DNA of 49,086 nucleotides from an uncultured Bacillota bacterium (GTDB taxonomy: Bacteria > Bacillota > Clostridia > Christensenellales > UBA1242): positions 1-49,086 of the forward strand of contig CAMRTM010000007.1 of NCBI GenBank assembly GCA_947053645.1. Direction: 5' to 3'. Positions 1 to 49,086 of the stretch are shown in pieces. The notes below the pieces were generated by a model that worked only from the letters and a program-made list of their open reading frames with translations, was not told where the DNA came from and ran no database searches. Position 1 is the first letter of the stretch. Each line of letters starts with the position of its first letter. The position numbers and the translations under genes are program-made.

Positions 1-936
1 AAACTCATTCATTTAGAGGAGATTCTTCATAAGCGTGTTGTTGGTCAAAATAAAGCGGTAGACGCAGTTGCAAAGGCAATCAGAAGGTCAAGAGTGGGCT
101 TGCAAGACTCTAAACGCCCGATAGGCTCATTCCTCTTTATGGGACAGACAGGTGTAGGTAAAACCGAACTTAGTAAAGCAATAGCCGAGGCGATGTTTGA
201 TGATGAGAATAATATCATAAGAATTGATATGAGTGAGTATATGGAATCTCATACTGTGTCAAAACTCATTGGTGCACCTCCAGGCTATGTGGGCTTTGAT
301 GATGGTGGACAACTTACCGAGCAGATTAGAAGACGCCCATATAGCGTAGTGCTGTTTGATGAAATTGAAAAAGCACATCCAGATGTACTCAATTCTCTTC
401 TTCAAATACTAGATGATGGTCGACTTACAGATGGTCAAGGTCGTACAGTAAGTTTTAAAAATACAATTATAATCATGACTTCCAACCTTGGTGCAAACGA
501 AGTTAAGGAGCAACATAAATCCCTTGGTTTTGGCGAAGAAATGGGGGAGGCAATAGATAATAATAAAATTTATATGGATGCACTTAAGCGTAAGTTTAAG
601 CCAGAACTTATAAACCGAATTGATGTAATATGTATCTTTGATTCACTAACTCAGGAAGATTTGGTTAAAATAGCAAAAATACTTATTTCAAACATAAATA
701 AAAGACTTAAGGAGAAAAATCTTTCCCTTATGATTACAGAAGAGGCACTCGAATATGTTGTGAGCCATGGGTCGAATATCGAGTATGGTGCAAGACCTTT
801 GAAAAGATATATCCAGCAGGAGATTGAAGATCAAATAGCAGAGAAGATCCTTCTCGGGCAATTAAATAGTGACGGAGCCATAGTAATTGACGCCGACGAA
901 AATGGACTTAACTTCACAAATGAAAATCCTGCCTAA
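1..936 (+). CDS. clpC: ATP-dependent Clp protease ATPase ClpC, C-terminal part (5' truncated by window)
   Basis: The frame is open from base 1, so the start lies outside the window; about 311 residues are present. They hold the second AAA+ module of a Clp/Hsp100 unfoldase: the linker LEEILHKRVVGQ, Walker A GQTGVGKT, Walker B VVLFDEIEKAHP, sensor-1 TSNLGA, the pore-loop region GAPPGYVGFD and the D2-small sequence GARPLKRYIQQ. The family unfolds proteins and feeds them to ClpP in the cytoplasm. ClpC is preferred over ClpB because of the linker wording and the short acidic C terminus, but the diagnostic N-terminal and middle domains are not visible. A repeat array and a bidirectional terminator follow. 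Confidence 0.9.
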   Translation, partial: KLIHLEEILHKRVVGQNKAVDAVAKAIRRSRVGLQDSKRPIGSFLFMGQTGVGKTELSKAIAEAMFDDENNIIRIDMSEYMESHTVSKLIGAPPGYVGFDDGGQLTEQIRRRPYSVVLFDEIEKAHPDVLNSLLQILDDGRLTDGQGRTVSFKNTIIIMTSNLGANEVKEQHKSLGFGEEMGEAIDNNKIYMDALKRKFKPELINRIDVICIFDSLTQEDLVKIAKILISNINKRLKEKNLSLMITEEALEYVVSHGSNIEYGARPLKRYIQQEIEDQIAEKILLGQLNSDGAIVIDADENGLNFTNENPA

Positions 937-940
937 GGCG

Positions 941-1046
941 GTATCATTTCGACCGAAGCCTATTCCTACTCCTTTGTCATTTCGACCGAAGCCTATACCT
1001 ACTCCTTTGTCATTTCGACCGAAACGCAGTGGAGCGGAGAAATCTA
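941..1046. repeat. REP-like array, three units (locus 1)
   Basis: Three copies of the core TCATTTCGACCGAA lie in tandem about 38 bp apart; the last is completed by the 3' half GGAGCGGAGAAATCT. The same repeat occurs at five other loci in the window. A short ORF over this stretch only translates the repeat and is not a gene. Confidence 0.85.
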
Positions 1047-1048
1047 TT

Positions 1049-1079
1049 AAAAAAGCATATCATTTTGATATGCTTTTTT
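1049..1079. terminator. Bidirectional terminator between clpC and the minus-strand orphan gene
   Basis: An A-run, the stem GCATATCA/TGATATGC and a T-run make a symmetric intrinsic terminator serving both convergent genes. Confidence 0.8.
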
Positions 1080-1590
1080 ACTCCCATTCATTTATAGCAA
1101 CAATTTGTTTTCCGTCGCATACTAATACATTTTTTGCCTTTGTAATAGATCTATTAACATAATCATAGTCAAGCGTTTGAGGGCAGCGCTCGCTAATACT
1201 GTCAAACAAACTGTGGGCAACCTGTCTTGCTTTTTCTTCATCGTGAGTTTCAGATACAATTTGCATACAGATGTTTAATTCTTGATAAATCAAATTGCGT
1301 AAATGCCCACCACCAATGCTTTCGGTGGTTTCAAGAAGTTTTTGCTCCAAACTATTTAGCCCCTCGTTAGTTTTCACTCTTTGTAAAAGCCGTTTAATTG
1401 TTTTATTTTCAATTTTTTTCACTGTTTTTTGCATTGCAGTAGAATCATCGCTATTTTGTATCTCCGCAATAATATTCACATAGTCTATATATTCACCCGC
1501 AAGTTTAGCCAACTTTTTACTAAATTTTTCTCCATCATGTTCCATGCGATAGTCCTGATAGTTTGCAACTGCTTTTTGTGTTTTTGTCAT
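1078..1590 (-). CDS. Hypothetical cytoplasmic protein, orphan gene with poly-G-spacer promoter
   Basis: 170 residues from the ATG at 1590, chosen because an AGGAG site lies just upstream; a longer upstream ATG would start inside the promoter. No signal peptide or membrane segment; Lys/Glu-rich and probably helical. I do not recognise a family. It stands alone between clpC and hpf on the opposite strand and has its own consensus promoter with nine G/C in the spacer, which suggests variable expression. Function unknown. Confidence 0.7.
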   Translation of the reverse strand: MTKTQKAVANYQDYRMEHDGEKFSKKLAKLAGEYIDYVNIIAEIQNSDDSTAMQKTVKKIENKTIKRLLQRVKTNEGLNSLEQKLLETTESIGGGHLRNLIYQELNICMQIVSETHDEEKARQVAHSLFDSISERCPQTLDYDYVNRSITKAKNVLVCDGKQIVAINEWE

Positions 1591-1611
1591 ATTTTTCTCC
1601 TTTATACCTCT

Positions 1612-1638
1612 ATTATACTCGGGGGGGGGAATTGTCAA
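1612..1638 (-). promoter_or_regulatory. SigA-type promoter with 9-bp poly-C spacer tract
   Basis: On the minus strand a perfect TTGACA (1633-1638) and a perfect TATAAT (1612-1617) are separated by 15 bp, nine of which are a C homopolymer (G on the plus strand, 1621-1629). The optimum is about 17 bp, so gain or loss of C residues by slippage should change promoter strength. The downstream gene begins at 1590. Confidence 0.8.
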
Positions 1639-1674
1639 GTGTTTTAAGAAAAAAATAATATTTCTTCAAATCAT

Positions 1675-1703
1675 TTGTTTTGAACTTTGAGATGTAATAT
1701 AAT
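1675..1703 (+). promoter_or_regulatory. Possible promoter of hpf
   Basis: TTGTTT (1675-1680) and TATAAT (1698-1703) are separated by 17 bp. The -35 is weak and a stress or stationary-phase factor may be used instead. Confidence 0.35.
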
Positions 1704-1725
1704 AAAACTAAGGGAGGAAAAATAT

Positions 1726-2268
1726 ATGAAAATTGATATCGTAGAAAAAGGTGGCTATAAAGCAAGCCAAAGACTAAAGAAGGTGCTTACAGATAAAATA
1801 AATAAACTCGAAAGATATTTCGGGGATGATGTAAGTGCTAAGGTTGTATGCAGCAAGGAAGATAAGAGGGAAAAACTTGAAATAACTTTAAAGAATAAAG
1901 GTATGCTTTATCGAAGTGAGGTTGCAAGTGCAAACATTTATGATAATATAGACCTTGTGCTTCCAAAACTTGAAAAACAGATAGTTCGTGTGGTTGAAAA
2001 GAAAAAATCAAAAGCAAAATCAAATAGAAAAACAGTAAGGACAATGGAAGTACCATTTGAATTTCTTGCTGAAGAGCCTGAGGTTTTGCCAGAAGTATTT
2101 AAGAAAAAGACTTTCGACCTTGACCCTATGTCAATTGATGAAGCGCGCTATGCAATAGAGCGTGTGGGGCATGATTTCTATATCTTCCTAAATGCAAAAA
2201 CTGGAAGAGTGAATGTAATGTATAAGCGTCATGATAATAAACTTGGCGTTATAGATGTTAAGTTTTAG
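1726..2268 (+). CDS. hpf: Ribosome hibernation promoting factor, long form
   Basis: 180 residues from the ATG at 1726, preceded by GGGAGG. The N-terminal half is the S30AE/RaiA domain, which binds the decoding region of the 30S subunit. It is joined by a Lys-rich linker to the C-terminal domain (from about residue 115: VPFEFLAEEPEVLPEVFKKK, then DEARYAIERVGHDFYIFLNA), which in long HPFs dimerises 70S ribosomes into 100S particles. This two-domain length is typical of Firmicutes. It probably shares a transcript with the small membrane protein that starts 8 bp after its stop. Confidence 0.93.
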   Translation: MKIDIVEKGGYKASQRLKKVLTDKINKLERYFGDDVSAKVVCSKEDKREKLEITLKNKGMLYRSEVASANIYDNIDLVLPKLEKQIVRVVEKKKSKAKSNRKTVRTMEVPFEFLAEEPEVLPEVFKKKTFDLDPMSIDEARYAIERVGHDFYIFLNAKTGRVNVMYKRHDNKLGVIDVKF

Positions 2269-2276
2269 GAGGAATT

Positions 2277-2513
2277 ATGGCAACACAAAAAAGAAAAACA
2301 CTTTCGAACATTATCAGTGAAGCGTTAAGTGGAATTATTATGATAGTTTGTGTTCTAGTATATTTAATTTTAGGTTTCACAATAAATTTTTGGCATCCAG
2401 GCTGGATAATTATTGTTGGTGGTGCGCTTAGCGTAGGCATTTTAAATATAATTTTAAATGCAGTAAATGACGCTAAAAATCTAAAAAAAGAAGAAAAGGA
2501 AAATGAGGAATAA
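2277..2513 (+). CDS. Small membrane protein, two predicted transmembrane segments
   Basis: 78 residues, with AGGAGG overlapping the end of hpf. A short basic N terminus precedes two hydrophobic helices (about 16-36 and 42-61), separated by a short NFWHPGW loop. A charged Lys/Glu-rich tail follows. It is likely a cytoplasmic-membrane protein with both ends inside. No family recognised. It is cotranscribed with hpf by position and ends at a strong terminator. Confidence 0.7.
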   Translation: MATQKRKTLSNIISEALSGIIMIVCVLVYLILGFTINFWHPGWIIIVGGALSVGILNIILNAVNDAKNLKKEEKENEE

Positions 2514-2541
2514 AAAAGACTTGCACCGCCAAGTCTTTTTT
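2512..2541. terminator. Bidirectional terminator
   Basis: A-run, stem AAGACTTG/CAAGTCTT with a six-base loop, T-run. It closes the hpf unit and the convergent minus-strand gene. Confidence 0.85.
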
Positions 2542-3034
2542 ATTCTGCTTCTCCGTCTGCTTTTTTGTGACGCTCCAGTTCACTTTCATATTCCAGTAGG
2601 TGTTCTCTCAGTTCAAGGCTACCTTTTTCCATAACAATTTCTCTATGTGCAGTTTTGTTTGCACCATGAAGATACTTGTATGCTTGCAAACTCCAAACAG
2701 GGGATTTTTCTGCTAAAATTTTTTCATCGTGAAGAGGTACATTTGCACCATATACATCGCGTGCATAATAGTAATTCATCTCTCCGTTTCCTTTTTCCAA
2801 CACAATTTTTTCAAGTTCGTGAAAATTGATGTACTCATGGTCGATATAGATATTTTTGGTCATAGCCTTAGCAAATAGATAGGCAACATCTGGGGCAGTG
2901 GCTTTTGACGAAATAAGTTTTCTTTGTGCCACTTTAATAAGTGATACTTTCGTACTTTTTTGCTTTATACGCTCAAGTTGCTCCATTAGTTTGATAAGGT
3001 CGGCAATTTCAAAATTTTCATTTACTTTTTTCAT
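2540..3034 (-). CDS. Hypothetical protein with YARDVxGA-type repeat
   Basis: 164 residues, with GGAGG upstream of the ATG at 3034. No signal peptide or membrane segment. The middle (about 70-135) contains wording such as EKIVLEKGNGEMNYYYARDV followed by GAN and a second, weaker copy (YKYLHGAN, EIVMEKGS). From memory this resembles an ~37-residue repeat found in long helical proteins of uncultured gut Firmicutes, but I cannot name a domain. Monocistronic, with its own consensus promoter. Function unknown. Confidence 0.65.
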   Translation of the reverse strand: MKKVNENFEIADLIKLMEQLERIKQKSTKVSLIKVAQRKLISSKATAPDVAYLFAKAMTKNIYIDHEYINFHELEKIVLEKGNGEMNYYYARDVYGANVPLHDEKILAEKSPVWSLQAYKYLHGANKTAHREIVMEKGSLELREHLLEYESELERHKKADGEAE

Positions 3035-3057
3035 AAGCTCCCTCCACTTATATAAAA

Positions 3058-3086
3058 ATTATATTATACATTAGTTTAATTGTCAA
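3058..3086 (-). promoter_or_regulatory. Consensus SigA promoter
   Basis: On the minus strand TTGACA (3081-3086) and TATAAT (3058-3063) are 17 bp apart, upstream of the gene starting at 3034. Confidence 0.75.
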
Positions 3087-3102
3087 TGGTCTTTTTTTGG
3101 AA

Positions 3103-3126
3103 TAAAAAAAGTGCACTAATGCACTT
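3103..3126 (-). terminator. Terminator of rpsT
   Basis: The minus strand reads AGTGCA-TTAG-TGCACT followed by seven T, right after the rpsT stop codon. Confidence 0.8.
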
Positions 3127-3397
3127 AGATTGACTTTTTAAGATTGTCAAGCATTTTTGCATAGTGTGCTTTTTTGCGGTTAGCGCTGTTTGCATGAATA
3201 ACATTGTCTCTAGCGGCACTGTCCATTAAAGAAACAACATCGTTGTAAGCAACTTCTGCATTCACAACATCCTTGTTTGCGATAGCAAGTTTAAATTTCT
3301 TAGCATAAGTTGAAATGCGAGATTTGATTGCTTTGTTTTCAGCAGTCTTTTTTTCAATAACTCTAACTCTTTTTTCTGCAGATTTAATATTTGGCAT
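3125..3397 (-). CDS. rpsT: 30S ribosomal protein S20
   Basis: 90 residues. The start MPNIKSAEKRVRV at 3397 is the canonical S20 N terminus and has AAGGAG upstream; the six-residue upstream extension is rejected. Basic and all-helical, it binds 16S rRNA. It is divergent from gpr, the arrangement seen in Bacillus and many Clostridia. Confidence 0.97.
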   Translation of the reverse strand: MPNIKSAEKRVRVIEKKTAENKAIKSRISTYAKKFKLAIANKDVVNAEVAYNDVVSLMDSAARDNVIHANSANRKKAHYAKMLDNLKKSI

Positions 3398-3478
3398 GTT
3401 CTTCTCCTTAATCAAATTCTAGAAAAGTATAGCACAAGAATTGTTAATTTGCAAGCAAAAATAAATAATTTTTGCAAA

Positions 3479-4243
3479 ATGTTTGAAAATATAGGTATGT
3501 TTGATTTGTTTGATGAGTGTGGAAAAGACCTAGAGCGGTATGGCTACTCAGTTAAAGAGATAGAATATGAAGGCGCACTTGGGTATATGAAGATAGAAAG
3601 TGAAGAGAAAAGCCAAGAATTATCACTTAAAAAAGGTGAGTATTTTATAATTAACATTCCATCTTTATATGAAAAAGATTGCGAAGAGTATCTATCTAAA
3701 ATATTATATAACTCCCTTTGTCATTTAATAAATGGATTGGATTTGAAAAAGCATGCGAGGTGTTTAGTAGTAGGGCTAGGCAATCCAAATATTTTGGCAG
3801 ATAGCCTAGGAAAGTCTGTCATAGATAGTATGGCAGACGGCGTTGAAGGAGTATATAAATTCTGCCCCAATATTTATGCAATCACAGGTATTGACACAAG
3901 TGATTTTGTGCTGTATGTTAAGGAAGGCGTAAAAGCGGATTGCGTAATCGTAGTTGATTCACTTGCCACAAATGATATTTCTCGTCTTGGCACATCAGTG
4001 CAACTTACAAGCGCAGGCATAAGCGCAGGTAGTGGTGTCAGAAAAAATCCAAGTAGAATTGATAAAGATAAAATCGGCGTGCCTTGTATAAGCATAGGGG
4101 TGCCGTATATGATTTTTTCAAGTGTGATAAAAAAAGATGTGCCCGAACTTTTACTTACGCCAAAAGACATTCATACAAATATTCAGGTTATGGGAAAGAT
4201 TATTGCCTGTGCCATAGATAAGTTGTTTAAAGGTTTGTTGTGA
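3479..4243 (+). CDS. gpr: GPR germination protease (spore endopeptidase, peptidase family A25)
   Basis: About 254 residues from ATG 3479. A TTG at 3449 or an ATG at 3497 are alternative starts, and none has a clear Shine-Dalgarno. GPR degrades small acid-soluble spore proteins on germination; it is made in the forespore as a zymogen. Family features visible: VVGLGNPNILADSLGKSV, IDTSDFVLYVKEGVKADCVI, VVDSLATNDISRLGTSVQL, GISAGSGVRKNPSRI, and the VPCISIGVPYMI segment. Here it is short at the N terminus, so the propeptide may be reduced. The rpsT neighbourhood supports the call. Confidence 0.93.
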   Translation: MFENIGMFDLFDECGKDLERYGYSVKEIEYEGALGYMKIESEEKSQELSLKKGEYFIINIPSLYEKDCEEYLSKILYNSLCHLINGLDLKKHARCLVVGLGNPNILADSLGKSVIDSMADGVEGVYKFCPNIYAITGIDTSDFVLYVKEGVKADCVIVVDSLATNDISRLGTSVQLTSAGISAGSGVRKNPSRIDKDKIGVPCISIGVPYMIFSSVIKKDVPELLLTPKDIHTNIQVMGKIIACAIDKLFKGLL

Positions 4244-4369
4244 TTCACTTTCACACTTGTCATTTAGATAAAATTTAAGGAGTAAATAAGTTTCCATCTT
4301 AATGTCTTATTTACTTATAAATAGCGTAAAAATATTCTTAATTTGTTTTGTAAAAAATAAGATATGATA

Positions 4370-4375
4370 TATACT
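4370..4375 (+). promoter_or_regulatory. Possible -10 box close to the start of the surface protein
   Basis: TATACT lies 9 nt before the ATG at 4385 and no Shine-Dalgarno is visible, so the transcript may be almost leaderless. TTGTTT at 4343-4348 would be a distant -35 (21 bp). Confidence 0.3.
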
Positions 4376-4384
4376 ATATCTATC

Positions 4385-7270
4385 ATGAAAAAAATAAATA
4401 GATTCACTTTATTATTTATATGTACATTTGTTCTCCTTATAGGGGGACTTCTTTTGACTAGCACTGCTGCGGGGGGGGGAGTTTTAGATTTTGATAATTC
4501 TCAAGAAGAAACAACAACCCCGCCGGGTGAAGATAATACAGATGCTGGCATGTCTGGTACTTTTTATGGATATACAATGCTTAGAGATCCAGATTCTGGA
4601 GCAATCAAAGTTAATCATTGGGGGTCTAACTATGGCATAGCACTAATTCCTTGGTCTAGTAGTGTAAACATGGATAGTATACCATCTTCTTTTCATACAA
4701 GTTCTAGCAGTTATTCAACAAGCGTTTCTTTGCAAAATAATACTGCACGAATATGGGCAAGAATGCCTTCAAAGGCGGGTTATAGTTATTATGGAATTGC
4801 AATAGGGTATATAAATAATTACAACTCATCAATATCTACAAGAACATTTTATGATTCTAGTTTCATTGGTTACATAGTCAATAATACAATAAGTACAAAT
4901 TACCATTATTCTGGTAGTAACGAATGGTTGGGAGATATACCTGGTGGCTGGGACGCCATTGCTGTAATGCAAACAAACAAGTATAATATAAGTTATTCTA
5001 ATCTACAAGGTGCAACATGTTCGGGGCCAACAAGTGCAACATATGATAAATCAGTTTATATACCAAATCCTTCAACAAGGACGGGTTATACCTTTGCGGG
5101 TTGGACATTTAATGGAAGTACCAGTTATGCAAAATATGGTACTTCATCATCATCGGTAACAACTTCGTGGACAAGCACCTCTACAAAAGTAACATCAACA
5201 TATTTTAAAAATCTTATAACAACAAACAATGGTACAGTAACGATGAAAGCCAACTGGACAGCAAATAAATATACAGTCACCTTAAATAGCAATAAGGGAA
5301 GTGGTTCCTCAACTCCTACTGGTGGGACTTCCAGCGTAAGCGCCACTTACAATAGTGCAATGCCATCTGCCACCATGCCAACACGCGATGGATATACATT
5401 CGAAGGTTATTATGACACCAGTGCGTCAACAGGCGGAACACAGTACTATACCTCGACTGGTGCAAGTGCTCGGGTGTGGAATAAAACAAGTAATGAAACA
5501 CTTTATGCTCGCTGGACGCCTATCACATATACTTTAACTTATAATTTGAATGGTGGCAGTTATGGGACTTATCATCCTGCTAGTGCGACTTATGATAGTG
5601 TTGTTCAAATATCAAATCCAACCAAAACAGGATATACATTTGCTGGGTGGAGTGTTCCAAATGGGACAGCGCTTGACTTATCAACTGCAAAATATGGCAA
5701 TTCATCATCGTCAGTAAACACTTCGTGGACAAGCCTTTCCACAAAACCAACTGCGATTTATTATAAAAACCTTGCTTCAACAAGTGGTGGAGATGTATTT
5801 TTTCAAGCCCAGTGGCGGGATGCTGCTGCCCCAGTAATACACCGGAAAACATGGGTACAAAACGGGTCAACAGGATACTATGTATATGCATATGTCACAG
5901 ATAATGTTGGGGTGGCAAGAGTGCAATTCCCTACATGGACGGATAAGAATGGGCAGGACGATATACAGGCAAATTGGGGTACCAATTCAGCAGCCAGTGG
6001 AACAAGTGGAAACTGGACAATAAATAATCAGACATATAACTATAGATACACAGTAAATGTAACAGAACATAATAATGAATATGGAATATATAATACACAC
6101 ATATATGCATATGACGCTGCTGGTAATTCAGTAAGTACAGCGATAGGTGGAATAAGATTTAACTTCACAGTGACATTAAATTCAAACGGTGGCAGTGGCG
6201 GCAGCACAAGTATTATAGCAACATATGATGCTGCAATGCCAAATCTTACATCACTGCCAACCCGTGAAGGCTGGAAATTCCTAGGCTACTATGACGCTCA
6301 AACTGGCGGTAATCAATATTATCGCGAAGATGGCAGATGGGCATGGATTTGGGATAAAACGCAAAATGCAACCCTTTTCGCTCATTGGCAAGAAAAAACA
6401 TGGATAGAAGATAGTAGTTACTATTCTACATCACTGAGCGGGCTGGGAACGGAAACAAATCCATATAAAATCACTTCAGCAAAAGACCTTGCCTATCTTG
6501 CAAAACAATCTCAGACAAATAATTTCAGTGGAAAATATTTTAGGCAGACTTCAAATATAGATTTATCTGCACATTTATGGACTAGTATTTCAGATGTCAA
6601 CGATTATATTAATTCTTTTGCGGGCATATATGACGGAGGACTATACTCAGTTAGAAATTTAAGAATGAATGGTGTAGCAAGTGGACATTACGGATTATTC
6701 TATTATACAAAGAATGCAATGATAAAAAATATAAATTTGCAAGATGTAGAAATACAGGGTGAAAAAAGTGCCTCAATAGGTGGAATTGTAAGTGTACCCG
6801 AAACTACTACTATAGAAAATTGTGTAGTTACAACAGCAAAAATAACTGGTCGTAACCAAATAGGCGGAATAGTAGGTGTGGCTTTTGATAGTACAATATC
6901 TCAATGTATGGTAAAAGATTGTACAATAACAGGTCAGCAATATGTAGGGGGAATATTAGGAGATAGTTTTACAACCAGCATAACAGATTGTAATGTAATG
7001 GATGTTACCATCATATGCGATTCAGGCAGTATCATATGTGATTCTGCCTCAGTGCAAGGGGATGTAACAATCAATTCATCTTACGGCTCAGGAACAGTCA
7101 ATGGTACTGCTACAAAGGTCATGTATGGCGACGCAACCGCATGGGGCAACTGGTCACTTGTAGAGGGCGTGAACGGAGGACTTCCAGTGCAAAAAGGACT
7201 ATACCATATCGGTGGTTTTACAGACTCTAAGAAAGTATATGATCATTTAGTTGCTTGGAAAAATAGTTAA
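4385..7270 (+). CDS. Large secreted surface protein: InlB-type repeats, Bsp-like domain, GLUG repeats; G9 tract in frame
   Basis: 961 residues from ATG 4385 (MKKINRF, followed by a signal peptide to about residue 28, TSTAA). Codons 29-32 contain nine consecutive G (4471-4479). Three or more Flg_new/InlB B-type repeats follow (for example TGYTFAGW, YTLTYNLNGGSYG, DGYTFEGYYD). Next is a domain like the GBS Bsp module (DNVGVARVQFPTW, DDIQANW, HNNEYGIYNTHIYAYD), then another B repeat. The C terminus has GLUG-type beta-helix repeats (GRNQIGGIVGVAF, GQQYVGGILGDSF). No LPXTG sorting signal and no C-terminal membrane anchor. It is probably an extracellular adhesin-like protein. Ser/Thr/Asn/Gly-rich. 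The lack of a Shine-Dalgarno is odd. Confidence 0.85.
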   Translation: MKKINRFTLLFICTFVLLIGGLLLTSTAAGGGVLDFDNSQEETTTPPGEDNTDAGMSGTFYGYTMLRDPDSGAIKVNHWGSNYGIALIPWSSSVNMDSIPSSFHTSSSSYSTSVSLQNNTARIWARMPSKAGYSYYGIAIGYINNYNSSISTRTFYDSSFIGYIVNNTISTNYHYSGSNEWLGDIPGGWDAIAVMQTNKYNISYSNLQGATCSGPTSATYDKSVYIPNPSTRTGYTFAGWTFNGSTSYAKYGTSSSSVTTSWTSTSTKVTSTYFKNLITTNNGTVTMKANWTANKYTVTLNSNKGSGSSTPTGGTSSVSATYNSAMPSATMPTRDGYTFEGYYDTSASTGGTQYYTSTGASARVWNKTSNETLYARWTPITYTLTYNLNGGSYGTYHPASATYDSVVQISNPTKTGYTFAGWSVPNGTALDLSTAKYGNSSSSVNTSWTSLSTKPTAIYYKNLASTSGGDVFFQAQWRDAAAPVIHRKTWVQNGSTGYYVYAYVTDNVGVARVQFPTWTDKNGQDDIQANWGTNSAASGTSGNWTINNQTYNYRYTVNVTEHNNEYGIYNTHIYAYDAAGNSVSTAIGGIRFNFTVTLNSNGGSGGSTSIIATYDAAMPNLTSLPTREGWKFLGYYDAQTGGNQYYREDGRWAWIWDKTQNATLFAHWQEKTWIEDSSYYSTSLSGLGTETNPYKITSAKDLAYLAKQSQTNNFSGKYFRQTSNIDLSAHLWTSISDVNDYINSFAGIYDGGLYSVRNLRMNGVASGHYGLFYYTKNAMIKNINLQDVEIQGEKSASIGGIVSVPETTTIENCVVTTAKITGRNQIGGIVGVAFDSTISQCMVKDCTITGQQYVGGILGDSFTTSITDCNVMDVTIICDSGSIICDSASVQGDVTINSSYGSGTVNGTATKVMYGDATAWGNWSLVEGVNGGLPVQKGLYHIGGFTDSKKVYDHLVAWKNS
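4471..4479 (+). repeat. Nine-G homopolymer inside the surface-protein ORF
   Basis: The tract covers the third base of codon 29 to the second base of codon 32. With ten G the next codons lead to TGA, and with eight G to TAG, both within about six codons. A single-base slip would therefore switch the protein off. Confidence 0.85.
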
Positions 7271-7287
7271 AAAATTGTCTAAGACGC

Positions 7288-7314
7288 AAAAAAGTGGCTT
7301 GTGCCACTTTTTTT
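7288..7314 (+). terminator. Terminator of the surface protein gene
   Basis: A-run, stem AAGTGGC/GCCACTT with a TTGT loop, then a T-run. It lies in front of the ytfI-like gene. Confidence 0.8.
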
Positions 7315-7348
7315 GTATATAAAATCTTATTTTACAAACACTTTTTCT

Positions 7349-7909
7349 ATGAATACACTTTACTATCTAATTCCCACATTTATAATACTTTTGTGTATTT
7401 TCCCGCTTATAATTCAATTGCGGGTTACTTTTAATTTAGAAAGTCTAAACGGGGTAATATGCTTGTACCTTTTTAAAATCAAAATTAAATATTACTCATA
7501 CGAATTAAAGGGTAAATATATTGTTTTAAGCAATGAGAGGCAAACAAAGCATAAGGAAATAGAGTTTGACCCAAGACAGTTTATAATAGTAAAGATTTTC
7601 AAAGACCAATTAAAACATAAATCACGGGTTAAAGAGATGTTTGTGTTTTATAATATCGGTCTAGGTGATGCGTTTCTTACTTCCATGGTTTGTGGTGCGA
7701 TAAATAATGCTCTGTTAATATATTTTACAAATGTAAAAAATCGACGACCAACTGCTTCTATGGGAATATACGATACGGTGTCCTATAACCGCCAAGTATT
7801 CGAGGTGGCTGGCAAAGGCAGTATAAGTATTTCTTTGTTTGATGTTGTATATTCTTTGGTGATGTCGGTTATTCTAATTAAGAGATTAAGTAAAGGGAGT
7901 AAGGTATGA
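7349..7909 (+). CDS. DUF2953 (YtfI-like) sporulation-associated membrane protein
   Basis: 186 residues from ATG 7349 (MNTLYYLIP). The ORF can be opened to 7301, but that start lies inside the upstream terminator. One N-terminal transmembrane helix (about 3-22), then a beta-rich region, and a second hydrophobic segment near the C terminus. It overlaps gerW by an ATGA junction, which matches the ytfI-ytfJ pair of Bacillus and gives the DUF2953 assignment; the sequence itself is divergent. No clear Shine-Dalgarno. Confidence 0.7.
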   Translation: MNTLYYLIPTFIILLCIFPLIIQLRVTFNLESLNGVICLYLFKIKIKYYSYELKGKYIVLSNERQTKHKEIEFDPRQFIIVKIFKDQLKHKSRVKEMFVFYNIGLGDAFLTSMVCGAINNALLIYFTNVKNRRPTASMGIYDTVSYNRQVFEVAGKGSISISLFDVVYSLVMSVILIKRLSKGSKV

Positions 7910-8295
7910 AAATATATACAGAAAATGAAACAATAAAAGATTTAATAGATGGTGCTATGGAGAAGATGAAAGGGATTATGGGTTCCAGCACTGTAATAGG
8001 TGAACGAGTGGAAACACCTGACGGAACAATAATAATACCTGTGTCCAAAGTAACAGTAGGATATGTCGTAGGCGGAGGTGAATATGCCGACCTGTCTTCA
8101 AGAAGGGTGGCAAATCATTTCCCTATGGCTGGAGGTTCAAGCGGTGGTGTAAGCGTGTTGCCAGTGGGTTTTTTGGTAGAAAGTAAGGGAGAAATTAGTT
8201 TTATCAATGTAGAGAATAAATCGCTTTATCAAACTATTCTAAACACCTTCAATGCACTAATAAACAAACTGGAGAAGGAAGATGAAAAAGACTAA
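7906..8295 (+). CDS. gerW: GerW family sporulation protein (YtfJ)
   Basis: 129 residues, start overlapping the upstream stop, with GGGAGT before it. Family wording: GTIIIPVSKVTVGYVVGGGE and the Gly/Ser-rich GGSSGGVSVLPVGFLV. YtfJ homologues are made in the forespore and contribute to germination. It overlaps the downstream carboxypeptidase by 14 bp, so translation is probably coupled. Confidence 0.93.
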   Translation: MKIYTENETIKDLIDGAMEKMKGIMGSSTVIGERVETPDGTIIIPVSKVTVGYVVGGGEYADLSSRRVANHFPMAGGSSGGVSVLPVGFLVESKGEISFINVENKSLYQTILNTFNALINKLEKEDEKD

Positions 8296-9436
8296 TTCTA
8301 TAATTGCATTCACATTTGCAATTGTCTTTCTTTTGACGGCACTTGTAACCTCACTACTTGGCTGTTTTATGCTAGTGACAAATTCTATAACGAGTGCCGA
8401 CTATACCTCAGCAAAAGCGATGTGTACAATGGAGGCGACAAGTGGTCGTGTTCTGTATGCAAAAAATGAGAATACCCGCCTTCCAATGGCTAGTACTACA
8501 AAAATCATGACGGCAATTACAGCAATTGAAAACTGTAAAGATTTAGATGAGAAATTTGAAATCTCACCCAAAGCAGTAGGTATACCGGGAACGAGCATTT
8601 ATTTAAGAAAGGGGGAGGCACTATCTGTTCGAGAATTATTGTATGGGCTTATGCTTGTTTCTGGAAATGATGCATCGGTTGCAATAGGCGAAAGAGTGGG
8701 CGGAAATGTAAAGACATTTGTAGACATGATGAATGATACCGCAAAAAAGATAGGTACAGAAAATTCACATTTTGATAATACCCACGGACTTGATAGTAAA
8801 ACGCACTATACCTCAGCATATGACCTTGCACTTATCACAAGTTATGCACTTTCAAATGACACATTTAAAGAGATAGTAAGCACTAAAAACACCAAGATAA
8901 CAACGGTAGAAGGTAAGACAAGATATTTAAAAAATAAAAATAGACTATTGAACAGTTTAGATGGCTGTAATGGAGTAAAGACAGGTTTTACCGATGATGC
9001 TGGAAGATGCCTTGTCGCAAGTTGTGAGCGGGACGGTATGCAACTTGTTTCGGTAGTTCTTAATTGCGGGCCAATGTTTGAAGAGTGTGCAAGTTTGCTA
9101 GAAAAAGGTTTTAATGAATACAGAATGGTAGATGTAACTAAGGATTATGACTTTCCAAGATATGTTAAACTTGAACAGGCACGAAAAGAATTTGTGGAGG
9201 TCGGCACTAAAGAGCGATGCTTCTATCCAATGCGTGAGGGAGAAACCAGTAAGATAACATATATATATAAACTCCCAGAAAGGATAGAAGGAGGGGTTAA
9301 AAAGGATAAAGTTGTAGGAGAAATTGCAACATATTACGGTAATGACTTGCTATTTTCTGAAAAAATATATACAATGGAAGAGGTAAGGAGTAATACCATA
9401 TTGGAGAAACTCAAAGATATCTTCCGAAAATGGTAA
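8282..9436 (+). CDS. D-alanyl-D-alanine carboxypeptidase (DacF/DacB-type penicillin-binding protein)
   Basis: 384 residues with a signal-anchor (about 8-30). The three serine-carboxypeptidase motifs are present: STTK (71-74), SGN (127-129) and KTG (233-235). The C-terminal ~110 residues form the PBP5-like beta domain and end in a short amphipathic tail (EKLKDIFRKW), probably a membrane tether. It trims the terminal D-Ala of peptidoglycan peptides. Placement after gerW suggests a role in spore cortex or forespore peptidoglycan, as for DacF/DacB, but a housekeeping role is possible. Confidence 0.92.
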   Translation: MKKTNSIIAFTFAIVFLLTALVTSLLGCFMLVTNSITSADYTSAKAMCTMEATSGRVLYAKNENTRLPMASTTKIMTAITAIENCKDLDEKFEISPKAVGIPGTSIYLRKGEALSVRELLYGLMLVSGNDASVAIGERVGGNVKTFVDMMNDTAKKIGTENSHFDNTHGLDSKTHYTSAYDLALITSYALSNDTFKEIVSTKNTKITTVEGKTRYLKNKNRLLNSLDGCNGVKTGFTDDAGRCLVASCERDGMQLVSVVLNCGPMFEECASLLEKGFNEYRMVDVTKDYDFPRYVKLEQARKEFVEVGTKERCFYPMREGETSKITYIYKLPERIEGGVKKDKVVGEIATYYGNDLLFSEKIYTMEEVRSNTILEKLKDIFRKW

Positions 9437-9445
9437 GTGTAATGA

Positions 9446-10153
9446 ATGCGATTAAATAAATTTTTATCAAATAGCGGTATTGCGTCAAGAAGGAAATGCG
9501 ACACTCTAATAAAAGAAGGTAAAGTGTCTGTCAATGGCAAAGTAGTTACTGAAATGGGAGTAAGTATTAATGAGAGGCGTGATAAAATCATAGTAGAGGG
9601 GAAAGAGGTTAAACTTCCTTCCTCTTTTGTGTATGTAAAACTTAATAAGCCAAAAGGTTATGCCTGCACAGCGAATGATGAAAAAGGAAGAAAAACGATA
9701 TATCAACTTGTCAAATGCGAAGAAAGACTTTTTTCAGTAGGTCGCCTTGATTATGACACTGAGGGTCTTATACTATTGACAAATGATGGCGACTTTGCAA
9801 ATAAGATAATGCACCCGTCATATAATATAGAGAAAGAATACCGCGTAAATGTAGAAGGCGAGATTAAGGAGAGCGAACTTGCGGTGCTTCGTGCTGGCGT
9901 TGTAGTGGACGGAGAGAGAATGCCTGAGGCTAAAGTGAAATGGCTAGGTTATGAAAGTGGCGTAACAAAACTTTCAGTTGTAATTGATGAAGGACAGAAT
10001 AGACAGATAAGAAGAATGTTTGAAGCAATAGGCCGAAGCATAAAACTATTAAAGCGTGTAAGAATAGGCGAGGTAAGACTCGGCGGACTTAAACGCGGGG
10101 ATTATAGAGATTTAACGGAAAGCGAACTTAATAGTCTTGTGAGGGGCAGATGA
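9446..10153 (+). CDS. rluB: 23S rRNA pseudouridine synthase RluB-type
   Basis: 235 residues. N-terminal S4 RNA-binding domain (MRLNKFLSNSGIASRR), then the RsuA/RluB catalytic domain with the motif GRLDYDTEGLILLTNDG; catalytic Asp102. The downstream EGQNRQIRRMFEAIG is the family signature. It modifies a uridine in helix 89 of 23S rRNA in known members. Position after a dac gene is conserved in Clostridia (ytfJ-dac-...-rluB). Its end overlaps the next gene by 4 bp. Confidence 0.92.
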   Translation: MRLNKFLSNSGIASRRKCDTLIKEGKVSVNGKVVTEMGVSINERRDKIIVEGKEVKLPSSFVYVKLNKPKGYACTANDEKGRKTIYQLVKCEERLFSVGRLDYDTEGLILLTNDGDFANKIMHPSYNIEKEYRVNVEGEIKESELAVLRAGVVVDGERMPEAKVKWLGYESGVTKLSVVIDEGQNRQIRRMFEAIGRSIKLLKRVRIGEVRLGGLKRGDYRDLTESELNSLVRGR

Positions 10154-11580
10154 AAATAGCAGTGATAGGCGGCGGTGCATCTGGACTTTTTGTTGCCTCC
10201 CAACTCAAGGACTATGATGTCACAATCTTCGACGGCAATGAGAAATGCGGTAAAAAACTTTTTATCACAGGGAAAGGAAGATGTAATGTTACAAATAACT
10301 GTGATAAAGAGGAGTTTTTAAATAATGTAGTAAACGGCGGAAAATTTATGCAGAGTGCAATAAGCCGTTTTCTTCCAACTGATACAATCGCGTATTTTGA
10401 AGAGAAAGGCTTGAAGTTAAAGACTGAGCGAGGGGGACGGGTTTTCCCAGTAAGCGATAAATCCAGTGATGTGATTAAGACGCTTGAAAGAGCCTGCAAA
10501 GGAGCAACGATAAAACTTAATGAAAAGGTGACAAGTGTTTCTGTAAATGCCATTTCTAATTATTCAACAACTGTCATCCCGACCGAAGTGGAGGGATCTA
10601 TCTCTTCGCAGACTTCATCTATGTGTTATGCCAAACTAGTTAATTCTTCAACTACCTGTCATCCTGAGCAGAGCGGATATTTTATCACCTGTCATCCTGA
10701 GCAGAGCGGATATTTTATCACTTGTCATCCTGAGCAGAGCGTAGCGGAGTCGAAGGATCTAGGCAAAGCCGCATATCTAATCACAACCATAAAAGGTAAA
10801 TACACTTTTGATAAAGTCATAATTGCCACCGGTGGCAATACTTACTCTGGTACTGGCAGTGAGGGTGACGGCTATAAATTTGCTAAAATGCTAGGGCATA
10901 GCATAGTAGAGGCAAGACCAGCACTTGTACCTATAAAACTAAAAGAAAGCGTAAAAGCAATGCAAGGGCTTCCTCTTAAAAATGTAACATTGTACGCCGT
11001 TGCAGATAATAAAAGATATAGTCAGTTTGGCGAGATGATGTTCACAGATGAGGGGATAACAGGTCCAATAGTGCTTACTATGTCAAGTTATATTAATAGG
11101 GCAAAAAAGGTTGAACTTTATCTTGACTTAAAGCCCGCTCTTTCTCATGAGCAACTAGACGGTCGCCTTTTACGCGAGTTTGACGAGGGGAAGAATAAAA
11201 ATCTATTTAATGTTATGCGCTCGCTTACGCCTAAGAACTTTATAGATTACTTTTTGTATAAGGTATCACTAAATTCACAGCGTAAGATTAATAGTATCAC
11301 GCAAGAGGAGCGAGAAAGGTTAGTCAAAGGATTAAAAAATTTTCCACTAGCATATAAAGAGTTATATCCACTCGACAGCGGAATAATAACAAGTGGTGGA
11401 GTGAATTTAAAGGAAATCAATCCCTCTACAATGGAGAGTAAAAAAAATAAAGGCTTGTATTTTGTGGGCGAGGTGCTTGATGTTGATTGCCTTACAGGTG
11501 GATTTAATCTGCAAATAGCCTTTGCGACGGCATATGCTTGCGGGCAAGCAATAAAAAAGGAGGAGAAAAATGGTATTTAG
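10150..11580 (+). CDS. HI0933/YtfP-type flavoprotein (NAD(P)/FAD-dependent oxidoreductase) with in-frame repeat insertion
   Basis: 476 residues. FAD-binding motifs: IGGGASGLFVA at the N terminus, CGKKLFITGKGRCNVTNN, RVFPVSDKSSDV, then ATGGNTYSGTGSEGDGYKFA, and the C-terminal TGGFNLQIAFATAYACG. Homologues are about 400-420 residues. The excess is residues ~137-215, which translate dispersed repeats (VIPTEVEGS, then TCHPEQSGYFI twice, then TCHPEQSVAESKD). The frame is intact on both sides, so the protein may still be made with a surface loop. The physiological reaction of this family is not known. It overlaps rluB and plsC. Confidence 0.9.
   Translation: MKIAVIGGGASGLFVASQLKDYDVTIFDGNEKCGKKLFITGKGRCNVTNNCDKEEFLNNVVNGGKFMQSAISRFLPTDTIAYFEEKGLKLKTERGGRVFPVSDKSSDVIKTLERACKGATIKLNEKVTSVSVNAISNYSTTVIPTEVEGSISSQTSSMCYAKLVNSSTTCHPEQSGYFITCHPEQSGYFITCHPEQSVAESKDLGKAAYLITTIKGKYTFDKVIIATGGNTYSGTGSEGDGYKFAKMLGHSIVEARPALVPIKLKESVKAMQGLPLKNVTLYAVADNKRYSQFGEMMFTDEGITGPIVLTMSSYINRAKKVELYLDLKPALSHEQLDGRLLREFDEGKNKNLFNVMRSLTPKNFIDYFLYKVSLNSQRKINSITQEERERLVKGLKNFPLAYKELYPLDSGIITSGGVNLKEINPSTMESKKNKGLYFVGEVLDVDCLTGGFNLQIAFATAYACGQAIKKEEKNGI
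10571..10760. repeat. REP-like repeats inside the flavoprotein gene (locus 2)
   Basis: One copy of the ATCCCGACC...GAGGGATCT form lies at 10571-10602. A tandem run at 10655-10760 has a 33-bp unit (core TGTCATCCTGAGCAGAGCG) repeated twice and completed by a third, longer copy ending GAAGGATCT. The unit length is a multiple of three, so copy number can change without breaking the frame. Confidence 0.9.
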
Positions 11581-12220
11581 AATAGCACAATTTATAGTTG
11601 CTCTGTTTTTAAAAGTGTTCTACCCTACAAAAATAGTAGGGAAAAATAATCTGCCTAAAGGTGCTGCAATACTTTCATGTAACCATACTTCCAATTTTGA
11701 TGCAATATTAATTGCGGTCAACACATGGGAGAAGAAATATTACCTAACAAAGAAAGAGTGGTTTCAAAATAAACTAATAGGCTGGTTTATGAAGAAAATC
11801 GGTTGTATAAAGATAGATAGAAATTCCACCGATATCACAGCGGTTAAGAATTGCCTAAAGGTGCTTAAAGATGGAAAGAAACTCTTTATATTTCCAGAGG
11901 GCACAAGAAATAAAAGTGAAGACTTGTCGCTTGGTCAGGTAAAACAAGGGGTAAGTATGTTTGCAATCAAGGCAAAAGTGCCGGTAGTGCCTATGTATAT
12001 AAGTAGTCGTCCTCGCTTTTGCCATAGGACAAAAATTGTTGTAGGCGAGCCATTTGAACTTAGCGAATTTTATGGACAAAAAGCAAATGAAGAGGTGCTT
12101 GCAAAGGCAAGCGAAATGGTGGCTGAGAAGATGAGGGTGCTGCAAGACCAAGTTAATCTAGCCGAAACCCAGAAGAAAGAGAAAAAATCAAAGAAAAAGA
12201 AAGCGAAAAATCCCGCTTAA
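11570..12220 (+). CDS. plsC: 1-acyl-sn-glycerol-3-phosphate acyltransferase
   Basis: 216 residues, beginning 11 bp inside the flavoprotein gene with AAGGAGG upstream. HX4D motif NHTSNFD (H39), FPEGTR (108-113) and the substrate-binding segment VPVVPMYIS are present. An N-terminal hydrophobic helix anchors it. It makes phosphatidic acid from lysophosphatidate. The C terminus ends in a Lys-rich tail (KKEKKSKKKKAKNPA) not needed for catalysis. It is the last gene of the overlapping run. Confidence 0.92.
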   Translation: MVFRIAQFIVALFLKVFYPTKIVGKNNLPKGAAILSCNHTSNFDAILIAVNTWEKKYYLTKKEWFQNKLIGWFMKKIGCIKIDRNSTDITAVKNCLKVLKDGKKLFIFPEGTRNKSEDLSLGQVKQGVSMFAIKAKVPVVPMYISSRPRFCHRTKIVVGEPFELSEFYGQKANEEVLAKASEMVAEKMRVLQDQVNLAETQKKEKKSKKKKAKNPA

Positions 12221-12227
12221 AGTTGTG

Positions 12228-12512
12228 ATTTCAACCGATCAATCCTTTCTATCATCCCAACAGTCCAAGCCTCGTCTGTCATCTCGACCGTAGCGGAGGG
12301 ATCTTTCACCACCACTGCCATTTCGACCATTCGGTGTCCCCAAACAATGCTTTAGCATTTTAGGGGTGAAGTAGCGGAGAAATCTAAAGTAACATACACC
12401 ACCACAAGAAACCGCCTAATGCGGTGTCATTGCGAACAATGCGGAGAAATCTCTTTGCTATCAACCTTGTCATTTCGACCGTAGCCCAATGGGACAGAGT
12501 GGAGAAATCTAT
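12228..12512. repeat. REP-like repeat array (locus 3)
   Basis: This 325-bp stretch between plsC and the next gene holds only repeats: several ATTTCGACC-type and ATCTCGACC-type units and 3' halves ending GGAGAAATCT or GGAGGGATCT. It includes a complete hairpin form (12470-12512) and the spacer module ACATACACCACCACAAGAAA with the GCCTAATGC hairpin, which recurs at 14160 and 34580. Confidence 0.85.
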
Positions 12513-12515
12513 ATG

Positions 12516-12548
12516 AAAAAAGCACAACTTAATGTTGTGCTTTTTTTA
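12516..12548. terminator. Bidirectional terminator
   Basis: A-run, stem AAGCACAAC/GTTGTGCTT, T-run. Confidence 0.8.
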
Positions 12549-12899
12549 TTCAATTTCATCCTCAAATTTTTTGCGAGTCGCTCCATTTATTTGAATGCAT
12601 AACTTAACAATTCCTACATCATCAAGGTTGATTGTTTTCCATTCATCGCTTTGCAGTTGTACTTCCGCACTGCGCTTGTCATCATTGACGCTGCCTATAT
12701 CAACTATTTCAATTCCATAAAATTTATTAATGTCATCAAATTCTAGGAACATGTCTACAGCAGCATTGTAGAATTTGTAAACACCATCCTTCTCATCTTT
12801 CTTCACATCCCAGCCAGTAGGTTTAATAGTGGATTTTTTTTCGGTAGCAGGTTTGTTGAAGAATTCACTTGCTTTAACCATTTTTACTTCATCACTCAT
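12546..12899 (-). CDS. Hypothetical protein, orphan gene
   Basis: 117 residues, with AAGGAG before the ATG at 12899. Acidic and soluble, no signal peptide; predicted beta-rich C-terminal part (AEVQLQSDEWKTINLDD). No family recognised. It has its own consensus promoter and shares a terminator with the repeat array, like the other isolated minus-strand genes here. Confidence 0.65.
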   Translation of the reverse strand: MSDEVKMVKASEFFNKPATEKKSTIKPTGWDVKKDEKDGVYKFYNAAVDMFLEFDDINKFYGIEIVDIGSVNDDKRSAEVQLQSDEWKTINLDDVGIVKLCIQINGATRKKFEDEIE

Positions 12900-12923
12900 A
12901 TTTAATCTCCTTTTGATAAAAGG

Positions 12924-12952
12924 ATTGTATCACAAATGATTAAAATTGTCAA
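12924..12952 (-). promoter_or_regulatory. SigA promoter of the orphan gene
   Basis: TTGACA (12947-12952) and TACAAT (12924-12929) on the minus strand, 17-bp spacer. Confidence 0.7.
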
Positions 12953-12980
12953 TAGTACAATAAAATTTCCTATCAAAGAT

Positions 12981-13009
12981 TTGACATTTGGAAACAATTT
13001 TGCTAGTCT
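12981..13009 (+). promoter_or_regulatory. Promoter of the S1-domain protein (extended -10)
   Basis: TTGACA (12981-12986), 17 bp, TAGTCT (13004-13009) preceded by TGC, an extended -10. The gene starts at 13031. Confidence 0.5.
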
Positions 13010-13030
13010 AAGATTATAAAGAGTAGGAAT

Positions 13031-14065
13031 ATGAACGAGAATTTTAATTTAGAAGCAATTGACAAAACTTTTACAAGTTATAAAAAAGGACAAATGTTTG
13101 ATGGCGTTGTGGTAATCAAACGCGAAGATGGGGTAATTTTCAATATAGGTGGCAAGAATGACGCCTTTATTTCGCGTGATGATTTCGACGATTTTGAAAA
13201 TATTAAAATAGGCGATAGATTCAAGGTTATCATTACAAACCAAAAGAATGAAGAGGGGATGATAGAGGTATCAAAACGCCTTGCCGATGATAAAACGCTT
13301 GCCACACAAAACGCTCAAAAACTTAAACTAGGCAGCAGTTTTAGTTTTGTTGTGTCAGGTAATCGTGATGGTGGTTTGTTATCTCGTATGGGTGAATATG
13401 AAGTATTCATTCCAGCCGATGAAATTTTTACGGGTACAACTCGTGACATACGAAAACTTATTGGTAAACAATTTGATGCTACGGTTACAGAGATCAATCG
13501 TGATGAGAAGAGGATTATTGCAAGCATAAAACTGCTGGCTACTCAAATTCAAGAGCGGAATGAAAGCCTTTTTTGGAACTCAATATTTATAAATAAAATA
13601 GTGAAGGGTAGAATTAAGAAGATTATGCCTTATGGTGCCTTCGTTGAAGTGGATGGAATAGATTGCTTTCTTCATATTTCTAATATTACTTATACTCGTA
13701 TTGAAAACCCAAGCGAAGTTATCAAAGAGGGAGAAGAATATTCCTTCAAAGTGATAGAACTTGATAGGGTAAATAAAAAGGTTGCTCTTTCTCTTAAAGC
13801 CCTGCAAGAGAGTCCAAAGACTCTTGCAATCCGAAATCTTGTTGTAGGTGAAAGTTATACTGGGCAGGTAGTTAAAATCTTAAAGTTTGGTGCAATAATA
13901 AAACTTGAAAATGGTGCTAGTGGGCTTCTTCATATTTCAAATGCTACGGAAGATAAACAAAAGCAGATCTATGAAATCGTAAAACTCGACCAAAAAGTAG
14001 ATGTTGTTGTTATAGATAAAGATGAAATAGAAGAGCGTGTATCATTTGCACTGATTAACGCCTAA
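13031..14065 (+). CDS. S1 RNA-binding domain protein (RpsA-like, four S1 domains)
   Basis: 344 residues comprising four S1/OB-fold repeats starting at about 18, 100, 190 and 275. Repeats three and four have the clearest wording (KIMPYGAFVEVDGIDCFLHI and ILKFGAIIKLENGASGLLHI). Firmicute proteins of this kind are annotated as S1-like ribosomal proteins that bind mRNA, with a role in translation that is less essential than in E. coli. Monocistronic. Repeat array follows. Confidence 0.9.
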   Translation: MNENFNLEAIDKTFTSYKKGQMFDGVVVIKREDGVIFNIGGKNDAFISRDDFDDFENIKIGDRFKVIITNQKNEEGMIEVSKRLADDKTLATQNAQKLKLGSSFSFVVSGNRDGGLLSRMGEYEVFIPADEIFTGTTRDIRKLIGKQFDATVTEINRDEKRIIASIKLLATQIQERNESLFWNSIFINKIVKGRIKKIMPYGAFVEVDGIDCFLHISNITYTRIENPSEVIKEGEEYSFKVIELDRVNKKVALSLKALQESPKTLAIRNLVVGESYTGQVVKILKFGAIIKLENGASGLLHISNATEDKQKQIYEIVKLDQKVDVVVIDKDEIEERVSFALINA

Positions 14066-14088
14066 TGTGGTGTCTTGTCAATCGACCA

Positions 14089-14229
14089 ATTCTTGTCATT
14101 TCGACCATTCTCACTTCTGTCATTTCGACCGTAGCCCGATAGGGCGGAGCGGAGAAATCTAAAGCAACATACACCACCACAAGAAACCGCCTAAGGTGGT
14201 GTCATTTCGACCGTAGCGGAGAAATTTAA
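14089..14229. repeat. REP-like repeat array (locus 4)
   Basis: Units include a full hairpin copy (14119-14160, GCCCGATAGGGC apex) and the recurring spacer module with ACACCACC...GGTGGTGT arms (14168-14203). Confidence 0.85.
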
Positions 14230-14247
14230 AATACAACATTCAGTGTC

Positions 14248-14280
14248 TAGTATGCACATACAAGATACAAGATGTTGTGC
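14248..14280. repeat. TATGCACATACAA-type short element
   Basis: TAGTATGCACATACAAGATA followed by CAAGATGTTGTG; related to copies at 31176, 37168, 25368 and 47832. Confidence 0.45.
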
Positions 14281-14286
14281 TAATTT

Positions 14287-14362
14287 GCTGATGTAGCACA
14301 GTCGGTAGTGCATTCGATTCGTAATCGAAAGGTCGCGGGTTCGATTCCCGCCATCAGCTCCA
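14287..14362 (+). tRNA. tRNA-Thr (CGT)
   Basis: Acceptor GCTGATG pairs with CATCAGC; T discriminator; encoded CCA. Anticodon stem TTCGA/TCGAA, loop TTCGTAA, anticodon CGT at 14320-14322. T-arm GCGGGTTCGATTCCCGC. It marks the left edge of the AT-rich accessory patch. Confidence 0.95.
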
Positions 14363-14651
14363 AATATACTAAACAAAAAGTCTTTTTTTGAAAAAACTTT
14401 GGCACACTGTTTGCAGTGGTTTGATATCGGTTTTGCCACTGGATACGGGGTTGAGAGGAAAAACAGGCATAACATTTTGAAAAAGTTGAAAAGTTAATGT
14501 CTTTTCTGGCAATGTAGAATTTTGAATTTTTAATAAAATAATCAAAATTTTAAAGAAATCAAAAATCAAACTTTGATTTCGCGACAGAAACTTTGATTTC
14601 TAAGAAAAATCAAAATAAATCAAAAAATCAAATTACAAAAGGAGTGCAACT
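14363..14651. other. AT-rich non-coding stretch after tRNA-Thr
   Basis: Apart from the tRNA tail nothing is recognisable until 14520, where AATCAAA and TTTGATTTC motifs recur. At 14570-14587 lies ACTTTGATTTCGCGACAG, which is repeated in inverted form at 16559-16577. Confidence 0.5.
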
Positions 14652-15323
14652 ATGAGAAAATGGTTTAAAGGTTTGAGCGATAAAAAGAAAAAGATAATAT
14701 CAATTTCATTGACAATCATTGGAATTATTTTTTGTTGTGTGGGAATTGAAAATTATTATTTAATTATACCAGGACTTGTTTTTCTTGTTCCTGGAATTAT
14801 TTTTGTTGATTGGTACAATAAAGATAAAAAAGAACAAGAAGATAAAAATATACATAGCGAAATGGAGAACAATAAGCAAAAAACAGAAGTTCAACAATTT
14901 GATGATGAAATAGAAAAAGTTGAAACAACACTCCGCAATGAGAAACCTAATTCAGTACTGAACGAAGAAAACTTTTTGTATACCCCTCCCGAAGGTTGTG
15001 AATTAGTAGATTGGACATATGCAACTACATTAGTTAGAGGATGTAGTAACTATATTGATGAAGATTATGAAATTGACATAGATAGCGAGGTAGAGATAAT
15101 ACATGAACCAACAGATAAGTATCCAGAAAATACGTCTATCTATATTGACAATGATAAGGTTGGCTCTTTGAAACAAGATATGGCAATAGAATGGTATCAG
15201 AGGTTTGGAAGTAACTATAAATTTATAGGGCGAGTTGTAGAATATGAGCAAGGAGAATATCCAAGACTACTGATAGAAATAAAAAAGCCAATTATTAGAA
15301 AAATAAAGAAAAAACAAAATTAA
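14652..15323 (+). CDS. Membrane protein with possible HIRAN-like C-terminal domain
   Basis: 223 residues; AGGAG upstream. Basic N terminus, two adjacent hydrophobic helices (about 15-32 and 37-54), a charged linker, then a soluble domain (about 120-215). That domain has LVRGCSNYID, VEIIHEPTDKYPENTSIYID and DKVGSLKQDMA, which faintly follow the HIRAN pattern of PxNPYDxNAIxV...IGyi. The assignment is tentative. First gene of a three-gene AT-rich run. Confidence 0.65.
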   Translation: MRKWFKGLSDKKKKIISISLTIIGIIFCCVGIENYYLIIPGLVFLVPGIIFVDWYNKDKKEQEDKNIHSEMENNKQKTEVQQFDDEIEKVETTLRNEKPNSVLNEENFLYTPPEGCELVDWTYATTLVRGCSNYIDEDYEIDIDSEVEIIHEPTDKYPENTSIYIDNDKVGSLKQDMAIEWYQRFGSNYKFIGRVVEYEQGEYPRLLIEIKKPIIRKIKKKQN

Positions 15324-15346
15324 TATTTACTAAAAGGAGAATTACA

Positions 15347-15544
15347 ATGAAAAATTTGAACGATATTTACAGGTCACTTATGCATTTAGTTAAAATTCCT
15401 ATGAAGCATTCAGAAGAGTTGAAAGAAATAGGATTAGACATTGATGAAGTAATTGAGAAAATTAGTAAATTGCAACCAGATCTTCAATTTGAAAGTGCTA
15501 TTTTATTTGCCAAATCAATGCAAAAATATGGACTAATTAAATAA
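15347..15544 (+). CDS. Small hypothetical protein
   Basis: 65 residues with AAGGAG before the ATG. Helical, soluble, no cysteine. It lies 23 bp after the membrane protein and probably shares its transcript. No family recognised. Confidence 0.6.
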   Translation: MKNLNDIYRSLMHLVKIPMKHSEELKEIGLDIDEVIEKISKLQPDLQFESAILFAKSMQKYGLIK

Positions 15545-15605
15545 AATTGAGATTCTATTTAGACGAAAATGAAATTATCTGTTAATTTGAAGAAGGAGAA
15601 AAACT

Positions 15606-16391
15606 ATGGAAGATTTTGAGATCTGTCCTTTATGTGGACATAAAACTGCAAGTATTCTGGGAACACAAGATGGGTTTAATTGGAGCGATGTTAGATGTAA
15701 GAATTGCTTTGATTATGTTATTCATCAAAGTGTTTTATTTCAAATTAGTGATGGTGATAAAAAAGAAATTAATAAACGAAAAAGACTTAATTGTGTTTAC
15801 AAATTTCTAATGGAAAAGCCATTATTTAATAATAGTTATCTATATCAATTTTTTTATGAAGAACAAACTAAAAATATGGAAACATCAGATCCAAGACGTG
15901 TAAATGTTGCATCTTTGATGGAAAATCTTCCTTCTAAAACAATTGATAGAATCAATTTTACATTAAAGAATTTAATTGTTAAATATGATATAGGAAATAC
16001 GGTTGATGTTAGTGAGATAGATTTTGGATTAGTTCTTATTGACAACGAAAGAGAACTACAGGAATTCTTGACTTATTATCAAGGCAAAGATTTGATAAGA
16101 ATTTTGGAAATGAAGGATGACAAAATTAAAAAATTTTCATTAAATATAAAATCAAAAATTTACTTGGAGGATGGAGAAAAGTTGAACGAGGAAAAACAAA
16201 CATTGATTACAAATATAACGAATAATGATAATAGCATAAGTATTGGCGATGTAAAGAATCTTAAAAAATCTAATATAGGGCAAAATAAAGTTGTTACCGA
16301 GAAAGAAACAAAAGTTAATACAGCGTTAGAACTTAATGTTGGCAAAGAGAATAAAAAGGTAGCTCGAAGAAGTTTTTTTAAGAAAAAGTAG
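15606..16391 (+). CDS. Zinc-ribbon protein of unknown function
   Basis: 261 residues with AAGGAG upstream. The N terminus has a zinc ribbon (CPLCG at about 7-11 and CKNC at about 32-35). The middle is helical (YKFLMEKPLFNNSYLYQFFY). The C terminus is low-complexity, Asn/Lys-rich and basic (RRSFFKKK). This layout suggests a nucleic-acid-binding or regulatory protein. AT-rich codon use compared with flanking core genes suggests acquisition. No family recognised. Confidence 0.6.
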   Translation: MEDFEICPLCGHKTASILGTQDGFNWSDVRCKNCFDYVIHQSVLFQISDGDKKEINKRKRLNCVYKFLMEKPLFNNSYLYQFFYEEQTKNMETSDPRRVNVASLMENLPSKTIDRINFTLKNLIVKYDIGNTVDVSEIDFGLVLIDNERELQEFLTYYQGKDLIRILEMKDDKIKKFSLNIKSKIYLEDGEKLNEEKQTLITNITNNDNSISIGDVKNLKKSNIGQNKVVTEKETKVNTALELNVGKENKKVARRSFFKKK

Positions 16392-16398
16392 TTGTGAA

Positions 16399-16526
16399 TT
16401 TTGATTTCCGCAAAATTAAAATATTGTCGCAAAATATCGATGATATAATGCGTCTTCGCTCGCAAGTATCAATGCAAGCATTGCTGTTTATCTCGCTCAT
16501 CGCAAAATCAAATGCGGAAATCAAAA
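16399..16526. repeat. 128-bp element bounded by a 14-bp perfect inverted repeat
   Basis: TTTTGATTTCCGCA at 16399-16412 is the exact reverse complement of 16513-16526. The interior has an AATGCAAGCATT hairpin and repeated TCGCAAAAT motifs. It could be a non-coding RNA or a small mobile element remnant. Confidence 0.55.
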
Positions 16527-16643
16527 AAGGACATTATGGGGTGTAAGCCCAAAAATCACTGTCGCAAAATCAAAAGTGAGAAAACAAAAAAGACTTTGTT
16601 GTCAGTTGACACAATAGAAATTTTTATGTAAAAAGGAAAACAA

Positions 16644-17153
16644 ATGAATAAAAAAGAAAAGCATGAAGAATATGTAAATGAAAAAACACACTTTGCATAT
16701 TCAAAATATCTTAAAGGGGAATATTTTGAAAAAGCACGAGCAATAATCGTGAAAGATGGCAAAGTGGCACTGCTTAGAAGTTTGTCGGACGGATCTGTAT
16801 TTATGATAGGCGGTGGCGTTGATGAAGGCGAAACTGTGGAGCAGGCGGTCATACGGGAAGCCTTTGAAGAAACTGGCATGAAGGTAAAACCAATAATGCA
16901 GTTGCAAACCAATTATTATGAATGGGATTTGGAATGTGATGGGAATAAATTTGTTTCTAAAAGGGTGGAATACATATATCTTTGCCAACCATTAGAAGAA
17001 AAGGCATCTGTAGTTTCAGGTCTTGAAGGGGAATATGATGAAGCTGGTGTTGAAATGATTTATGCTGATATAGAAAAACTTGCCGATTGTCGTGTAAATA
17101 TTGAAGGTATAGCCAAAATTAGAGAATATATCAATCAAAAAAATGCTGATTAA
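16644..17153 (+). CDS. Nudix hydrolase
   Basis: 169 residues, AAGGA upstream. The Nudix box is complete: GGVDEGETVEQAVIREAFEE followed by TGM. The family cleaves nucleoside diphosphates linked to other moieties using Mg2+; the substrate cannot be told. The N-terminal ~40 residues are charged and extend beyond the minimal domain. It sits at the right edge of the AT-rich patch. Confidence 0.9.
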   Translation: MNKKEKHEEYVNEKTHFAYSKYLKGEYFEKARAIIVKDGKVALLRSLSDGSVFMIGGGVDEGETVEQAVIREAFEETGMKVKPIMQLQTNYYEWDLECDGNKFVSKRVEYIYLCQPLEEKASVVSGLEGEYDEAGVEMIYADIEKLADCRVNIEGIAKIREYINQKNAD

Positions 17154-17218
17154 TATTTCAGCAAATGTGAATTTGATTTTATATGTAGGGTAGTCAAAAG
17201 ATGACTACCTTTTGTTTT

Positions 17219-17482
17219 TTACCAACATCTAAAGAAGCCGAAACAGCATCTTTTTCTGTTGTTATTACAATTGTTATGATTGCAGTTTCTGTTTCTGTTG
17301 CAATTGCACCAGTCTTTGCGTTCATGACAGCAATTGCAAGGACGGCAACAGTTATCATTCCAGTTTTTGTCATCAAAGTCAAAATCGCGATGATTGTCAT
17401 TCCAGTTCCAATCTCTAGGATAAGTGTTGCATTCTCTTCTGTCATTCATGTCAAAACGAAAATCATTATCGTTAAAGTTCAT
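17219..17482 (-). CDS. Cys/Asn/Asp-rich small protein, probable spore coat or exosporium component
   Basis: 87 residues with AAAGGAG before the ATG at 17482. Extreme composition: many Asn, Asp, Arg and about 12 Cys in motifs such as CCRPCNCCHERKDWCNC and CNHNNCNNNRKRCC. No signal peptide. The Cys-rich, charged composition and the position directly downstream of the collagen-like BclA protein on the same strand suggest a cross-linked spore-surface protein. Overlapping ORFs in other frames are shadows of this repetitive sequence. Confidence 0.7.
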   Translation of the reverse strand: MNFNDNDFRFDMNDRRECNTYPRDWNWNDNHRDFDFDDKNWNDNCCRPCNCCHERKDWCNCNRNRNCNHNNCNNNRKRCCFGFFRCW

Positions 17483-17497
17483 ATTTTCTCCTTTGTA

Positions 17498-17518
17498 ATT
17501 AGAGGCAAAGCCTCTAAT
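17498..17518 (-). promoter_or_regulatory. 5'-UTR hairpin next to the Shine-Dalgarno of the Cys-rich gene
   Basis: Stem ATTAGAGGC/GCCTCTAAT (9 bp) with a 3-nt loop, ending 3 nt before AAAGGAG. No T-run, so not a terminator. Confidence 0.6.
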
Positions 17519-17552
17519 ACATATTATTCAAAAATCTATAAATTTGTGCAAT

Positions 17553-17580
17553 AAAAAAGGAAGATAGATTTCTTCCTTTT
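17553..17580 (-). terminator. Terminator of the collagen-like gene
   Basis: Minus strand AAAGGAAGA/TCTTCCTTT hairpin followed by T-run, 9 nt beyond the stop. Confidence 0.75.
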
Positions 17581-17588
17581 AGTATTAT

Positions 17589-18945
<1,357 letters not shown>

Positions 18946-19015
18946 GTTTAATAATATTTATTTGTAATTTGTGTGTATTTTCGCTACAATATATTTGTCA
19001 ATTGGAATTTATATC

Positions 19016-19044
19016 TTGCAAAATCTGTCAATTTATGGTATAAT
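19016..19044 (+). promoter_or_regulatory. SigA promoter
   Basis: TTGCAA (19016-19021), 17 bp, TATAAT (19039-19044); the gene starts at 19074. Confidence 0.65.
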
Positions 19045-19073
19045 AAATTTATCAATAAATCTAGGAGGTAAAA

Positions 19074-20066
19074 ATGGAAAAGAATATTGAATTAAAGGCA
19101 TATCTCCCAAGTGTCGGGGAGTATGACGAGTGCTTTAAAAAGTACAGGGCATTTGTAAGTGCGCAAGTGTCTAAAAAAGCAGAATCAAACGGCACATTTG
19201 AAAGTGACAATTATAGTGGGAATGGTTATTACTTTATGAGGTCTGCCCTCGCGGGTTCCTCTGGTAAAGTTTTATGTGGTTTCGATTGTGGGGTGCGCGG
19301 TTGGTTTTATAGTTGCAATGCTAGCACGGGCTTGCGAGTCGCTTTTCAATTAATCTATAATCCAAAATCTGCAACTTGTCAAAGTTGCCAAATAGAAAAA
19401 CGCACTACAACAGTGTATGATGATAAAGACGCACCGCTGTATAGTGGGGATGGAAAGGATAAAAAGATTACAAGTGAAGCACCAATAGTGGAATTTGATG
19501 GCAAGAAATGTATCTGGCTTAATAAAGAGGAGTGTGAAAGCGGAGTAGATAAGACTATGAAACTTTGGACACTTGAACTTGTAGATTATGCTGTTCCATT
19601 TAATAAGAAAGGGGAAAACAATGATTTTGCAAAAGCATCAGAAATTCAAGAGCAATGTTTAAATGTTTTTTCTAAGGAAGCACAAAAAGAACTTGTAATG
19701 GTCAGAATGAGCAGTGAAGATAACTATGAATCTGCGACACCAGTAAACGATGAAAGTGACGATGAAGCAAAAGTAAAGAAATTATTTGAAGAAATATACG
19801 AAGGGAATATTACAGAAGAAGACCTCCGACAAGGATTATTAGATATTATAAATGAAATTAAAAACTCAGATTCTTCTACCGAAGAAGATGCAGTTAAACT
19901 AGGGGAGATTATTTCAAGTGAGATGAAAACTCTAGAAGAAAAATTAAAGCAAAGGAAAATTATTGAACAAGAAGCAAAGCGTAAAGCAGCTGCTGCTAAA
20001 AATGATGCCTTTGACAAACTTGCATCTACTATAACAAATCTTAAGATAGGAGAGGAAAATGAGTAA
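19074..20066 (+). CDS. Unknown protein, N-terminal Gly/Cys-containing domain plus C-terminal coiled coil
   Basis: 330 residues, AGGAGG upstream. The N-terminal ~190 residues form a soluble domain with NGYYFMRSALAGS, GVRGWFYSCNASTGLRVAFQ and a CQSC pair. This layout is reminiscent of DUF6273-type domains that decorate bacterial repeat proteins, but I cannot confirm it. The C-terminal ~120 residues are acidic and then a Lys/Glu coiled coil. No signal peptide. It ends overlapping a 36-codon ORF. Confidence 0.65.
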   Translation: MEKNIELKAYLPSVGEYDECFKKYRAFVSAQVSKKAESNGTFESDNYSGNGYYFMRSALAGSSGKVLCGFDCGVRGWFYSCNASTGLRVAFQLIYNPKSATCQSCQIEKRTTTVYDDKDAPLYSGDGKDKKITSEAPIVEFDGKKCIWLNKEECESGVDKTMKLWTLELVDYAVPFNKKGENNDFAKASEIQEQCLNVFSKEAQKELVMVRMSSEDNYESATPVNDESDDEAKVKKLFEEIYEGNITEEDLRQGLLDIINEIKNSDSSTEEDAVKLGEIISSEMKTLEEKLKQRKIIEQEAKRKAAAAKNDAFDKLASTITNLKIGEENE

Positions 20067-20169
20067 AGTAAAAGTATGTGAAAACTTAGAAACATTAGTG
20101 AATGAATATTGTGACCTTTTAAAAGAAAATAAAAATTTACAAAACAAGAAGGTTGTCAACAAAAAATAA
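20059..20169 (+). CDS. Small ORF, 36 residues, coupled to the upstream gene
   Basis: ATG at 20059 overlaps the stop of the preceding gene and has AGGAGAGG just before it. The product (MSKVKVCENLETLVNEYCDL then a Lys/Asn-rich tail) would be a short amphipathic helix. A strong terminator follows directly. The signals fit a real coupled mini-gene, but length alone cannot prove it. Confidence 0.45.
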   Translation: MSKVKVCENLETLVNEYCDLLKENKNLQNKKVVNKK

Positions 20170-20182
20170 TGTCTTGTATTAT

Positions 20183-20209
20183 AAAGCAAACAAATTTGTT
20201 TGCTTTTTT
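20183..20209 (+). terminator. Intrinsic terminator
   Basis: Stem AAGCAAACAA/TTGTTTGCTT followed by TTTTTTC. Confidence 0.8.
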
Positions 20210-20254
20210 CTTTATTTTTCGGTAAACTGGAAATTAGAAAAGGAGAGTAAAAGC

Positions 20255-21790
20255 ATGGTAATTGCAATGACTGGTACCACTGGTAATATGGGCAAGCAGG
20301 CACTAAAAGAAGTGCTAAAGATAAAAGAAGTAGAAAAGATAAAATTGCTCATCCTGCCTGATGATAAAAGAGTAAATGAAATAAAGAAAAATCATAAAAA
20401 GGATTTAAATAGAATTGAATTTATCTTTGCAAGCCTTGCTGATAAAAAAGCATGCGTAAAACTTGTAGAAGACACCGACTATGTTGTAAATATGGCAGCG
20501 GTAATTCCACCACATTCTGACCAGCATCCAGAAAAGGCAGTTGAATGTAATGAAAAGGGGGTAGATGCGCTTGTCAGTGCAATAGAGAAAATGGAAACCC
20601 AGCCTAAATTCATACATATCTCCACACTAGCCCTATATGGTAATCGTAATGAAAAACACCCATGGGTAAGGGTAGGCGACCCACTTCTTGTAAGTCCATA
20701 TGATATTTATTCTCTCACGAAACTCCGTGGCGAGTTTAGGGTGCTTGAAAGTGATATCAAGGATTATGCTGTCATCCGCCAAACAGCAATGCTACATAAT
20801 AATATGCTCAGCGATAATATGAGCGATGGACTTATGTTTCACACCTGCTTTAATGCACCTTTAGAATGGTCGACAGCAGAGGATTCAGGACTGCTTATCG
20901 CAAATATAATAAGACGAGATATGGAAGAAGACTTGTCAAAAGTTTTCTGGCATAAAGTATTCAACCTTGGCGGTGGGTTATATAATTGTGTTACCGGCTA
21001 TGATGTACTTAATGACGGCTTTGAAATGATAGGCGGATCTGTTAAAGATTTCTTCGAGCCAGACTTCAATGCAACTCGTAATTTCCATGGTACATGGTTT
21101 TATGATAGTAAGACTCTAGATGACCTGTTCCATTATCAGCGTCAAAGCACAAAGGATTTCTGGAAAGAGTTTGAAAAAGATCATGCTATTTTCAAGTGCG
21201 GAAAGATCGTTCCAAAATCACTTATCAAAAAGTTTGCAATAAAACGACTTTTCAAAAGCCCAAACTCTGTTAAGTACTGGAAAAAGCATAACGATCAAGC
21301 AAAACTATTTGCATACTTTGGCGGAGAAGATAAATATAATTCTCTACCAAAATCTTGGGATGACTTTAATCTTCTAATCGAGAATAAAGCACCAGACGGA
21401 AGCAACCTTGATTACGAAAAATTAAGAGATCCAAATAATGCACAACTCGTTGATATCGGCTATGATACAAATTCTGAAGTAGGAATAAACGAACTTAAAA
21501 ATATTGCTAAAATGCATGGCGGAAGACTTTTGTCAAGGAAATGTACCAGCCTTCAAGATAGACTTGAATGGGAGAATAGTGACGGCGAGAAATTTACAGC
21601 AAGGGCTTATACCGTTATGGCAGGGCATTGGCTGAATCCAAGTTACAAAAGATACTGCTGGGATTTTGATAGGCTAAGTAAGAAAGACAAAATTTACGCT
21701 GGTGCATGGTATGATAGCCATGATAAAAATGAAAATAAATATTATTATTTAGATAAAAATTATGAAGCACAAATAAAGGATATAAAATGA
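20255..21790 (+). CDS. NAD(P)-dependent epimerase/dehydratase-like protein with C-terminal extension
   Basis: 511 residues from ATG 20255 with AGGAGAG upstream; the longer ORF start lies within the terminator. The N-terminal ~300 residues are an extended short-chain dehydrogenase: MTGTTGNMGKQ nucleotide-binding loop, VNMAAVIPP, and the catalytic YDIYSLTK (YxxxK). The last ~200 residues (from SLIKKFAIKRLF) are not part of that fold and have no family I recognise. It overlaps the EFR1 gene by 4 bp, implying a joint redox function with unknown substrate. Confidence 0.85.
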   Translation: MVIAMTGTTGNMGKQALKEVLKIKEVEKIKLLILPDDKRVNEIKKNHKKDLNRIEFIFASLADKKACVKLVEDTDYVVNMAAVIPPHSDQHPEKAVECNEKGVDALVSAIEKMETQPKFIHISTLALYGNRNEKHPWVRVGDPLLVSPYDIYSLTKLRGEFRVLESDIKDYAVIRQTAMLHNNMLSDNMSDGLMFHTCFNAPLEWSTAEDSGLLIANIIRRDMEEDLSKVFWHKVFNLGGGLYNCVTGYDVLNDGFEMIGGSVKDFFEPDFNATRNFHGTWFYDSKTLDDLFHYQRQSTKDFWKEFEKDHAIFKCGKIVPKSLIKKFAIKRLFKSPNSVKYWKKHNDQAKLFAYFGGEDKYNSLPKSWDDFNLLIENKAPDGSNLDYEKLRDPNNAQLVDIGYDTNSEVGINELKNIAKMHGGRLLSRKCTSLQDRLEWENSDGEKFTARAYTVMAGHWLNPSYKRYCWDFDRLSKKDKIYAGAWYDSHDKNENKYYYLDKNYEAQIKDIK

Positions 21791-22674
21791 AAGTATTAAT
21801 TTGTTATTTTTCAGGCACTGGAAATACCAGAAGGGTAGTTAATAAATATGCCGACACCATCAAGGCACAAAATCATGAAGTAGAAGTTCATAGGATTGAA
21901 GATATTTTATATAAAGAGGGTTATGAAAAACCTGATTATAACGCCTGCGATATGCTAGGCATTGGCTATCCAGTGCATGCTTTCAATGCACCAAGTATAG
22001 TAATTGACTTTGTGAAAACTCTTCCAAAACAAAAAGATAAAAAGAGGGCATTTGTAGTCAATACTTCTGGTGAGCCGCTAAAATTAAATAATATTTCTTC
22101 TCTTAAAACTAGAAGTATCTTAAAAAGACGGGGTTATAATGTGACAAATGAATATCACTATTGTATGCCGTACAATATGATTTTCCGTCATACCGACCAT
22201 ATGGCATATAAGATGTGGAACTATGCACAAGGACTCATTCCTTTGGATTGCTCGCAAATGTTAAATGGTGAAGGGCATAAACTTGGTTATTTCTTTATGG
22301 GAAGACCGCTCGCATGGATGTTCCGCGTAGAGCATTGGGGTGGACGAATAAACGGAAAACGCTATAAGGTAAGTAGTGACTGCGTGAATTGTGGAATGTG
22401 TGCAAAAATATGTCCAACAAATAATATTAAGATAGAGAATGGTCAGTTCAAGTTTGGTAAAAACTGCCTTATGTGTATGAGGTGTGCACACCTGTGCAGC
22501 AAAAATGCAATAAATATAGGGTGGTTTGAAAGTTGGAAAGTCAATGGACCATACACTTTCCTTGAACCAACTAATGAAGAGGAAGATAAGCATAAACGCT
22601 ACTGTAAAAATGCCTATAAACGCTATTTCAGAGAGTGTGAAAACCGCTTAGGAATATTGAAAGAAGAAAAATAA
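21787..22674 (+). CDS. EFR1-family ferrodoxin (flavodoxin-like domain plus two 4Fe-4S clusters)
   Basis: 295 residues. N-terminal flavodoxin fold with the FMN phosphate loop SGTGNTRRV. The C-terminal ferredoxin module has CVNCGMCAKICP and CLMCMRCAHLC, both ligating 4Fe-4S. EFR1 proteins are common in anaerobic Firmicutes and are thought to pass electrons to partner enzymes. The overlap with the epimerase-like gene suggests that protein is the partner. Confidence 0.92.
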   Translation: MKVLICYFSGTGNTRRVVNKYADTIKAQNHEVEVHRIEDILYKEGYEKPDYNACDMLGIGYPVHAFNAPSIVIDFVKTLPKQKDKKRAFVVNTSGEPLKLNNISSLKTRSILKRRGYNVTNEYHYCMPYNMIFRHTDHMAYKMWNYAQGLIPLDCSQMLNGEGHKLGYFFMGRPLAWMFRVEHWGGRINGKRYKVSSDCVNCGMCAKICPTNNIKIENGQFKFGKNCLMCMRCAHLCSKNAINIGWFESWKVNGPYTFLEPTNEEEDKHKRYCKNAYKRYFRECENRLGILKEEK

Positions 22675-22694
22675 GTGCTATAAGCACTTTTTTT
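22673..22694 (+). terminator. Intrinsic terminator
   Basis: AAGTGC-TATAA-GCACTT followed by T-run, overlapping the EFR1 stop codon. Confidence 0.75.
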
Positions 22695-22751
22695 ATTATT
22701 GATGGAATTTTAAGCCAAAGCGATAAAAAGTATTTGATAGTGATATTTTGC

Positions 22752-22780
22752 TTGCGAAATTTTGTCAAATAATGTAAAAT
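22752..22780 (+). promoter_or_regulatory. Possible SigA promoter of the O-acetylation pair
   Basis: TTGCGA (22752-22757), 17 bp, TAAAAT (22775-22780). Confidence 0.4.
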
Positions 22781-22796
22781 CAAAATTGGAAATATT

Positions 22797-24233
22797 ATGG
22801 TCTTTAGTTCAATGACATTTTTGTGGATATTTTTGCCAGTAGTTCTGCTTGTGAACTATCTTTTTTCCTTTATTAAAAATCAAAAAATAAAAATGATATG
22901 TAAAAACATAGCACTACTTCTTGCCAGCCTAGTATTTTATGCATGGGGCGGAATTTGGTATGTGCTGGTTATGCTTGCTTCAATCATTGGCAACTATCTT
23001 TTTGCGCTGTGGGTAGACAGTGCAACAAAGCGTGAGAAAAAGGCAGAGCGTAAAGCAGCATTCGCACTTTCTTTAATATATAACCTCGGAATATTATTTT
23101 ATTTTAAATACACTAACTTTTTTATAAGTATAATTGAAAGCATAGCGAATGCGAACTTTGGTCTTAAAGAGGTTATACTGCCCATAGGTATATCCTTTTT
23201 CACTTTTCAAGCAATGTCATATGTTATAGATGTGTATTTGGGCAAAGTGAAGTGTCAAAAAAATCCATTGCTGCTTGCTCTATACATATCATTGTTTCCA
23301 CAACTCATTGCAGGTCCTATTGTAAAATATTCTGATATTGAAAAACAACTTCTTGAAAGGCAGGAGAGTGTTGATAAGTTTACGCAAGGAATAAAAAGGT
23401 TTTTGTATGGGCTTGCCAAAAAAGTTATCATTTCAAATGTTGTAGGACAGGTAGCCGAAACGGTCTTTAAAAGCCCAGTGGGGGATTTAAGTTCTTCTCT
23501 TGCATGGCTAGTGCTTATATGTTACACAATTCAAATTTATTATGACTTCAGTGGATATTCAGATATGGCAATAGGCTTAGGTAAGATGTTTGGATTTGAA
23601 TTTGTAGAAAACTTCAATTATCCATACATGGCAACTTCAATAAGAGATTTTTGGCGAAGATGGCATATCTCACTTTCTTCATGGTTTAAAGAGTATGTAT
23701 ATATACCACTTGGTGGAAATAGAAAAGGTAAGATAAGAACATACTTAAATCTTTTTATCGTATTTTTACTCACAGGAATTTGGCATGGTGCAAATTACAC
23801 ATTCCTTTTGTGGGGTGTGATATATGGCATTTTCCTTGTTATTGAACGGCTCTTTTTAGGAAAACTACTTGAAAAAAATAAATTCAAATTTTTAAACTGG
23901 CTATACACAATTTTTGTAGTCATGCTTTTATGGGTATTTTTCAGGGCTCCAGACATAAATTATGCGTTTGCATTTATAGGTAAACTTTTCAACTTCTCAT
24001 CTGGTAAGTTAGAAATTCAGTTAAGTATCGATTTGTGGCAGTGGTTTATACTTTTTGTGGGCATTTTGTTTGCAGGACCAGTGCAAAAAATATTTAAAAA
24101 ATCCTATGAGAAGAATAAAGGTAAAACATGGTTTTTCTGGCTTGACTTCATTACACAAATAATGTTGTTGTTACTTTCAATTATGTTACTTATAAACAAC
24201 ACTTTTAATCCATTTATATATTTTCAATTTTAA
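22797..24233 (+). CDS. MBOAT-family membrane-bound O-acyltransferase (AlgI/DltB/PatA type)
   Basis: 478 residues with about ten transmembrane segments. MBOAT signatures: ISFFTFQAMSYVIDVYLGK, LFPQLIAGPIVKY, YDFSGYSDMAIGLGKMFGF, RDFWRRWHISLSSWFKEYVY and the catalytic histidine in LTGIWHGANYTFLLWG. It moves acetyl groups across the membrane to a secreted polymer. It is paired with an AlgJ/AlgX-like gene 9 bp downstream, the usual two-gene arrangement for polysaccharide O-acetylation. The polymer is unknown. The Shine-Dalgarno is weak. Confidence 0.93.
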   Translation: MVFSSMTFLWIFLPVVLLVNYLFSFIKNQKIKMICKNIALLLASLVFYAWGGIWYVLVMLASIIGNYLFALWVDSATKREKKAERKAAFALSLIYNLGILFYFKYTNFFISIIESIANANFGLKEVILPIGISFFTFQAMSYVIDVYLGKVKCQKNPLLLALYISLFPQLIAGPIVKYSDIEKQLLERQESVDKFTQGIKRFLYGLAKKVIISNVVGQVAETVFKSPVGDLSSSLAWLVLICYTIQIYYDFSGYSDMAIGLGKMFGFEFVENFNYPYMATSIRDFWRRWHISLSSWFKEYVYIPLGGNRKGKIRTYLNLFIVFLLTGIWHGANYTFLLWGVIYGIFLVIERLFLGKLLEKNKFKFLNWLYTIFVVMLLWVFFRAPDINYAFAFIGKLFNFSSGKLEIQLSIDLWQWFILFVGILFAGPVQKIFKKSYEKNKGKTWFFWLDFITQIMLLLLSIMLLINNTFNPFIYFQF

Positions 24234-24242
24234 GGAGGGAAT

Positions 24243-25367
24243 ATGAAAAAGAAAATTGCAGCTATAGTAATGTTTATATTCGTATTGGTCTTTCCTATGG
24301 TGGCATGGCCACTACTTGATTATGTTGATAATACAGAACTTGAAGAAAATAGAGAGCCGGCAAAATATCCTAATTTCAGTAATAGTTTTTTTACTGATTT
24401 TGATAAATATTTTTTAGAGCAAATTCCAATAAGAAATTCAATGATACGCTTTTATAAAATGATGGAAGACTACTTTGGAAGAGGGTATGAAAAAATACTA
24501 AACTTATTAAATTTAAATTATTATCGTGAAATCAATAATGTAATTTTTGGGGAAGAAGACTGGCTATTTTATTTTGGAGATAACAGTTTGGGGTATTATC
24601 GTGGTACTAATCTGCCGTCAGAAGGGGAACTTAAATCCTATGTTAATAAAGCGGAAAAGGTGGATAAATATTTCAGGTCCCAAGGTAAAGAGTTTAAAAT
24701 TTTCATAGCGCCGAATAAAGAACAAATGTATAGTGAATATATGCCAAAAGGTATAAAAGAGGCGGAAGGCGATAAGAGAATAGATAAGATAGTAAACTAT
24801 TTTAAGGAAAATTCAACAGTGGAAGTTGTCTATGCAAAGGACGCTCTATTAAGCCAAAAGAAAGAAAGTCAGGTATATTACAAACAAGATACTCACTGGA
24901 ATAAAGCAGGGGCTCATATAGGTGCTATAGAATTGCTAAACTCACTAGGTATTGCCTCTCAAAAAGTAGCCTTTGAAGAGATAAAACATAATGCTGGAGA
25001 TTTAGCAAATATGATAGCAAGGCCAGCGGTAGAAGATGTTGATTATAATTATAATTATAAGCCCGAGATTCAACTGCAAATATCAAGTTCTGATGCATAT
25101 CATCATGAGAGTGAATCCACAAATCCAAATAGTAAAAATCTTTTAATGTTAGGTGATTCATTTAGAATAAGTATGATAGAAACTTTAGGCAAAGAATTTA
25201 GTAATTCAAAATACTACCATAGAATGGTTTATAACGCAAATAATAGATTAGAAAATGAATTTAATGAAGCTGATGTAATAGTTGTGCAAGCGGTAGAACG
25301 ATATGATAATGATATTTTTGGAGCTGGAGGGGTATTAGACAGGATAATAGCCTTAAACAAATTATAA
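24243..25367 (+). CDS. AlgJ/AlgX-like SGNH-type O-acetylation protein (DHHW family)
   Basis: 374 residues, AGGAGG upstream. N-terminal signal-anchor (5-22), then the conserved ELEENREPAKYPNFS entry. Catalytic elements of the AlgX/AlgJ fold: KQDTHWNKAGA and LLMLGDSFRISM. It acts outside the membrane, taking acetyl groups from the MBOAT partner and attaching them to the polymer. Its stop is followed within a base or so by a 40-bp dispersed element. Confidence 0.9.
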   Translation: MKKKIAAIVMFIFVLVFPMVAWPLLDYVDNTELEENREPAKYPNFSNSFFTDFDKYFLEQIPIRNSMIRFYKMMEDYFGRGYEKILNLLNLNYYREINNVIFGEEDWLFYFGDNSLGYYRGTNLPSEGELKSYVNKAEKVDKYFRSQGKEFKIFIAPNKEQMYSEYMPKGIKEAEGDKRIDKIVNYFKENSTVEVVYAKDALLSQKKESQVYYKQDTHWNKAGAHIGAIELLNSLGIASQKVAFEEIKHNAGDLANMIARPAVEDVDYNYNYKPEIQLQISSSDAYHHESESTNPNSKNLLMLGDSFRISMIETLGKEFSNSKYYHRMVYNANNRLENEFNEADVIVVQAVERYDNDIFGAGGVLDRIIALNKL

Positions 25368-25406
25368 CAATATATTGTGGCTATTTTGTATGCATACTAC
25401 TGTTAT
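25368..25406. repeat. 3'-end element, CAATATAT...TATGCATACTA form
   Basis: Begins right after the stop of the AlgJ-like gene and runs into the 3' end of the convergent glycosylase gene, supplying its last codons. Nearly the same sequence follows obg at 47832. Confidence 0.6.
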
Positions 25407-25884
25407 TTAGTGGTATTACACTCAGAATAGCCTTTTTCCAGTCTTCAAAATTATATCTAGGGTTTGCAGAACTTGTAGAAGAAAGTAATAAAACTGGGAG
25501 ATTGCCAACATAAGTTTTGGATAAAATATTAAAAGCAGTTTTTCCATTACAAAGAATTGCTTTTACCCTTGTAAAAGGTGGCAGAAGAAAGGTAATGTCT
25601 GAAAGCGAGTATTTGGATTTTTCTAGTGAAAGGTCACTTGAACCAGATAAATCGCTTTCTAAAACTACATCGTAAAGTGCGATATTATGTCGAAGTAAAA
25701 AGGCTTTTTTCTTTTCGATATTTTCCTCAACATTTTCATTAAAAACACCCTCTAGCATTTTCCAAAACCTGTTTTGCTTATTTCCATAATAAAAACCTGC
25801 CTCACGACTTTTTACGCTTGGGAAACTTCCTAAAATAAGTACTTCACTATTTTTATCATAAACCGCCTCAAAACCTTTAAACAT
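25381..25884 (-). CDS. DNA-deoxyinosine (hypoxanthine-DNA) glycosylase, UDG superfamily family 6
   Basis: 167 residues, AAGGAAG before the ATG at 25884. UDG-superfamily motif 1 VLILGSFPSVKSREAGFYYG followed by NKQNRFWKML is the family-6 signature. The C-terminal motif LLLSSTSSANPRY corresponds to the LPSTSPAN loop, with Pro replaced by Ser. It removes deaminated adenine from DNA in the cytoplasm. The last residues (MHTK) are encoded by the dispersed element. Confidence 0.85.
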   Translation of the reverse strand: MFKGFEAVYDKNSEVLILGSFPSVKSREAGFYYGNKQNRFWKMLEGVFNENVEENIEKKKAFLLRHNIALYDVVLESDLSGSSDLSLEKSKYSLSDITFLLPPFTRVKAILCNGKTAFNILSKTYVGNLPVLLLSSTSSANPRYNFEDWKKAILSVIPLNNSSMHTK

Positions 25885-25973
25885 ACTCTTCCTTTTATTT
25901 GTATTTTCAATAAATTTTGATATAATATTTTAAAGTTTAGATAAGCTAATTGTCAAATAAAAAGAGGGGGAAA

Positions 25974-26633
25974 ATGTATAATATAGCAATTGACGGAACC
26001 GCAGGAAGTGGAAAAAGTACGGTGGCACGCGCTCTTGCAAAGAGATTAGATTTTAATGTTTTCAATACCGGCGATTTATATCGCGGTCTTGCTTGTGCCT
26101 ACCTAGATATGGGCTATCATAATATCACAGAAAAATCAGTGAAAGACTTTATCAAACGCTGTGAGATAAAGGTGGAGTTTTTAGAGGATGGGCAACATAC
26201 CTTTGTTAATAATTTTGATTACACCTCCCGACTTCATGAAGAAGAAATCAGTGTACTTTCAAGTAAAGTGGCTCCTTTCAAAAAGGTAAGGAAAAAGGTC
26301 AAAAAGGTGCAAAGGCAGTTTGCAAAAAATAATAATTGCGTTATGGAGGGAAGAGATATCTGCACGGCAATTCTCCCACATGCCGACTTAAAACTATTTA
26401 TTACGGCTAGACCAGAAATACGCGCCAACCGTAGATATCAGCAGAACAAAAATGAAGGCAAAAGTTACGAAGAGATTCTTAAAGATATCAATGAAAGAGA
26501 TTATAACGATTCTCATCGCAAAGTTGCGCCACTAAAGCCCGCAAAGGACGGAATTATTATAGATAATAGTGATATGACGGTGGAAGAAACGGTGGACTAT
26601 TGTGAAAAACTATTTAAAGAAAAAGTACGCTGA
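25974..26633 (+). CDS. cmk: Cytidylate kinase-like protein
   Basis: 219 residues from ATG 25974 with AGAGGGGG upstream. P-loop GTAGSGKST; FNTGDLYRGLA, EGRDICTAILPHADLKLFIT, and ERDYNDSHRKVAPLKPAKDG correspond to the CMP-kinase NMP-binding and lid regions. It phosphorylates CMP and dCMP. In many Clostridia cmk lies between the flavoprotein and plsC genes; here it is 14 kb away and monocistronic. Confidence 0.92.
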   Translation: MYNIAIDGTAGSGKSTVARALAKRLDFNVFNTGDLYRGLACAYLDMGYHNITEKSVKDFIKRCEIKVEFLEDGQHTFVNNFDYTSRLHEEEISVLSSKVAPFKKVRKKVKKVQRQFAKNNNCVMEGRDICTAILPHADLKLFITARPEIRANRRYQQNKNEGKSYEEILKDINERDYNDSHRKVAPLKPAKDGIIIDNSDMTVEETVDYCEKLFKEKVR

Positions 26634-26655
26634 TAAACGGCGCAATCGTAAAAAT

Positions 26656-26686
26656 AAAAACCCTTATTAGATGAGGGCTTTTTTAT
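26656..26686. terminator. Terminator between cmk and the SDR gene
   Basis: CCCTtAT/ATgAGGG hairpin with A-run before and T-run after; convergent genes. Confidence 0.65.
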
Positions 26687-26688
26687 TG

Positions 26689-27426
26689 TTAAAATTTTAC
26701 AACGCCACCTGTGATGGGTAAACAAATGCCTGTAATAAAACTTGCTTTGTCACTTGCTAGGAAATATATAGCATCAGCAACATCTTCGGGTTTCCCTAAT
26801 CGGCCTAGCGGTGTTCGTCTTATGATTTCCTTTTTTTCTTTAGAAGTGTAGCAACTGGTCATATTCGTTTCAATAAAAGCAGGTGCTATAGCGTTTACTC
26901 TGATATTGTAAGGTGCAAGTTCACTAGCAAGGGCTTTAGTAAGGCCAATAACTCCAGCTTTAGTGGCGGAATAAGTGACTTCGCAACTTGCACCTTCCAG
27001 TCCATGCACAGAGGAAATATTGATAATGTTTCCATGCTTTTGTTTTATAAAAATCTTTGCCACCTCGCGGTTTAGTAAAATGGTTCCGCGTAAATTGACA
27101 TCCAAAATATGGTCGATTTCACTTGTGCTTTTCTCAGTAAGCAAATCGCCTTTTTCAGCAATTCCCGCATTGCAAACGATGGTGTCTATGTAATCAAAAG
27201 AAGATGTGATATCTTTAATGCACTTTGAAATACTTGACTCTTTCGCTTGGTCAAGTTTAAACGATTTCACATCTACATTATATTTTTTTAGTTCATTTTC
27301 AAGTTCCTTGGTGCTACCATGATTGTAGGTGAGTGCAAGGTTGTAGCCATTTGCAGCAAATACTTTTGCGGTGGCATTTCCAATTCCGCCTGATGCACCA
27401 GTTATAATCACTGTCTTTCTTAGCAT
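26689..27426 (-). CDS. Short-chain dehydrogenase/reductase, FabG-like
   Basis: 245 residues, TAGGAG upstream of the ATG at 27426. Classical SDR: TGASGGIG, VCNAGIAEKG, ISSVHGLEG, catalytic YSATK, NAIAPAFIETNM, and the C-terminal GICLPITGGVVKF. It resembles 3-oxoacyl-ACP reductase, but there are no other fatty-acid genes nearby, so the substrate is uncertain. Confidence 0.9.
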   Translation of the reverse strand: MLRKTVIITGASGGIGNATAKVFAANGYNLALTYNHGSTKELENELKKYNVDVKSFKLDQAKESSISKCIKDITSSFDYIDTIVCNAGIAEKGDLLTEKSTSEIDHILDVNLRGTILLNREVAKIFIKQKHGNIINISSVHGLEGASCEVTYSATKAGVIGLTKALASELAPYNIRVNAIAPAFIETNMTSCYTSKEKKEIIRRTPLGRLGKPEDVADAIYFLASDKASFITGICLPITGGVVKF

Positions 27427-27486
27427 ATTTTTCTCCTAATTAATATTTTAACATATAAAGCTAAATTTTCCTAATATCTTTTTATT

Positions 27487-27512
27487 AAAAAAAACAGGGT
27501 AGACCTGTTTTA
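27487..27512 (-). terminator. Terminator of degV
   Basis: Minus strand AAAACAGG-TCTAC-CCTGTTTT plus T-run. Confidence 0.75.
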
Positions 27513-27514
27513 GT

Positions 27515-28333
27515 TTAACAAATGTAACAAACACCTATAGCGGGGCCTATGTGTGAGGCAACCACTGGGCCGACCTCGCCTTCATATGTTGGTACATTAA
27601 ATCTGCCTTTTAACTTTGATTTCAAAAGTTCAAAAAATTTAGAATTTGCAATGTGTATGATAAAAAGCCTTTTTATATTGTTTGGTATTAAAGAAGTGAG
27701 TTCACTAATTGCTTTGTTAATTCCTATTACCTTTTTGGGACAGGTCAATTTGCCTTGTTTGAAGGAAAGCAGAGGTTTTATTTGAAGAAGTTCGCCAAGT
27801 TTTGCACTGACTTTCCCAATACGGCCGCCGCGCATAAGGTATTCAAGACTATCAGGAACAAAAGCCACTTGACTGTTTGCTTGAAGTGAAGAGATATTTT
27901 TTATAATTTCTTCCCGTGAAAAACCGTTCTTAATCATTTCAAGTGATTCCATGATAAATCCCCATGTCGTCTGACAACAGTTCTGTGAGTCAATTACAGT
28001 AATTTTATTAGGAGCCTTGCACTCATTTTTTGCAAGGTTTGCTGCACTGTTAGTGCCAGATAGTGCAGTGGATATTGTAAACACAATCGCTTCATCTCCG
28101 TTATCAATTACTTGGTTGTATGCATCAATAAATTTGGTTAAAGAGGGCTGGCTTGTTTTAGGGAAGATTTTAGTAGAAGTAAATTTTTCAAAAAATGAGT
28201 CAAATGTTGAAGGAAGCCCTTCGTCAAATTCTTCATTGTTAAAAAGGACGCGTAAAGGAATAACTTTAATGTCATTTTCTTCAATAAAATCTTTAGGTAT
28301 ATATGCGGTTGAATCTGTAATTATTTTAATCAT
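27515..28333 (-). CDS. DegV family fatty-acid-binding protein
   Basis: 272 residues. IITDSTAYIP at the N terminus, TSQPSLTKF, FTISTALSGTNSAAN, and VPDSLEYLMRGGRIGKVSA are the DegV signatures. In Firmicutes such proteins (FakB) hold a fatty acid for the kinase FakA; no fakA is in the window. Start ATG at 28333 with AAGGAG upstream. Confidence 0.93.
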   Translation of the reverse strand: MIKIITDSTAYIPKDFIEENDIKVIPLRVLFNNEEFDEGLPSTFDSFFEKFTSTKIFPKTSQPSLTKFIDAYNQVIDNGDEAIVFTISTALSGTNSAANLAKNECKAPNKITVIDSQNCCQTTWGFIMESLEMIKNGFSREEIIKNISSLQANSQVAFVPDSLEYLMRGGRIGKVSAKLGELLQIKPLLSFKQGKLTCPKKVIGINKAISELTSLIPNNIKRLFIIHIANSKFFELLKSKLKGRFNVPTYEGEVGPVVASHIGPAIGVCYIC

Positions 28334-28504
28334 TATAACTCCTTAATAAATTTTATCATATCAATATAAGGAAAGTCTAACGAAATGTTACGCAAAACTG
28401 ACGAAAGTTTGTCGTAAGATGGCAGTAATATATAATAGCAAAAAAGAAAAAATAATATTACAATAAAATATAGTAAAATTTTTTAGAAAATTTAGCAAAA
28501 TTCC

Positions 28505-28533
28505 TTGACATAATTTGTATTTTATTATAAAAT
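28505..28533 (+). promoter_or_regulatory. Promoter of the tRNA cluster
   Basis: TTGACA (28505-28510), 17 bp, TAAAAT (28528-28533), 22 bp before the first tRNA. The rest of the 220-bp gap from degV holds nothing recognisable. Confidence 0.7.
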
Positions 28534-28554
28534 TACAACGCAAGCATTATTAAT

Positions 28555-28630
28555 CGGGGTGTAGCGCAGTTGGTAGCGCGCGTGGTTTGGGACCATGAGG
28601 TCGGGAGTTCGAGGCTCTCCACCCCGACCA
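28555..28630 (+). tRNA. tRNA-Pro (TGG)
   Basis: Acceptor CGGGGTG/CACCCCG, CCA encoded; anticodon stem CGTGG/CCATG, loop TTTGGGA, anticodon TGG at 28588-28590. Confidence 0.95.
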
Positions 28631-28663
28631 TGACTTGCAAAAGTCAAAAGTCTTATGCTCAAT

Positions 28664-28740
28664 GGGCCTCTAGCTCAGTTGGTTAGAGCAACCGGCTCAT
28701 AACCGGTCGGTCCGGGGTTCGAGTCCCTGGAGGCCCACCA
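28664..28740 (+). tRNA. tRNA with CAT anticodon, probably tRNA-Ile2 (lysidine type), else tRNA-Met
   Basis: Acceptor GGGCCTC/GAGGCCC, CCA encoded; anticodon CAT at 28698-28700. The D-arm and CGGCTCATAACCG wording match Firmicute tRNA-Ile(CAT), whose C34 is changed to lysidine, better than elongator Met. Confidence 0.85.
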
Positions 28741-28783
28741 AAGTTTTCTAGAAAACTTTAAAAGCATAAGTGCCACAATATGT

Positions 28784-28860
28784 GGCTCGGTAGTTCAGTT
28801 GGTTAGAACGCCAGCCTGTCACGCTGGAGGTCGTGGGTTCGAGCCCCATTCGAGTCGCCA
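28784..28860 (+). tRNA. tRNA-Asp (GTC)
   Basis: Acceptor GGCTCGG pairs with TCGAGTC through two G-T wobbles; G discriminator; CCA encoded. Anticodon GTC at 28818-28820. Confidence 0.95.
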
Positions 28861-28916
28861 TATGAAAAAATTCTTGCTGTTTTTCATGGAAATCAGCCCC
28901 CTGTTCTCGCTTTAAA

Positions 28917-29044
28917 GTTGCGACAAATCGCTAACGAAACGAAGGGGAGTGCGATTTCGTTTGGTCGCAAAAAGCGGAAATTTGCGACCTGACCGTAAAA
29001 ATTTACAACTGTAAATTTTGAAGTTTCAAAGCAAGATTTCCGTT
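28917..29044 (+). ncRNA. Structured element A upstream of tRNA-Phe
   Basis: Stems: TTGCGAC (28918-28924)/GTCGCAA (28964-28970) enclosing AACGAAA/TTTCGTT; AGCGGAAAT (28973-28981) with ATTTCCGTT (29036-29044); internal hairpin AAAATTTAC/GTAAATTTT (28998-29019). A second copy at 29221 keeps the folding with different bases. It may be a conserved tRNA leader or spacer RNA. Confidence 0.55.
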
Positions 29045-29048
29045 CCAT

Positions 29049-29124
29049 GCCCTGATAGCTCAGTCGGTAGAGCAAAGGACTGAAAATCCTTGTGTCGGTG
29101 GTTCGATTCCACCTTAGGGCACCA
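29049..29124 (+). tRNA. tRNA-Phe (GAA)
   Basis: Acceptor GCCCTGA/TTAGGGC; CCA encoded; anticodon stem AAGGA/TCCTT, anticodon GAA at 29082-29084. Confidence 0.95.
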
Positions 29125-29220
29125 AAGTGCATGAGGTGGGCAGAACCACTAAATCTCTTGAAAAAGAGGGTTCTCACCTTATGGTACTTATAACACTTAA
29201 AATCTTCTTCCTTTTGAAAA

Positions 29221-29350
29221 GTTGCGACAAATCGCCAACGAAACAAAATGGAGTGAGATTTCGTTTGGTCGCAAAAAGCGAAAACTTGCGTCCAAATCGT
29301 AGGGATTTATGCCAGTAAATCCCGAGAGTGTAAAGAAAGATTTTCGCTTT
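29221..29350 (+). ncRNA. Structured element B upstream of tRNA-Thr(TGT)
   Basis: Same layout as element A: TTGCGAC/GTCGCAA, AACGAAA/TTTCGTT, outer stem AAAGCGAAAA (29275-29284)/TTTTCGCTTT (29341-29350) abutting the tRNA, and hairpin GGGATTTA/TAAATCCC (29302-29323). Confidence 0.55.
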
Positions 29351-29425
29351 GCTGGTGTGGCTCAATGGTAGAGCAGCTGACTTGTAATCAGCAGGTTGAA
29401 GGTTCGATTCCTTTCACCAGCTCCA
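29351..29425 (+). tRNA. tRNA-Thr (TGT)
   Basis: Acceptor GCTGGTG/CACCAGC; CCA encoded; anticodon stem GCTGA/TCAGC, anticodon TGT at 29383-29385. Confidence 0.95.
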
Positions 29426-29437
29426 TTTTTTTAATAT

Positions 29438-29522
29438 GGGTAGGTTGCAGAGCGGCCAAATGCAACGGACTGTAAATCCGTCGGTTCTACCTTCGATGGT
29501 TCGAATCCATCCCTGCCCACCA
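29438..29522 (+). tRNA. tRNA-Tyr (GTA)
   Basis: 85 nt with a long variable arm. Acceptor GGGTAGG/CCTGCCC; CCA encoded; anticodon GTA at 29472-29474. Confidence 0.93.
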
Positions 29523-29527
29523 AAAAT

Positions 29528-29593
29528 AAAGCACAACCAAAGGTTGTGCTTTTTTTAGTATTTAACGCGGGTCTTTATTGACCCGCGTTTTTT
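29528..29593 (+). terminator. Twin terminators ending the tRNA cluster
   Basis: First hairpin AAAGCACAACC/GGTTGTGCTTT with T-run (29528-29557). The second, stronger, AACGCGGGTC/GACCCGCGTT with T-run (29564-29593), insulates the spoIIA operon. Confidence 0.9.
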
Positions 29594-29681
29594 CTTGTTG
29601 GTTAGTGTTTTTTCGCAGAAGAAGGAAAATATTTGCAAATTTAGATGTGTTAGGATTAAGTAGTTGAAGGAGGGCGGAGGT

Positions 29682-29990
29682 ATGCATATAAAAAGTAAGG
29701 TGTATAACAACACTTTGTATGTCATATTGTGTGGCGAACTTGACGAACATTCCGCGACGCATACAAGAATGACGCTTGATGAGGCATTTTCTGGCAGAGG
29801 GTTTGGACAGGTAATTATAGACTTATCAGAACTGGAGTTTATGGATAGTACTGGAATAGGTGTATTGATAGGAAGATATAAGAAGATGAAAAGTAAAAAT
29901 ATACCAATTTATATCGCGAATCCATCTACTCATGCGGAAAAGATATTCAAAATGACGGGCTTGTATGAAATCATGCCTAAGATAGTTTAG
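29682..29990 (+). CDS. spoIIAA: Anti-sigma F factor antagonist SpoIIAA
   Basis: 102 residues from ATG 29682 with AAGGAGGG upstream. STAS domain with FMDSTGIGVLIGRYK, in which Ser56 is the expected phosphorylation site. Dephosphorylated SpoIIAA frees SigF from SpoIIAB in the forespore. First gene of spoIIA. AGGAAAAT at 29623 resembles a SigH -35, but no convincing -10 is visible. Confidence 0.95.
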   Translation: MHIKSKVYNNTLYVILCGELDEHSATHTRMTLDEAFSGRGFGQVIIDLSELEFMDSTGIGVLIGRYKKMKSKNIPIYIANPSTHAEKIFKMTGLYEIMPKIV

Positions 29991-29998
29991 GAGGTAAT

Positions 29999-30448
29999 AT
30001 GAAAACAAATAATTTTATGGAAGTAGTATTCAAGGCGGAATCGGTAAACGAAGGCTTTGCAAGAGTATGCGTGGCTTCCTTTTGTGTGCAATTAAACCCA
30101 TCGATAGATGAACTGACAGATATTAAAACTGCAGTATCGGAAGCGGTTACAAATGCGGTTGTTCATGCTTACCCAAGGGGGAATGGAATAGTAAAACTTA
30201 GATGTGAATTAATCGGTGGAAGCGTCAGGATTGAAGTGAGCGATGAAGGGGTAGGGATAAAAGATATAGAAAAAGCTCGCGAGCCATTTTTCACGACTAA
30301 GCCTACCGAGGAGCGAAGTGGAATGGGCTTTGCAGTAATGGAAAGTTTTATGGATAAAGTGGAGGTGGAAAAGAATGGATTAAAAGGCACTAAAGTAATA
30401 ATGCAAAAGCAGTTAAATGCTAATGCAAGGGTAGTGGTAGGTGAGTAA
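29999..30448 (+). CDS. spoIIAB: Anti-sigma F factor and kinase SpoIIAB
   Basis: 149 residues, AGGAGG upstream. GHKL ATPase: N box EAVTNAVVHAY (48-58), G1 DEGVGI (82-87), G2 GMGFAVM (108-114). It binds and inhibits SigF and phosphorylates SpoIIAA. Its stop TAA overlaps the sigF ATG. Confidence 0.95.
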   Translation: MKTNNFMEVVFKAESVNEGFARVCVASFCVQLNPSIDELTDIKTAVSEAVTNAVVHAYPRGNGIVKLRCELIGGSVRIEVSDEGVGIKDIEKAREPFFTTKPTEERSGMGFAVMESFMDKVEVEKNGLKGTKVIMQKQLNANARVVVGE

Positions 30449-31170
30449 TGTTAGATCCTGCTAAAACCTTAGAGTATGTCGCACTTGCTCAAGAGGGCAA
30501 TCAGGAGGCCAAAACCATATTAATAGAGGAAAATTCTCCTCTAATAAAAAGTGTTATTAAGCGCTTTCGAGATAAGGGGATAGAATATGATGATCTTTAT
30601 CAGCTTGGCTGCATTGGCTTTTTGAAGGCGATAAAAAATTTTAAGCCCGAGTTTGATGTTAAATTTTCCACCTATGTAGTGCCAATGGTAATAGGTGAGA
30701 TAAAAAGATTTATGAGAGATGATGGAGCGGTAAAAGTGTCAAGAGCGTTAAAGTCATTGAATTTACAAATAAATAGATATATTGAAAAATACATGGGCGA
30801 AAAACAGGAAAAGCCTACAATAGAACAGCTTGCCAAACATTTCAAGGTAGATGAGCAGGAGATAGTAATGGCGATGGATTCAGCAAAAATGCCGGTGTCA
30901 CTGTATGCTCCGCTAGAGGAAGAAGGAGGGAATTTAAATGTCATCGATAGGGTGGAGATGGAGCAAAGTACAGGTTTTGATATGCTAGAAAATATTGCGT
31001 TGAAGGAAATAATCAAACACCTTGATGAGCGTGATAGGAAGATAATTTTGCTTCGTTATTACTTTGATAAGACCCAAAGCGAAATAGCAAATGAACTTCA
31101 TATTTCCCAAGTTCAAGTATCTCGCCTTGAAAATAAGATATTGGACTCATTGCGTGCAAAAATGATATAA
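30448..31170 (+). CDS. sigF: RNA polymerase sporulation sigma factor SigF
   Basis: 240 residues. Region 2 DDLYQLGCIGFLKAIKNF and FSTYVVPMVIGEIKRFMRDD; region 3 with QEKPTIEQLAKHF; region 4 LDERDRKIILLRYY...HISQVQVSRLENKIL. First forespore-specific sigma factor. Immediately downstream is a dispersed 3'-end element and then a terminator. Confidence 0.96.
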   Translation: MLDPAKTLEYVALAQEGNQEAKTILIEENSPLIKSVIKRFRDKGIEYDDLYQLGCIGFLKAIKNFKPEFDVKFSTYVVPMVIGEIKRFMRDDGAVKVSRALKSLNLQINRYIEKYMGEKQEKPTIEQLAKHFKVDEQEIVMAMDSAKMPVSLYAPLEEEGGNLNVIDRVEMEQSTGFDMLENIALKEIIKHLDERDRKIILLRYYFDKTQSEIANELHISQVQVSRLENKILDSLRAKMI

Positions 31171-31175
31171 TGTGT

Positions 31176-31216
31176 CATGTATGCACATACAACATACTAC
31201 ATATTGTGTATTATAA
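31176..31216. repeat. 3'-end element after sigF
   Basis: Begins 6 nt after the sigF stop: CATGTATGCACATACAACAT followed by ACTACATATTGTG. Shares the TACTACATATTGTG core with the copy after spoVAE. Confidence 0.55.
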
Positions 31217-31242
31217 AAAAGAGAGTACTTTTACTCTCTTTT
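31216..31242. terminator. Bidirectional terminator
   Basis: AAAAGAGAGTA/TACTCTCTTTT hairpin between sigF and the convergent WG-like gene. Confidence 0.85.
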
Positions 31243-31245
31243 CAT

Positions 31246-32580
31246 CTAATTTTCGTCAATATTTTCTGGTGTTGAATCTAATTGTGAAAGCAATGCCATA
31301 ATTTTGTTTAACTCTTCTTTTCGTTTTGCGGCTTTTTCTTTTTTACTATCTGCTCTAGATTTAGACTTGTTTTTTAACTCTTCTTTGCTATTTGCTTTAG
31401 GTTTAGGATCATTATTTAAATCTTTTTCCTCTTTAGGATTATACATAGCGTTCAAACAAGACATTTTTTCTTTGTTAAGTTTCTTTTTAGAAGGTTTCTT
31501 CGAAGAGTTATTTTCTTCTTTAATTTTATCTTGGATGTCGCGAAGGGTGATTAAAGTTTTTGTCAATGCGTTAATTGCATTATCAGTTCTAGTGAGAGAG
31601 TTAGTATTTTGAGATTTGATATATCCGACCATCTCTTTGAAATATCGTGTCTGTGCAAATTGTGAAAGTTTACCAACATTTTCAGTATTTTGTGCGTAAG
31701 CCGCCATAACACTGATTGCATCTTTAGATTTGAATTTTGCAGTTAAGGCTTTATCTTCTATTGCTTGTGCAAGATCTTTAGCCTCTACATCTACAAGGTC
31801 GTTAATGTCAATTAATGTCCAGCCCTTCTTTAGTTTAATTGGAAGCATATCGTCATTTGATAAAATTCCTACTTCTGGAAGGAGATGTGACATCTGTACT
31901 GCCTTGCCAGTGTGAAGGTTAAAAAATCTTGTTGTAATATTGTTACCATTTTTTTCTTGAGATGTAACCCATCCTTGATCGTTAATTGCGATTGCGGGAC
32001 CATAAGAAAGTGGCTTTTTGTCTTTATCAGTACATAATGATTCTTCATTTATGTCATAAACATAAATAGTGTTTAGGTTTTTATCGCTTACAAGAACCAA
32101 GCCTTCTAGACTTATTTTGTTTTGTGGTGCGAATTTAAAATTTCCAGATGTTTCACCAGTTTTTACATTTATAAAGCCAAAGCCTGCTCTTCCTGTAAGA
32201 TCTACAACCGCCCAGCCGTTTTGGTTTGCTTCATGTACACATGAAATTTCATAACGGCAATCTTCTACATATTTGTCCTCTTTATTTCTTTTCACGAGAT
32301 TGTAAGTGATTTCTGTTCCAGTTTTTAAATTGATAAGAGTCTGTTTACCATCATTGCGTGTTGCATAGGTAAAAGAAGCATCTTCTGCAAATTCACTAAT
32401 ATCTGTAAATTCTGTAGCGAAAGTCCCTTTAACTACATTGAATAATGCGAAAGACTTATTCTTCAACTCGACTCTTGCCCAACCTTGCTTGTTGGCTCTT
32501 ATTTCATTGATTGGTGTTTTTACTTTACTTTTGATAATCTTATCAATTGCCTCACCAAAAGTAGTAATTGTTTCTGTCAT
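31246..32580 (-). CDS. WG-repeat-like cytoplasmic protein with Lys-rich coiled-coil tail
   Basis: 444 residues, AGGAGG before the ATG at 32580. The N-terminal ~270 residues have KWG-style phrases at intervals (NKQGWARVELKNKSFALFNV, NGWAVVDLTGRAGFGFINVK, NDQGWVTS, KKGWTLIDI), suggesting a divergent WG-repeat propeller. The rest is helical and ends in ~100 residues of Lys/Glu/Ser. No signal peptide. Isolated gene with a poly-G-spacer promoter. Function unknown. Confidence 0.7.
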   Translation of the reverse strand: MTETITTFGEAIDKIIKSKVKTPINEIRANKQGWARVELKNKSFALFNVVKGTFATEFTDISEFAEDASFTYATRNDGKQTLINLKTGTEITYNLVKRNKEDKYVEDCRYEISCVHEANQNGWAVVDLTGRAGFGFINVKTGETSGNFKFAPQNKISLEGLVLVSDKNLNTIYVYDINEESLCTDKDKKPLSYGPAIAINDQGWVTSQEKNGNNITTRFFNLHTGKAVQMSHLLPEVGILSNDDMLPIKLKKGWTLIDINDLVDVEAKDLAQAIEDKALTAKFKSKDAISVMAAYAQNTENVGKLSQFAQTRYFKEMVGYIKSQNTNSLTRTDNAINALTKTLITLRDIQDKIKEENNSSKKPSKKKLNKEKMSCLNAMYNPKEEKDLNNDPKPKANSKEELKNKSKSRADSKKEKAAKRKEELNKIMALLSQLDSTPENIDEN

Positions 32581-32621
32581 TTTCCCCTCCTAAATTTGCA
32601 TTTTCCTTAATGCTTAGCCCT

Positions 32622-32648
32622 ATTATACTCGGGGGGGGGATTTGTCAA
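32622..32648 (-). promoter_or_regulatory. SigA-type promoter with 9-bp poly-C spacer tract
   Basis: Minus strand TTGACA (32643-32648), 15 bp with nine C (32631-32639), TATAAT (32622-32627). Over 27 bp it matches the promoter at 1612-1638 except for one base. Confidence 0.8.
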
Positions 32649-32688
32649 GTCCTTTTTTGAAAAAAGTTGAAAAATTTTTAGAAAATGT

Positions 32689-32714
32689 AAAAATGCCCAC
32701 TTCGGGCATTTTTT
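32689..32714 (-). terminator. Terminator of the NGY-repeat lipoprotein gene
   Basis: AAAAATGCCC/CGGGCATTTTTT hairpin at the 3' end of the gene. Confidence 0.75.
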
Positions 32715-33936
32715 AACCTTTAATTAATTTTTCAATTTTCTTGTTTGTTTTTAAGTGGTCGACCACAAGATTTGTGCTTCTGGCAGTCACTTTTTTTGGA
32801 AGTTGTTTTACCATGTGATATTCTTTATTTTCCTCTGCTTTAGGTAAGGTTTTAACTTCATTATTAATTACTTTGTTCTCTTCTTCTGCTTTATGCTCTA
32901 TTACCGTCTTTCTTGACTCCTCATTAGTTTCTTCCACGGCACCGCTATTTACTGGCACGGTACAATTCCCATTAGGGCAATATCCATTGTTGTAACCGTT
33001 GTATCCATAGCCGTTATAAGACCTGTATGTGTCTATATTTCTTACTCTTGGCTGATAGGTGTCAGTATTTCTATTAGGATTAAAAATACCTCTATTGTAT
33101 CCGTAGCCATTGTAACCATAGTTGTAGCCATTCATATAACCATTATTGTAATTGTATCCATTGTTGTAATTGACATTTTGTTGTGGCGTGTTTATGGTAT
33201 TGTTTATAGTATTACCTCTGTATGTGTCGATATTTTTTTTGTTTTCTTTTTGTTCTGATTTTACCTCTTGTTGTTGCGTACCTTGATAGTTGTCGTTATA
33301 GGTGTTGTCTTGTTTGTTAGAAAGAAGACTTCTTCCCTGTAATGTGTTTTCCACTTGATTCATTGTATTTAAAAGGTTTCTGAAATAGCATAATCTTGCG
33401 TCCATGTGATTATTAAGGCTTTGATAATGGGCGCTGATTTGGTCTGCATTAAATGTATTAGGAGAATTAAATCTCTTAATCATTTTGATTGAACTGTTAA
33501 TATCAGTTTTAGTATTGTTAAGGCTTGCTGTATACTTACTTATATTGTTTACAAGTCCATTTAATGCGCTTACCTGATTTCTAGAAAGTTTTAAGTCTTT
33601 TGTGAGAGAACTTTTAATCATTGCCGCTTGTGTCAAGATGTTTTGTTTAAGGTACTCTTGCTCATCAGCGCTGTTTTGAAGTTTGTACACTTGTGAGCCA
33701 AGAGGAGTGTTGTAATTAGTGGACGATATCGGCAATGTTCGATAACCATTATTGTTTGTAATGTATGCGTTAGGGGTAAGAGAAGTGAATTGACTGGTAG
33801 AAAGACTTGATACAGTGTTTGTTACTCTGTTAAGTTGACCAGATAAATTTTTAATTGTTGAACTTTGACCACTTCCACAACCAACACAGGTAATGGCAAG
33901 AAGTCCACATAGAGATCCGATTAATATTTTTTTCAT
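32713..33936 (-). CDS. Lipoprotein with Asn-Gly-Tyr repeats, likely spore-associated
   Basis: 407 residues, GGAGG before the ATG at 33936. Signal peptide with lipobox TCVGC (Cys20). A helical region (~85-205) is followed by a low-complexity Asn/Gly/Tyr stretch (YNNGYNYNNGYMNGYNYG) with the repeated phrase NIDTYR, then a charged tail. No family recognised. It is divergent from spoVAC, and a SigG-like promoter lies upstream, so it may be a forespore membrane lipoprotein. Confidence 0.75.
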   Translation of the reverse strand: MKKILIGSLCGLLAITCVGCGSGQSSTIKNLSGQLNRVTNTVSSLSTSQFTSLTPNAYITNNNGYRTLPISSTNYNTPLGSQVYKLQNSADEQEYLKQNILTQAAMIKSSLTKDLKLSRNQVSALNGLVNNISKYTASLNNTKTDINSSIKMIKRFNSPNTFNADQISAHYQSLNNHMDARLCYFRNLLNTMNQVENTLQGRSLLSNKQDNTYNDNYQGTQQQEVKSEQKENKKNIDTYRGNTINNTINTPQQNVNYNNGYNYNNGYMNGYNYGYNGYGYNRGIFNPNRNTDTYQPRVRNIDTYRSYNGYGYNGYNNGYCPNGNCTVPVNSGAVEETNEESRKTVIEHKAEEENKVINNEVKTLPKAEENKEYHMVKQLPKKVTARSTNLVVDHLKTNKKIEKLIKG

Positions 33937-33958
33937 ATAAATTCCTCCGTTTCATTGT

Positions 33959-33987
33959 TAGTTTGCGTAGTAGTTAAAAAAATATAC
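33959..33987 (-). promoter_or_regulatory. SigG-like forespore promoter of the lipoprotein
   Basis: Minus strand GTATA (33983-33987), 17 bp, CAAACTA (33959-33965), close to the SigG pattern GHATR-N17/18-CATWMTA. The overlapping plus-strand TATACTA may serve spoVAC. Confidence 0.4.
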
Positions 33988-34037
33988 TAATGTTTAGAAA
34001 TGTAAAAAATGGCAATAAAAGGGTAGGAGAAATTTTA

Positions 34038-34484
34038 ATGGATGAAAAGAAACGCAATGAAGCCTATAATAAGTATGTAAAAGCCAAGATACCTAAAACT
34101 AGACCGTGGCCAAGTTTATTTAATTCATTTTGGATAGGGGGACTTATCTGTTGCTTAGGTCAGGGAATAAATGACCTAATACTTTTATGGTTTCCAAATA
34201 TGGCAGAGCAGACTGCATGGGCGTATACGCTTATCGTGCTTATCTTTTTAGCCTCCTTCCTAACTGGTATCGGAGTATACGATAGAATAGGTAAGTTTGC
34301 AGGCGGTGGAACGATTGTCCCTATTACAGGCTTTTCAAATTCAATTACAAGCCCAGCGTTAGAATTTAAGCATGAGGGGATTATCTATGGACTTTGTGTA
34401 AAAATGTTTACAATCGCAGGCCCAGTTATTGTAGTTGGCATAGTTTCCAGTATACTTGTCGGGCTAGTATATTTGTTTATATAG
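34038..34484 (+). CDS. spoVAC: Stage V sporulation protein SpoVAC
   Basis: 148 residues from ATG 34038 with AGGAGA upstream. Four hydrophobic segments; family wording SFWIGGLICCLGQGINDL, GIGVYDRIGKFAGGGTIVPI, TGFSNSITSPALEFKHEGII. SpoVA proteins form the inner-membrane channel for dipicolinic acid in spores. In other species it is directly followed by spoVAD; here about 1.3 kb intervenes. Confidence 0.95.
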   Translation: MDEKKRNEAYNKYVKAKIPKTRPWPSLFNSFWIGGLICCLGQGINDLILLWFPNMAEQTAWAYTLIVLIFLASFLTGIGVYDRIGKFAGGGTIVPITGFSNSITSPALEFKHEGIIYGLCVKMFTIAGPVIVVGIVSSILVGLVYLFI

Positions 34485-34496
34485 GTTGCAATCTTG

Positions 34497-34700
34497 TTAT
34501 ACCGACTGTAGCCCATTCTCCCATGTCATTTCGACTGTAGCCCATTCTCCCATGTCATTTCGACCGTAGTGGAGAAATCTAAAGCAACACACGCCACTGC
34601 AAGAAGCCGCCTAAGGCGGTGTCATTTCGACCGAAGTTCCTTTTTTTCCCATCTTGTCATTTCGACCGAAGCCCGTAAGGGCGGAGTGGAGAAATCTAGT
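34497..34700. repeat. REP-like repeat array (locus 5)
   Basis: Several ATTTCGACC units, including a tandem pair 34497-34570 (unit ending CCCATTCTCCCATG). Also the spacer module with GCCGCCTAAGGCGG and a complete hairpin copy 34655-34697 (GCCCGTAAGGGC apex). Confidence 0.85.
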
Positions 34701-34728
34701 GAAAAAACAAAAAAATATTAAATTTTAC

Positions 34729-34756
34729 TTGACAATTCCCCCCCCCGCTTTATAAT
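34729..34756 (+). promoter_or_regulatory. SigA-type promoter with 9-bp poly-C spacer tract
   Basis: TTGACA (34729-34734), 16 bp containing nine C (34738-34746), TATAAT (34751-34756). Third promoter of this design; the only one on the plus strand. Confidence 0.8.
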
Positions 34757-34775
34757 AGGGTAGGAGGTTAAAATA

Positions 34776-35711
34776 ATGAAAAAAGCACTAAAGTTTTTTG
34801 TTTTGCCAATGCTGATGATATGTAGTTTGTTCACACTTGTTGCTTGTGGAGGAAACACAACTCCAGATGGAATTTCACTACATTCAGAATTCAAAACAGA
34901 GTATTACTTAGGAGAAACGCTAGACACGGCTGGCGGAATACTTGATTATACAAAGGATGGACAGACAACACATGTGGCTATAACTCCACTTATGGTTTCC
35001 AGTTTTTCAACAGAAACCGTTGGGACAAGAGAAATGGTTGTGACATATACTGATGTAACAATCGAAAAGACTTATACTTTGCTAGTAAGTTATACAGTGA
35101 CTGAAGATCCTAACAAGCTTGTAGATGGGATTGTAATTCGCACAGCGTTCAAAACAGATTATTATATAGGAGAAAGTCTTGATATAACAGGGGGAATGCT
35201 TAATTACACAAAGGAAGGGGTAACAACTCCTGTGGCAATAGAAGAAAGCATGATTTCTGGTTTTGCAACTGATGTAACAGGCGCACGAGAAATGGTGATA
35301 AGTTATGGAGATTATACCATTACAGTTTCTTATTCAGTAAGGGATACTATTTTTGAATTAAATACAGCATATCGCTCTACTGATCTTGTTTCAAATACAG
35401 GCAATGATGGCCAAAGTGAAAACTATTTGTATGTTTGGTTTGTAGGTGATAACACAATGGCAATGCAGTGGTCAGTTGAAGTTCCAGAAGCAATAGGACA
35501 AGGCTCAATTGCAGTAGAGAACAGGAGATCTTATACTTCCAAGATAGTGGATGGAAGGCTAGTGGTAGAAACCGAGGCTCAATATGGTGGCAAATATGTC
35601 ATCACTAAAATTACAAGTGACGGTTTTGAACTTGCAATGGTTATGGTTAATCCTGATACTCAAGAGGTTGGAGAGACCTTTGCTACTTACACAATGGTTA
35701 AAATAAAATAA
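34776..35711 (+). CDS. Lipoprotein with two bacterial Ig-like (Big_3-type) repeats
   Basis: 311 residues, TAGGAGG upstream. Lipobox LVACGG near residue 25. Two ~85-residue repeats follow, each beginning SEFKTEYYLGETLDTAGGIL or AFKTDYYIGESLDITGGML and ending in a VTYTD/ISYGDYTITVSY strand, as in Big_3 domains. The C-terminal ~100 residues are a separate beta-rich domain. It is probably on the outer face of the membrane. Inserted between spoVAC and spoVAD with its own variable-spacer promoter and terminator. Confidence 0.8.
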   Translation: MKKALKFFVLPMLMICSLFTLVACGGNTTPDGISLHSEFKTEYYLGETLDTAGGILDYTKDGQTTHVAITPLMVSSFSTETVGTREMVVTYTDVTIEKTYTLLVSYTVTEDPNKLVDGIVIRTAFKTDYYIGESLDITGGMLNYTKEGVTTPVAIEESMISGFATDVTGAREMVISYGDYTITVSYSVRDTIFELNTAYRSTDLVSNTGNDGQSENYLYVWFVGDNTMAMQWSVEVPEAIGQGSIAVENRRSYTSKIVDGRLVVETEAQYGGKYVITKITSDGFELAMVMVNPDTQEVGETFATYTMVKIK

Positions 35712-35731
35712 ATTCTCATTGTTAAATCAAT

Positions 35732-35759
35732 AAGCACGAGCGTAAGTTCGTGCTTTTTT
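35732..35759 (+). terminator. Terminator of the inserted lipoprotein gene
   Basis: AAGCACGA/TTCGTGCTT hairpin plus T-run, only ~50 bp before spoVAD. Confidence 0.8.
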
Positions 35760-35807
35760 ATGTTTAAAACCTTTCCAACTTGTCAAAAATCTCATAGAGG
35801 TAAAAGC

Positions 35808-36812
35808 ATGGCGAAAAATCAAACTGTGAAATTTAAAAACAAGCCTGTCATCATCGGCAGTTACTCTATTGTCGGGCCTAAAGAAGGTCAGGGCAATTTT
35901 GGACAGTATTTTGACTATGTAATGAAAAGTGATAGTTTTGGAGAAAAAACCTATGAAAAGGCCGAGCGTAAAATGATTCAGAACGCAATCATAGGTGCAA
36001 TTGAAAAGGCAAAAATAAAACCTACGGATGTAGATATATTGCTGGCAGGAGATCTTTTAAATCAAATAATAAGTTCTTCATATGCGGCACGAGATTTTAA
36101 TTTTTCTTATCTCGGGCTTTTTGGTGCTTGCTCTACTATGGCAGAGAGTTTGGCGGTTGGTGCGTCGCTTGTTGATGGAAAACTTTTCGATCATGTTGTC
36201 TGTTCCACCGCTTCACACTTTTCTACAGCGGAAAGACAGTTTAGATTTCCACTTGAACTTGGTAATCAGCGTCCTCCTACAGCGCAATGGACGGTGACGG
36301 GGGCAGGGGCATGTGTACTTGCTCCAAAAGGTCATGGGCCAAGAATAACGATGGCGACTTTTGGTCGGGTTGTAGATTATGGCATAAACGATGTAAATGA
36401 TATGGGGGCAGCAATGGCACCTGCGGCAATGGACACGCTTCTATGTCATTTTCGTGATTCAAACACCACTCCAGACGATTATGACCTTATCGTGACTGGC
36501 GATTTAGGTAAACTTGGCAGTGAAATACTTATAGATCTTATGGAAGATCAAGGGATTAAACTAGGGTTAAATTATAATGATTGTGGTCAAATGTATTACA
36601 CGCGTGAACAAGCCACTCTATCAGGTGGCAGTGGCTGTGGTTGCAGTGCGACCGTGCTTAATTCCTTTATCATGAAAAAATTAAGGGATGGAAGTTATAA
36701 AAAAGTCTTATTTGCACCAACAGGGGCGCTTTTGTCGACAACTGCAACCCAGCAGGGAGATACAATCCCGGGGGTTTGTCATGCAATAGTAATAGAGAGT
36801 GGGGAGGGATAA
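35808..36812 (+). CDS. spoVAD: Stage V sporulation protein SpoVAD
   Basis: 334 residues from ATG 35808 (AGAGG upstream). Thiolase-like fold: ISSSYAARDFNFSYLGLFGA, CSTASHFSTAERQFRFPLEL, GNQRPPTAQWTVTGAGA, LSGGSGCGCSAT. It binds dipicolinic acid during its uptake into the forespore. No convincing promoter is visible in the ~50 bp after the upstream terminator, so expression may rely on readthrough or an unrecognised sporulation promoter. Confidence 0.96.
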   Translation: MAKNQTVKFKNKPVIIGSYSIVGPKEGQGNFGQYFDYVMKSDSFGEKTYEKAERKMIQNAIIGAIEKAKIKPTDVDILLAGDLLNQIISSSYAARDFNFSYLGLFGACSTMAESLAVGASLVDGKLFDHVVCSTASHFSTAERQFRFPLELGNQRPPTAQWTVTGAGACVLAPKGHGPRITMATFGRVVDYGINDVNDMGAAMAPAAMDTLLCHFRDSNTTPDDYDLIVTGDLGKLGSEILIDLMEDQGIKLGLNYNDCGQMYYTREQATLSGGSGCGCSATVLNSFIMKKLRDGSYKKVLFAPTGALLSTTATQQGDTIPGVCHAIVIESGEG

Positions 36813-36814
36813 AT

Positions 36815-37171
36815 ATGTATTATCTTTGGGTATTTTTGATAGGCGGAGCCATTTGTGCGATAGGTGAACTTTTAATTATTAAGACAAATATAACTTCGGC
36901 AAGAATACTTGTTACTTTTGTGCTTGTCGGTGTGCTGCTTGAAGCCTTTGGCATCTTTGATCCTATAGCGGAGTTTGCACGGGCGGGGGTAAATGTGCCG
37001 ATAGTTGGCTTTGGTGCTTCGCTTGCTAAAGGTGCGATAGGTGCAGTTAAATCGCGTGGGCTTATCGGTGCCTTTACAGGTGGACTTGAAGCAACTGCGG
37101 CAGGTATCGCGGCGGCAGTAGGGTTTGCCTTCCTGTTTGGTCTTATCTTCCATTCTAGAACAAAAAAGTAG
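36815..37171 (+). CDS. spoVAE: Stage V sporulation protein SpoVAE (SpoVAEb)
   Basis: 118 residues, GGGAGGG upstream, 2 bp after spoVAD. Hydrophobic, about four membrane segments; GGAICAIGELLI, FGIFDPIAEFARAGVNVPIV, GFGASLAKGAIGAVKSRGLI are typical. Component of the DPA channel. The set here is C-D-E only, common in Clostridia. Confidence 0.95.
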   Translation: MYYLWVFLIGGAICAIGELLIIKTNITSARILVTFVLVGVLLEAFGIFDPIAEFARAGVNVPIVGFGASLAKGAIGAVKSRGLIGAFTGGLEATAAGIAAAVGFAFLFGLIFHSRTKK

Positions 37172-37210
37172 GTTGTATGTGTAGACAACCTACTACATAT
37201 TGTGGTATGC
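37168..37210. repeat. 3'-end element after spoVAE
   Basis: Overlaps the stop codon. Perfect hairpin GTAGGTTGT/ACAACCTAC, then TACTACATATTGTGGTATGC, the core shared with the sigF copy. No T-run. Confidence 0.55.
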
Positions 37211-37262
37211 AAATAAAAAATAGTTGTCAATAATCAAAGGCAAGACATATATATTATTATAT

Positions 37263-37922
37263 ATGAGGGCGTATAGTTATAAGAAAAAACGCAAAAAATT
37301 GTCTTCACGCAGTAAGGCAAGAATTTTTTTATGTGTAGTTCTTGCGATTGTAATTTTGTTTATAGTTTATTATTTTTGTGTAGTATCGCCGATAGTGGTT
37401 TCGCTAAGTCAAGAGAAGGTAAGGTCGCTTTCTACAAGCGTTATAAGCGAGTCAGTGGAGGATGTCTTAGCCACGAGTAATGTATCATATAGTGATCTAG
37501 TTAATGTAGAATATAACGATAAGCGTGAAATAACTTTAATTAGCACAAATTCTATAGAAATAAACAATCTAGTTCGGAGAATCACATATCAAGTTCAAGT
37601 CAAGATTGACGCTATTGGAAATCAAGGCGTGGAAATTGCCCTTGGTACTTTTACAGGTATACCATTTTTGTATGGGTTGGGGCCGGCAGTGTCTGTAAAA
37701 CTTGTGCCGATAGGTACGGTAAATACCAAGTTTGACTCTTCTTTTACTTCTGCGGGATTAAATCAAACCCTTCATAGATTATATTTTACGGTAAATGTCA
37801 ATGTAGGAGTTGTGCTTCCAAGTATGACTAAAAATTTTTTAACCTCGCTTGAAGTAGAACTTTGTGAAAGTGTAATTGTAGGAAAGGTGCCAGAAGTATA
37901 TTTGCAAGGTGGAGTAATTTAA
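37263..37922 (+). CDS. yunB: Sporulation protein YunB
   Basis: 219 residues from ATG 37263 (MRAYSYKKKRKK). Basic N terminus, one membrane helix (~25-45), then an extracytoplasmic domain with GTFTGIPFLYGLGPAVSVKL, characteristic of YunB. Made in the mother cell under SigE in Bacillus; required for normal spores. No Shine-Dalgarno is visible; a CATATATA box at 37246-37253 lies about 10 nt upstream of the ATG. Confidence 0.92.
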   Translation: MRAYSYKKKRKKLSSRSKARIFLCVVLAIVILFIVYYFCVVSPIVVSLSQEKVRSLSTSVISESVEDVLATSNVSYSDLVNVEYNDKREITLISTNSIEINNLVRRITYQVQVKIDAIGNQGVEIALGTFTGIPFLYGLGPAVSVKLVPIGTVNTKFDSSFTSAGLNQTLHRLYFTVNVNVGVVLPSMTKNFLTSLEVELCESVIVGKVPEVYLQGGVI

Positions 37923-37925
37923 AAA

Positions 37926-37948
37926 AAAAGAGCAAGCGCTCTTTTTTT
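37926..37948. terminator. Bidirectional terminator
   Basis: AAAAGAGC-AAGC-GCTCTTTT with A- and T-runs, between yunB and the convergent small gene. Confidence 0.8.
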
Positions 37949-38225
37949 ATTCATTTTCATTATCTATTAATTCTGTGTAATCCATGGCTTCATCTGCCGT
38001 CAGTGAAAGAAGGTATGATTTTCCTTCTTGCTGGCGGGTTTGTTGCAGTTTGATACAATCATCTTGACTTAATAAGCGTAATGTGCAAAACTTGAAATTC
38101 CCTTTTTTCATAAAACTATTTTTGATTTTCTCTCTTAGTTTGTTGTCATCTATAAAATTTAAAAAGAATTCTAAATTAGGTTCTTTATAATAATCTTGAT
38201 AGAATTGTAATAAATATTGTTTCAT
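37947..38225 (-). CDS. Small hypothetical protein, orphan gene
   Basis: 92 residues from ATG 38225 (AAGGAGAG upstream); an upstream in-frame ATG at 38270 is rejected because it lies in the promoter. Soluble, helical N terminus (MKQYLLQFYQDYYKEPNLEF), acidic C terminus. No family recognised. Same promoter-gene-terminator cassette as the other orphans. Confidence 0.65.
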   Translation of the reverse strand: MKQYLLQFYQDYYKEPNLEFFLNFIDDNKLREKIKNSFMKKGNFKFCTLRLLSQDDCIKLQQTRQQEGKSYLLSLTADEAMDYTELIDNENE

Positions 38226-38241
38226 TTTTCTCTCCTTGGGA

Positions 38242-38270
38242 ATTATATACAAGAAAAACAAGATTGTCAA
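38242..38270 (-). promoter_or_regulatory. Consensus SigA promoter
   Basis: Minus strand TTGACA (38265-38270), 17 bp, TATAAT (38242-38247). Confidence 0.8.
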
Positions 38271-38409
38271 GGGGCAATATAGGTTATTATTCGATATAGA
38301 TATGAAAAAATGACTAAAGTATGAAAAATTTTAAAATAAAAAAAGGAAATTTAAATTTATGATTGTATAAATAGATTGTATAGACATATAAATTTGGAGA
38401 ATAAAGGTA

Positions 38410-40185
38410 TTGCAAAATAAAGGATTTCCTATTGATTTCTTGTATCAATTAAAACAAAAATGTGATATTGTAGCCATAGTATCTAGATATGTTAAATTAG
38501 ATAGGAAAGGCTCAAGATATTGGGGGTGTTGTCCATTTCATAATGAAAAGACACCATCTTTTTCTGTCATGCAAGATGAAGGTGTTTATCACTGCTTTGG
38601 CTGTAAGGAACATGGGGATGTAATTTCTTTTGTACAAAAAATGGAATCTTGTGAATTTATGGATGCAGTAAAACTTTTGGCACAAGAGGCTCATATGGAG
38701 ATGCCAGAGTTTAAAACCGATGATGATACCCATAAAAGGGCAGAAAAAAGGGAAAGGCTTCTTAAACTCTTAGAAGAGACATGGAAACATTATCATGAAA
38801 ATATCTATTTAAAGGAAGCAAAGCCTGCACAAGATTATATAAAAAGCAGAAATTTTACAAGGCACGAACTTGATGATTTTAAATTAGGGTATAGTTTAAA
38901 TTGGACTGAGATGGTTGAACATTTAAAATCTAAAGGCTTTACATATGAAGATATGGTGGATGCTGGTGTAGCACAAAGCAAAAACGGTAGATATTACGAT
39001 GTCATGGCAGAAAGGCTTGTATTTCCAATATTCAACTCATTTAATGATTGTGTAGGTTTTAGTGCTAGAGTGCTTGATAAGAATTCAGATTTTGCAAAAT
39101 ACAAAAATACAGCAGAAACCATGGTCTTTCATAAGAGTAAGGTTGTGTTTGGAATTAACCTTTTAAAAGCACTTAAGCAATCTGGTAAATTAGATAAAGT
39201 TATAATTGTTGAAGGCCAGATAGATGTTATTGCAATGCACAGGGCAGGATTTAAAAATACTGTCGCCTGTATGGGGTCGGCTTTGACGCTCGATAATGCT
39301 CAAGCCCTTAAGCGTATCTCAAGAAATATAGTATTGTGCTTTGACGGAGATGGAGCGGGACAGAAAGCAACTCTACATAGTTTAGATGTACTTGATAAAG
39401 ATGAATTTAATATTCGTGTAGTCGCACTTCCTGACAAAATGGATCCTGATGAGGTGCTAAAAAATAAGGGGAGAGATTTCCTTGCGGCACTTATTGAAGG
39501 GGCGATGCCTGTCATGGATTATTTAATCGAAGTTGAAAAGAAAAATTTCAATCTTTCAAAGGCGGAAGAGAGAGGAGGCTTTGCAAAAGCAGTGCTTGCT
39601 CATCTGAAAAAAATGGTGGACAGCCCATCCTTGCAGGAGCCTTACCTTGAAAAATTGCGTGATTTAACTTCAATTCCAATAGATGTATTAAGACGCGATC
39701 TTCAGGGTGGACAAAAAGAGGGAAAGCCTATAAAAAAAGAGGAAGAAAAGGTTTTAATATCGCGGGAAAATGGCAACAATCGGGCAGTGAAGTTTGTGCT
39801 TAGTTCGCTGATTCATAATAAGCCATATGTGAAAGAGAATATTGATTATGTAAAACTCATGCCAAGATATAAGGAAGTAATTGAAAAGGCAAAAGAGGGG
39901 ACTAGGGTGTCTTCGTATTATGATCTATTTGATGTTGGCGATATGCCATTGCTAGAAGATTGTTTAGTTTTTAATTTTGAAGAGTATGGCGAGAGTGCTG
40001 AGAGGTATTTTGAAGAATGTTTGTGGACGCTTGCGGATCAAATTTTAAAGGAGAAGCAGCAGGCAGTACATGAGCAGTTTAAGGCAAGCACCTCGCTTGA
40101 AGAGAGACAAAAACTAATGCTTGAATTAAATAAGATATTGAAAGAGTTACGGGAAAAAAGTTTGGAGGAATTTTATGTTAGATAA
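38410..40185 (+). CDS. dnaG: DNA primase DnaG
   Basis: 591 residues from a TTG start at 38410 with GGAG upstream. CHC2-type zinc finger: C41, H44, C62, C65 ([24 protein letters not shown]). TOPRIM core with catalytic Glu268 in [14 protein letters not shown] (usually EGYMDV) and FDGDGAG (311-317). C-terminal helicase-interaction domain present. Synthesises RNA primers for replication. It overlaps sigA by 11 bp, the classic macromolecular-synthesis operon arrangement. Confidence 0.96.
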
Positions 40186-41233
40186 CAAGATTGAACTTGA
40201 AATGAAAAAACTAGCCGATGTGGCACAGAAAAAAGGTTCAATAAACGAAGAAGATGTATATTTTAGACTTTTGAAATATGAGGTTTCAGCAGAAGATATA
40301 CAGAAGTTTTTGAAAAAACTTGAAGCAAGGGGAATTAAAATAATAAAGCCTACTGTGCCAGCGGATGGTTCAGATATTGGTGAGGTTATAGAAGGTTTTT
40401 CCAGTGTTGACGATCCAGTTAAGATGTATTTAAAGGATATTGGCAAGGTGCCACTTCTTTCACCAGAGGAAGAGATTGAACTTGCGAAAAGGATACTTGA
40501 AGGGGATGAAGAGGCAAAGGCAAGATTATGTCAAGCAAACTTAAGACTGGTTGTCAGTATAGCAAAACGCTGGGCGTCAACAAATTCACTTTCCTTTCTT
40601 GACTTGATACAAGAGGGGAATATGGGTCTATTGAAGGCTGTTGAAAAGTTTGATTACACAAAGGGTTTTAGATTTTCGACATATGCTACATGGTGGATAA
40701 AGCAAGCAATCACAAGGGCGATAGCCGATCAGTCAAGGACGATAAGACTTCCAGTGCATATGGTGGAAACAATAAATAGATATAGCCGCACTGTAAGACA
40801 ACTCACTCAAAAACTTTCTCGTGATCCAACCTTAGAGGAAATCGCACAGGCAATGGGCATTTCTGAAGCGAAAATTGTGGAGATACAAAAAAGTGCTCAA
40901 GACCCAGTTTCACTTGAAACGCCAGTGGGTGAGGAAGAAGATAGCAAGATGGCAGACTTTATTGAAGATGAATCAGCAAAATCTCCAATGGATGTTGCGT
41001 CACAGAATCTTTTACGCGAACAACTTCTTGCAGTGATTGATACCCTTACGCCTCGTGAACAACAGGTAATCCGTGAGCGTTATGGACTTATGGACGGGAA
41101 GGCAAAGACGCTTGAAGAAGTGGGTAAGGAATTTAGTGTTACAAGAGAGCGTATCAGACAAATCGAAGCAAAAGCATTAAGGAAACTAAAACATCCAAAT
41201 AGAAGTAAAAGACTTATTGACTTCGTTGATTAA
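40175..41233 (+). CDS. sigA: RNA polymerase primary sigma factor SigA (RpoD)
   Basis: 352 residues; GGAGG lies within the end of dnaG. Short region 1.1; region 1.2 [18 protein letters not shown]; region 2 [40 protein letters not shown]; region 3; region 4 [18 protein letters not shown] and [20 protein letters not shown]. Odd: the usual KRYVGRGMxFLDLI before region 2.2 reads [15 protein letters not shown] (131-145), one residue longer. Confidence 0.96.
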
Positions 41234-41246
41234 TTAGGAGGAAAAA

Positions 41247-41948
41247 ATGGATATAACAAAAATATTAGATTATCAAAAATTGGATTCACAACTATATAGA
41301 ATAGAAAAGCAACTTCGTGAAAATCCAAATAAGAAGATGGCCAATGAGATGTCGACTAATGCTAAAAATGCGCAAGCAAAATCGGTTCAACTTGAAGGGA
41401 AGGCGGGGGAACTTTTAAAGGAAGTAGATACGGTAAAGAAACAACTTTCTTTGCAAACTGAGAAATTAAATCAAATCATGGCAAAAGATGTAGAGTCGCT
41501 TAGTAAGGAAGAAATAGAAAGTATGTTATCGCTTAAAGATAAACTCATTCAAAATCTAAATATACTTGATAAAAATCTTACCAAACTTGCAGAAAGTGTG
41601 AACGGTGTACTTGCTGACTTTAATAAAACTATAAAGATATATAATGTGGCAAAGGAAAAATTTGTTCAAAGTAAAGCGGCTTATGATCAAGATGTTGAAG
41701 CGGTAAAGCCAGAGCGAGCAAATCTTGAAAAACAATTGCTAGCACTTGAAAAAGGTATAGATACATCACTTATGGAGAAATATAAAAAGAGAAGAGGAGA
41801 TAATCTCTTTCCAGTATTAGTTCCTCTTAATGATAGGAGTTGTGGTGGATGTCATGTAGAACTTCCATTTGCACAAATTTCAAAACTTGAAAGTGAAGGA
41901 ATACTTTCCTGTGAGCATTGTAGAAGAATAATTTATTATAAGAAATAA
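41247..41948 (+). CDS. Coiled-coil protein with C4 zinc ribbon (zf-RING_7 family)
   Basis: 233 residues, AGGAGG upstream, 13 bp after sigA. Long antiparallel coiled coil (~30-185), then a C4-type ribbon CGGCHVELP...CEHCRRIIYY. The family is widespread next to sigA in Firmicutes and is proposed to bind nucleic acid; its function is unproven. Confidence 0.88.
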   Translation: MDITKILDYQKLDSQLYRIEKQLRENPNKKMANEMSTNAKNAQAKSVQLEGKAGELLKEVDTVKKQLSLQTEKLNQIMAKDVESLSKEEIESMLSLKDKLIQNLNILDKNLTKLAESVNGVLADFNKTIKIYNVAKEKFVQSKAAYDQDVEAVKPERANLEKQLLALEKGIDTSLMEKYKKRRGDNLFPVLVPLNDRSCGGCHVELPFAQISKLESEGILSCEHCRRIIYYKK

Positions 41949-41968
41949 TTTATTTGTAACAAGCGAGT

Positions 41969-42003
41969 AAAACAAGGCGCCTTAGTCACCTTGTTTTATT
42001 TTT
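41969..42003 (+). terminator. Terminator of the dnaG-sigA operon
   Basis: AAAACAAGG/CCTTGTTTT stem with an 11-nt loop followed by ATTTTT. Confidence 0.75.
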
Positions 42004-42007
42004 CCAT

Positions 42008-42180
42008 TTGTGTCATCCCGACCAAGTCCATTCTGTCATCCCGACCGCAGCGGAGGGATCTAGCGAAGCGTAAAAAAGTGCCTAAGGCACTGTCATTTCA
42101 ACGGAAGCCCATTTCCCCATGTCATTTCGACCGTAGCGGAAAAACCACCTTGTCATTTCGACCGCAGTGGAGAAATCTAT
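42008..42180. repeat. REP-like repeat array (locus 6)
   Basis: The 380-bp gap after the sigA operon holds this array: ATCCCGACC...GAGGGATCT copies (42008-42061) and ATTTCGACC...GGAGAAATCT copies (42119-42180), with a GTGCCTAAGGCAC hairpin between them. A short ORF here is repeat translation. Confidence 0.85.
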
Positions 42181-42210
42181 AAAACAATAAAAAAGCGGCT
42201 AAGACACAAG

Positions 42211-42233
42211 AAGCGGCTAAGCCGCTTTTTTAT
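42211..42233. terminator. Terminator-like hairpin
   Basis: AAGCGGC-TAA-GCCGCTT plus T-run; a half copy (AAAAAAGCGGCTAAG) precedes it. Confidence 0.65.
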
Positions 42234-42329
42234 TGCCTCCAATTTTCTTTCTGTAGCAAAGTGTATATTTTTTACTGCCTTTGCAGGCTTTAGCCGAAAC
42301 AGCATGAAAAAATATATACGAGCTACCTT

Positions 42330-43469
42330 TTAATTCATTTTATTTTTTCTCAAAAATGTCTTAATAGCAATAATAAGTTTCTGTATTTCTGAAAAGTTGT
42401 TAAAGTAAGAGATTGAAACGCGAACGACACCTTGCTCTAGCGTACCTAATGCCTTGTGTTTTAAGGGTGCACACTGATATCCAGCGCGGACGCAAATATT
42501 CCATTTCTCATCAAGATAGTTTGCGACCTCGTTTGAATGTACATTTGGGACATTAAAGGCAAGCACGCCATGTGAGTTTTCGGGTTGTGTGTATGAGATG
42601 ACTGGCAGTTTAGATAATTCGTAATTAAGGTAGGTTGTCAGGTCGTCTAGCCTGTTTTTTATTTCTCGAAAGTTTGCCTGAGTAAAATCAATTCCTGCAC
42701 TTAGCCCCATAATAAGAGGGGTGGATAGAGTACCGCTTTCAAATCTTTCTGGGCTTGCCTCGGGCATAATGAGTTCTAAAGAATTTGTACCAGTGCCACC
42801 AAACTTAATAGGCTCTAAAGAAATATTGTTTTTAAGTAATCCACCAATGCTTTGTGGTGCATAAAAACCTTTGTGTCCTGCGAAAGCCAAAAGATTTATA
42901 TTGCTTTTATTCATGTCAATATCTTCATGCCCGCAACTTTGTGCACCGTCAACCATGAAAAGTAAATTTTTTTCTTTGCATAATAGGCCTATACCATGAA
43001 TATCTGCCTTGTCACCATTGACATTAGATATATGGTTGCAAATCACAAGATAGGTATTTTCTTGAATTAAAGGTTCGATATCGCATGCTCGAAGTCCAAT
43101 TCTGTCACTTTGCTTTGCAATAGAATAGTCAATCAGCCCAAGAGATTTTAAATGCTCAAGTGGGCGTAACACCGAATTATGCTCGTTTTCGGTGCAAATA
43201 ATATGACCGCCTTTTTTCACACTGCCTAAAATAGCAAGGTTTAAAGCTTCTGTGCAGTTTTGGGTAAAAATCACATCTTCACTTGAAGGGCAGTTGTATA
43301 ACTTAGAAAGTTTAATTCTTGTATTTTCCACTTCCATAGCGGCTTTAATACTTGCTTTGTGTCCACTTCGCCCGGGATTGGCACCATAGTGAAGAAGGCT
43401 TTCGTTCACGGCTTTTATAACCTCTTTCGGCTTAATAAGTGTGGAGGCTGAATTATCTAAATATATCAT
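42330..43469 (-). CDS. Cysteine desulfurase family protein (class V aminotransferase, TIGR01977-like)
   Basis: 379 residues, AAGGAA before the ATG at 43469. PLP enzyme: IYLDNSAST, NPGRSGHKAS, TQNCTEALNLAI, PLP lysine K200 in AFAGHKGFYAPQ, and the catalytic cysteine C333 in RAGYQCAPLKHKALGT. It removes sulfur (or selenium) from cysteine. Divergent neighbour is a DUF3343 protein, a proposed Se/S carrier, so the pair may act together. Confidence 0.92.
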   Translation of the reverse strand: MIYLDNSASTLIKPKEVIKAVNESLLHYGANPGRSGHKASIKAAMEVENTRIKLSKLYNCPSSEDVIFTQNCTEALNLAILGSVKKGGHIICTENEHNSVLRPLEHLKSLGLIDYSIAKQSDRIGLRACDIEPLIQENTYLVICNHISNVNGDKADIHGIGLLCKEKNLLFMVDGAQSCGHEDIDMNKSNINLLAFAGHKGFYAPQSIGGLLKNNISLEPIKFGGTGTNSLELIMPEASPERFESGTLSTPLIMGLSAGIDFTQANFREIKNRLDDLTTYLNYELSKLPVISYTQPENSHGVLAFNVPNVHSNEVANYLDEKWNICVRAGYQCAPLKHKALGTLEQGVVRVSISYFNNFSEIQKLIIAIKTFLRKNKMN

Positions 43470-43551
43470 CTTACAATTCCTTTTATCACATAATCTTACA
43501 TTAATAAATATAGTGCTAATGAGGGCAAATTGTGCAAAATAGGAGAAAGAT

Positions 43552-43809
43552 ATGTACTATTACCTTGCCGTTTTTCGCTCAAGAAGTGAAACACTGTATT
43601 TTGCAAATATGTTACGCTCTAGTGGGGTTATAGTGAGTATAATAAACACACCTAAAGAAGCGGGGCAGACCTGTGGAATATGTGTGAAGTTTATGCCAAA
43701 TAGTTTTGAAGTCGCAAAAGGTTTATTCTCACAGAAACCATTTCGTACATTTGCAGGCTTTTATTCCGTTCTTCTTAAAAATGGGGGAATGGAATTAACA
43801 AAGATATAA
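43552..43809 (+). CDS. DUF3343 protein (putative Se/S carrier-like)
   Basis: 85 residues, AGGAGA upstream. YYYLAVFRSRSETLYFANML at the N terminus, then GVIVSIINTPKEAGQTCGIC with the conserved TCGIC cysteines, followed by the AGFYSV segment. Family members are found beside cysteine desulfurases and SelD-linked genes, suggesting a sulfur or selenium relay. Confidence 0.85.
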   Translation: MYYYLAVFRSRSETLYFANMLRSSGVIVSIINTPKEAGQTCGICVKFMPNSFEVAKGLFSQKPFRTFAGFYSVLLKNGGMELTKI

Positions 43810-43812
43810 CCT

Positions 43813-43840
43813 GTATAAACTCGATAACTTTTCATATTAT
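43813..43840 (+). promoter_or_regulatory. Sporulation-type promoter before the transglycosylase
   Basis: GTATAAA (43813-43819), then CATATTAT (43833-43840), like SigE or SigG boxes. Transcription would start at about the ATG (43847), giving a leaderless message. Confidence 0.3.
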
Positions 43841-43846
43841 AAATAT

Positions 43847-44386
43847 ATGAAAGGGTTGTATAGCATAACTATCATGACACTTGTGGCAATTATGTTGTCA
43901 TTTTTAATTTATTGTGTGAATGGCTACTTTTATCCAATGCGGTATGTAGAGGAGATTGATTCTATAAGCCAGAGATATGATTTAAAAGCATCTCTGGTCG
44001 CTTCGATTGTAAATGTAGAGAGTGGGTATAACCCAAATCGCACATCAAACAAAGGTGCAAAAGGGCTTATGCAACTTATGCCGTCTACTGCCCAGTGGCT
44101 TTGCGAAAATTTAAAGATAGAATATGACGAAGAAAGATTGTATGAACCCGAGTATAATTTAAACTTAGGCTGTTATTACTTAAAGTCGCTACTAAATAAA
44201 TTTACAAATGTAGACTCTGCTATTTGTGCATATAATGCAGGGCCAACTAATGTAAATAACTGGCTGAAAAATAGTGAATATTCTAAGGATGGGCAGGTGC
44301 TACAAAAAATACCCTTTGAAGAAACTGAAAATTATATCGTTAAGGTTAATAAAAATCTTAAATATTATAGCCGAAAATATAAATAA
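43847..44386 (+). CDS. Lytic transglycosylase, SLT domain
   Basis: 179 residues. Signal-anchor (5-24), then the goose-lysozyme-like SLT domain: catalytic Glu58 in VNVESGYNP, SNKGAKGLMQLMPSTAQW, NLGCYYLKSLL, CAYNAGPTNVNNW. It cleaves peptidoglycan glycan strands outside the membrane. No Shine-Dalgarno; a sporulation-type -10 is 6 nt upstream, so it may act in engulfment or spore cortex. Confidence 0.93.
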   Translation: MKGLYSITIMTLVAIMLSFLIYCVNGYFYPMRYVEEIDSISQRYDLKASLVASIVNVESGYNPNRTSNKGAKGLMQLMPSTAQWLCENLKIEYDEERLYEPEYNLNLGCYYLKSLLNKFTNVDSAICAYNAGPTNVNNWLKNSEYSKDGQVLQKIPFEETENYIVKVNKNLKYYSRKYK

Positions 44387-44412
44387 AAGGTGCATAATGC
44401 ACTCCAAAAAAT

Positions 44413-44442
44413 TTGACAAACCGCTTGTAATTATGTTAATTT
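44413..44442 (+). promoter_or_regulatory. Possible SigA promoter of lysS
   Basis: TTGACA (44413-44418), 18 bp, TAATTT (44437-44442). Confidence 0.4.
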
Positions 44443-44460
44443 AAAACAAGAGGTTATATT

Positions 44461-45927
44461 ATGGCAGATTTACAATATTTATCTACAGAACTAGATGTAA
44501 GAAAACAAAAAATCCAAGATTTAAAGGGTATGGGTGAAATTCCATATAAGGCGAAATTTGACCGCACATGTACAATCCGTGAGGCGCGCGAAAAACTTGG
44601 CGAGCATGTTAAGATATGTGGTCGCGTTGTTTTCAAACGCGTTATGGGTAAATTCGGCTTTATGCAGATACGCGATATTGAAGATAAAATTCAAATATCG
44701 GTGGGTAGGAACGAACTTGATGAAGAGGCATATACTTTTTATAAAAAATATGTAGATATAGCCGACTTTGTTGGCGTCGAAGGCGAGGTCTATACCACCC
44801 AAACAGGCGAAGTTACAGTAAAGGCGGAGAAGGTAACACTTCTTTCAAAGACAATGCGTCCACTTCCAGAAAAGTTCCATGGTCTTACCGATACTGAGGC
44901 AAAATATCGTCAACGCTACCTTGATTTAATTTCCAATGAAGAGGCAAGGGCGGTATTTATTGGAAGAAGTAAACTTCTTGCTTTTATTCGAAGATACCTT
45001 GGCGAAAATGGATTTATGGAGGTTGAAACTCCAATTCTTCAAAACGCAGTGTGCGGGGCAAGTGCAAAACCATTCTTCACACATCATAATGCGCTTGATA
45101 TTGATTTGAACTTAAGAATAGCACCAGAAACCTACTTAAAACAATGTATTGCAGGTGGGTTTGATAGGGTATTTGAAGTTGCAAAATGCTTCAGAAATGA
45201 GGGGATGGACACGCAACACCTTCAAGAGTTCACACAAGTTGAATGGTATGCGTCTTACTGGGATTTTGAAGAAAATATTAAATTCTTCCAAGGTTTTTTA
45301 AAGAATCTGTTAATCGAACTTACTGGCAAGACCACCATTGAAAAAGACGGCGTAGTTTTGGATTTCGGCAAAGAAAACTTAGATAGAATAAATTATGTAG
45401 AAACTATGCGTGAAATATTAGGCTTTGATTTTCTTGCTTGTACTGACCCAGTAGAACTTAAAAAGAACATTGTTGCCAAAGGGCTTTTCTCTATGGGCGA
45501 ACTTGAAGACTATAAGTCAGTAAGCCAGATTATAGACTTTGTGTATAAGAAGAAGATTCGTGAGAAAATTGTTCAGCCTACAATACTTTATAACTATCCT
45601 GCATCTTTAATTCCACTTGCTCGCCGTAATGATGAAGATGAAAGAATTATCGATGTTTTCCAAGTTGTTGTTATGGGTACCGAATTATGTAAGGCATATT
45701 CAGAACTTGTAAATCCGCTTCAACAACGCGAGGCATTCGAGAAACAACTTGAAGCGAAGAAGCAGGGCGATGATGAAACTATGGATCTTGACGAAGGCTT
45801 TATGCTTGCCATGGAGCATGGTATGCCACCAATAAGTGGACTTGGATGCGGACTTGATAGACTTTTAATGCTTATCTACAATCAGCAATCAGTAAGAGAT
45901 GTAGTTCTCTTCCCAATCATGAGGTAA
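44461..45927 (+). CDS. lysS: Lysine-tRNA ligase, class II
   Basis: 488 residues, AGAGG upstream. N-terminal OB-fold (ICGRVVFKRVMGKFGFMQIR), class II motif 1 (KLLAFIRRYLGENGFMEVET), motif 2 (FRNEGMDTQHLQEFTQVEWY), motif 3 (GLGCGLDRLLML). Charges tRNA-Lys in the cytoplasm. nth follows 3 bp after the stop. Confidence 0.97.
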   Translation: MADLQYLSTELDVRKQKIQDLKGMGEIPYKAKFDRTCTIREAREKLGEHVKICGRVVFKRVMGKFGFMQIRDIEDKIQISVGRNELDEEAYTFYKKYVDIADFVGVEGEVYTTQTGEVTVKAEKVTLLSKTMRPLPEKFHGLTDTEAKYRQRYLDLISNEEARAVFIGRSKLLAFIRRYLGENGFMEVETPILQNAVCGASAKPFFTHHNALDIDLNLRIAPETYLKQCIAGGFDRVFEVAKCFRNEGMDTQHLQEFTQVEWYASYWDFEENIKFFQGFLKNLLIELTGKTTIEKDGVVLDFGKENLDRINYVETMREILGFDFLACTDPVELKKNIVAKGLFSMGELEDYKSVSQIIDFVYKKKIREKIVQPTILYNYPASLIPLARRNDEDERIIDVFQVVVMGTELCKAYSELVNPLQQREAFEKQLEAKKQGDDETMDLDEGFMLAMEHGMPPISGLGCGLDRLLMLIYNQQSVRDVVLFPIMR

Positions 45928-45930
45928 ATA

Positions 45931-46548
45931 TTGAAAGCGGAAGAAATGAAAGGGGAGTTTGATAAACTCTTCCCTTCGCCAAAATGTGAATTAAATTATC
46001 GAAGCCCTTACGAACTTCTGGTGGCGGTGATTTTGTCGGCGCAATGTACAGATAAGCGTGTGAATATAGTCACCGAGGGATTGTTTAAAGAATATAACAC
46101 TCCAGAAAAAATATTGACACTTACTCAAGAAGAACTAGAAGAAAAGATACATTCCTGTGGCTTTTATCACAATAAGGCGAAAAGTATTTTGAATATGAGT
46201 AGGGCACTTGTGGAAAAATATAATGGACGAGTCCCTGATACTCTAGAAGATTTACAAACCCTTGCTGGCGTGGGAAGAAAAACGGCAAATGTGGTGTATA
46301 GTGAGGCTTTTGGCGGGGATGCACTGGCAGTAGATACCCATGTACTGAGGGTGTCAAATAGGTTAGGACTTGCCAATACTGAAAATCCAACTAAATGCGA
46401 ACTTGCCCTTATGAAATATTTTCCAAAACACTTTTGGAGCGAACTTCATCTTCAAATGGTGCATTTTGGTAGATATAAATGCAAAAGTCAAAATCCAGAT
46501 TGCGAAGACTGTCCATTTGTGAAGGCGTGTCAATACAATAAAAAATAA
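45931..46548 (+). CDS. nth: Endonuclease III (DNA glycosylase/AP lyase)
   Basis: 205 residues from a TTG start with GAGGT at the end of lysS; ATG 45946 is an alternative. Helix-hairpin-helix LAGVGRKTANVV with catalytic K117, and catalytic D135 in VDTHVLR. 4Fe-4S ligands C184, C191, C194, C200. Repairs oxidised pyrimidines. Likely cotranscribed with lysS and obg. Confidence 0.95.
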   Translation: MKAEEMKGEFDKLFPSPKCELNYRSPYELLVAVILSAQCTDKRVNIVTEGLFKEYNTPEKILTLTQEELEEKIHSCGFYHNKAKSILNMSRALVEKYNGRVPDTLEDLQTLAGVGRKTANVVYSEAFGGDALAVDTHVLRVSNRLGLANTENPTKCELALMKYFPKHFWSELHLQMVHFGRYKCKSQNPDCEDCPFVKACQYNKK

Positions 46549-46561
46549 GGAGTGAATTTAT

Positions 46562-47830
46562 TTGTTTTTAGATAGAGTCAAAATTTCAATTAAAGCAGGA
46601 AATGGCGGTAATGGCGCAATATCTTTCCTCCGCACTAAACTGGTTGCAAATGGCGGGCCAGATGGTGGAGAGGGTGGAAAGGGTGGCGACATAGTTTTTG
46701 TTGCAACTCGTAATATGAATACTTTGTATAGTTTTCGCTTTAAAAAGAAGTTTGTAGCGGGAGATGGCTTAAATGGTGCAAAAAAACTTCAAACTGGAGC
46801 GAGCGGAAACGATGAGGTAATACAAGTACCTTGCGGTACTGTAATTATAGACGCTAAAACAGATAAGATTATTGCAGACTTGTATGAAGATGGTATGAAA
46901 TTTGTTGCTCTCAAAGGTGGTAATGGCGGGCATGGTAATGCTTACTATAAATCCTCGATAAAACAGGCACCACATTATTCTCAGACAGGAGAAATTACTC
47001 AACTTCGCGAAGTAATACTAGAACTTAAAACAATAGCCGATGTAGGACTTGTAGGTTTTCCAAATGTAGGAAAATCAACACTACTTTCTTGTATATCGAA
47101 TGCAAATCCTAAGATAGCCAACTATCCATTTACTACATTATATCCAAATCTTGGCGTGTGTGAAGTAAAGGGGCAAACCTTCGTTGTTGCTGACATCCCG
47201 GGGTTAATTGAAGGCGCAAGCGAGGGACAGGGCTTAGGGCATTATTTCCTTAAGCATGTAGAGCGTGTAAGACTGATAATTCATCTTATTGATGTTTCCG
47301 AGAGCGATGGGCGAAATTTCTTAGAGGATTATGATAAAATTAATAATGAACTTAAAAAATATAGTGAAAAACTTACAAAGGTAGAGCAAATCGTTGTCCT
47401 TTCAAAAACTGACCTAGTTGATAAAGGCACTATTGATACTCGTCGAAAGGCCTTTGAAAAACGGACGGGTATTAAACCGCTGGAAATTTCTGGTGCAACC
47501 TATGAAGGGATTGAAAAATTAAAATTAACTGTCCTAGAAAAATTATCCCAAATTCCAAAAAGTGAACCAATTGAAATTGAAGAGCATAACTTTGATAAAA
47601 AAGATAATTCTTCAATAGTGATCACTAGAGAGGATGACGGAACCTTTGTAGTCAGCGGCGGAAAAATAGATAGTTTTATAAGGGGAGTTGTGCTTGATGA
47701 TACAAGGTCGTTTGCATATTTCCAAGCAAGATTGCAGGAAATGGGAATAATCGATATGCTCAAAGCCCGAGGGCTTAAAAATGGTGATAGCGTAAGAATA
47801 AAAGATATAACCTTTGAATACATGGTTTAA
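46562..47830 (+). CDS. obg: Obg-family GTPase (ObgE/CgtA)
   Basis: 422 residues from a TTG start with AAGGAG upstream. Gly-rich Obg domain (1-158: GNGGNGAISFLR, GGPDGGEGGKGGD), G domain with GFPNVGKS (165-172), DIPG (211-214), SKTD (281-284), and a C-terminal OCT domain found in Firmicute Obg. Required for 50S maturation; in Bacillus also for sporulation onset. A 3'-end element follows directly, then the yhbY leader. Confidence 0.96.
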   Translation: MFLDRVKISIKAGNGGNGAISFLRTKLVANGGPDGGEGGKGGDIVFVATRNMNTLYSFRFKKKFVAGDGLNGAKKLQTGASGNDEVIQVPCGTVIIDAKTDKIIADLYEDGMKFVALKGGNGGHGNAYYKSSIKQAPHYSQTGEITQLREVILELKTIADVGLVGFPNVGKSTLLSCISNANPKIANYPFTTLYPNLGVCEVKGQTFVVADIPGLIEGASEGQGLGHYFLKHVERVRLIIHLIDVSESDGRNFLEDYDKINNELKKYSEKLTKVEQIVVLSKTDLVDKGTIDTRRKAFEKRTGIKPLEISGATYEGIEKLKLTVLEKLSQIPKSEPIEIEEHNFDKKDNSSIVITREDDGTFVVSGGKIDSFIRGVVLDDTRSFAYFQARLQEMGIIDMLKARGLKNGDSVRIKDITFEYMV

Positions 47831-47831
47831 T

Positions 47832-47874
47832 CAATATATAGTGGCTATTATGCATGCATACTAGTGATATATTG
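47832..47874. repeat. 3'-end element after obg
   Basis: Starts 2 nt after the obg stop. Outer arms CAATATAT/ATATATTG around a TATGCATGCATA centre; close to the copy at 25368. Confidence 0.6.
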
Positions 47875-47883
47875 TGAAAAAAT

Positions 47884-48048
47884 CGGACTGGCGAATTTCA
47901 AAGTAACAGGGCTATGCCCGCTCTTGAAATTCAGAAGGACCCCTTACGGAGGGAGATTGGGACGGGGAACCGTCGAGATAGCGAGTTAGGCTTGTTTTCA
48001 AAAGCCGTGTCCGCGTCTATCGAGATGGTGCCTCCCCAGGAAAGGAGG
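47884..48048 (+). ncRNA. Structured leader RNA of yhbY (candidate riboswitch or r-leader)
   Basis: Visible stems: GAATTTCAA (47893-47901)/TTGAAATTC (47924-47932) enclosing GGGC-TAT-GCCC; GACGG-GGAA-CCGTC (47961-47974); GATAGCG (47977-47983) with CGTCTATC (48014-48021) enclosing GGCTT/AAGCC. Finally CCTCC (48031-48035) can pair with the Shine-Dalgarno GGAGG (48044-48048). A second GGAGGGAG (47948-47955) can compete for CCTCC. I do not recognise a known riboswitch class. Confidence 0.6.
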
Positions 48049-48053
48049 TAAAA

Positions 48054-48350
48054 ATGCTAACAACAAAACAACGCGCGCATTTACGAGGGCTTGGCAATGC
48101 TCTTGATCCTGTAATGCAAATAGGTAAAGAGGGTTTGACTGAAAACTCATATGAGGCAATTAATGCACTACTTGAAGCGCGAGAACTTATAAAAATAAAG
48201 GTGCTTAAAAATAGCGATCTGCGCGCAAGAGAGGTCTGCCAAATGGTATGTGAAAAACTAGAGTCCCAGCCAGTGCAGGTTATTGGTGCTAATTTTATAA
48301 TTTACCGCACTTCTTCTAAGAAAGATTTTAAACATATTGAATTGATTTAA
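48054..48350 (+). CDS. yhbY: YhbY family RNA-binding protein (CRM domain)
   Basis: 98 residues, GGAGG upstream within the structured leader. CRM fold: [39 protein letters not shown], and the C-terminal [11 protein letters not shown]. Associates with pre-50S ribosomal subunits. Position after obg is common in Firmicutes; the long structured leader between them is not something I recall. Confidence 0.95.
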
Positions 48351-49086
48351 TTATAGCACTTCGTTAGGCATTTCATCGCTCTTAGTTGAATAGCAAATCA
48401 GTGCGAAAACGAGCAATATAGAACTTACAATGCAATAATATAGATTGATTCTTACAAAGAAACTTGATAAAAGTAAAATAAAGGCAGAAAGTAAATAGCC
48501 TTTGGCTTTATCTTTACTAAATGCAAATTTAATAATTTCTTTAAAGGTGCGAGCCTTGTCTTTTTTATATTCAAATGATATTTCTGGAAAAAAATCAAAT
48601 TCTTTGTACAGAGCTTTGTAGGATGAATATTTATCTAACAAAAGAATTTGCATGTCAAAATTGTTTGCAAAATTAATGGTGTCGGGTGATATCTCTCCGC
48701 AAATAATAATTACTTTAGAAGGTTTTTCTTTTTTTACTATATTTGTGATTTTAATAATGTCGTCATTAGTAAGTTGGGAAAATTTTAGACAAGGGAAAAT
48801 TATGCTTTTTATTTTTTCACTGTTATTAATTAAAATATATTTACTTTTTTTCTCCACTGACGGGTATCTAGTTTTGGCAAGGGTATAGAAAAAATTAAGA
48901 TTTTCTCCCTTTGTTGCAAGTGATAAAAAGATATTTTCGGCCTCTTCTTTTTCTTTTATTTTTAAATTTGAAGCACTATTTTTCTTGTTTGATAGGAAAC
49001 GAAGAAATAGGTATATTAGTCCGCTTGTTACTGCACTGATTAGAAGGCAAATCCAGAGTGAACGAATGAAATATCTTGTCCAAATA
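48351..49086 (-). CDS. Membrane protein of unknown function (5' end outside window)
   Basis: The frame stays open to the window edge with no stop, so the true start is beyond 49086; at least 245 residues. N-terminal part has a hydrophobic helix (FIRSLWICLLISAVTSGLIY). A soluble domain follows (SKVIIICGEISPDTINFANN, then MQILLLDKYSSYKALY), resembling a small nucleotide-binding-like alpha/beta fold. Two more membrane helices (~LLSAFILLLSSFF and YCIVSSILLVFALICY) end the protein. A GTG at 48857 is not a convincing start. Convergent with yhbY, with no gap and no visible terminator between them. No family recognised. Confidence 0.6.
   Translation of the reverse strand, partial: IWTRYFIRSLWICLLISAVTSGLIYLFLRFLSNKKNSASNLKIKEKEEAENIFLSLATKGENLNFFYTLAKTRYPSVEKKSKYILINNSEKIKSIIFPCLKFSQLTNDDIIKITNIVKKEKPSKVIIICGEISPDTINFANNFDMQILLLDKYSSYKALYKEFDFFPEISFEYKKDKARTFKEIIKFAFSKDKAKGYLLSAFILLLSSFFVRINLYYCIVSSILLVFALICYSTKSDEMPNEVL

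Follow-up and report, generated by a model that had tools for sequence, protein, structure and literature searches.

Promoter runs in the window and its genome

The window, that is, the whole stretch of 49,086 nucleotides that we analyzed (contig C7), originates from a bacterium that has a small genome, belongs to a Clostridia genus and carries sporulation genes; judging by the titles of matching assemblies, the genus probably inhabits the animal gut. The genome assembly comprises 874,327 bases in 19 contigs and is rated 95.4% complete. As a preliminary description of this DNA had noted, the window contains four 9-bp G/C homopolymers, at 1621-1629, 4471-4479 and 32631-32639 (each G9 on the forward strand) and at 34738-34746 (C9), and no other long ones, the next longest C/G run being of five bases. 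On the basis of the window's composition, a first-order calculation predicts approximately 0.06 runs of at least nine bases in the 49 kb, where four are seen; scaled up to the genome, the estimate gives approximately one such run, and 17 are seen.

Three of the runs occupy promoter spacers, and the window sequence bears out the description of these promoters: in each, TTGACA and TATAAT are perfect and the spacer (15, 15 and 16 bp, respectively) contains nine Cs. P1 (1612-1638, reverse strand) reads TTGACA-ATT-C9-GAG-TATAAT, with a spacer of 15 bp and the C9 at 1621-1629; P2 (32622-32648, reverse strand) reads TTGACA-AAT-C9-GAG-TATAAT, also with a spacer of 15 bp and with the C9 at 32631-32639; and P3 (34729-34756, forward strand) reads TTGACA-ATT-C9-GCTT-TATAAT, with a spacer of 16 bp and the C9 at 34738-34746. 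The 15-bp pattern, with up to three mismatches allowed, has two matches in the window and none in 100 shuffles.

The gene behind P1 (1078-1590, reverse strand) encodes a 170-aa protein and that behind P2 (31246-32580, reverse strand) a 444-aa protein, neither with a Pfam family at E 0.01. Both have counterparts behind a promoter of the same dimensions (C9, spacer of 15 bp): for the P1 gene, one that is 90.6% identical (L299, in species G070), and for the P2 gene, one that is 49.8% identical (L151). P3 precedes the gene of a 311-aa lipoprotein-like protein with Big_3 domains (34776-35711, forward strand), followed by a terminator-like hairpin (35732-35755, forward strand) and, 3' of the hairpin, by a SpoVAD gene (35760-36812). 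Because the hairpin intervenes, P3 probably drives the lipoprotein alone, and cotranscription of the spore gene is unlikely, with the qualification that the two terminator-like sites found in the stretch compare with 1.2 expected in shuffles.

The genome as a whole holds 22 C/G runs of at least seven bases (one of seven, four of eight, seventeen of nine and none longer), 14 of them in promoter spacers and 8 in open reading frames (ORFs) or at ORF starts. The preliminary description would have been refuted by a lack of further promoters of this kind, and the whole-genome search found eight more with both boxes perfect and three with a weaker box. The homopolymer sits between −35 and −10, as in the porA/opc type. 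In all 13 promoters of the C type, TTGACA precedes the run, and a −10-like box (TATAAT in 11, weaker in 2), a ribosome-site-like stretch and an ORF follow it; one of them, at L050, has TATAAT at 25 bp and TATACT at 19 bp. The 14th has a G9 between TTGACT and TATACT, 5' of the gene for a 753-aa protein. An interrupted run, CCCTCCCCC, is found in one perfect 15-bp promoter at C6:8431. Seven of the first genes behind the 13 C-type promoters lack any Pfam family at E 0.01; in another four, all matches fall below the curated cut-off.

Such runs could in principle be neutral or artefactual, nine-base homopolymers favored by the assembler next to chance promoter matches. The assemblies of this genome and its relatives are mostly multicontig, and of the 128 run promoters listed, 8 are situated no more than 300 bp from the first base of a contig, as a raw count. 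We nevertheless consider this reading highly improbable: shuffles, the composition estimate and a reversed control that gave no C-run promoter in any of 151 genomes agree in making the runs longer and commoner than chance, all 13 of the genome's own C-type promoters lead to a ribosome-site-like stretch and an ORF, and among 240 genomes drawn from the class outside the genus, 238 have no such promoter and the 2 that match have only six Cs.

Spacer and run lengths

The clearest regularity concerns the length of the spacer. Among the perfect promoters of the genome that lack a run and have spacers of 13-21 bp, 28 of 39 fall at 17-18 bp (21 at 17, 7 at 18), as against none of the 10 that bear a run (Fisher p = 4e-5); there are 63 places in total against 8 in the reversed control, and the run-less set includes some chance matches. 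Across the genus, only 12 of 125 run-bearing promoters have spacers of 17-18 bp, the modes being 15-16 and 19-20 bp; G122, with six Cs and chance-like, was left out of the spacer statistics, and G109 and G110, from other families of the order, were left out of the set of 125. A further comparison sets 12 of 122 run-bearing promoters at 17-18 bp against 7 of 11 run-less ones from genus loci (p = 9e-5, two promoters from outside the genus included). When the run lengths were shuffled among the promoters, a mean of 25.9 fell at 17-18 bp, and in 20,000 trials the number was never 12 or lower. Because a species' promoters are related to one another, the p values assume more independence than there is and the shuffle result is no true probability; with one vote per genome and spacer the dip becomes shallower (13 at 15 bp, 22 at 16, 8 at 17, 4 at 18, 8 at 19 and 10 at 20). 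The flanks without the run sum to 5 to 16 bp, with modes at 6-7 and 10 bp for which miscounted homopolymers cannot account.

This scarcity of spacers of 17-18 bp suggests promoters that are weak at their usual run length, with rarer variants being strong. Among sigma-70 promoters in general, spacers of 15-16 and 19-20 bp are weak, and it is from this and from the run-less promoters of the same genome that we infer the weakness here; the 16-bp spacers may still be active. Activation of the MerR type, which relies on long spacers, was set aside, most spacers being of 15-16 bp.

Related promoters also differ in the run itself. In the loci compared, 85 genus promoters, 73 of them with a first gene, contain 14 clusters of related promoters, and in 7 of these the run length differs between species. 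A C7 promoter with a 13-bp spacer in our genome corresponds to a C9 promoter with a 15-bp spacer and the same flanks in G070, the proteins being 64% identical; C9 with 16 bp in G041 corresponds to C10 with 17 bp in G037, in front of lipoproteins that are 93.4% identical; and the pair of G035 (C10, 17 bp) and G036 (C9, 16 bp) has 84% identity. Two of these pairs reach 17 bp through one added C. Within single genomes (G047, G074), runs of 9 and 10 bases coexist in promoters with near-identical flanks. On the other hand, no difference in run length was found in the remaining 7 of the 14 clusters, that of the P1 gene included, and 62 of 93 C runs (two of these rows being from outside the genus) are of exactly nine bases; together, these two figures leave less spread than might be expected of a fast switch.

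Such constancy would be natural if the C9 were an operator, the fixed site of a regulator within the spacer with its length conserved for binding, the more so as several counterparts in different species retain both C9 and spacer and as nine dominates also in Mucispirillum (23 of 26). This reading is nonetheless very unlikely. The run occurs in both strand orientations, with G-run promoters in 14 of the 112 genomes of the genus, at 34 places altogether (none in the reversed control), which makes a C-specific operator in particular unlikely; the summed flanks vary over the range given above, related promoters differ in run length, the same run is found in ORFs both in and out of frame, and the layout recurs in another phylum.

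Reading frames, gene content and mismatch repair

The fourth run of the window, a G9 at 4471-4479 on the forward strand, was described as lying in the reading frame of a 961-residue surface protein, and this we can confirm: the ORF (4385-7270, forward strand; ATG at 4385, or 968 aa from 4364) is open through the run, which lies just 3' of a signal-peptide-like N terminus and is in frame in the assembly. The protein contains List_Bact_rpt (Flg_new) repeats and a GBS Bsp-like repeat.

All eight runs of the genome in ORFs or at ORF starts are of G on the coding strand; four are in frame, three out of frame and one ambiguous, the last being that of a UvrD/HelD-like gene (L049), where the run may be part of the leader or ribosome site rather than of the frame. 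In frame, besides the surface protein of the window, are the runs of a lipoprotein-like protein with DUF5722 (L054), where the run encodes GGG immediately after the lipobox cysteine, of a protein carrying a PemK-like domain (L053) and of a phage baseplate-like ORF (L045). The last of these runs is a G8 and may be due to chance. Out of frame are the G8 of another surface protein (L051), which has the same repeats as the window protein and a similar end; the G9 of a T4SS-pilin-like gene (L047), whose Pfam score is just below the curated cut-off; and a G8 that splits an AMP-binding enzyme (L054) after 163 codons and so not at its 5' end.

Homologues elsewhere in the genus help to place the interrupted genes. 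The pilin run is out of frame in G070 too (L214, G9), and a counterpart in G165, 84% identical, is free of a run and, according to our reading of its DNA, open from its start. For the AMP-binding enzyme, 16 homologues in other species of the genus, 54-59% identical, all have uninterrupted frames; in that of L249 (G084), a G9 lies in frame at roughly the position of our G8, that of L255 has an in-frame G8 elsewhere and that of L253 a G6, and the other 13 of the 16 have no run of six or longer. A small survey of ORF runs at other loci of the genus gave five matches, three out of frame and two in frame, two of the five being our genome's own genes. Mostly, though not in the AMP-binding gene, the runs lie towards the 5' end of the gene, and they occur in both frame states, a mixture that fits what is expected of contingency genes.

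The genes concerned appear to be disproportionately of the envelope. Among first genes behind run promoters in the genus, 42 of 73 look like genes for lipoproteins, membrane proteins or secreted proteins, against 22 of 88 in the background (p = 4e-5); this enrichment, typical of contingency loci, comes from a crude rule on hydrophobicity and lipobox and from sets gathered non-identically, with genus genes of at least 45 aa on one side and genes of our own genome of at least 100 aa and with a stricter ribosome site on the other.

Phase-variable genomes deficient in mismatch repair are of the Campylobacter and Helicobacter style. The genome studied here is of another kind, having matches above the cut-off for both MutS1 and MutL, without internal stops. 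With mutS and mutL present, slippage would have to act in spite of repair, and we reject a loss of repair as the cause of the runs.

The intact repair genes bear on a slower process as well, in which the run would tune promoter strength between species with no switching inside the host; the run-length differences seen in the clusters are indeed between species, and most C runs are at nine. We regard this as unlikely, though less so than an operator: the out-of-frame runs in ORFs, two of them with intact homologues elsewhere, point to reversible on/off states, and the genomes with both 9- and 10-base runs between near-identical flanks (G047, G074) have the variation within a single genome.

Proposed mechanism, known systems and distribution

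With a probability of about 0.84, we believe that the runs mark simple-sequence contingency loci, in which slipped-strand phase variation affects approximately 20 genes, either by way of the promoter spacing or by way of the reading frame. The candidate phase-variation network of the preliminary description is supported by the two frame states of the ORFs, the occurrence of both C and G orientations, the run-length differences and the avoidance of 17-18 bp. DNA polymerase would slip on the nine-base C/G run, with one base gained or lost. In the promoter class, where the run helps to make up the distance separating consensus −35 and −10 boxes, nine bases would mostly give a spacer of 15-16 (or 19-20) bp and presumably a weak promoter; one or two slips would bring it to the optimum of 17-18 bp and raise transcription, and back-slips would lower it. 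In the ORF class, a slip in a run mostly near the 5' end would shift the reading frame. Some 20 genes, many of them for lipoproteins, membrane proteins or secreted proteins, would then vary independently of one another, with a mixed population as the result. Slippage within the population, the weak states at 15-16 and 19-20 bp and a benefit in the host are what we infer.

Most known cases of slippage-type phase variation come from mycoplasmas and from Gram-negatives of mucosal surfaces, and ORF contingency genes are often surface genes with a poly-G run at the 5' end. Our genome differs from the latter in combining promoter and ORF runs, with promoters making up 14 of 22, and in having mutS and mutL. 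The Bordetella fim promoters are not known to have a normal −35, whereas the three window promoters have a consensus −35 and are thus not of the fim type. The mechanism had been equated with those of Bordetella fim and Neisseria porA/opc, and the comparison holds better for the second. In Bordetella, fim2, fim3 and fimX have a C-stretch in the promoter, as here, and a one-base change (C7/C8) in that of fimX alters the transcript level 3.8-fold, but the distance that matters is that from the activator-binding region to the −10 box (PMC1891110). The Neisseria meningitidis porA, fetA and opc promoters share with ours a homopolymer between −10 and −35, thought to alter sigma-factor binding (PMC2791445); three genes are named there, against 14 promoters in the single Clostridia genome described here, and as a further difference, the 125 genus promoters avoid 17-18 bp. 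Reports on Campylobacter, Helicobacter and the pili of Bifidobacterium breve describe G/C runs in genes, switched on and off by slippage (PMC8355987, PMC2823697, PMC9187656). Among spore formers, Clostridioides difficile phase-varies, according to a 2025 review, through invertible promoters, by site-specific inversion and not by slippage (PMC11868660). Clostridia genomes were also covered when homopolymers in ORFs were surveyed in 2010 (PMC2831843). Among the matches listed from open-licence PMC papers, none describes slippage promoters for Clostridia or for Mucispirillum.

If the proposed phase variation is real, the slippage type extends to a genus of uncultured Clostridia, and the predicted phase-variable promoters can be checked directly in existing reads; the signature of consensus boxes, a nine-base G/C run and a spacer off 17-18 bp would predict such promoters in metagenomes. 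On balance, we also lean towards a broader view, in which the nine-base run keeps consensus promoters off their optimum as a form of genome-wide bet-hedging in a small-genome, probably gut-dwelling Clostridia genus and the layout arose independently in Mucispirillum.

The distribution of the promoters can be followed in a set of one genome per species. Perfect-hexamer C-run promoters are present in 36 of 91 genomes of the genus, our own included, and none was found in the other 55; among 60 other genomes of the order, 3 have them, one chance-like. A scan of genomes of named species gave matches under at least 113 record titles, and the 80 listed include many uncultured Clostridia assemblies and 10 of Mucispirillum. 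One of the listed records carries the two matches of contig C50 of G070 at identical positions, which places our genus among them. Although of another phylum, Mucispirillum has the promoter layout in common with our genus: seven genomes of that name contain 26 such promoters, of which 21 have a spacer of 15 bp and 23 a C9, against a single match in the reversed control (in one of the seven, G178); the seven were picked as scan matches, and the counts give no frequency of the layout. Three further genomes, of Helicobacter, Treponema and Gastranaerophilales, have six matches, with spacers of 15 to 21 bp.

C9 promoters in Mucispirillum

Mucispirillum belongs to a different phylum from the organism of the window. 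The arrangement TTGACATT-C9-ATGATATAAT, with a spacer of 15, recurs there at loci L101, L111, L114, L123 and L129, among others. By our reading of the sequence, the proteins encoded behind these promoters appear, at several loci, to start in the manner of signal peptides or lipoproteins. In the open-licence PMC literature on Mucispirillum and phase variation, C9 promoters were not found as a topic, as judged by titles.

Runs near contig starts and in a pilin-like row

Among the run promoters listed (boxes with a C or G run in the spacer), 8 of 128 by raw count start at most 300 bp from their contig's first base (genome:contig:position G061:C1:139, G070:C54:12, G074:C2:226, G074:C48:149, G057:C76:45, G025:C74:191, G022:C67:159 and G065:C66:274), a position that repeats, or a mixture of lengths within the sample, might explain. 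At locus L213 (G000:C4:51617-52968), three pilin-like matches stand in tandem; a G9 run puts the first gene out of frame, and the third match contains internal stops.

Dispersed repeat and neighbouring genes of the window

The dispersed repeat GTCATTTCGACCG(A/T)AG and its variants, with at most one mismatch allowed, occupy 14 places in the window, all on the plus strand (window 943-1024, 12278-12484, 14119-14216, 34525-34671 and 42092-42167), and 100 shuffles gave no match. A stretch resembling it lies upstream of the run promoter at locus L055. Between promoters P2 and P3, window 32713-33936 encodes a lipoprotein-like protein of 407 residues, 16% of them asparagine, that matches no Pfam family at E 0.01. 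Germination protease, HATPase and SpoVAD genes are found at window 3449-4243, 29999-30448 and 35760-36812, the last being SpoVAD, and the HATPase may be SpoIIAB; the genome that carries the germination protease and SpoVAD sporulation genes is small, at 874 kb.
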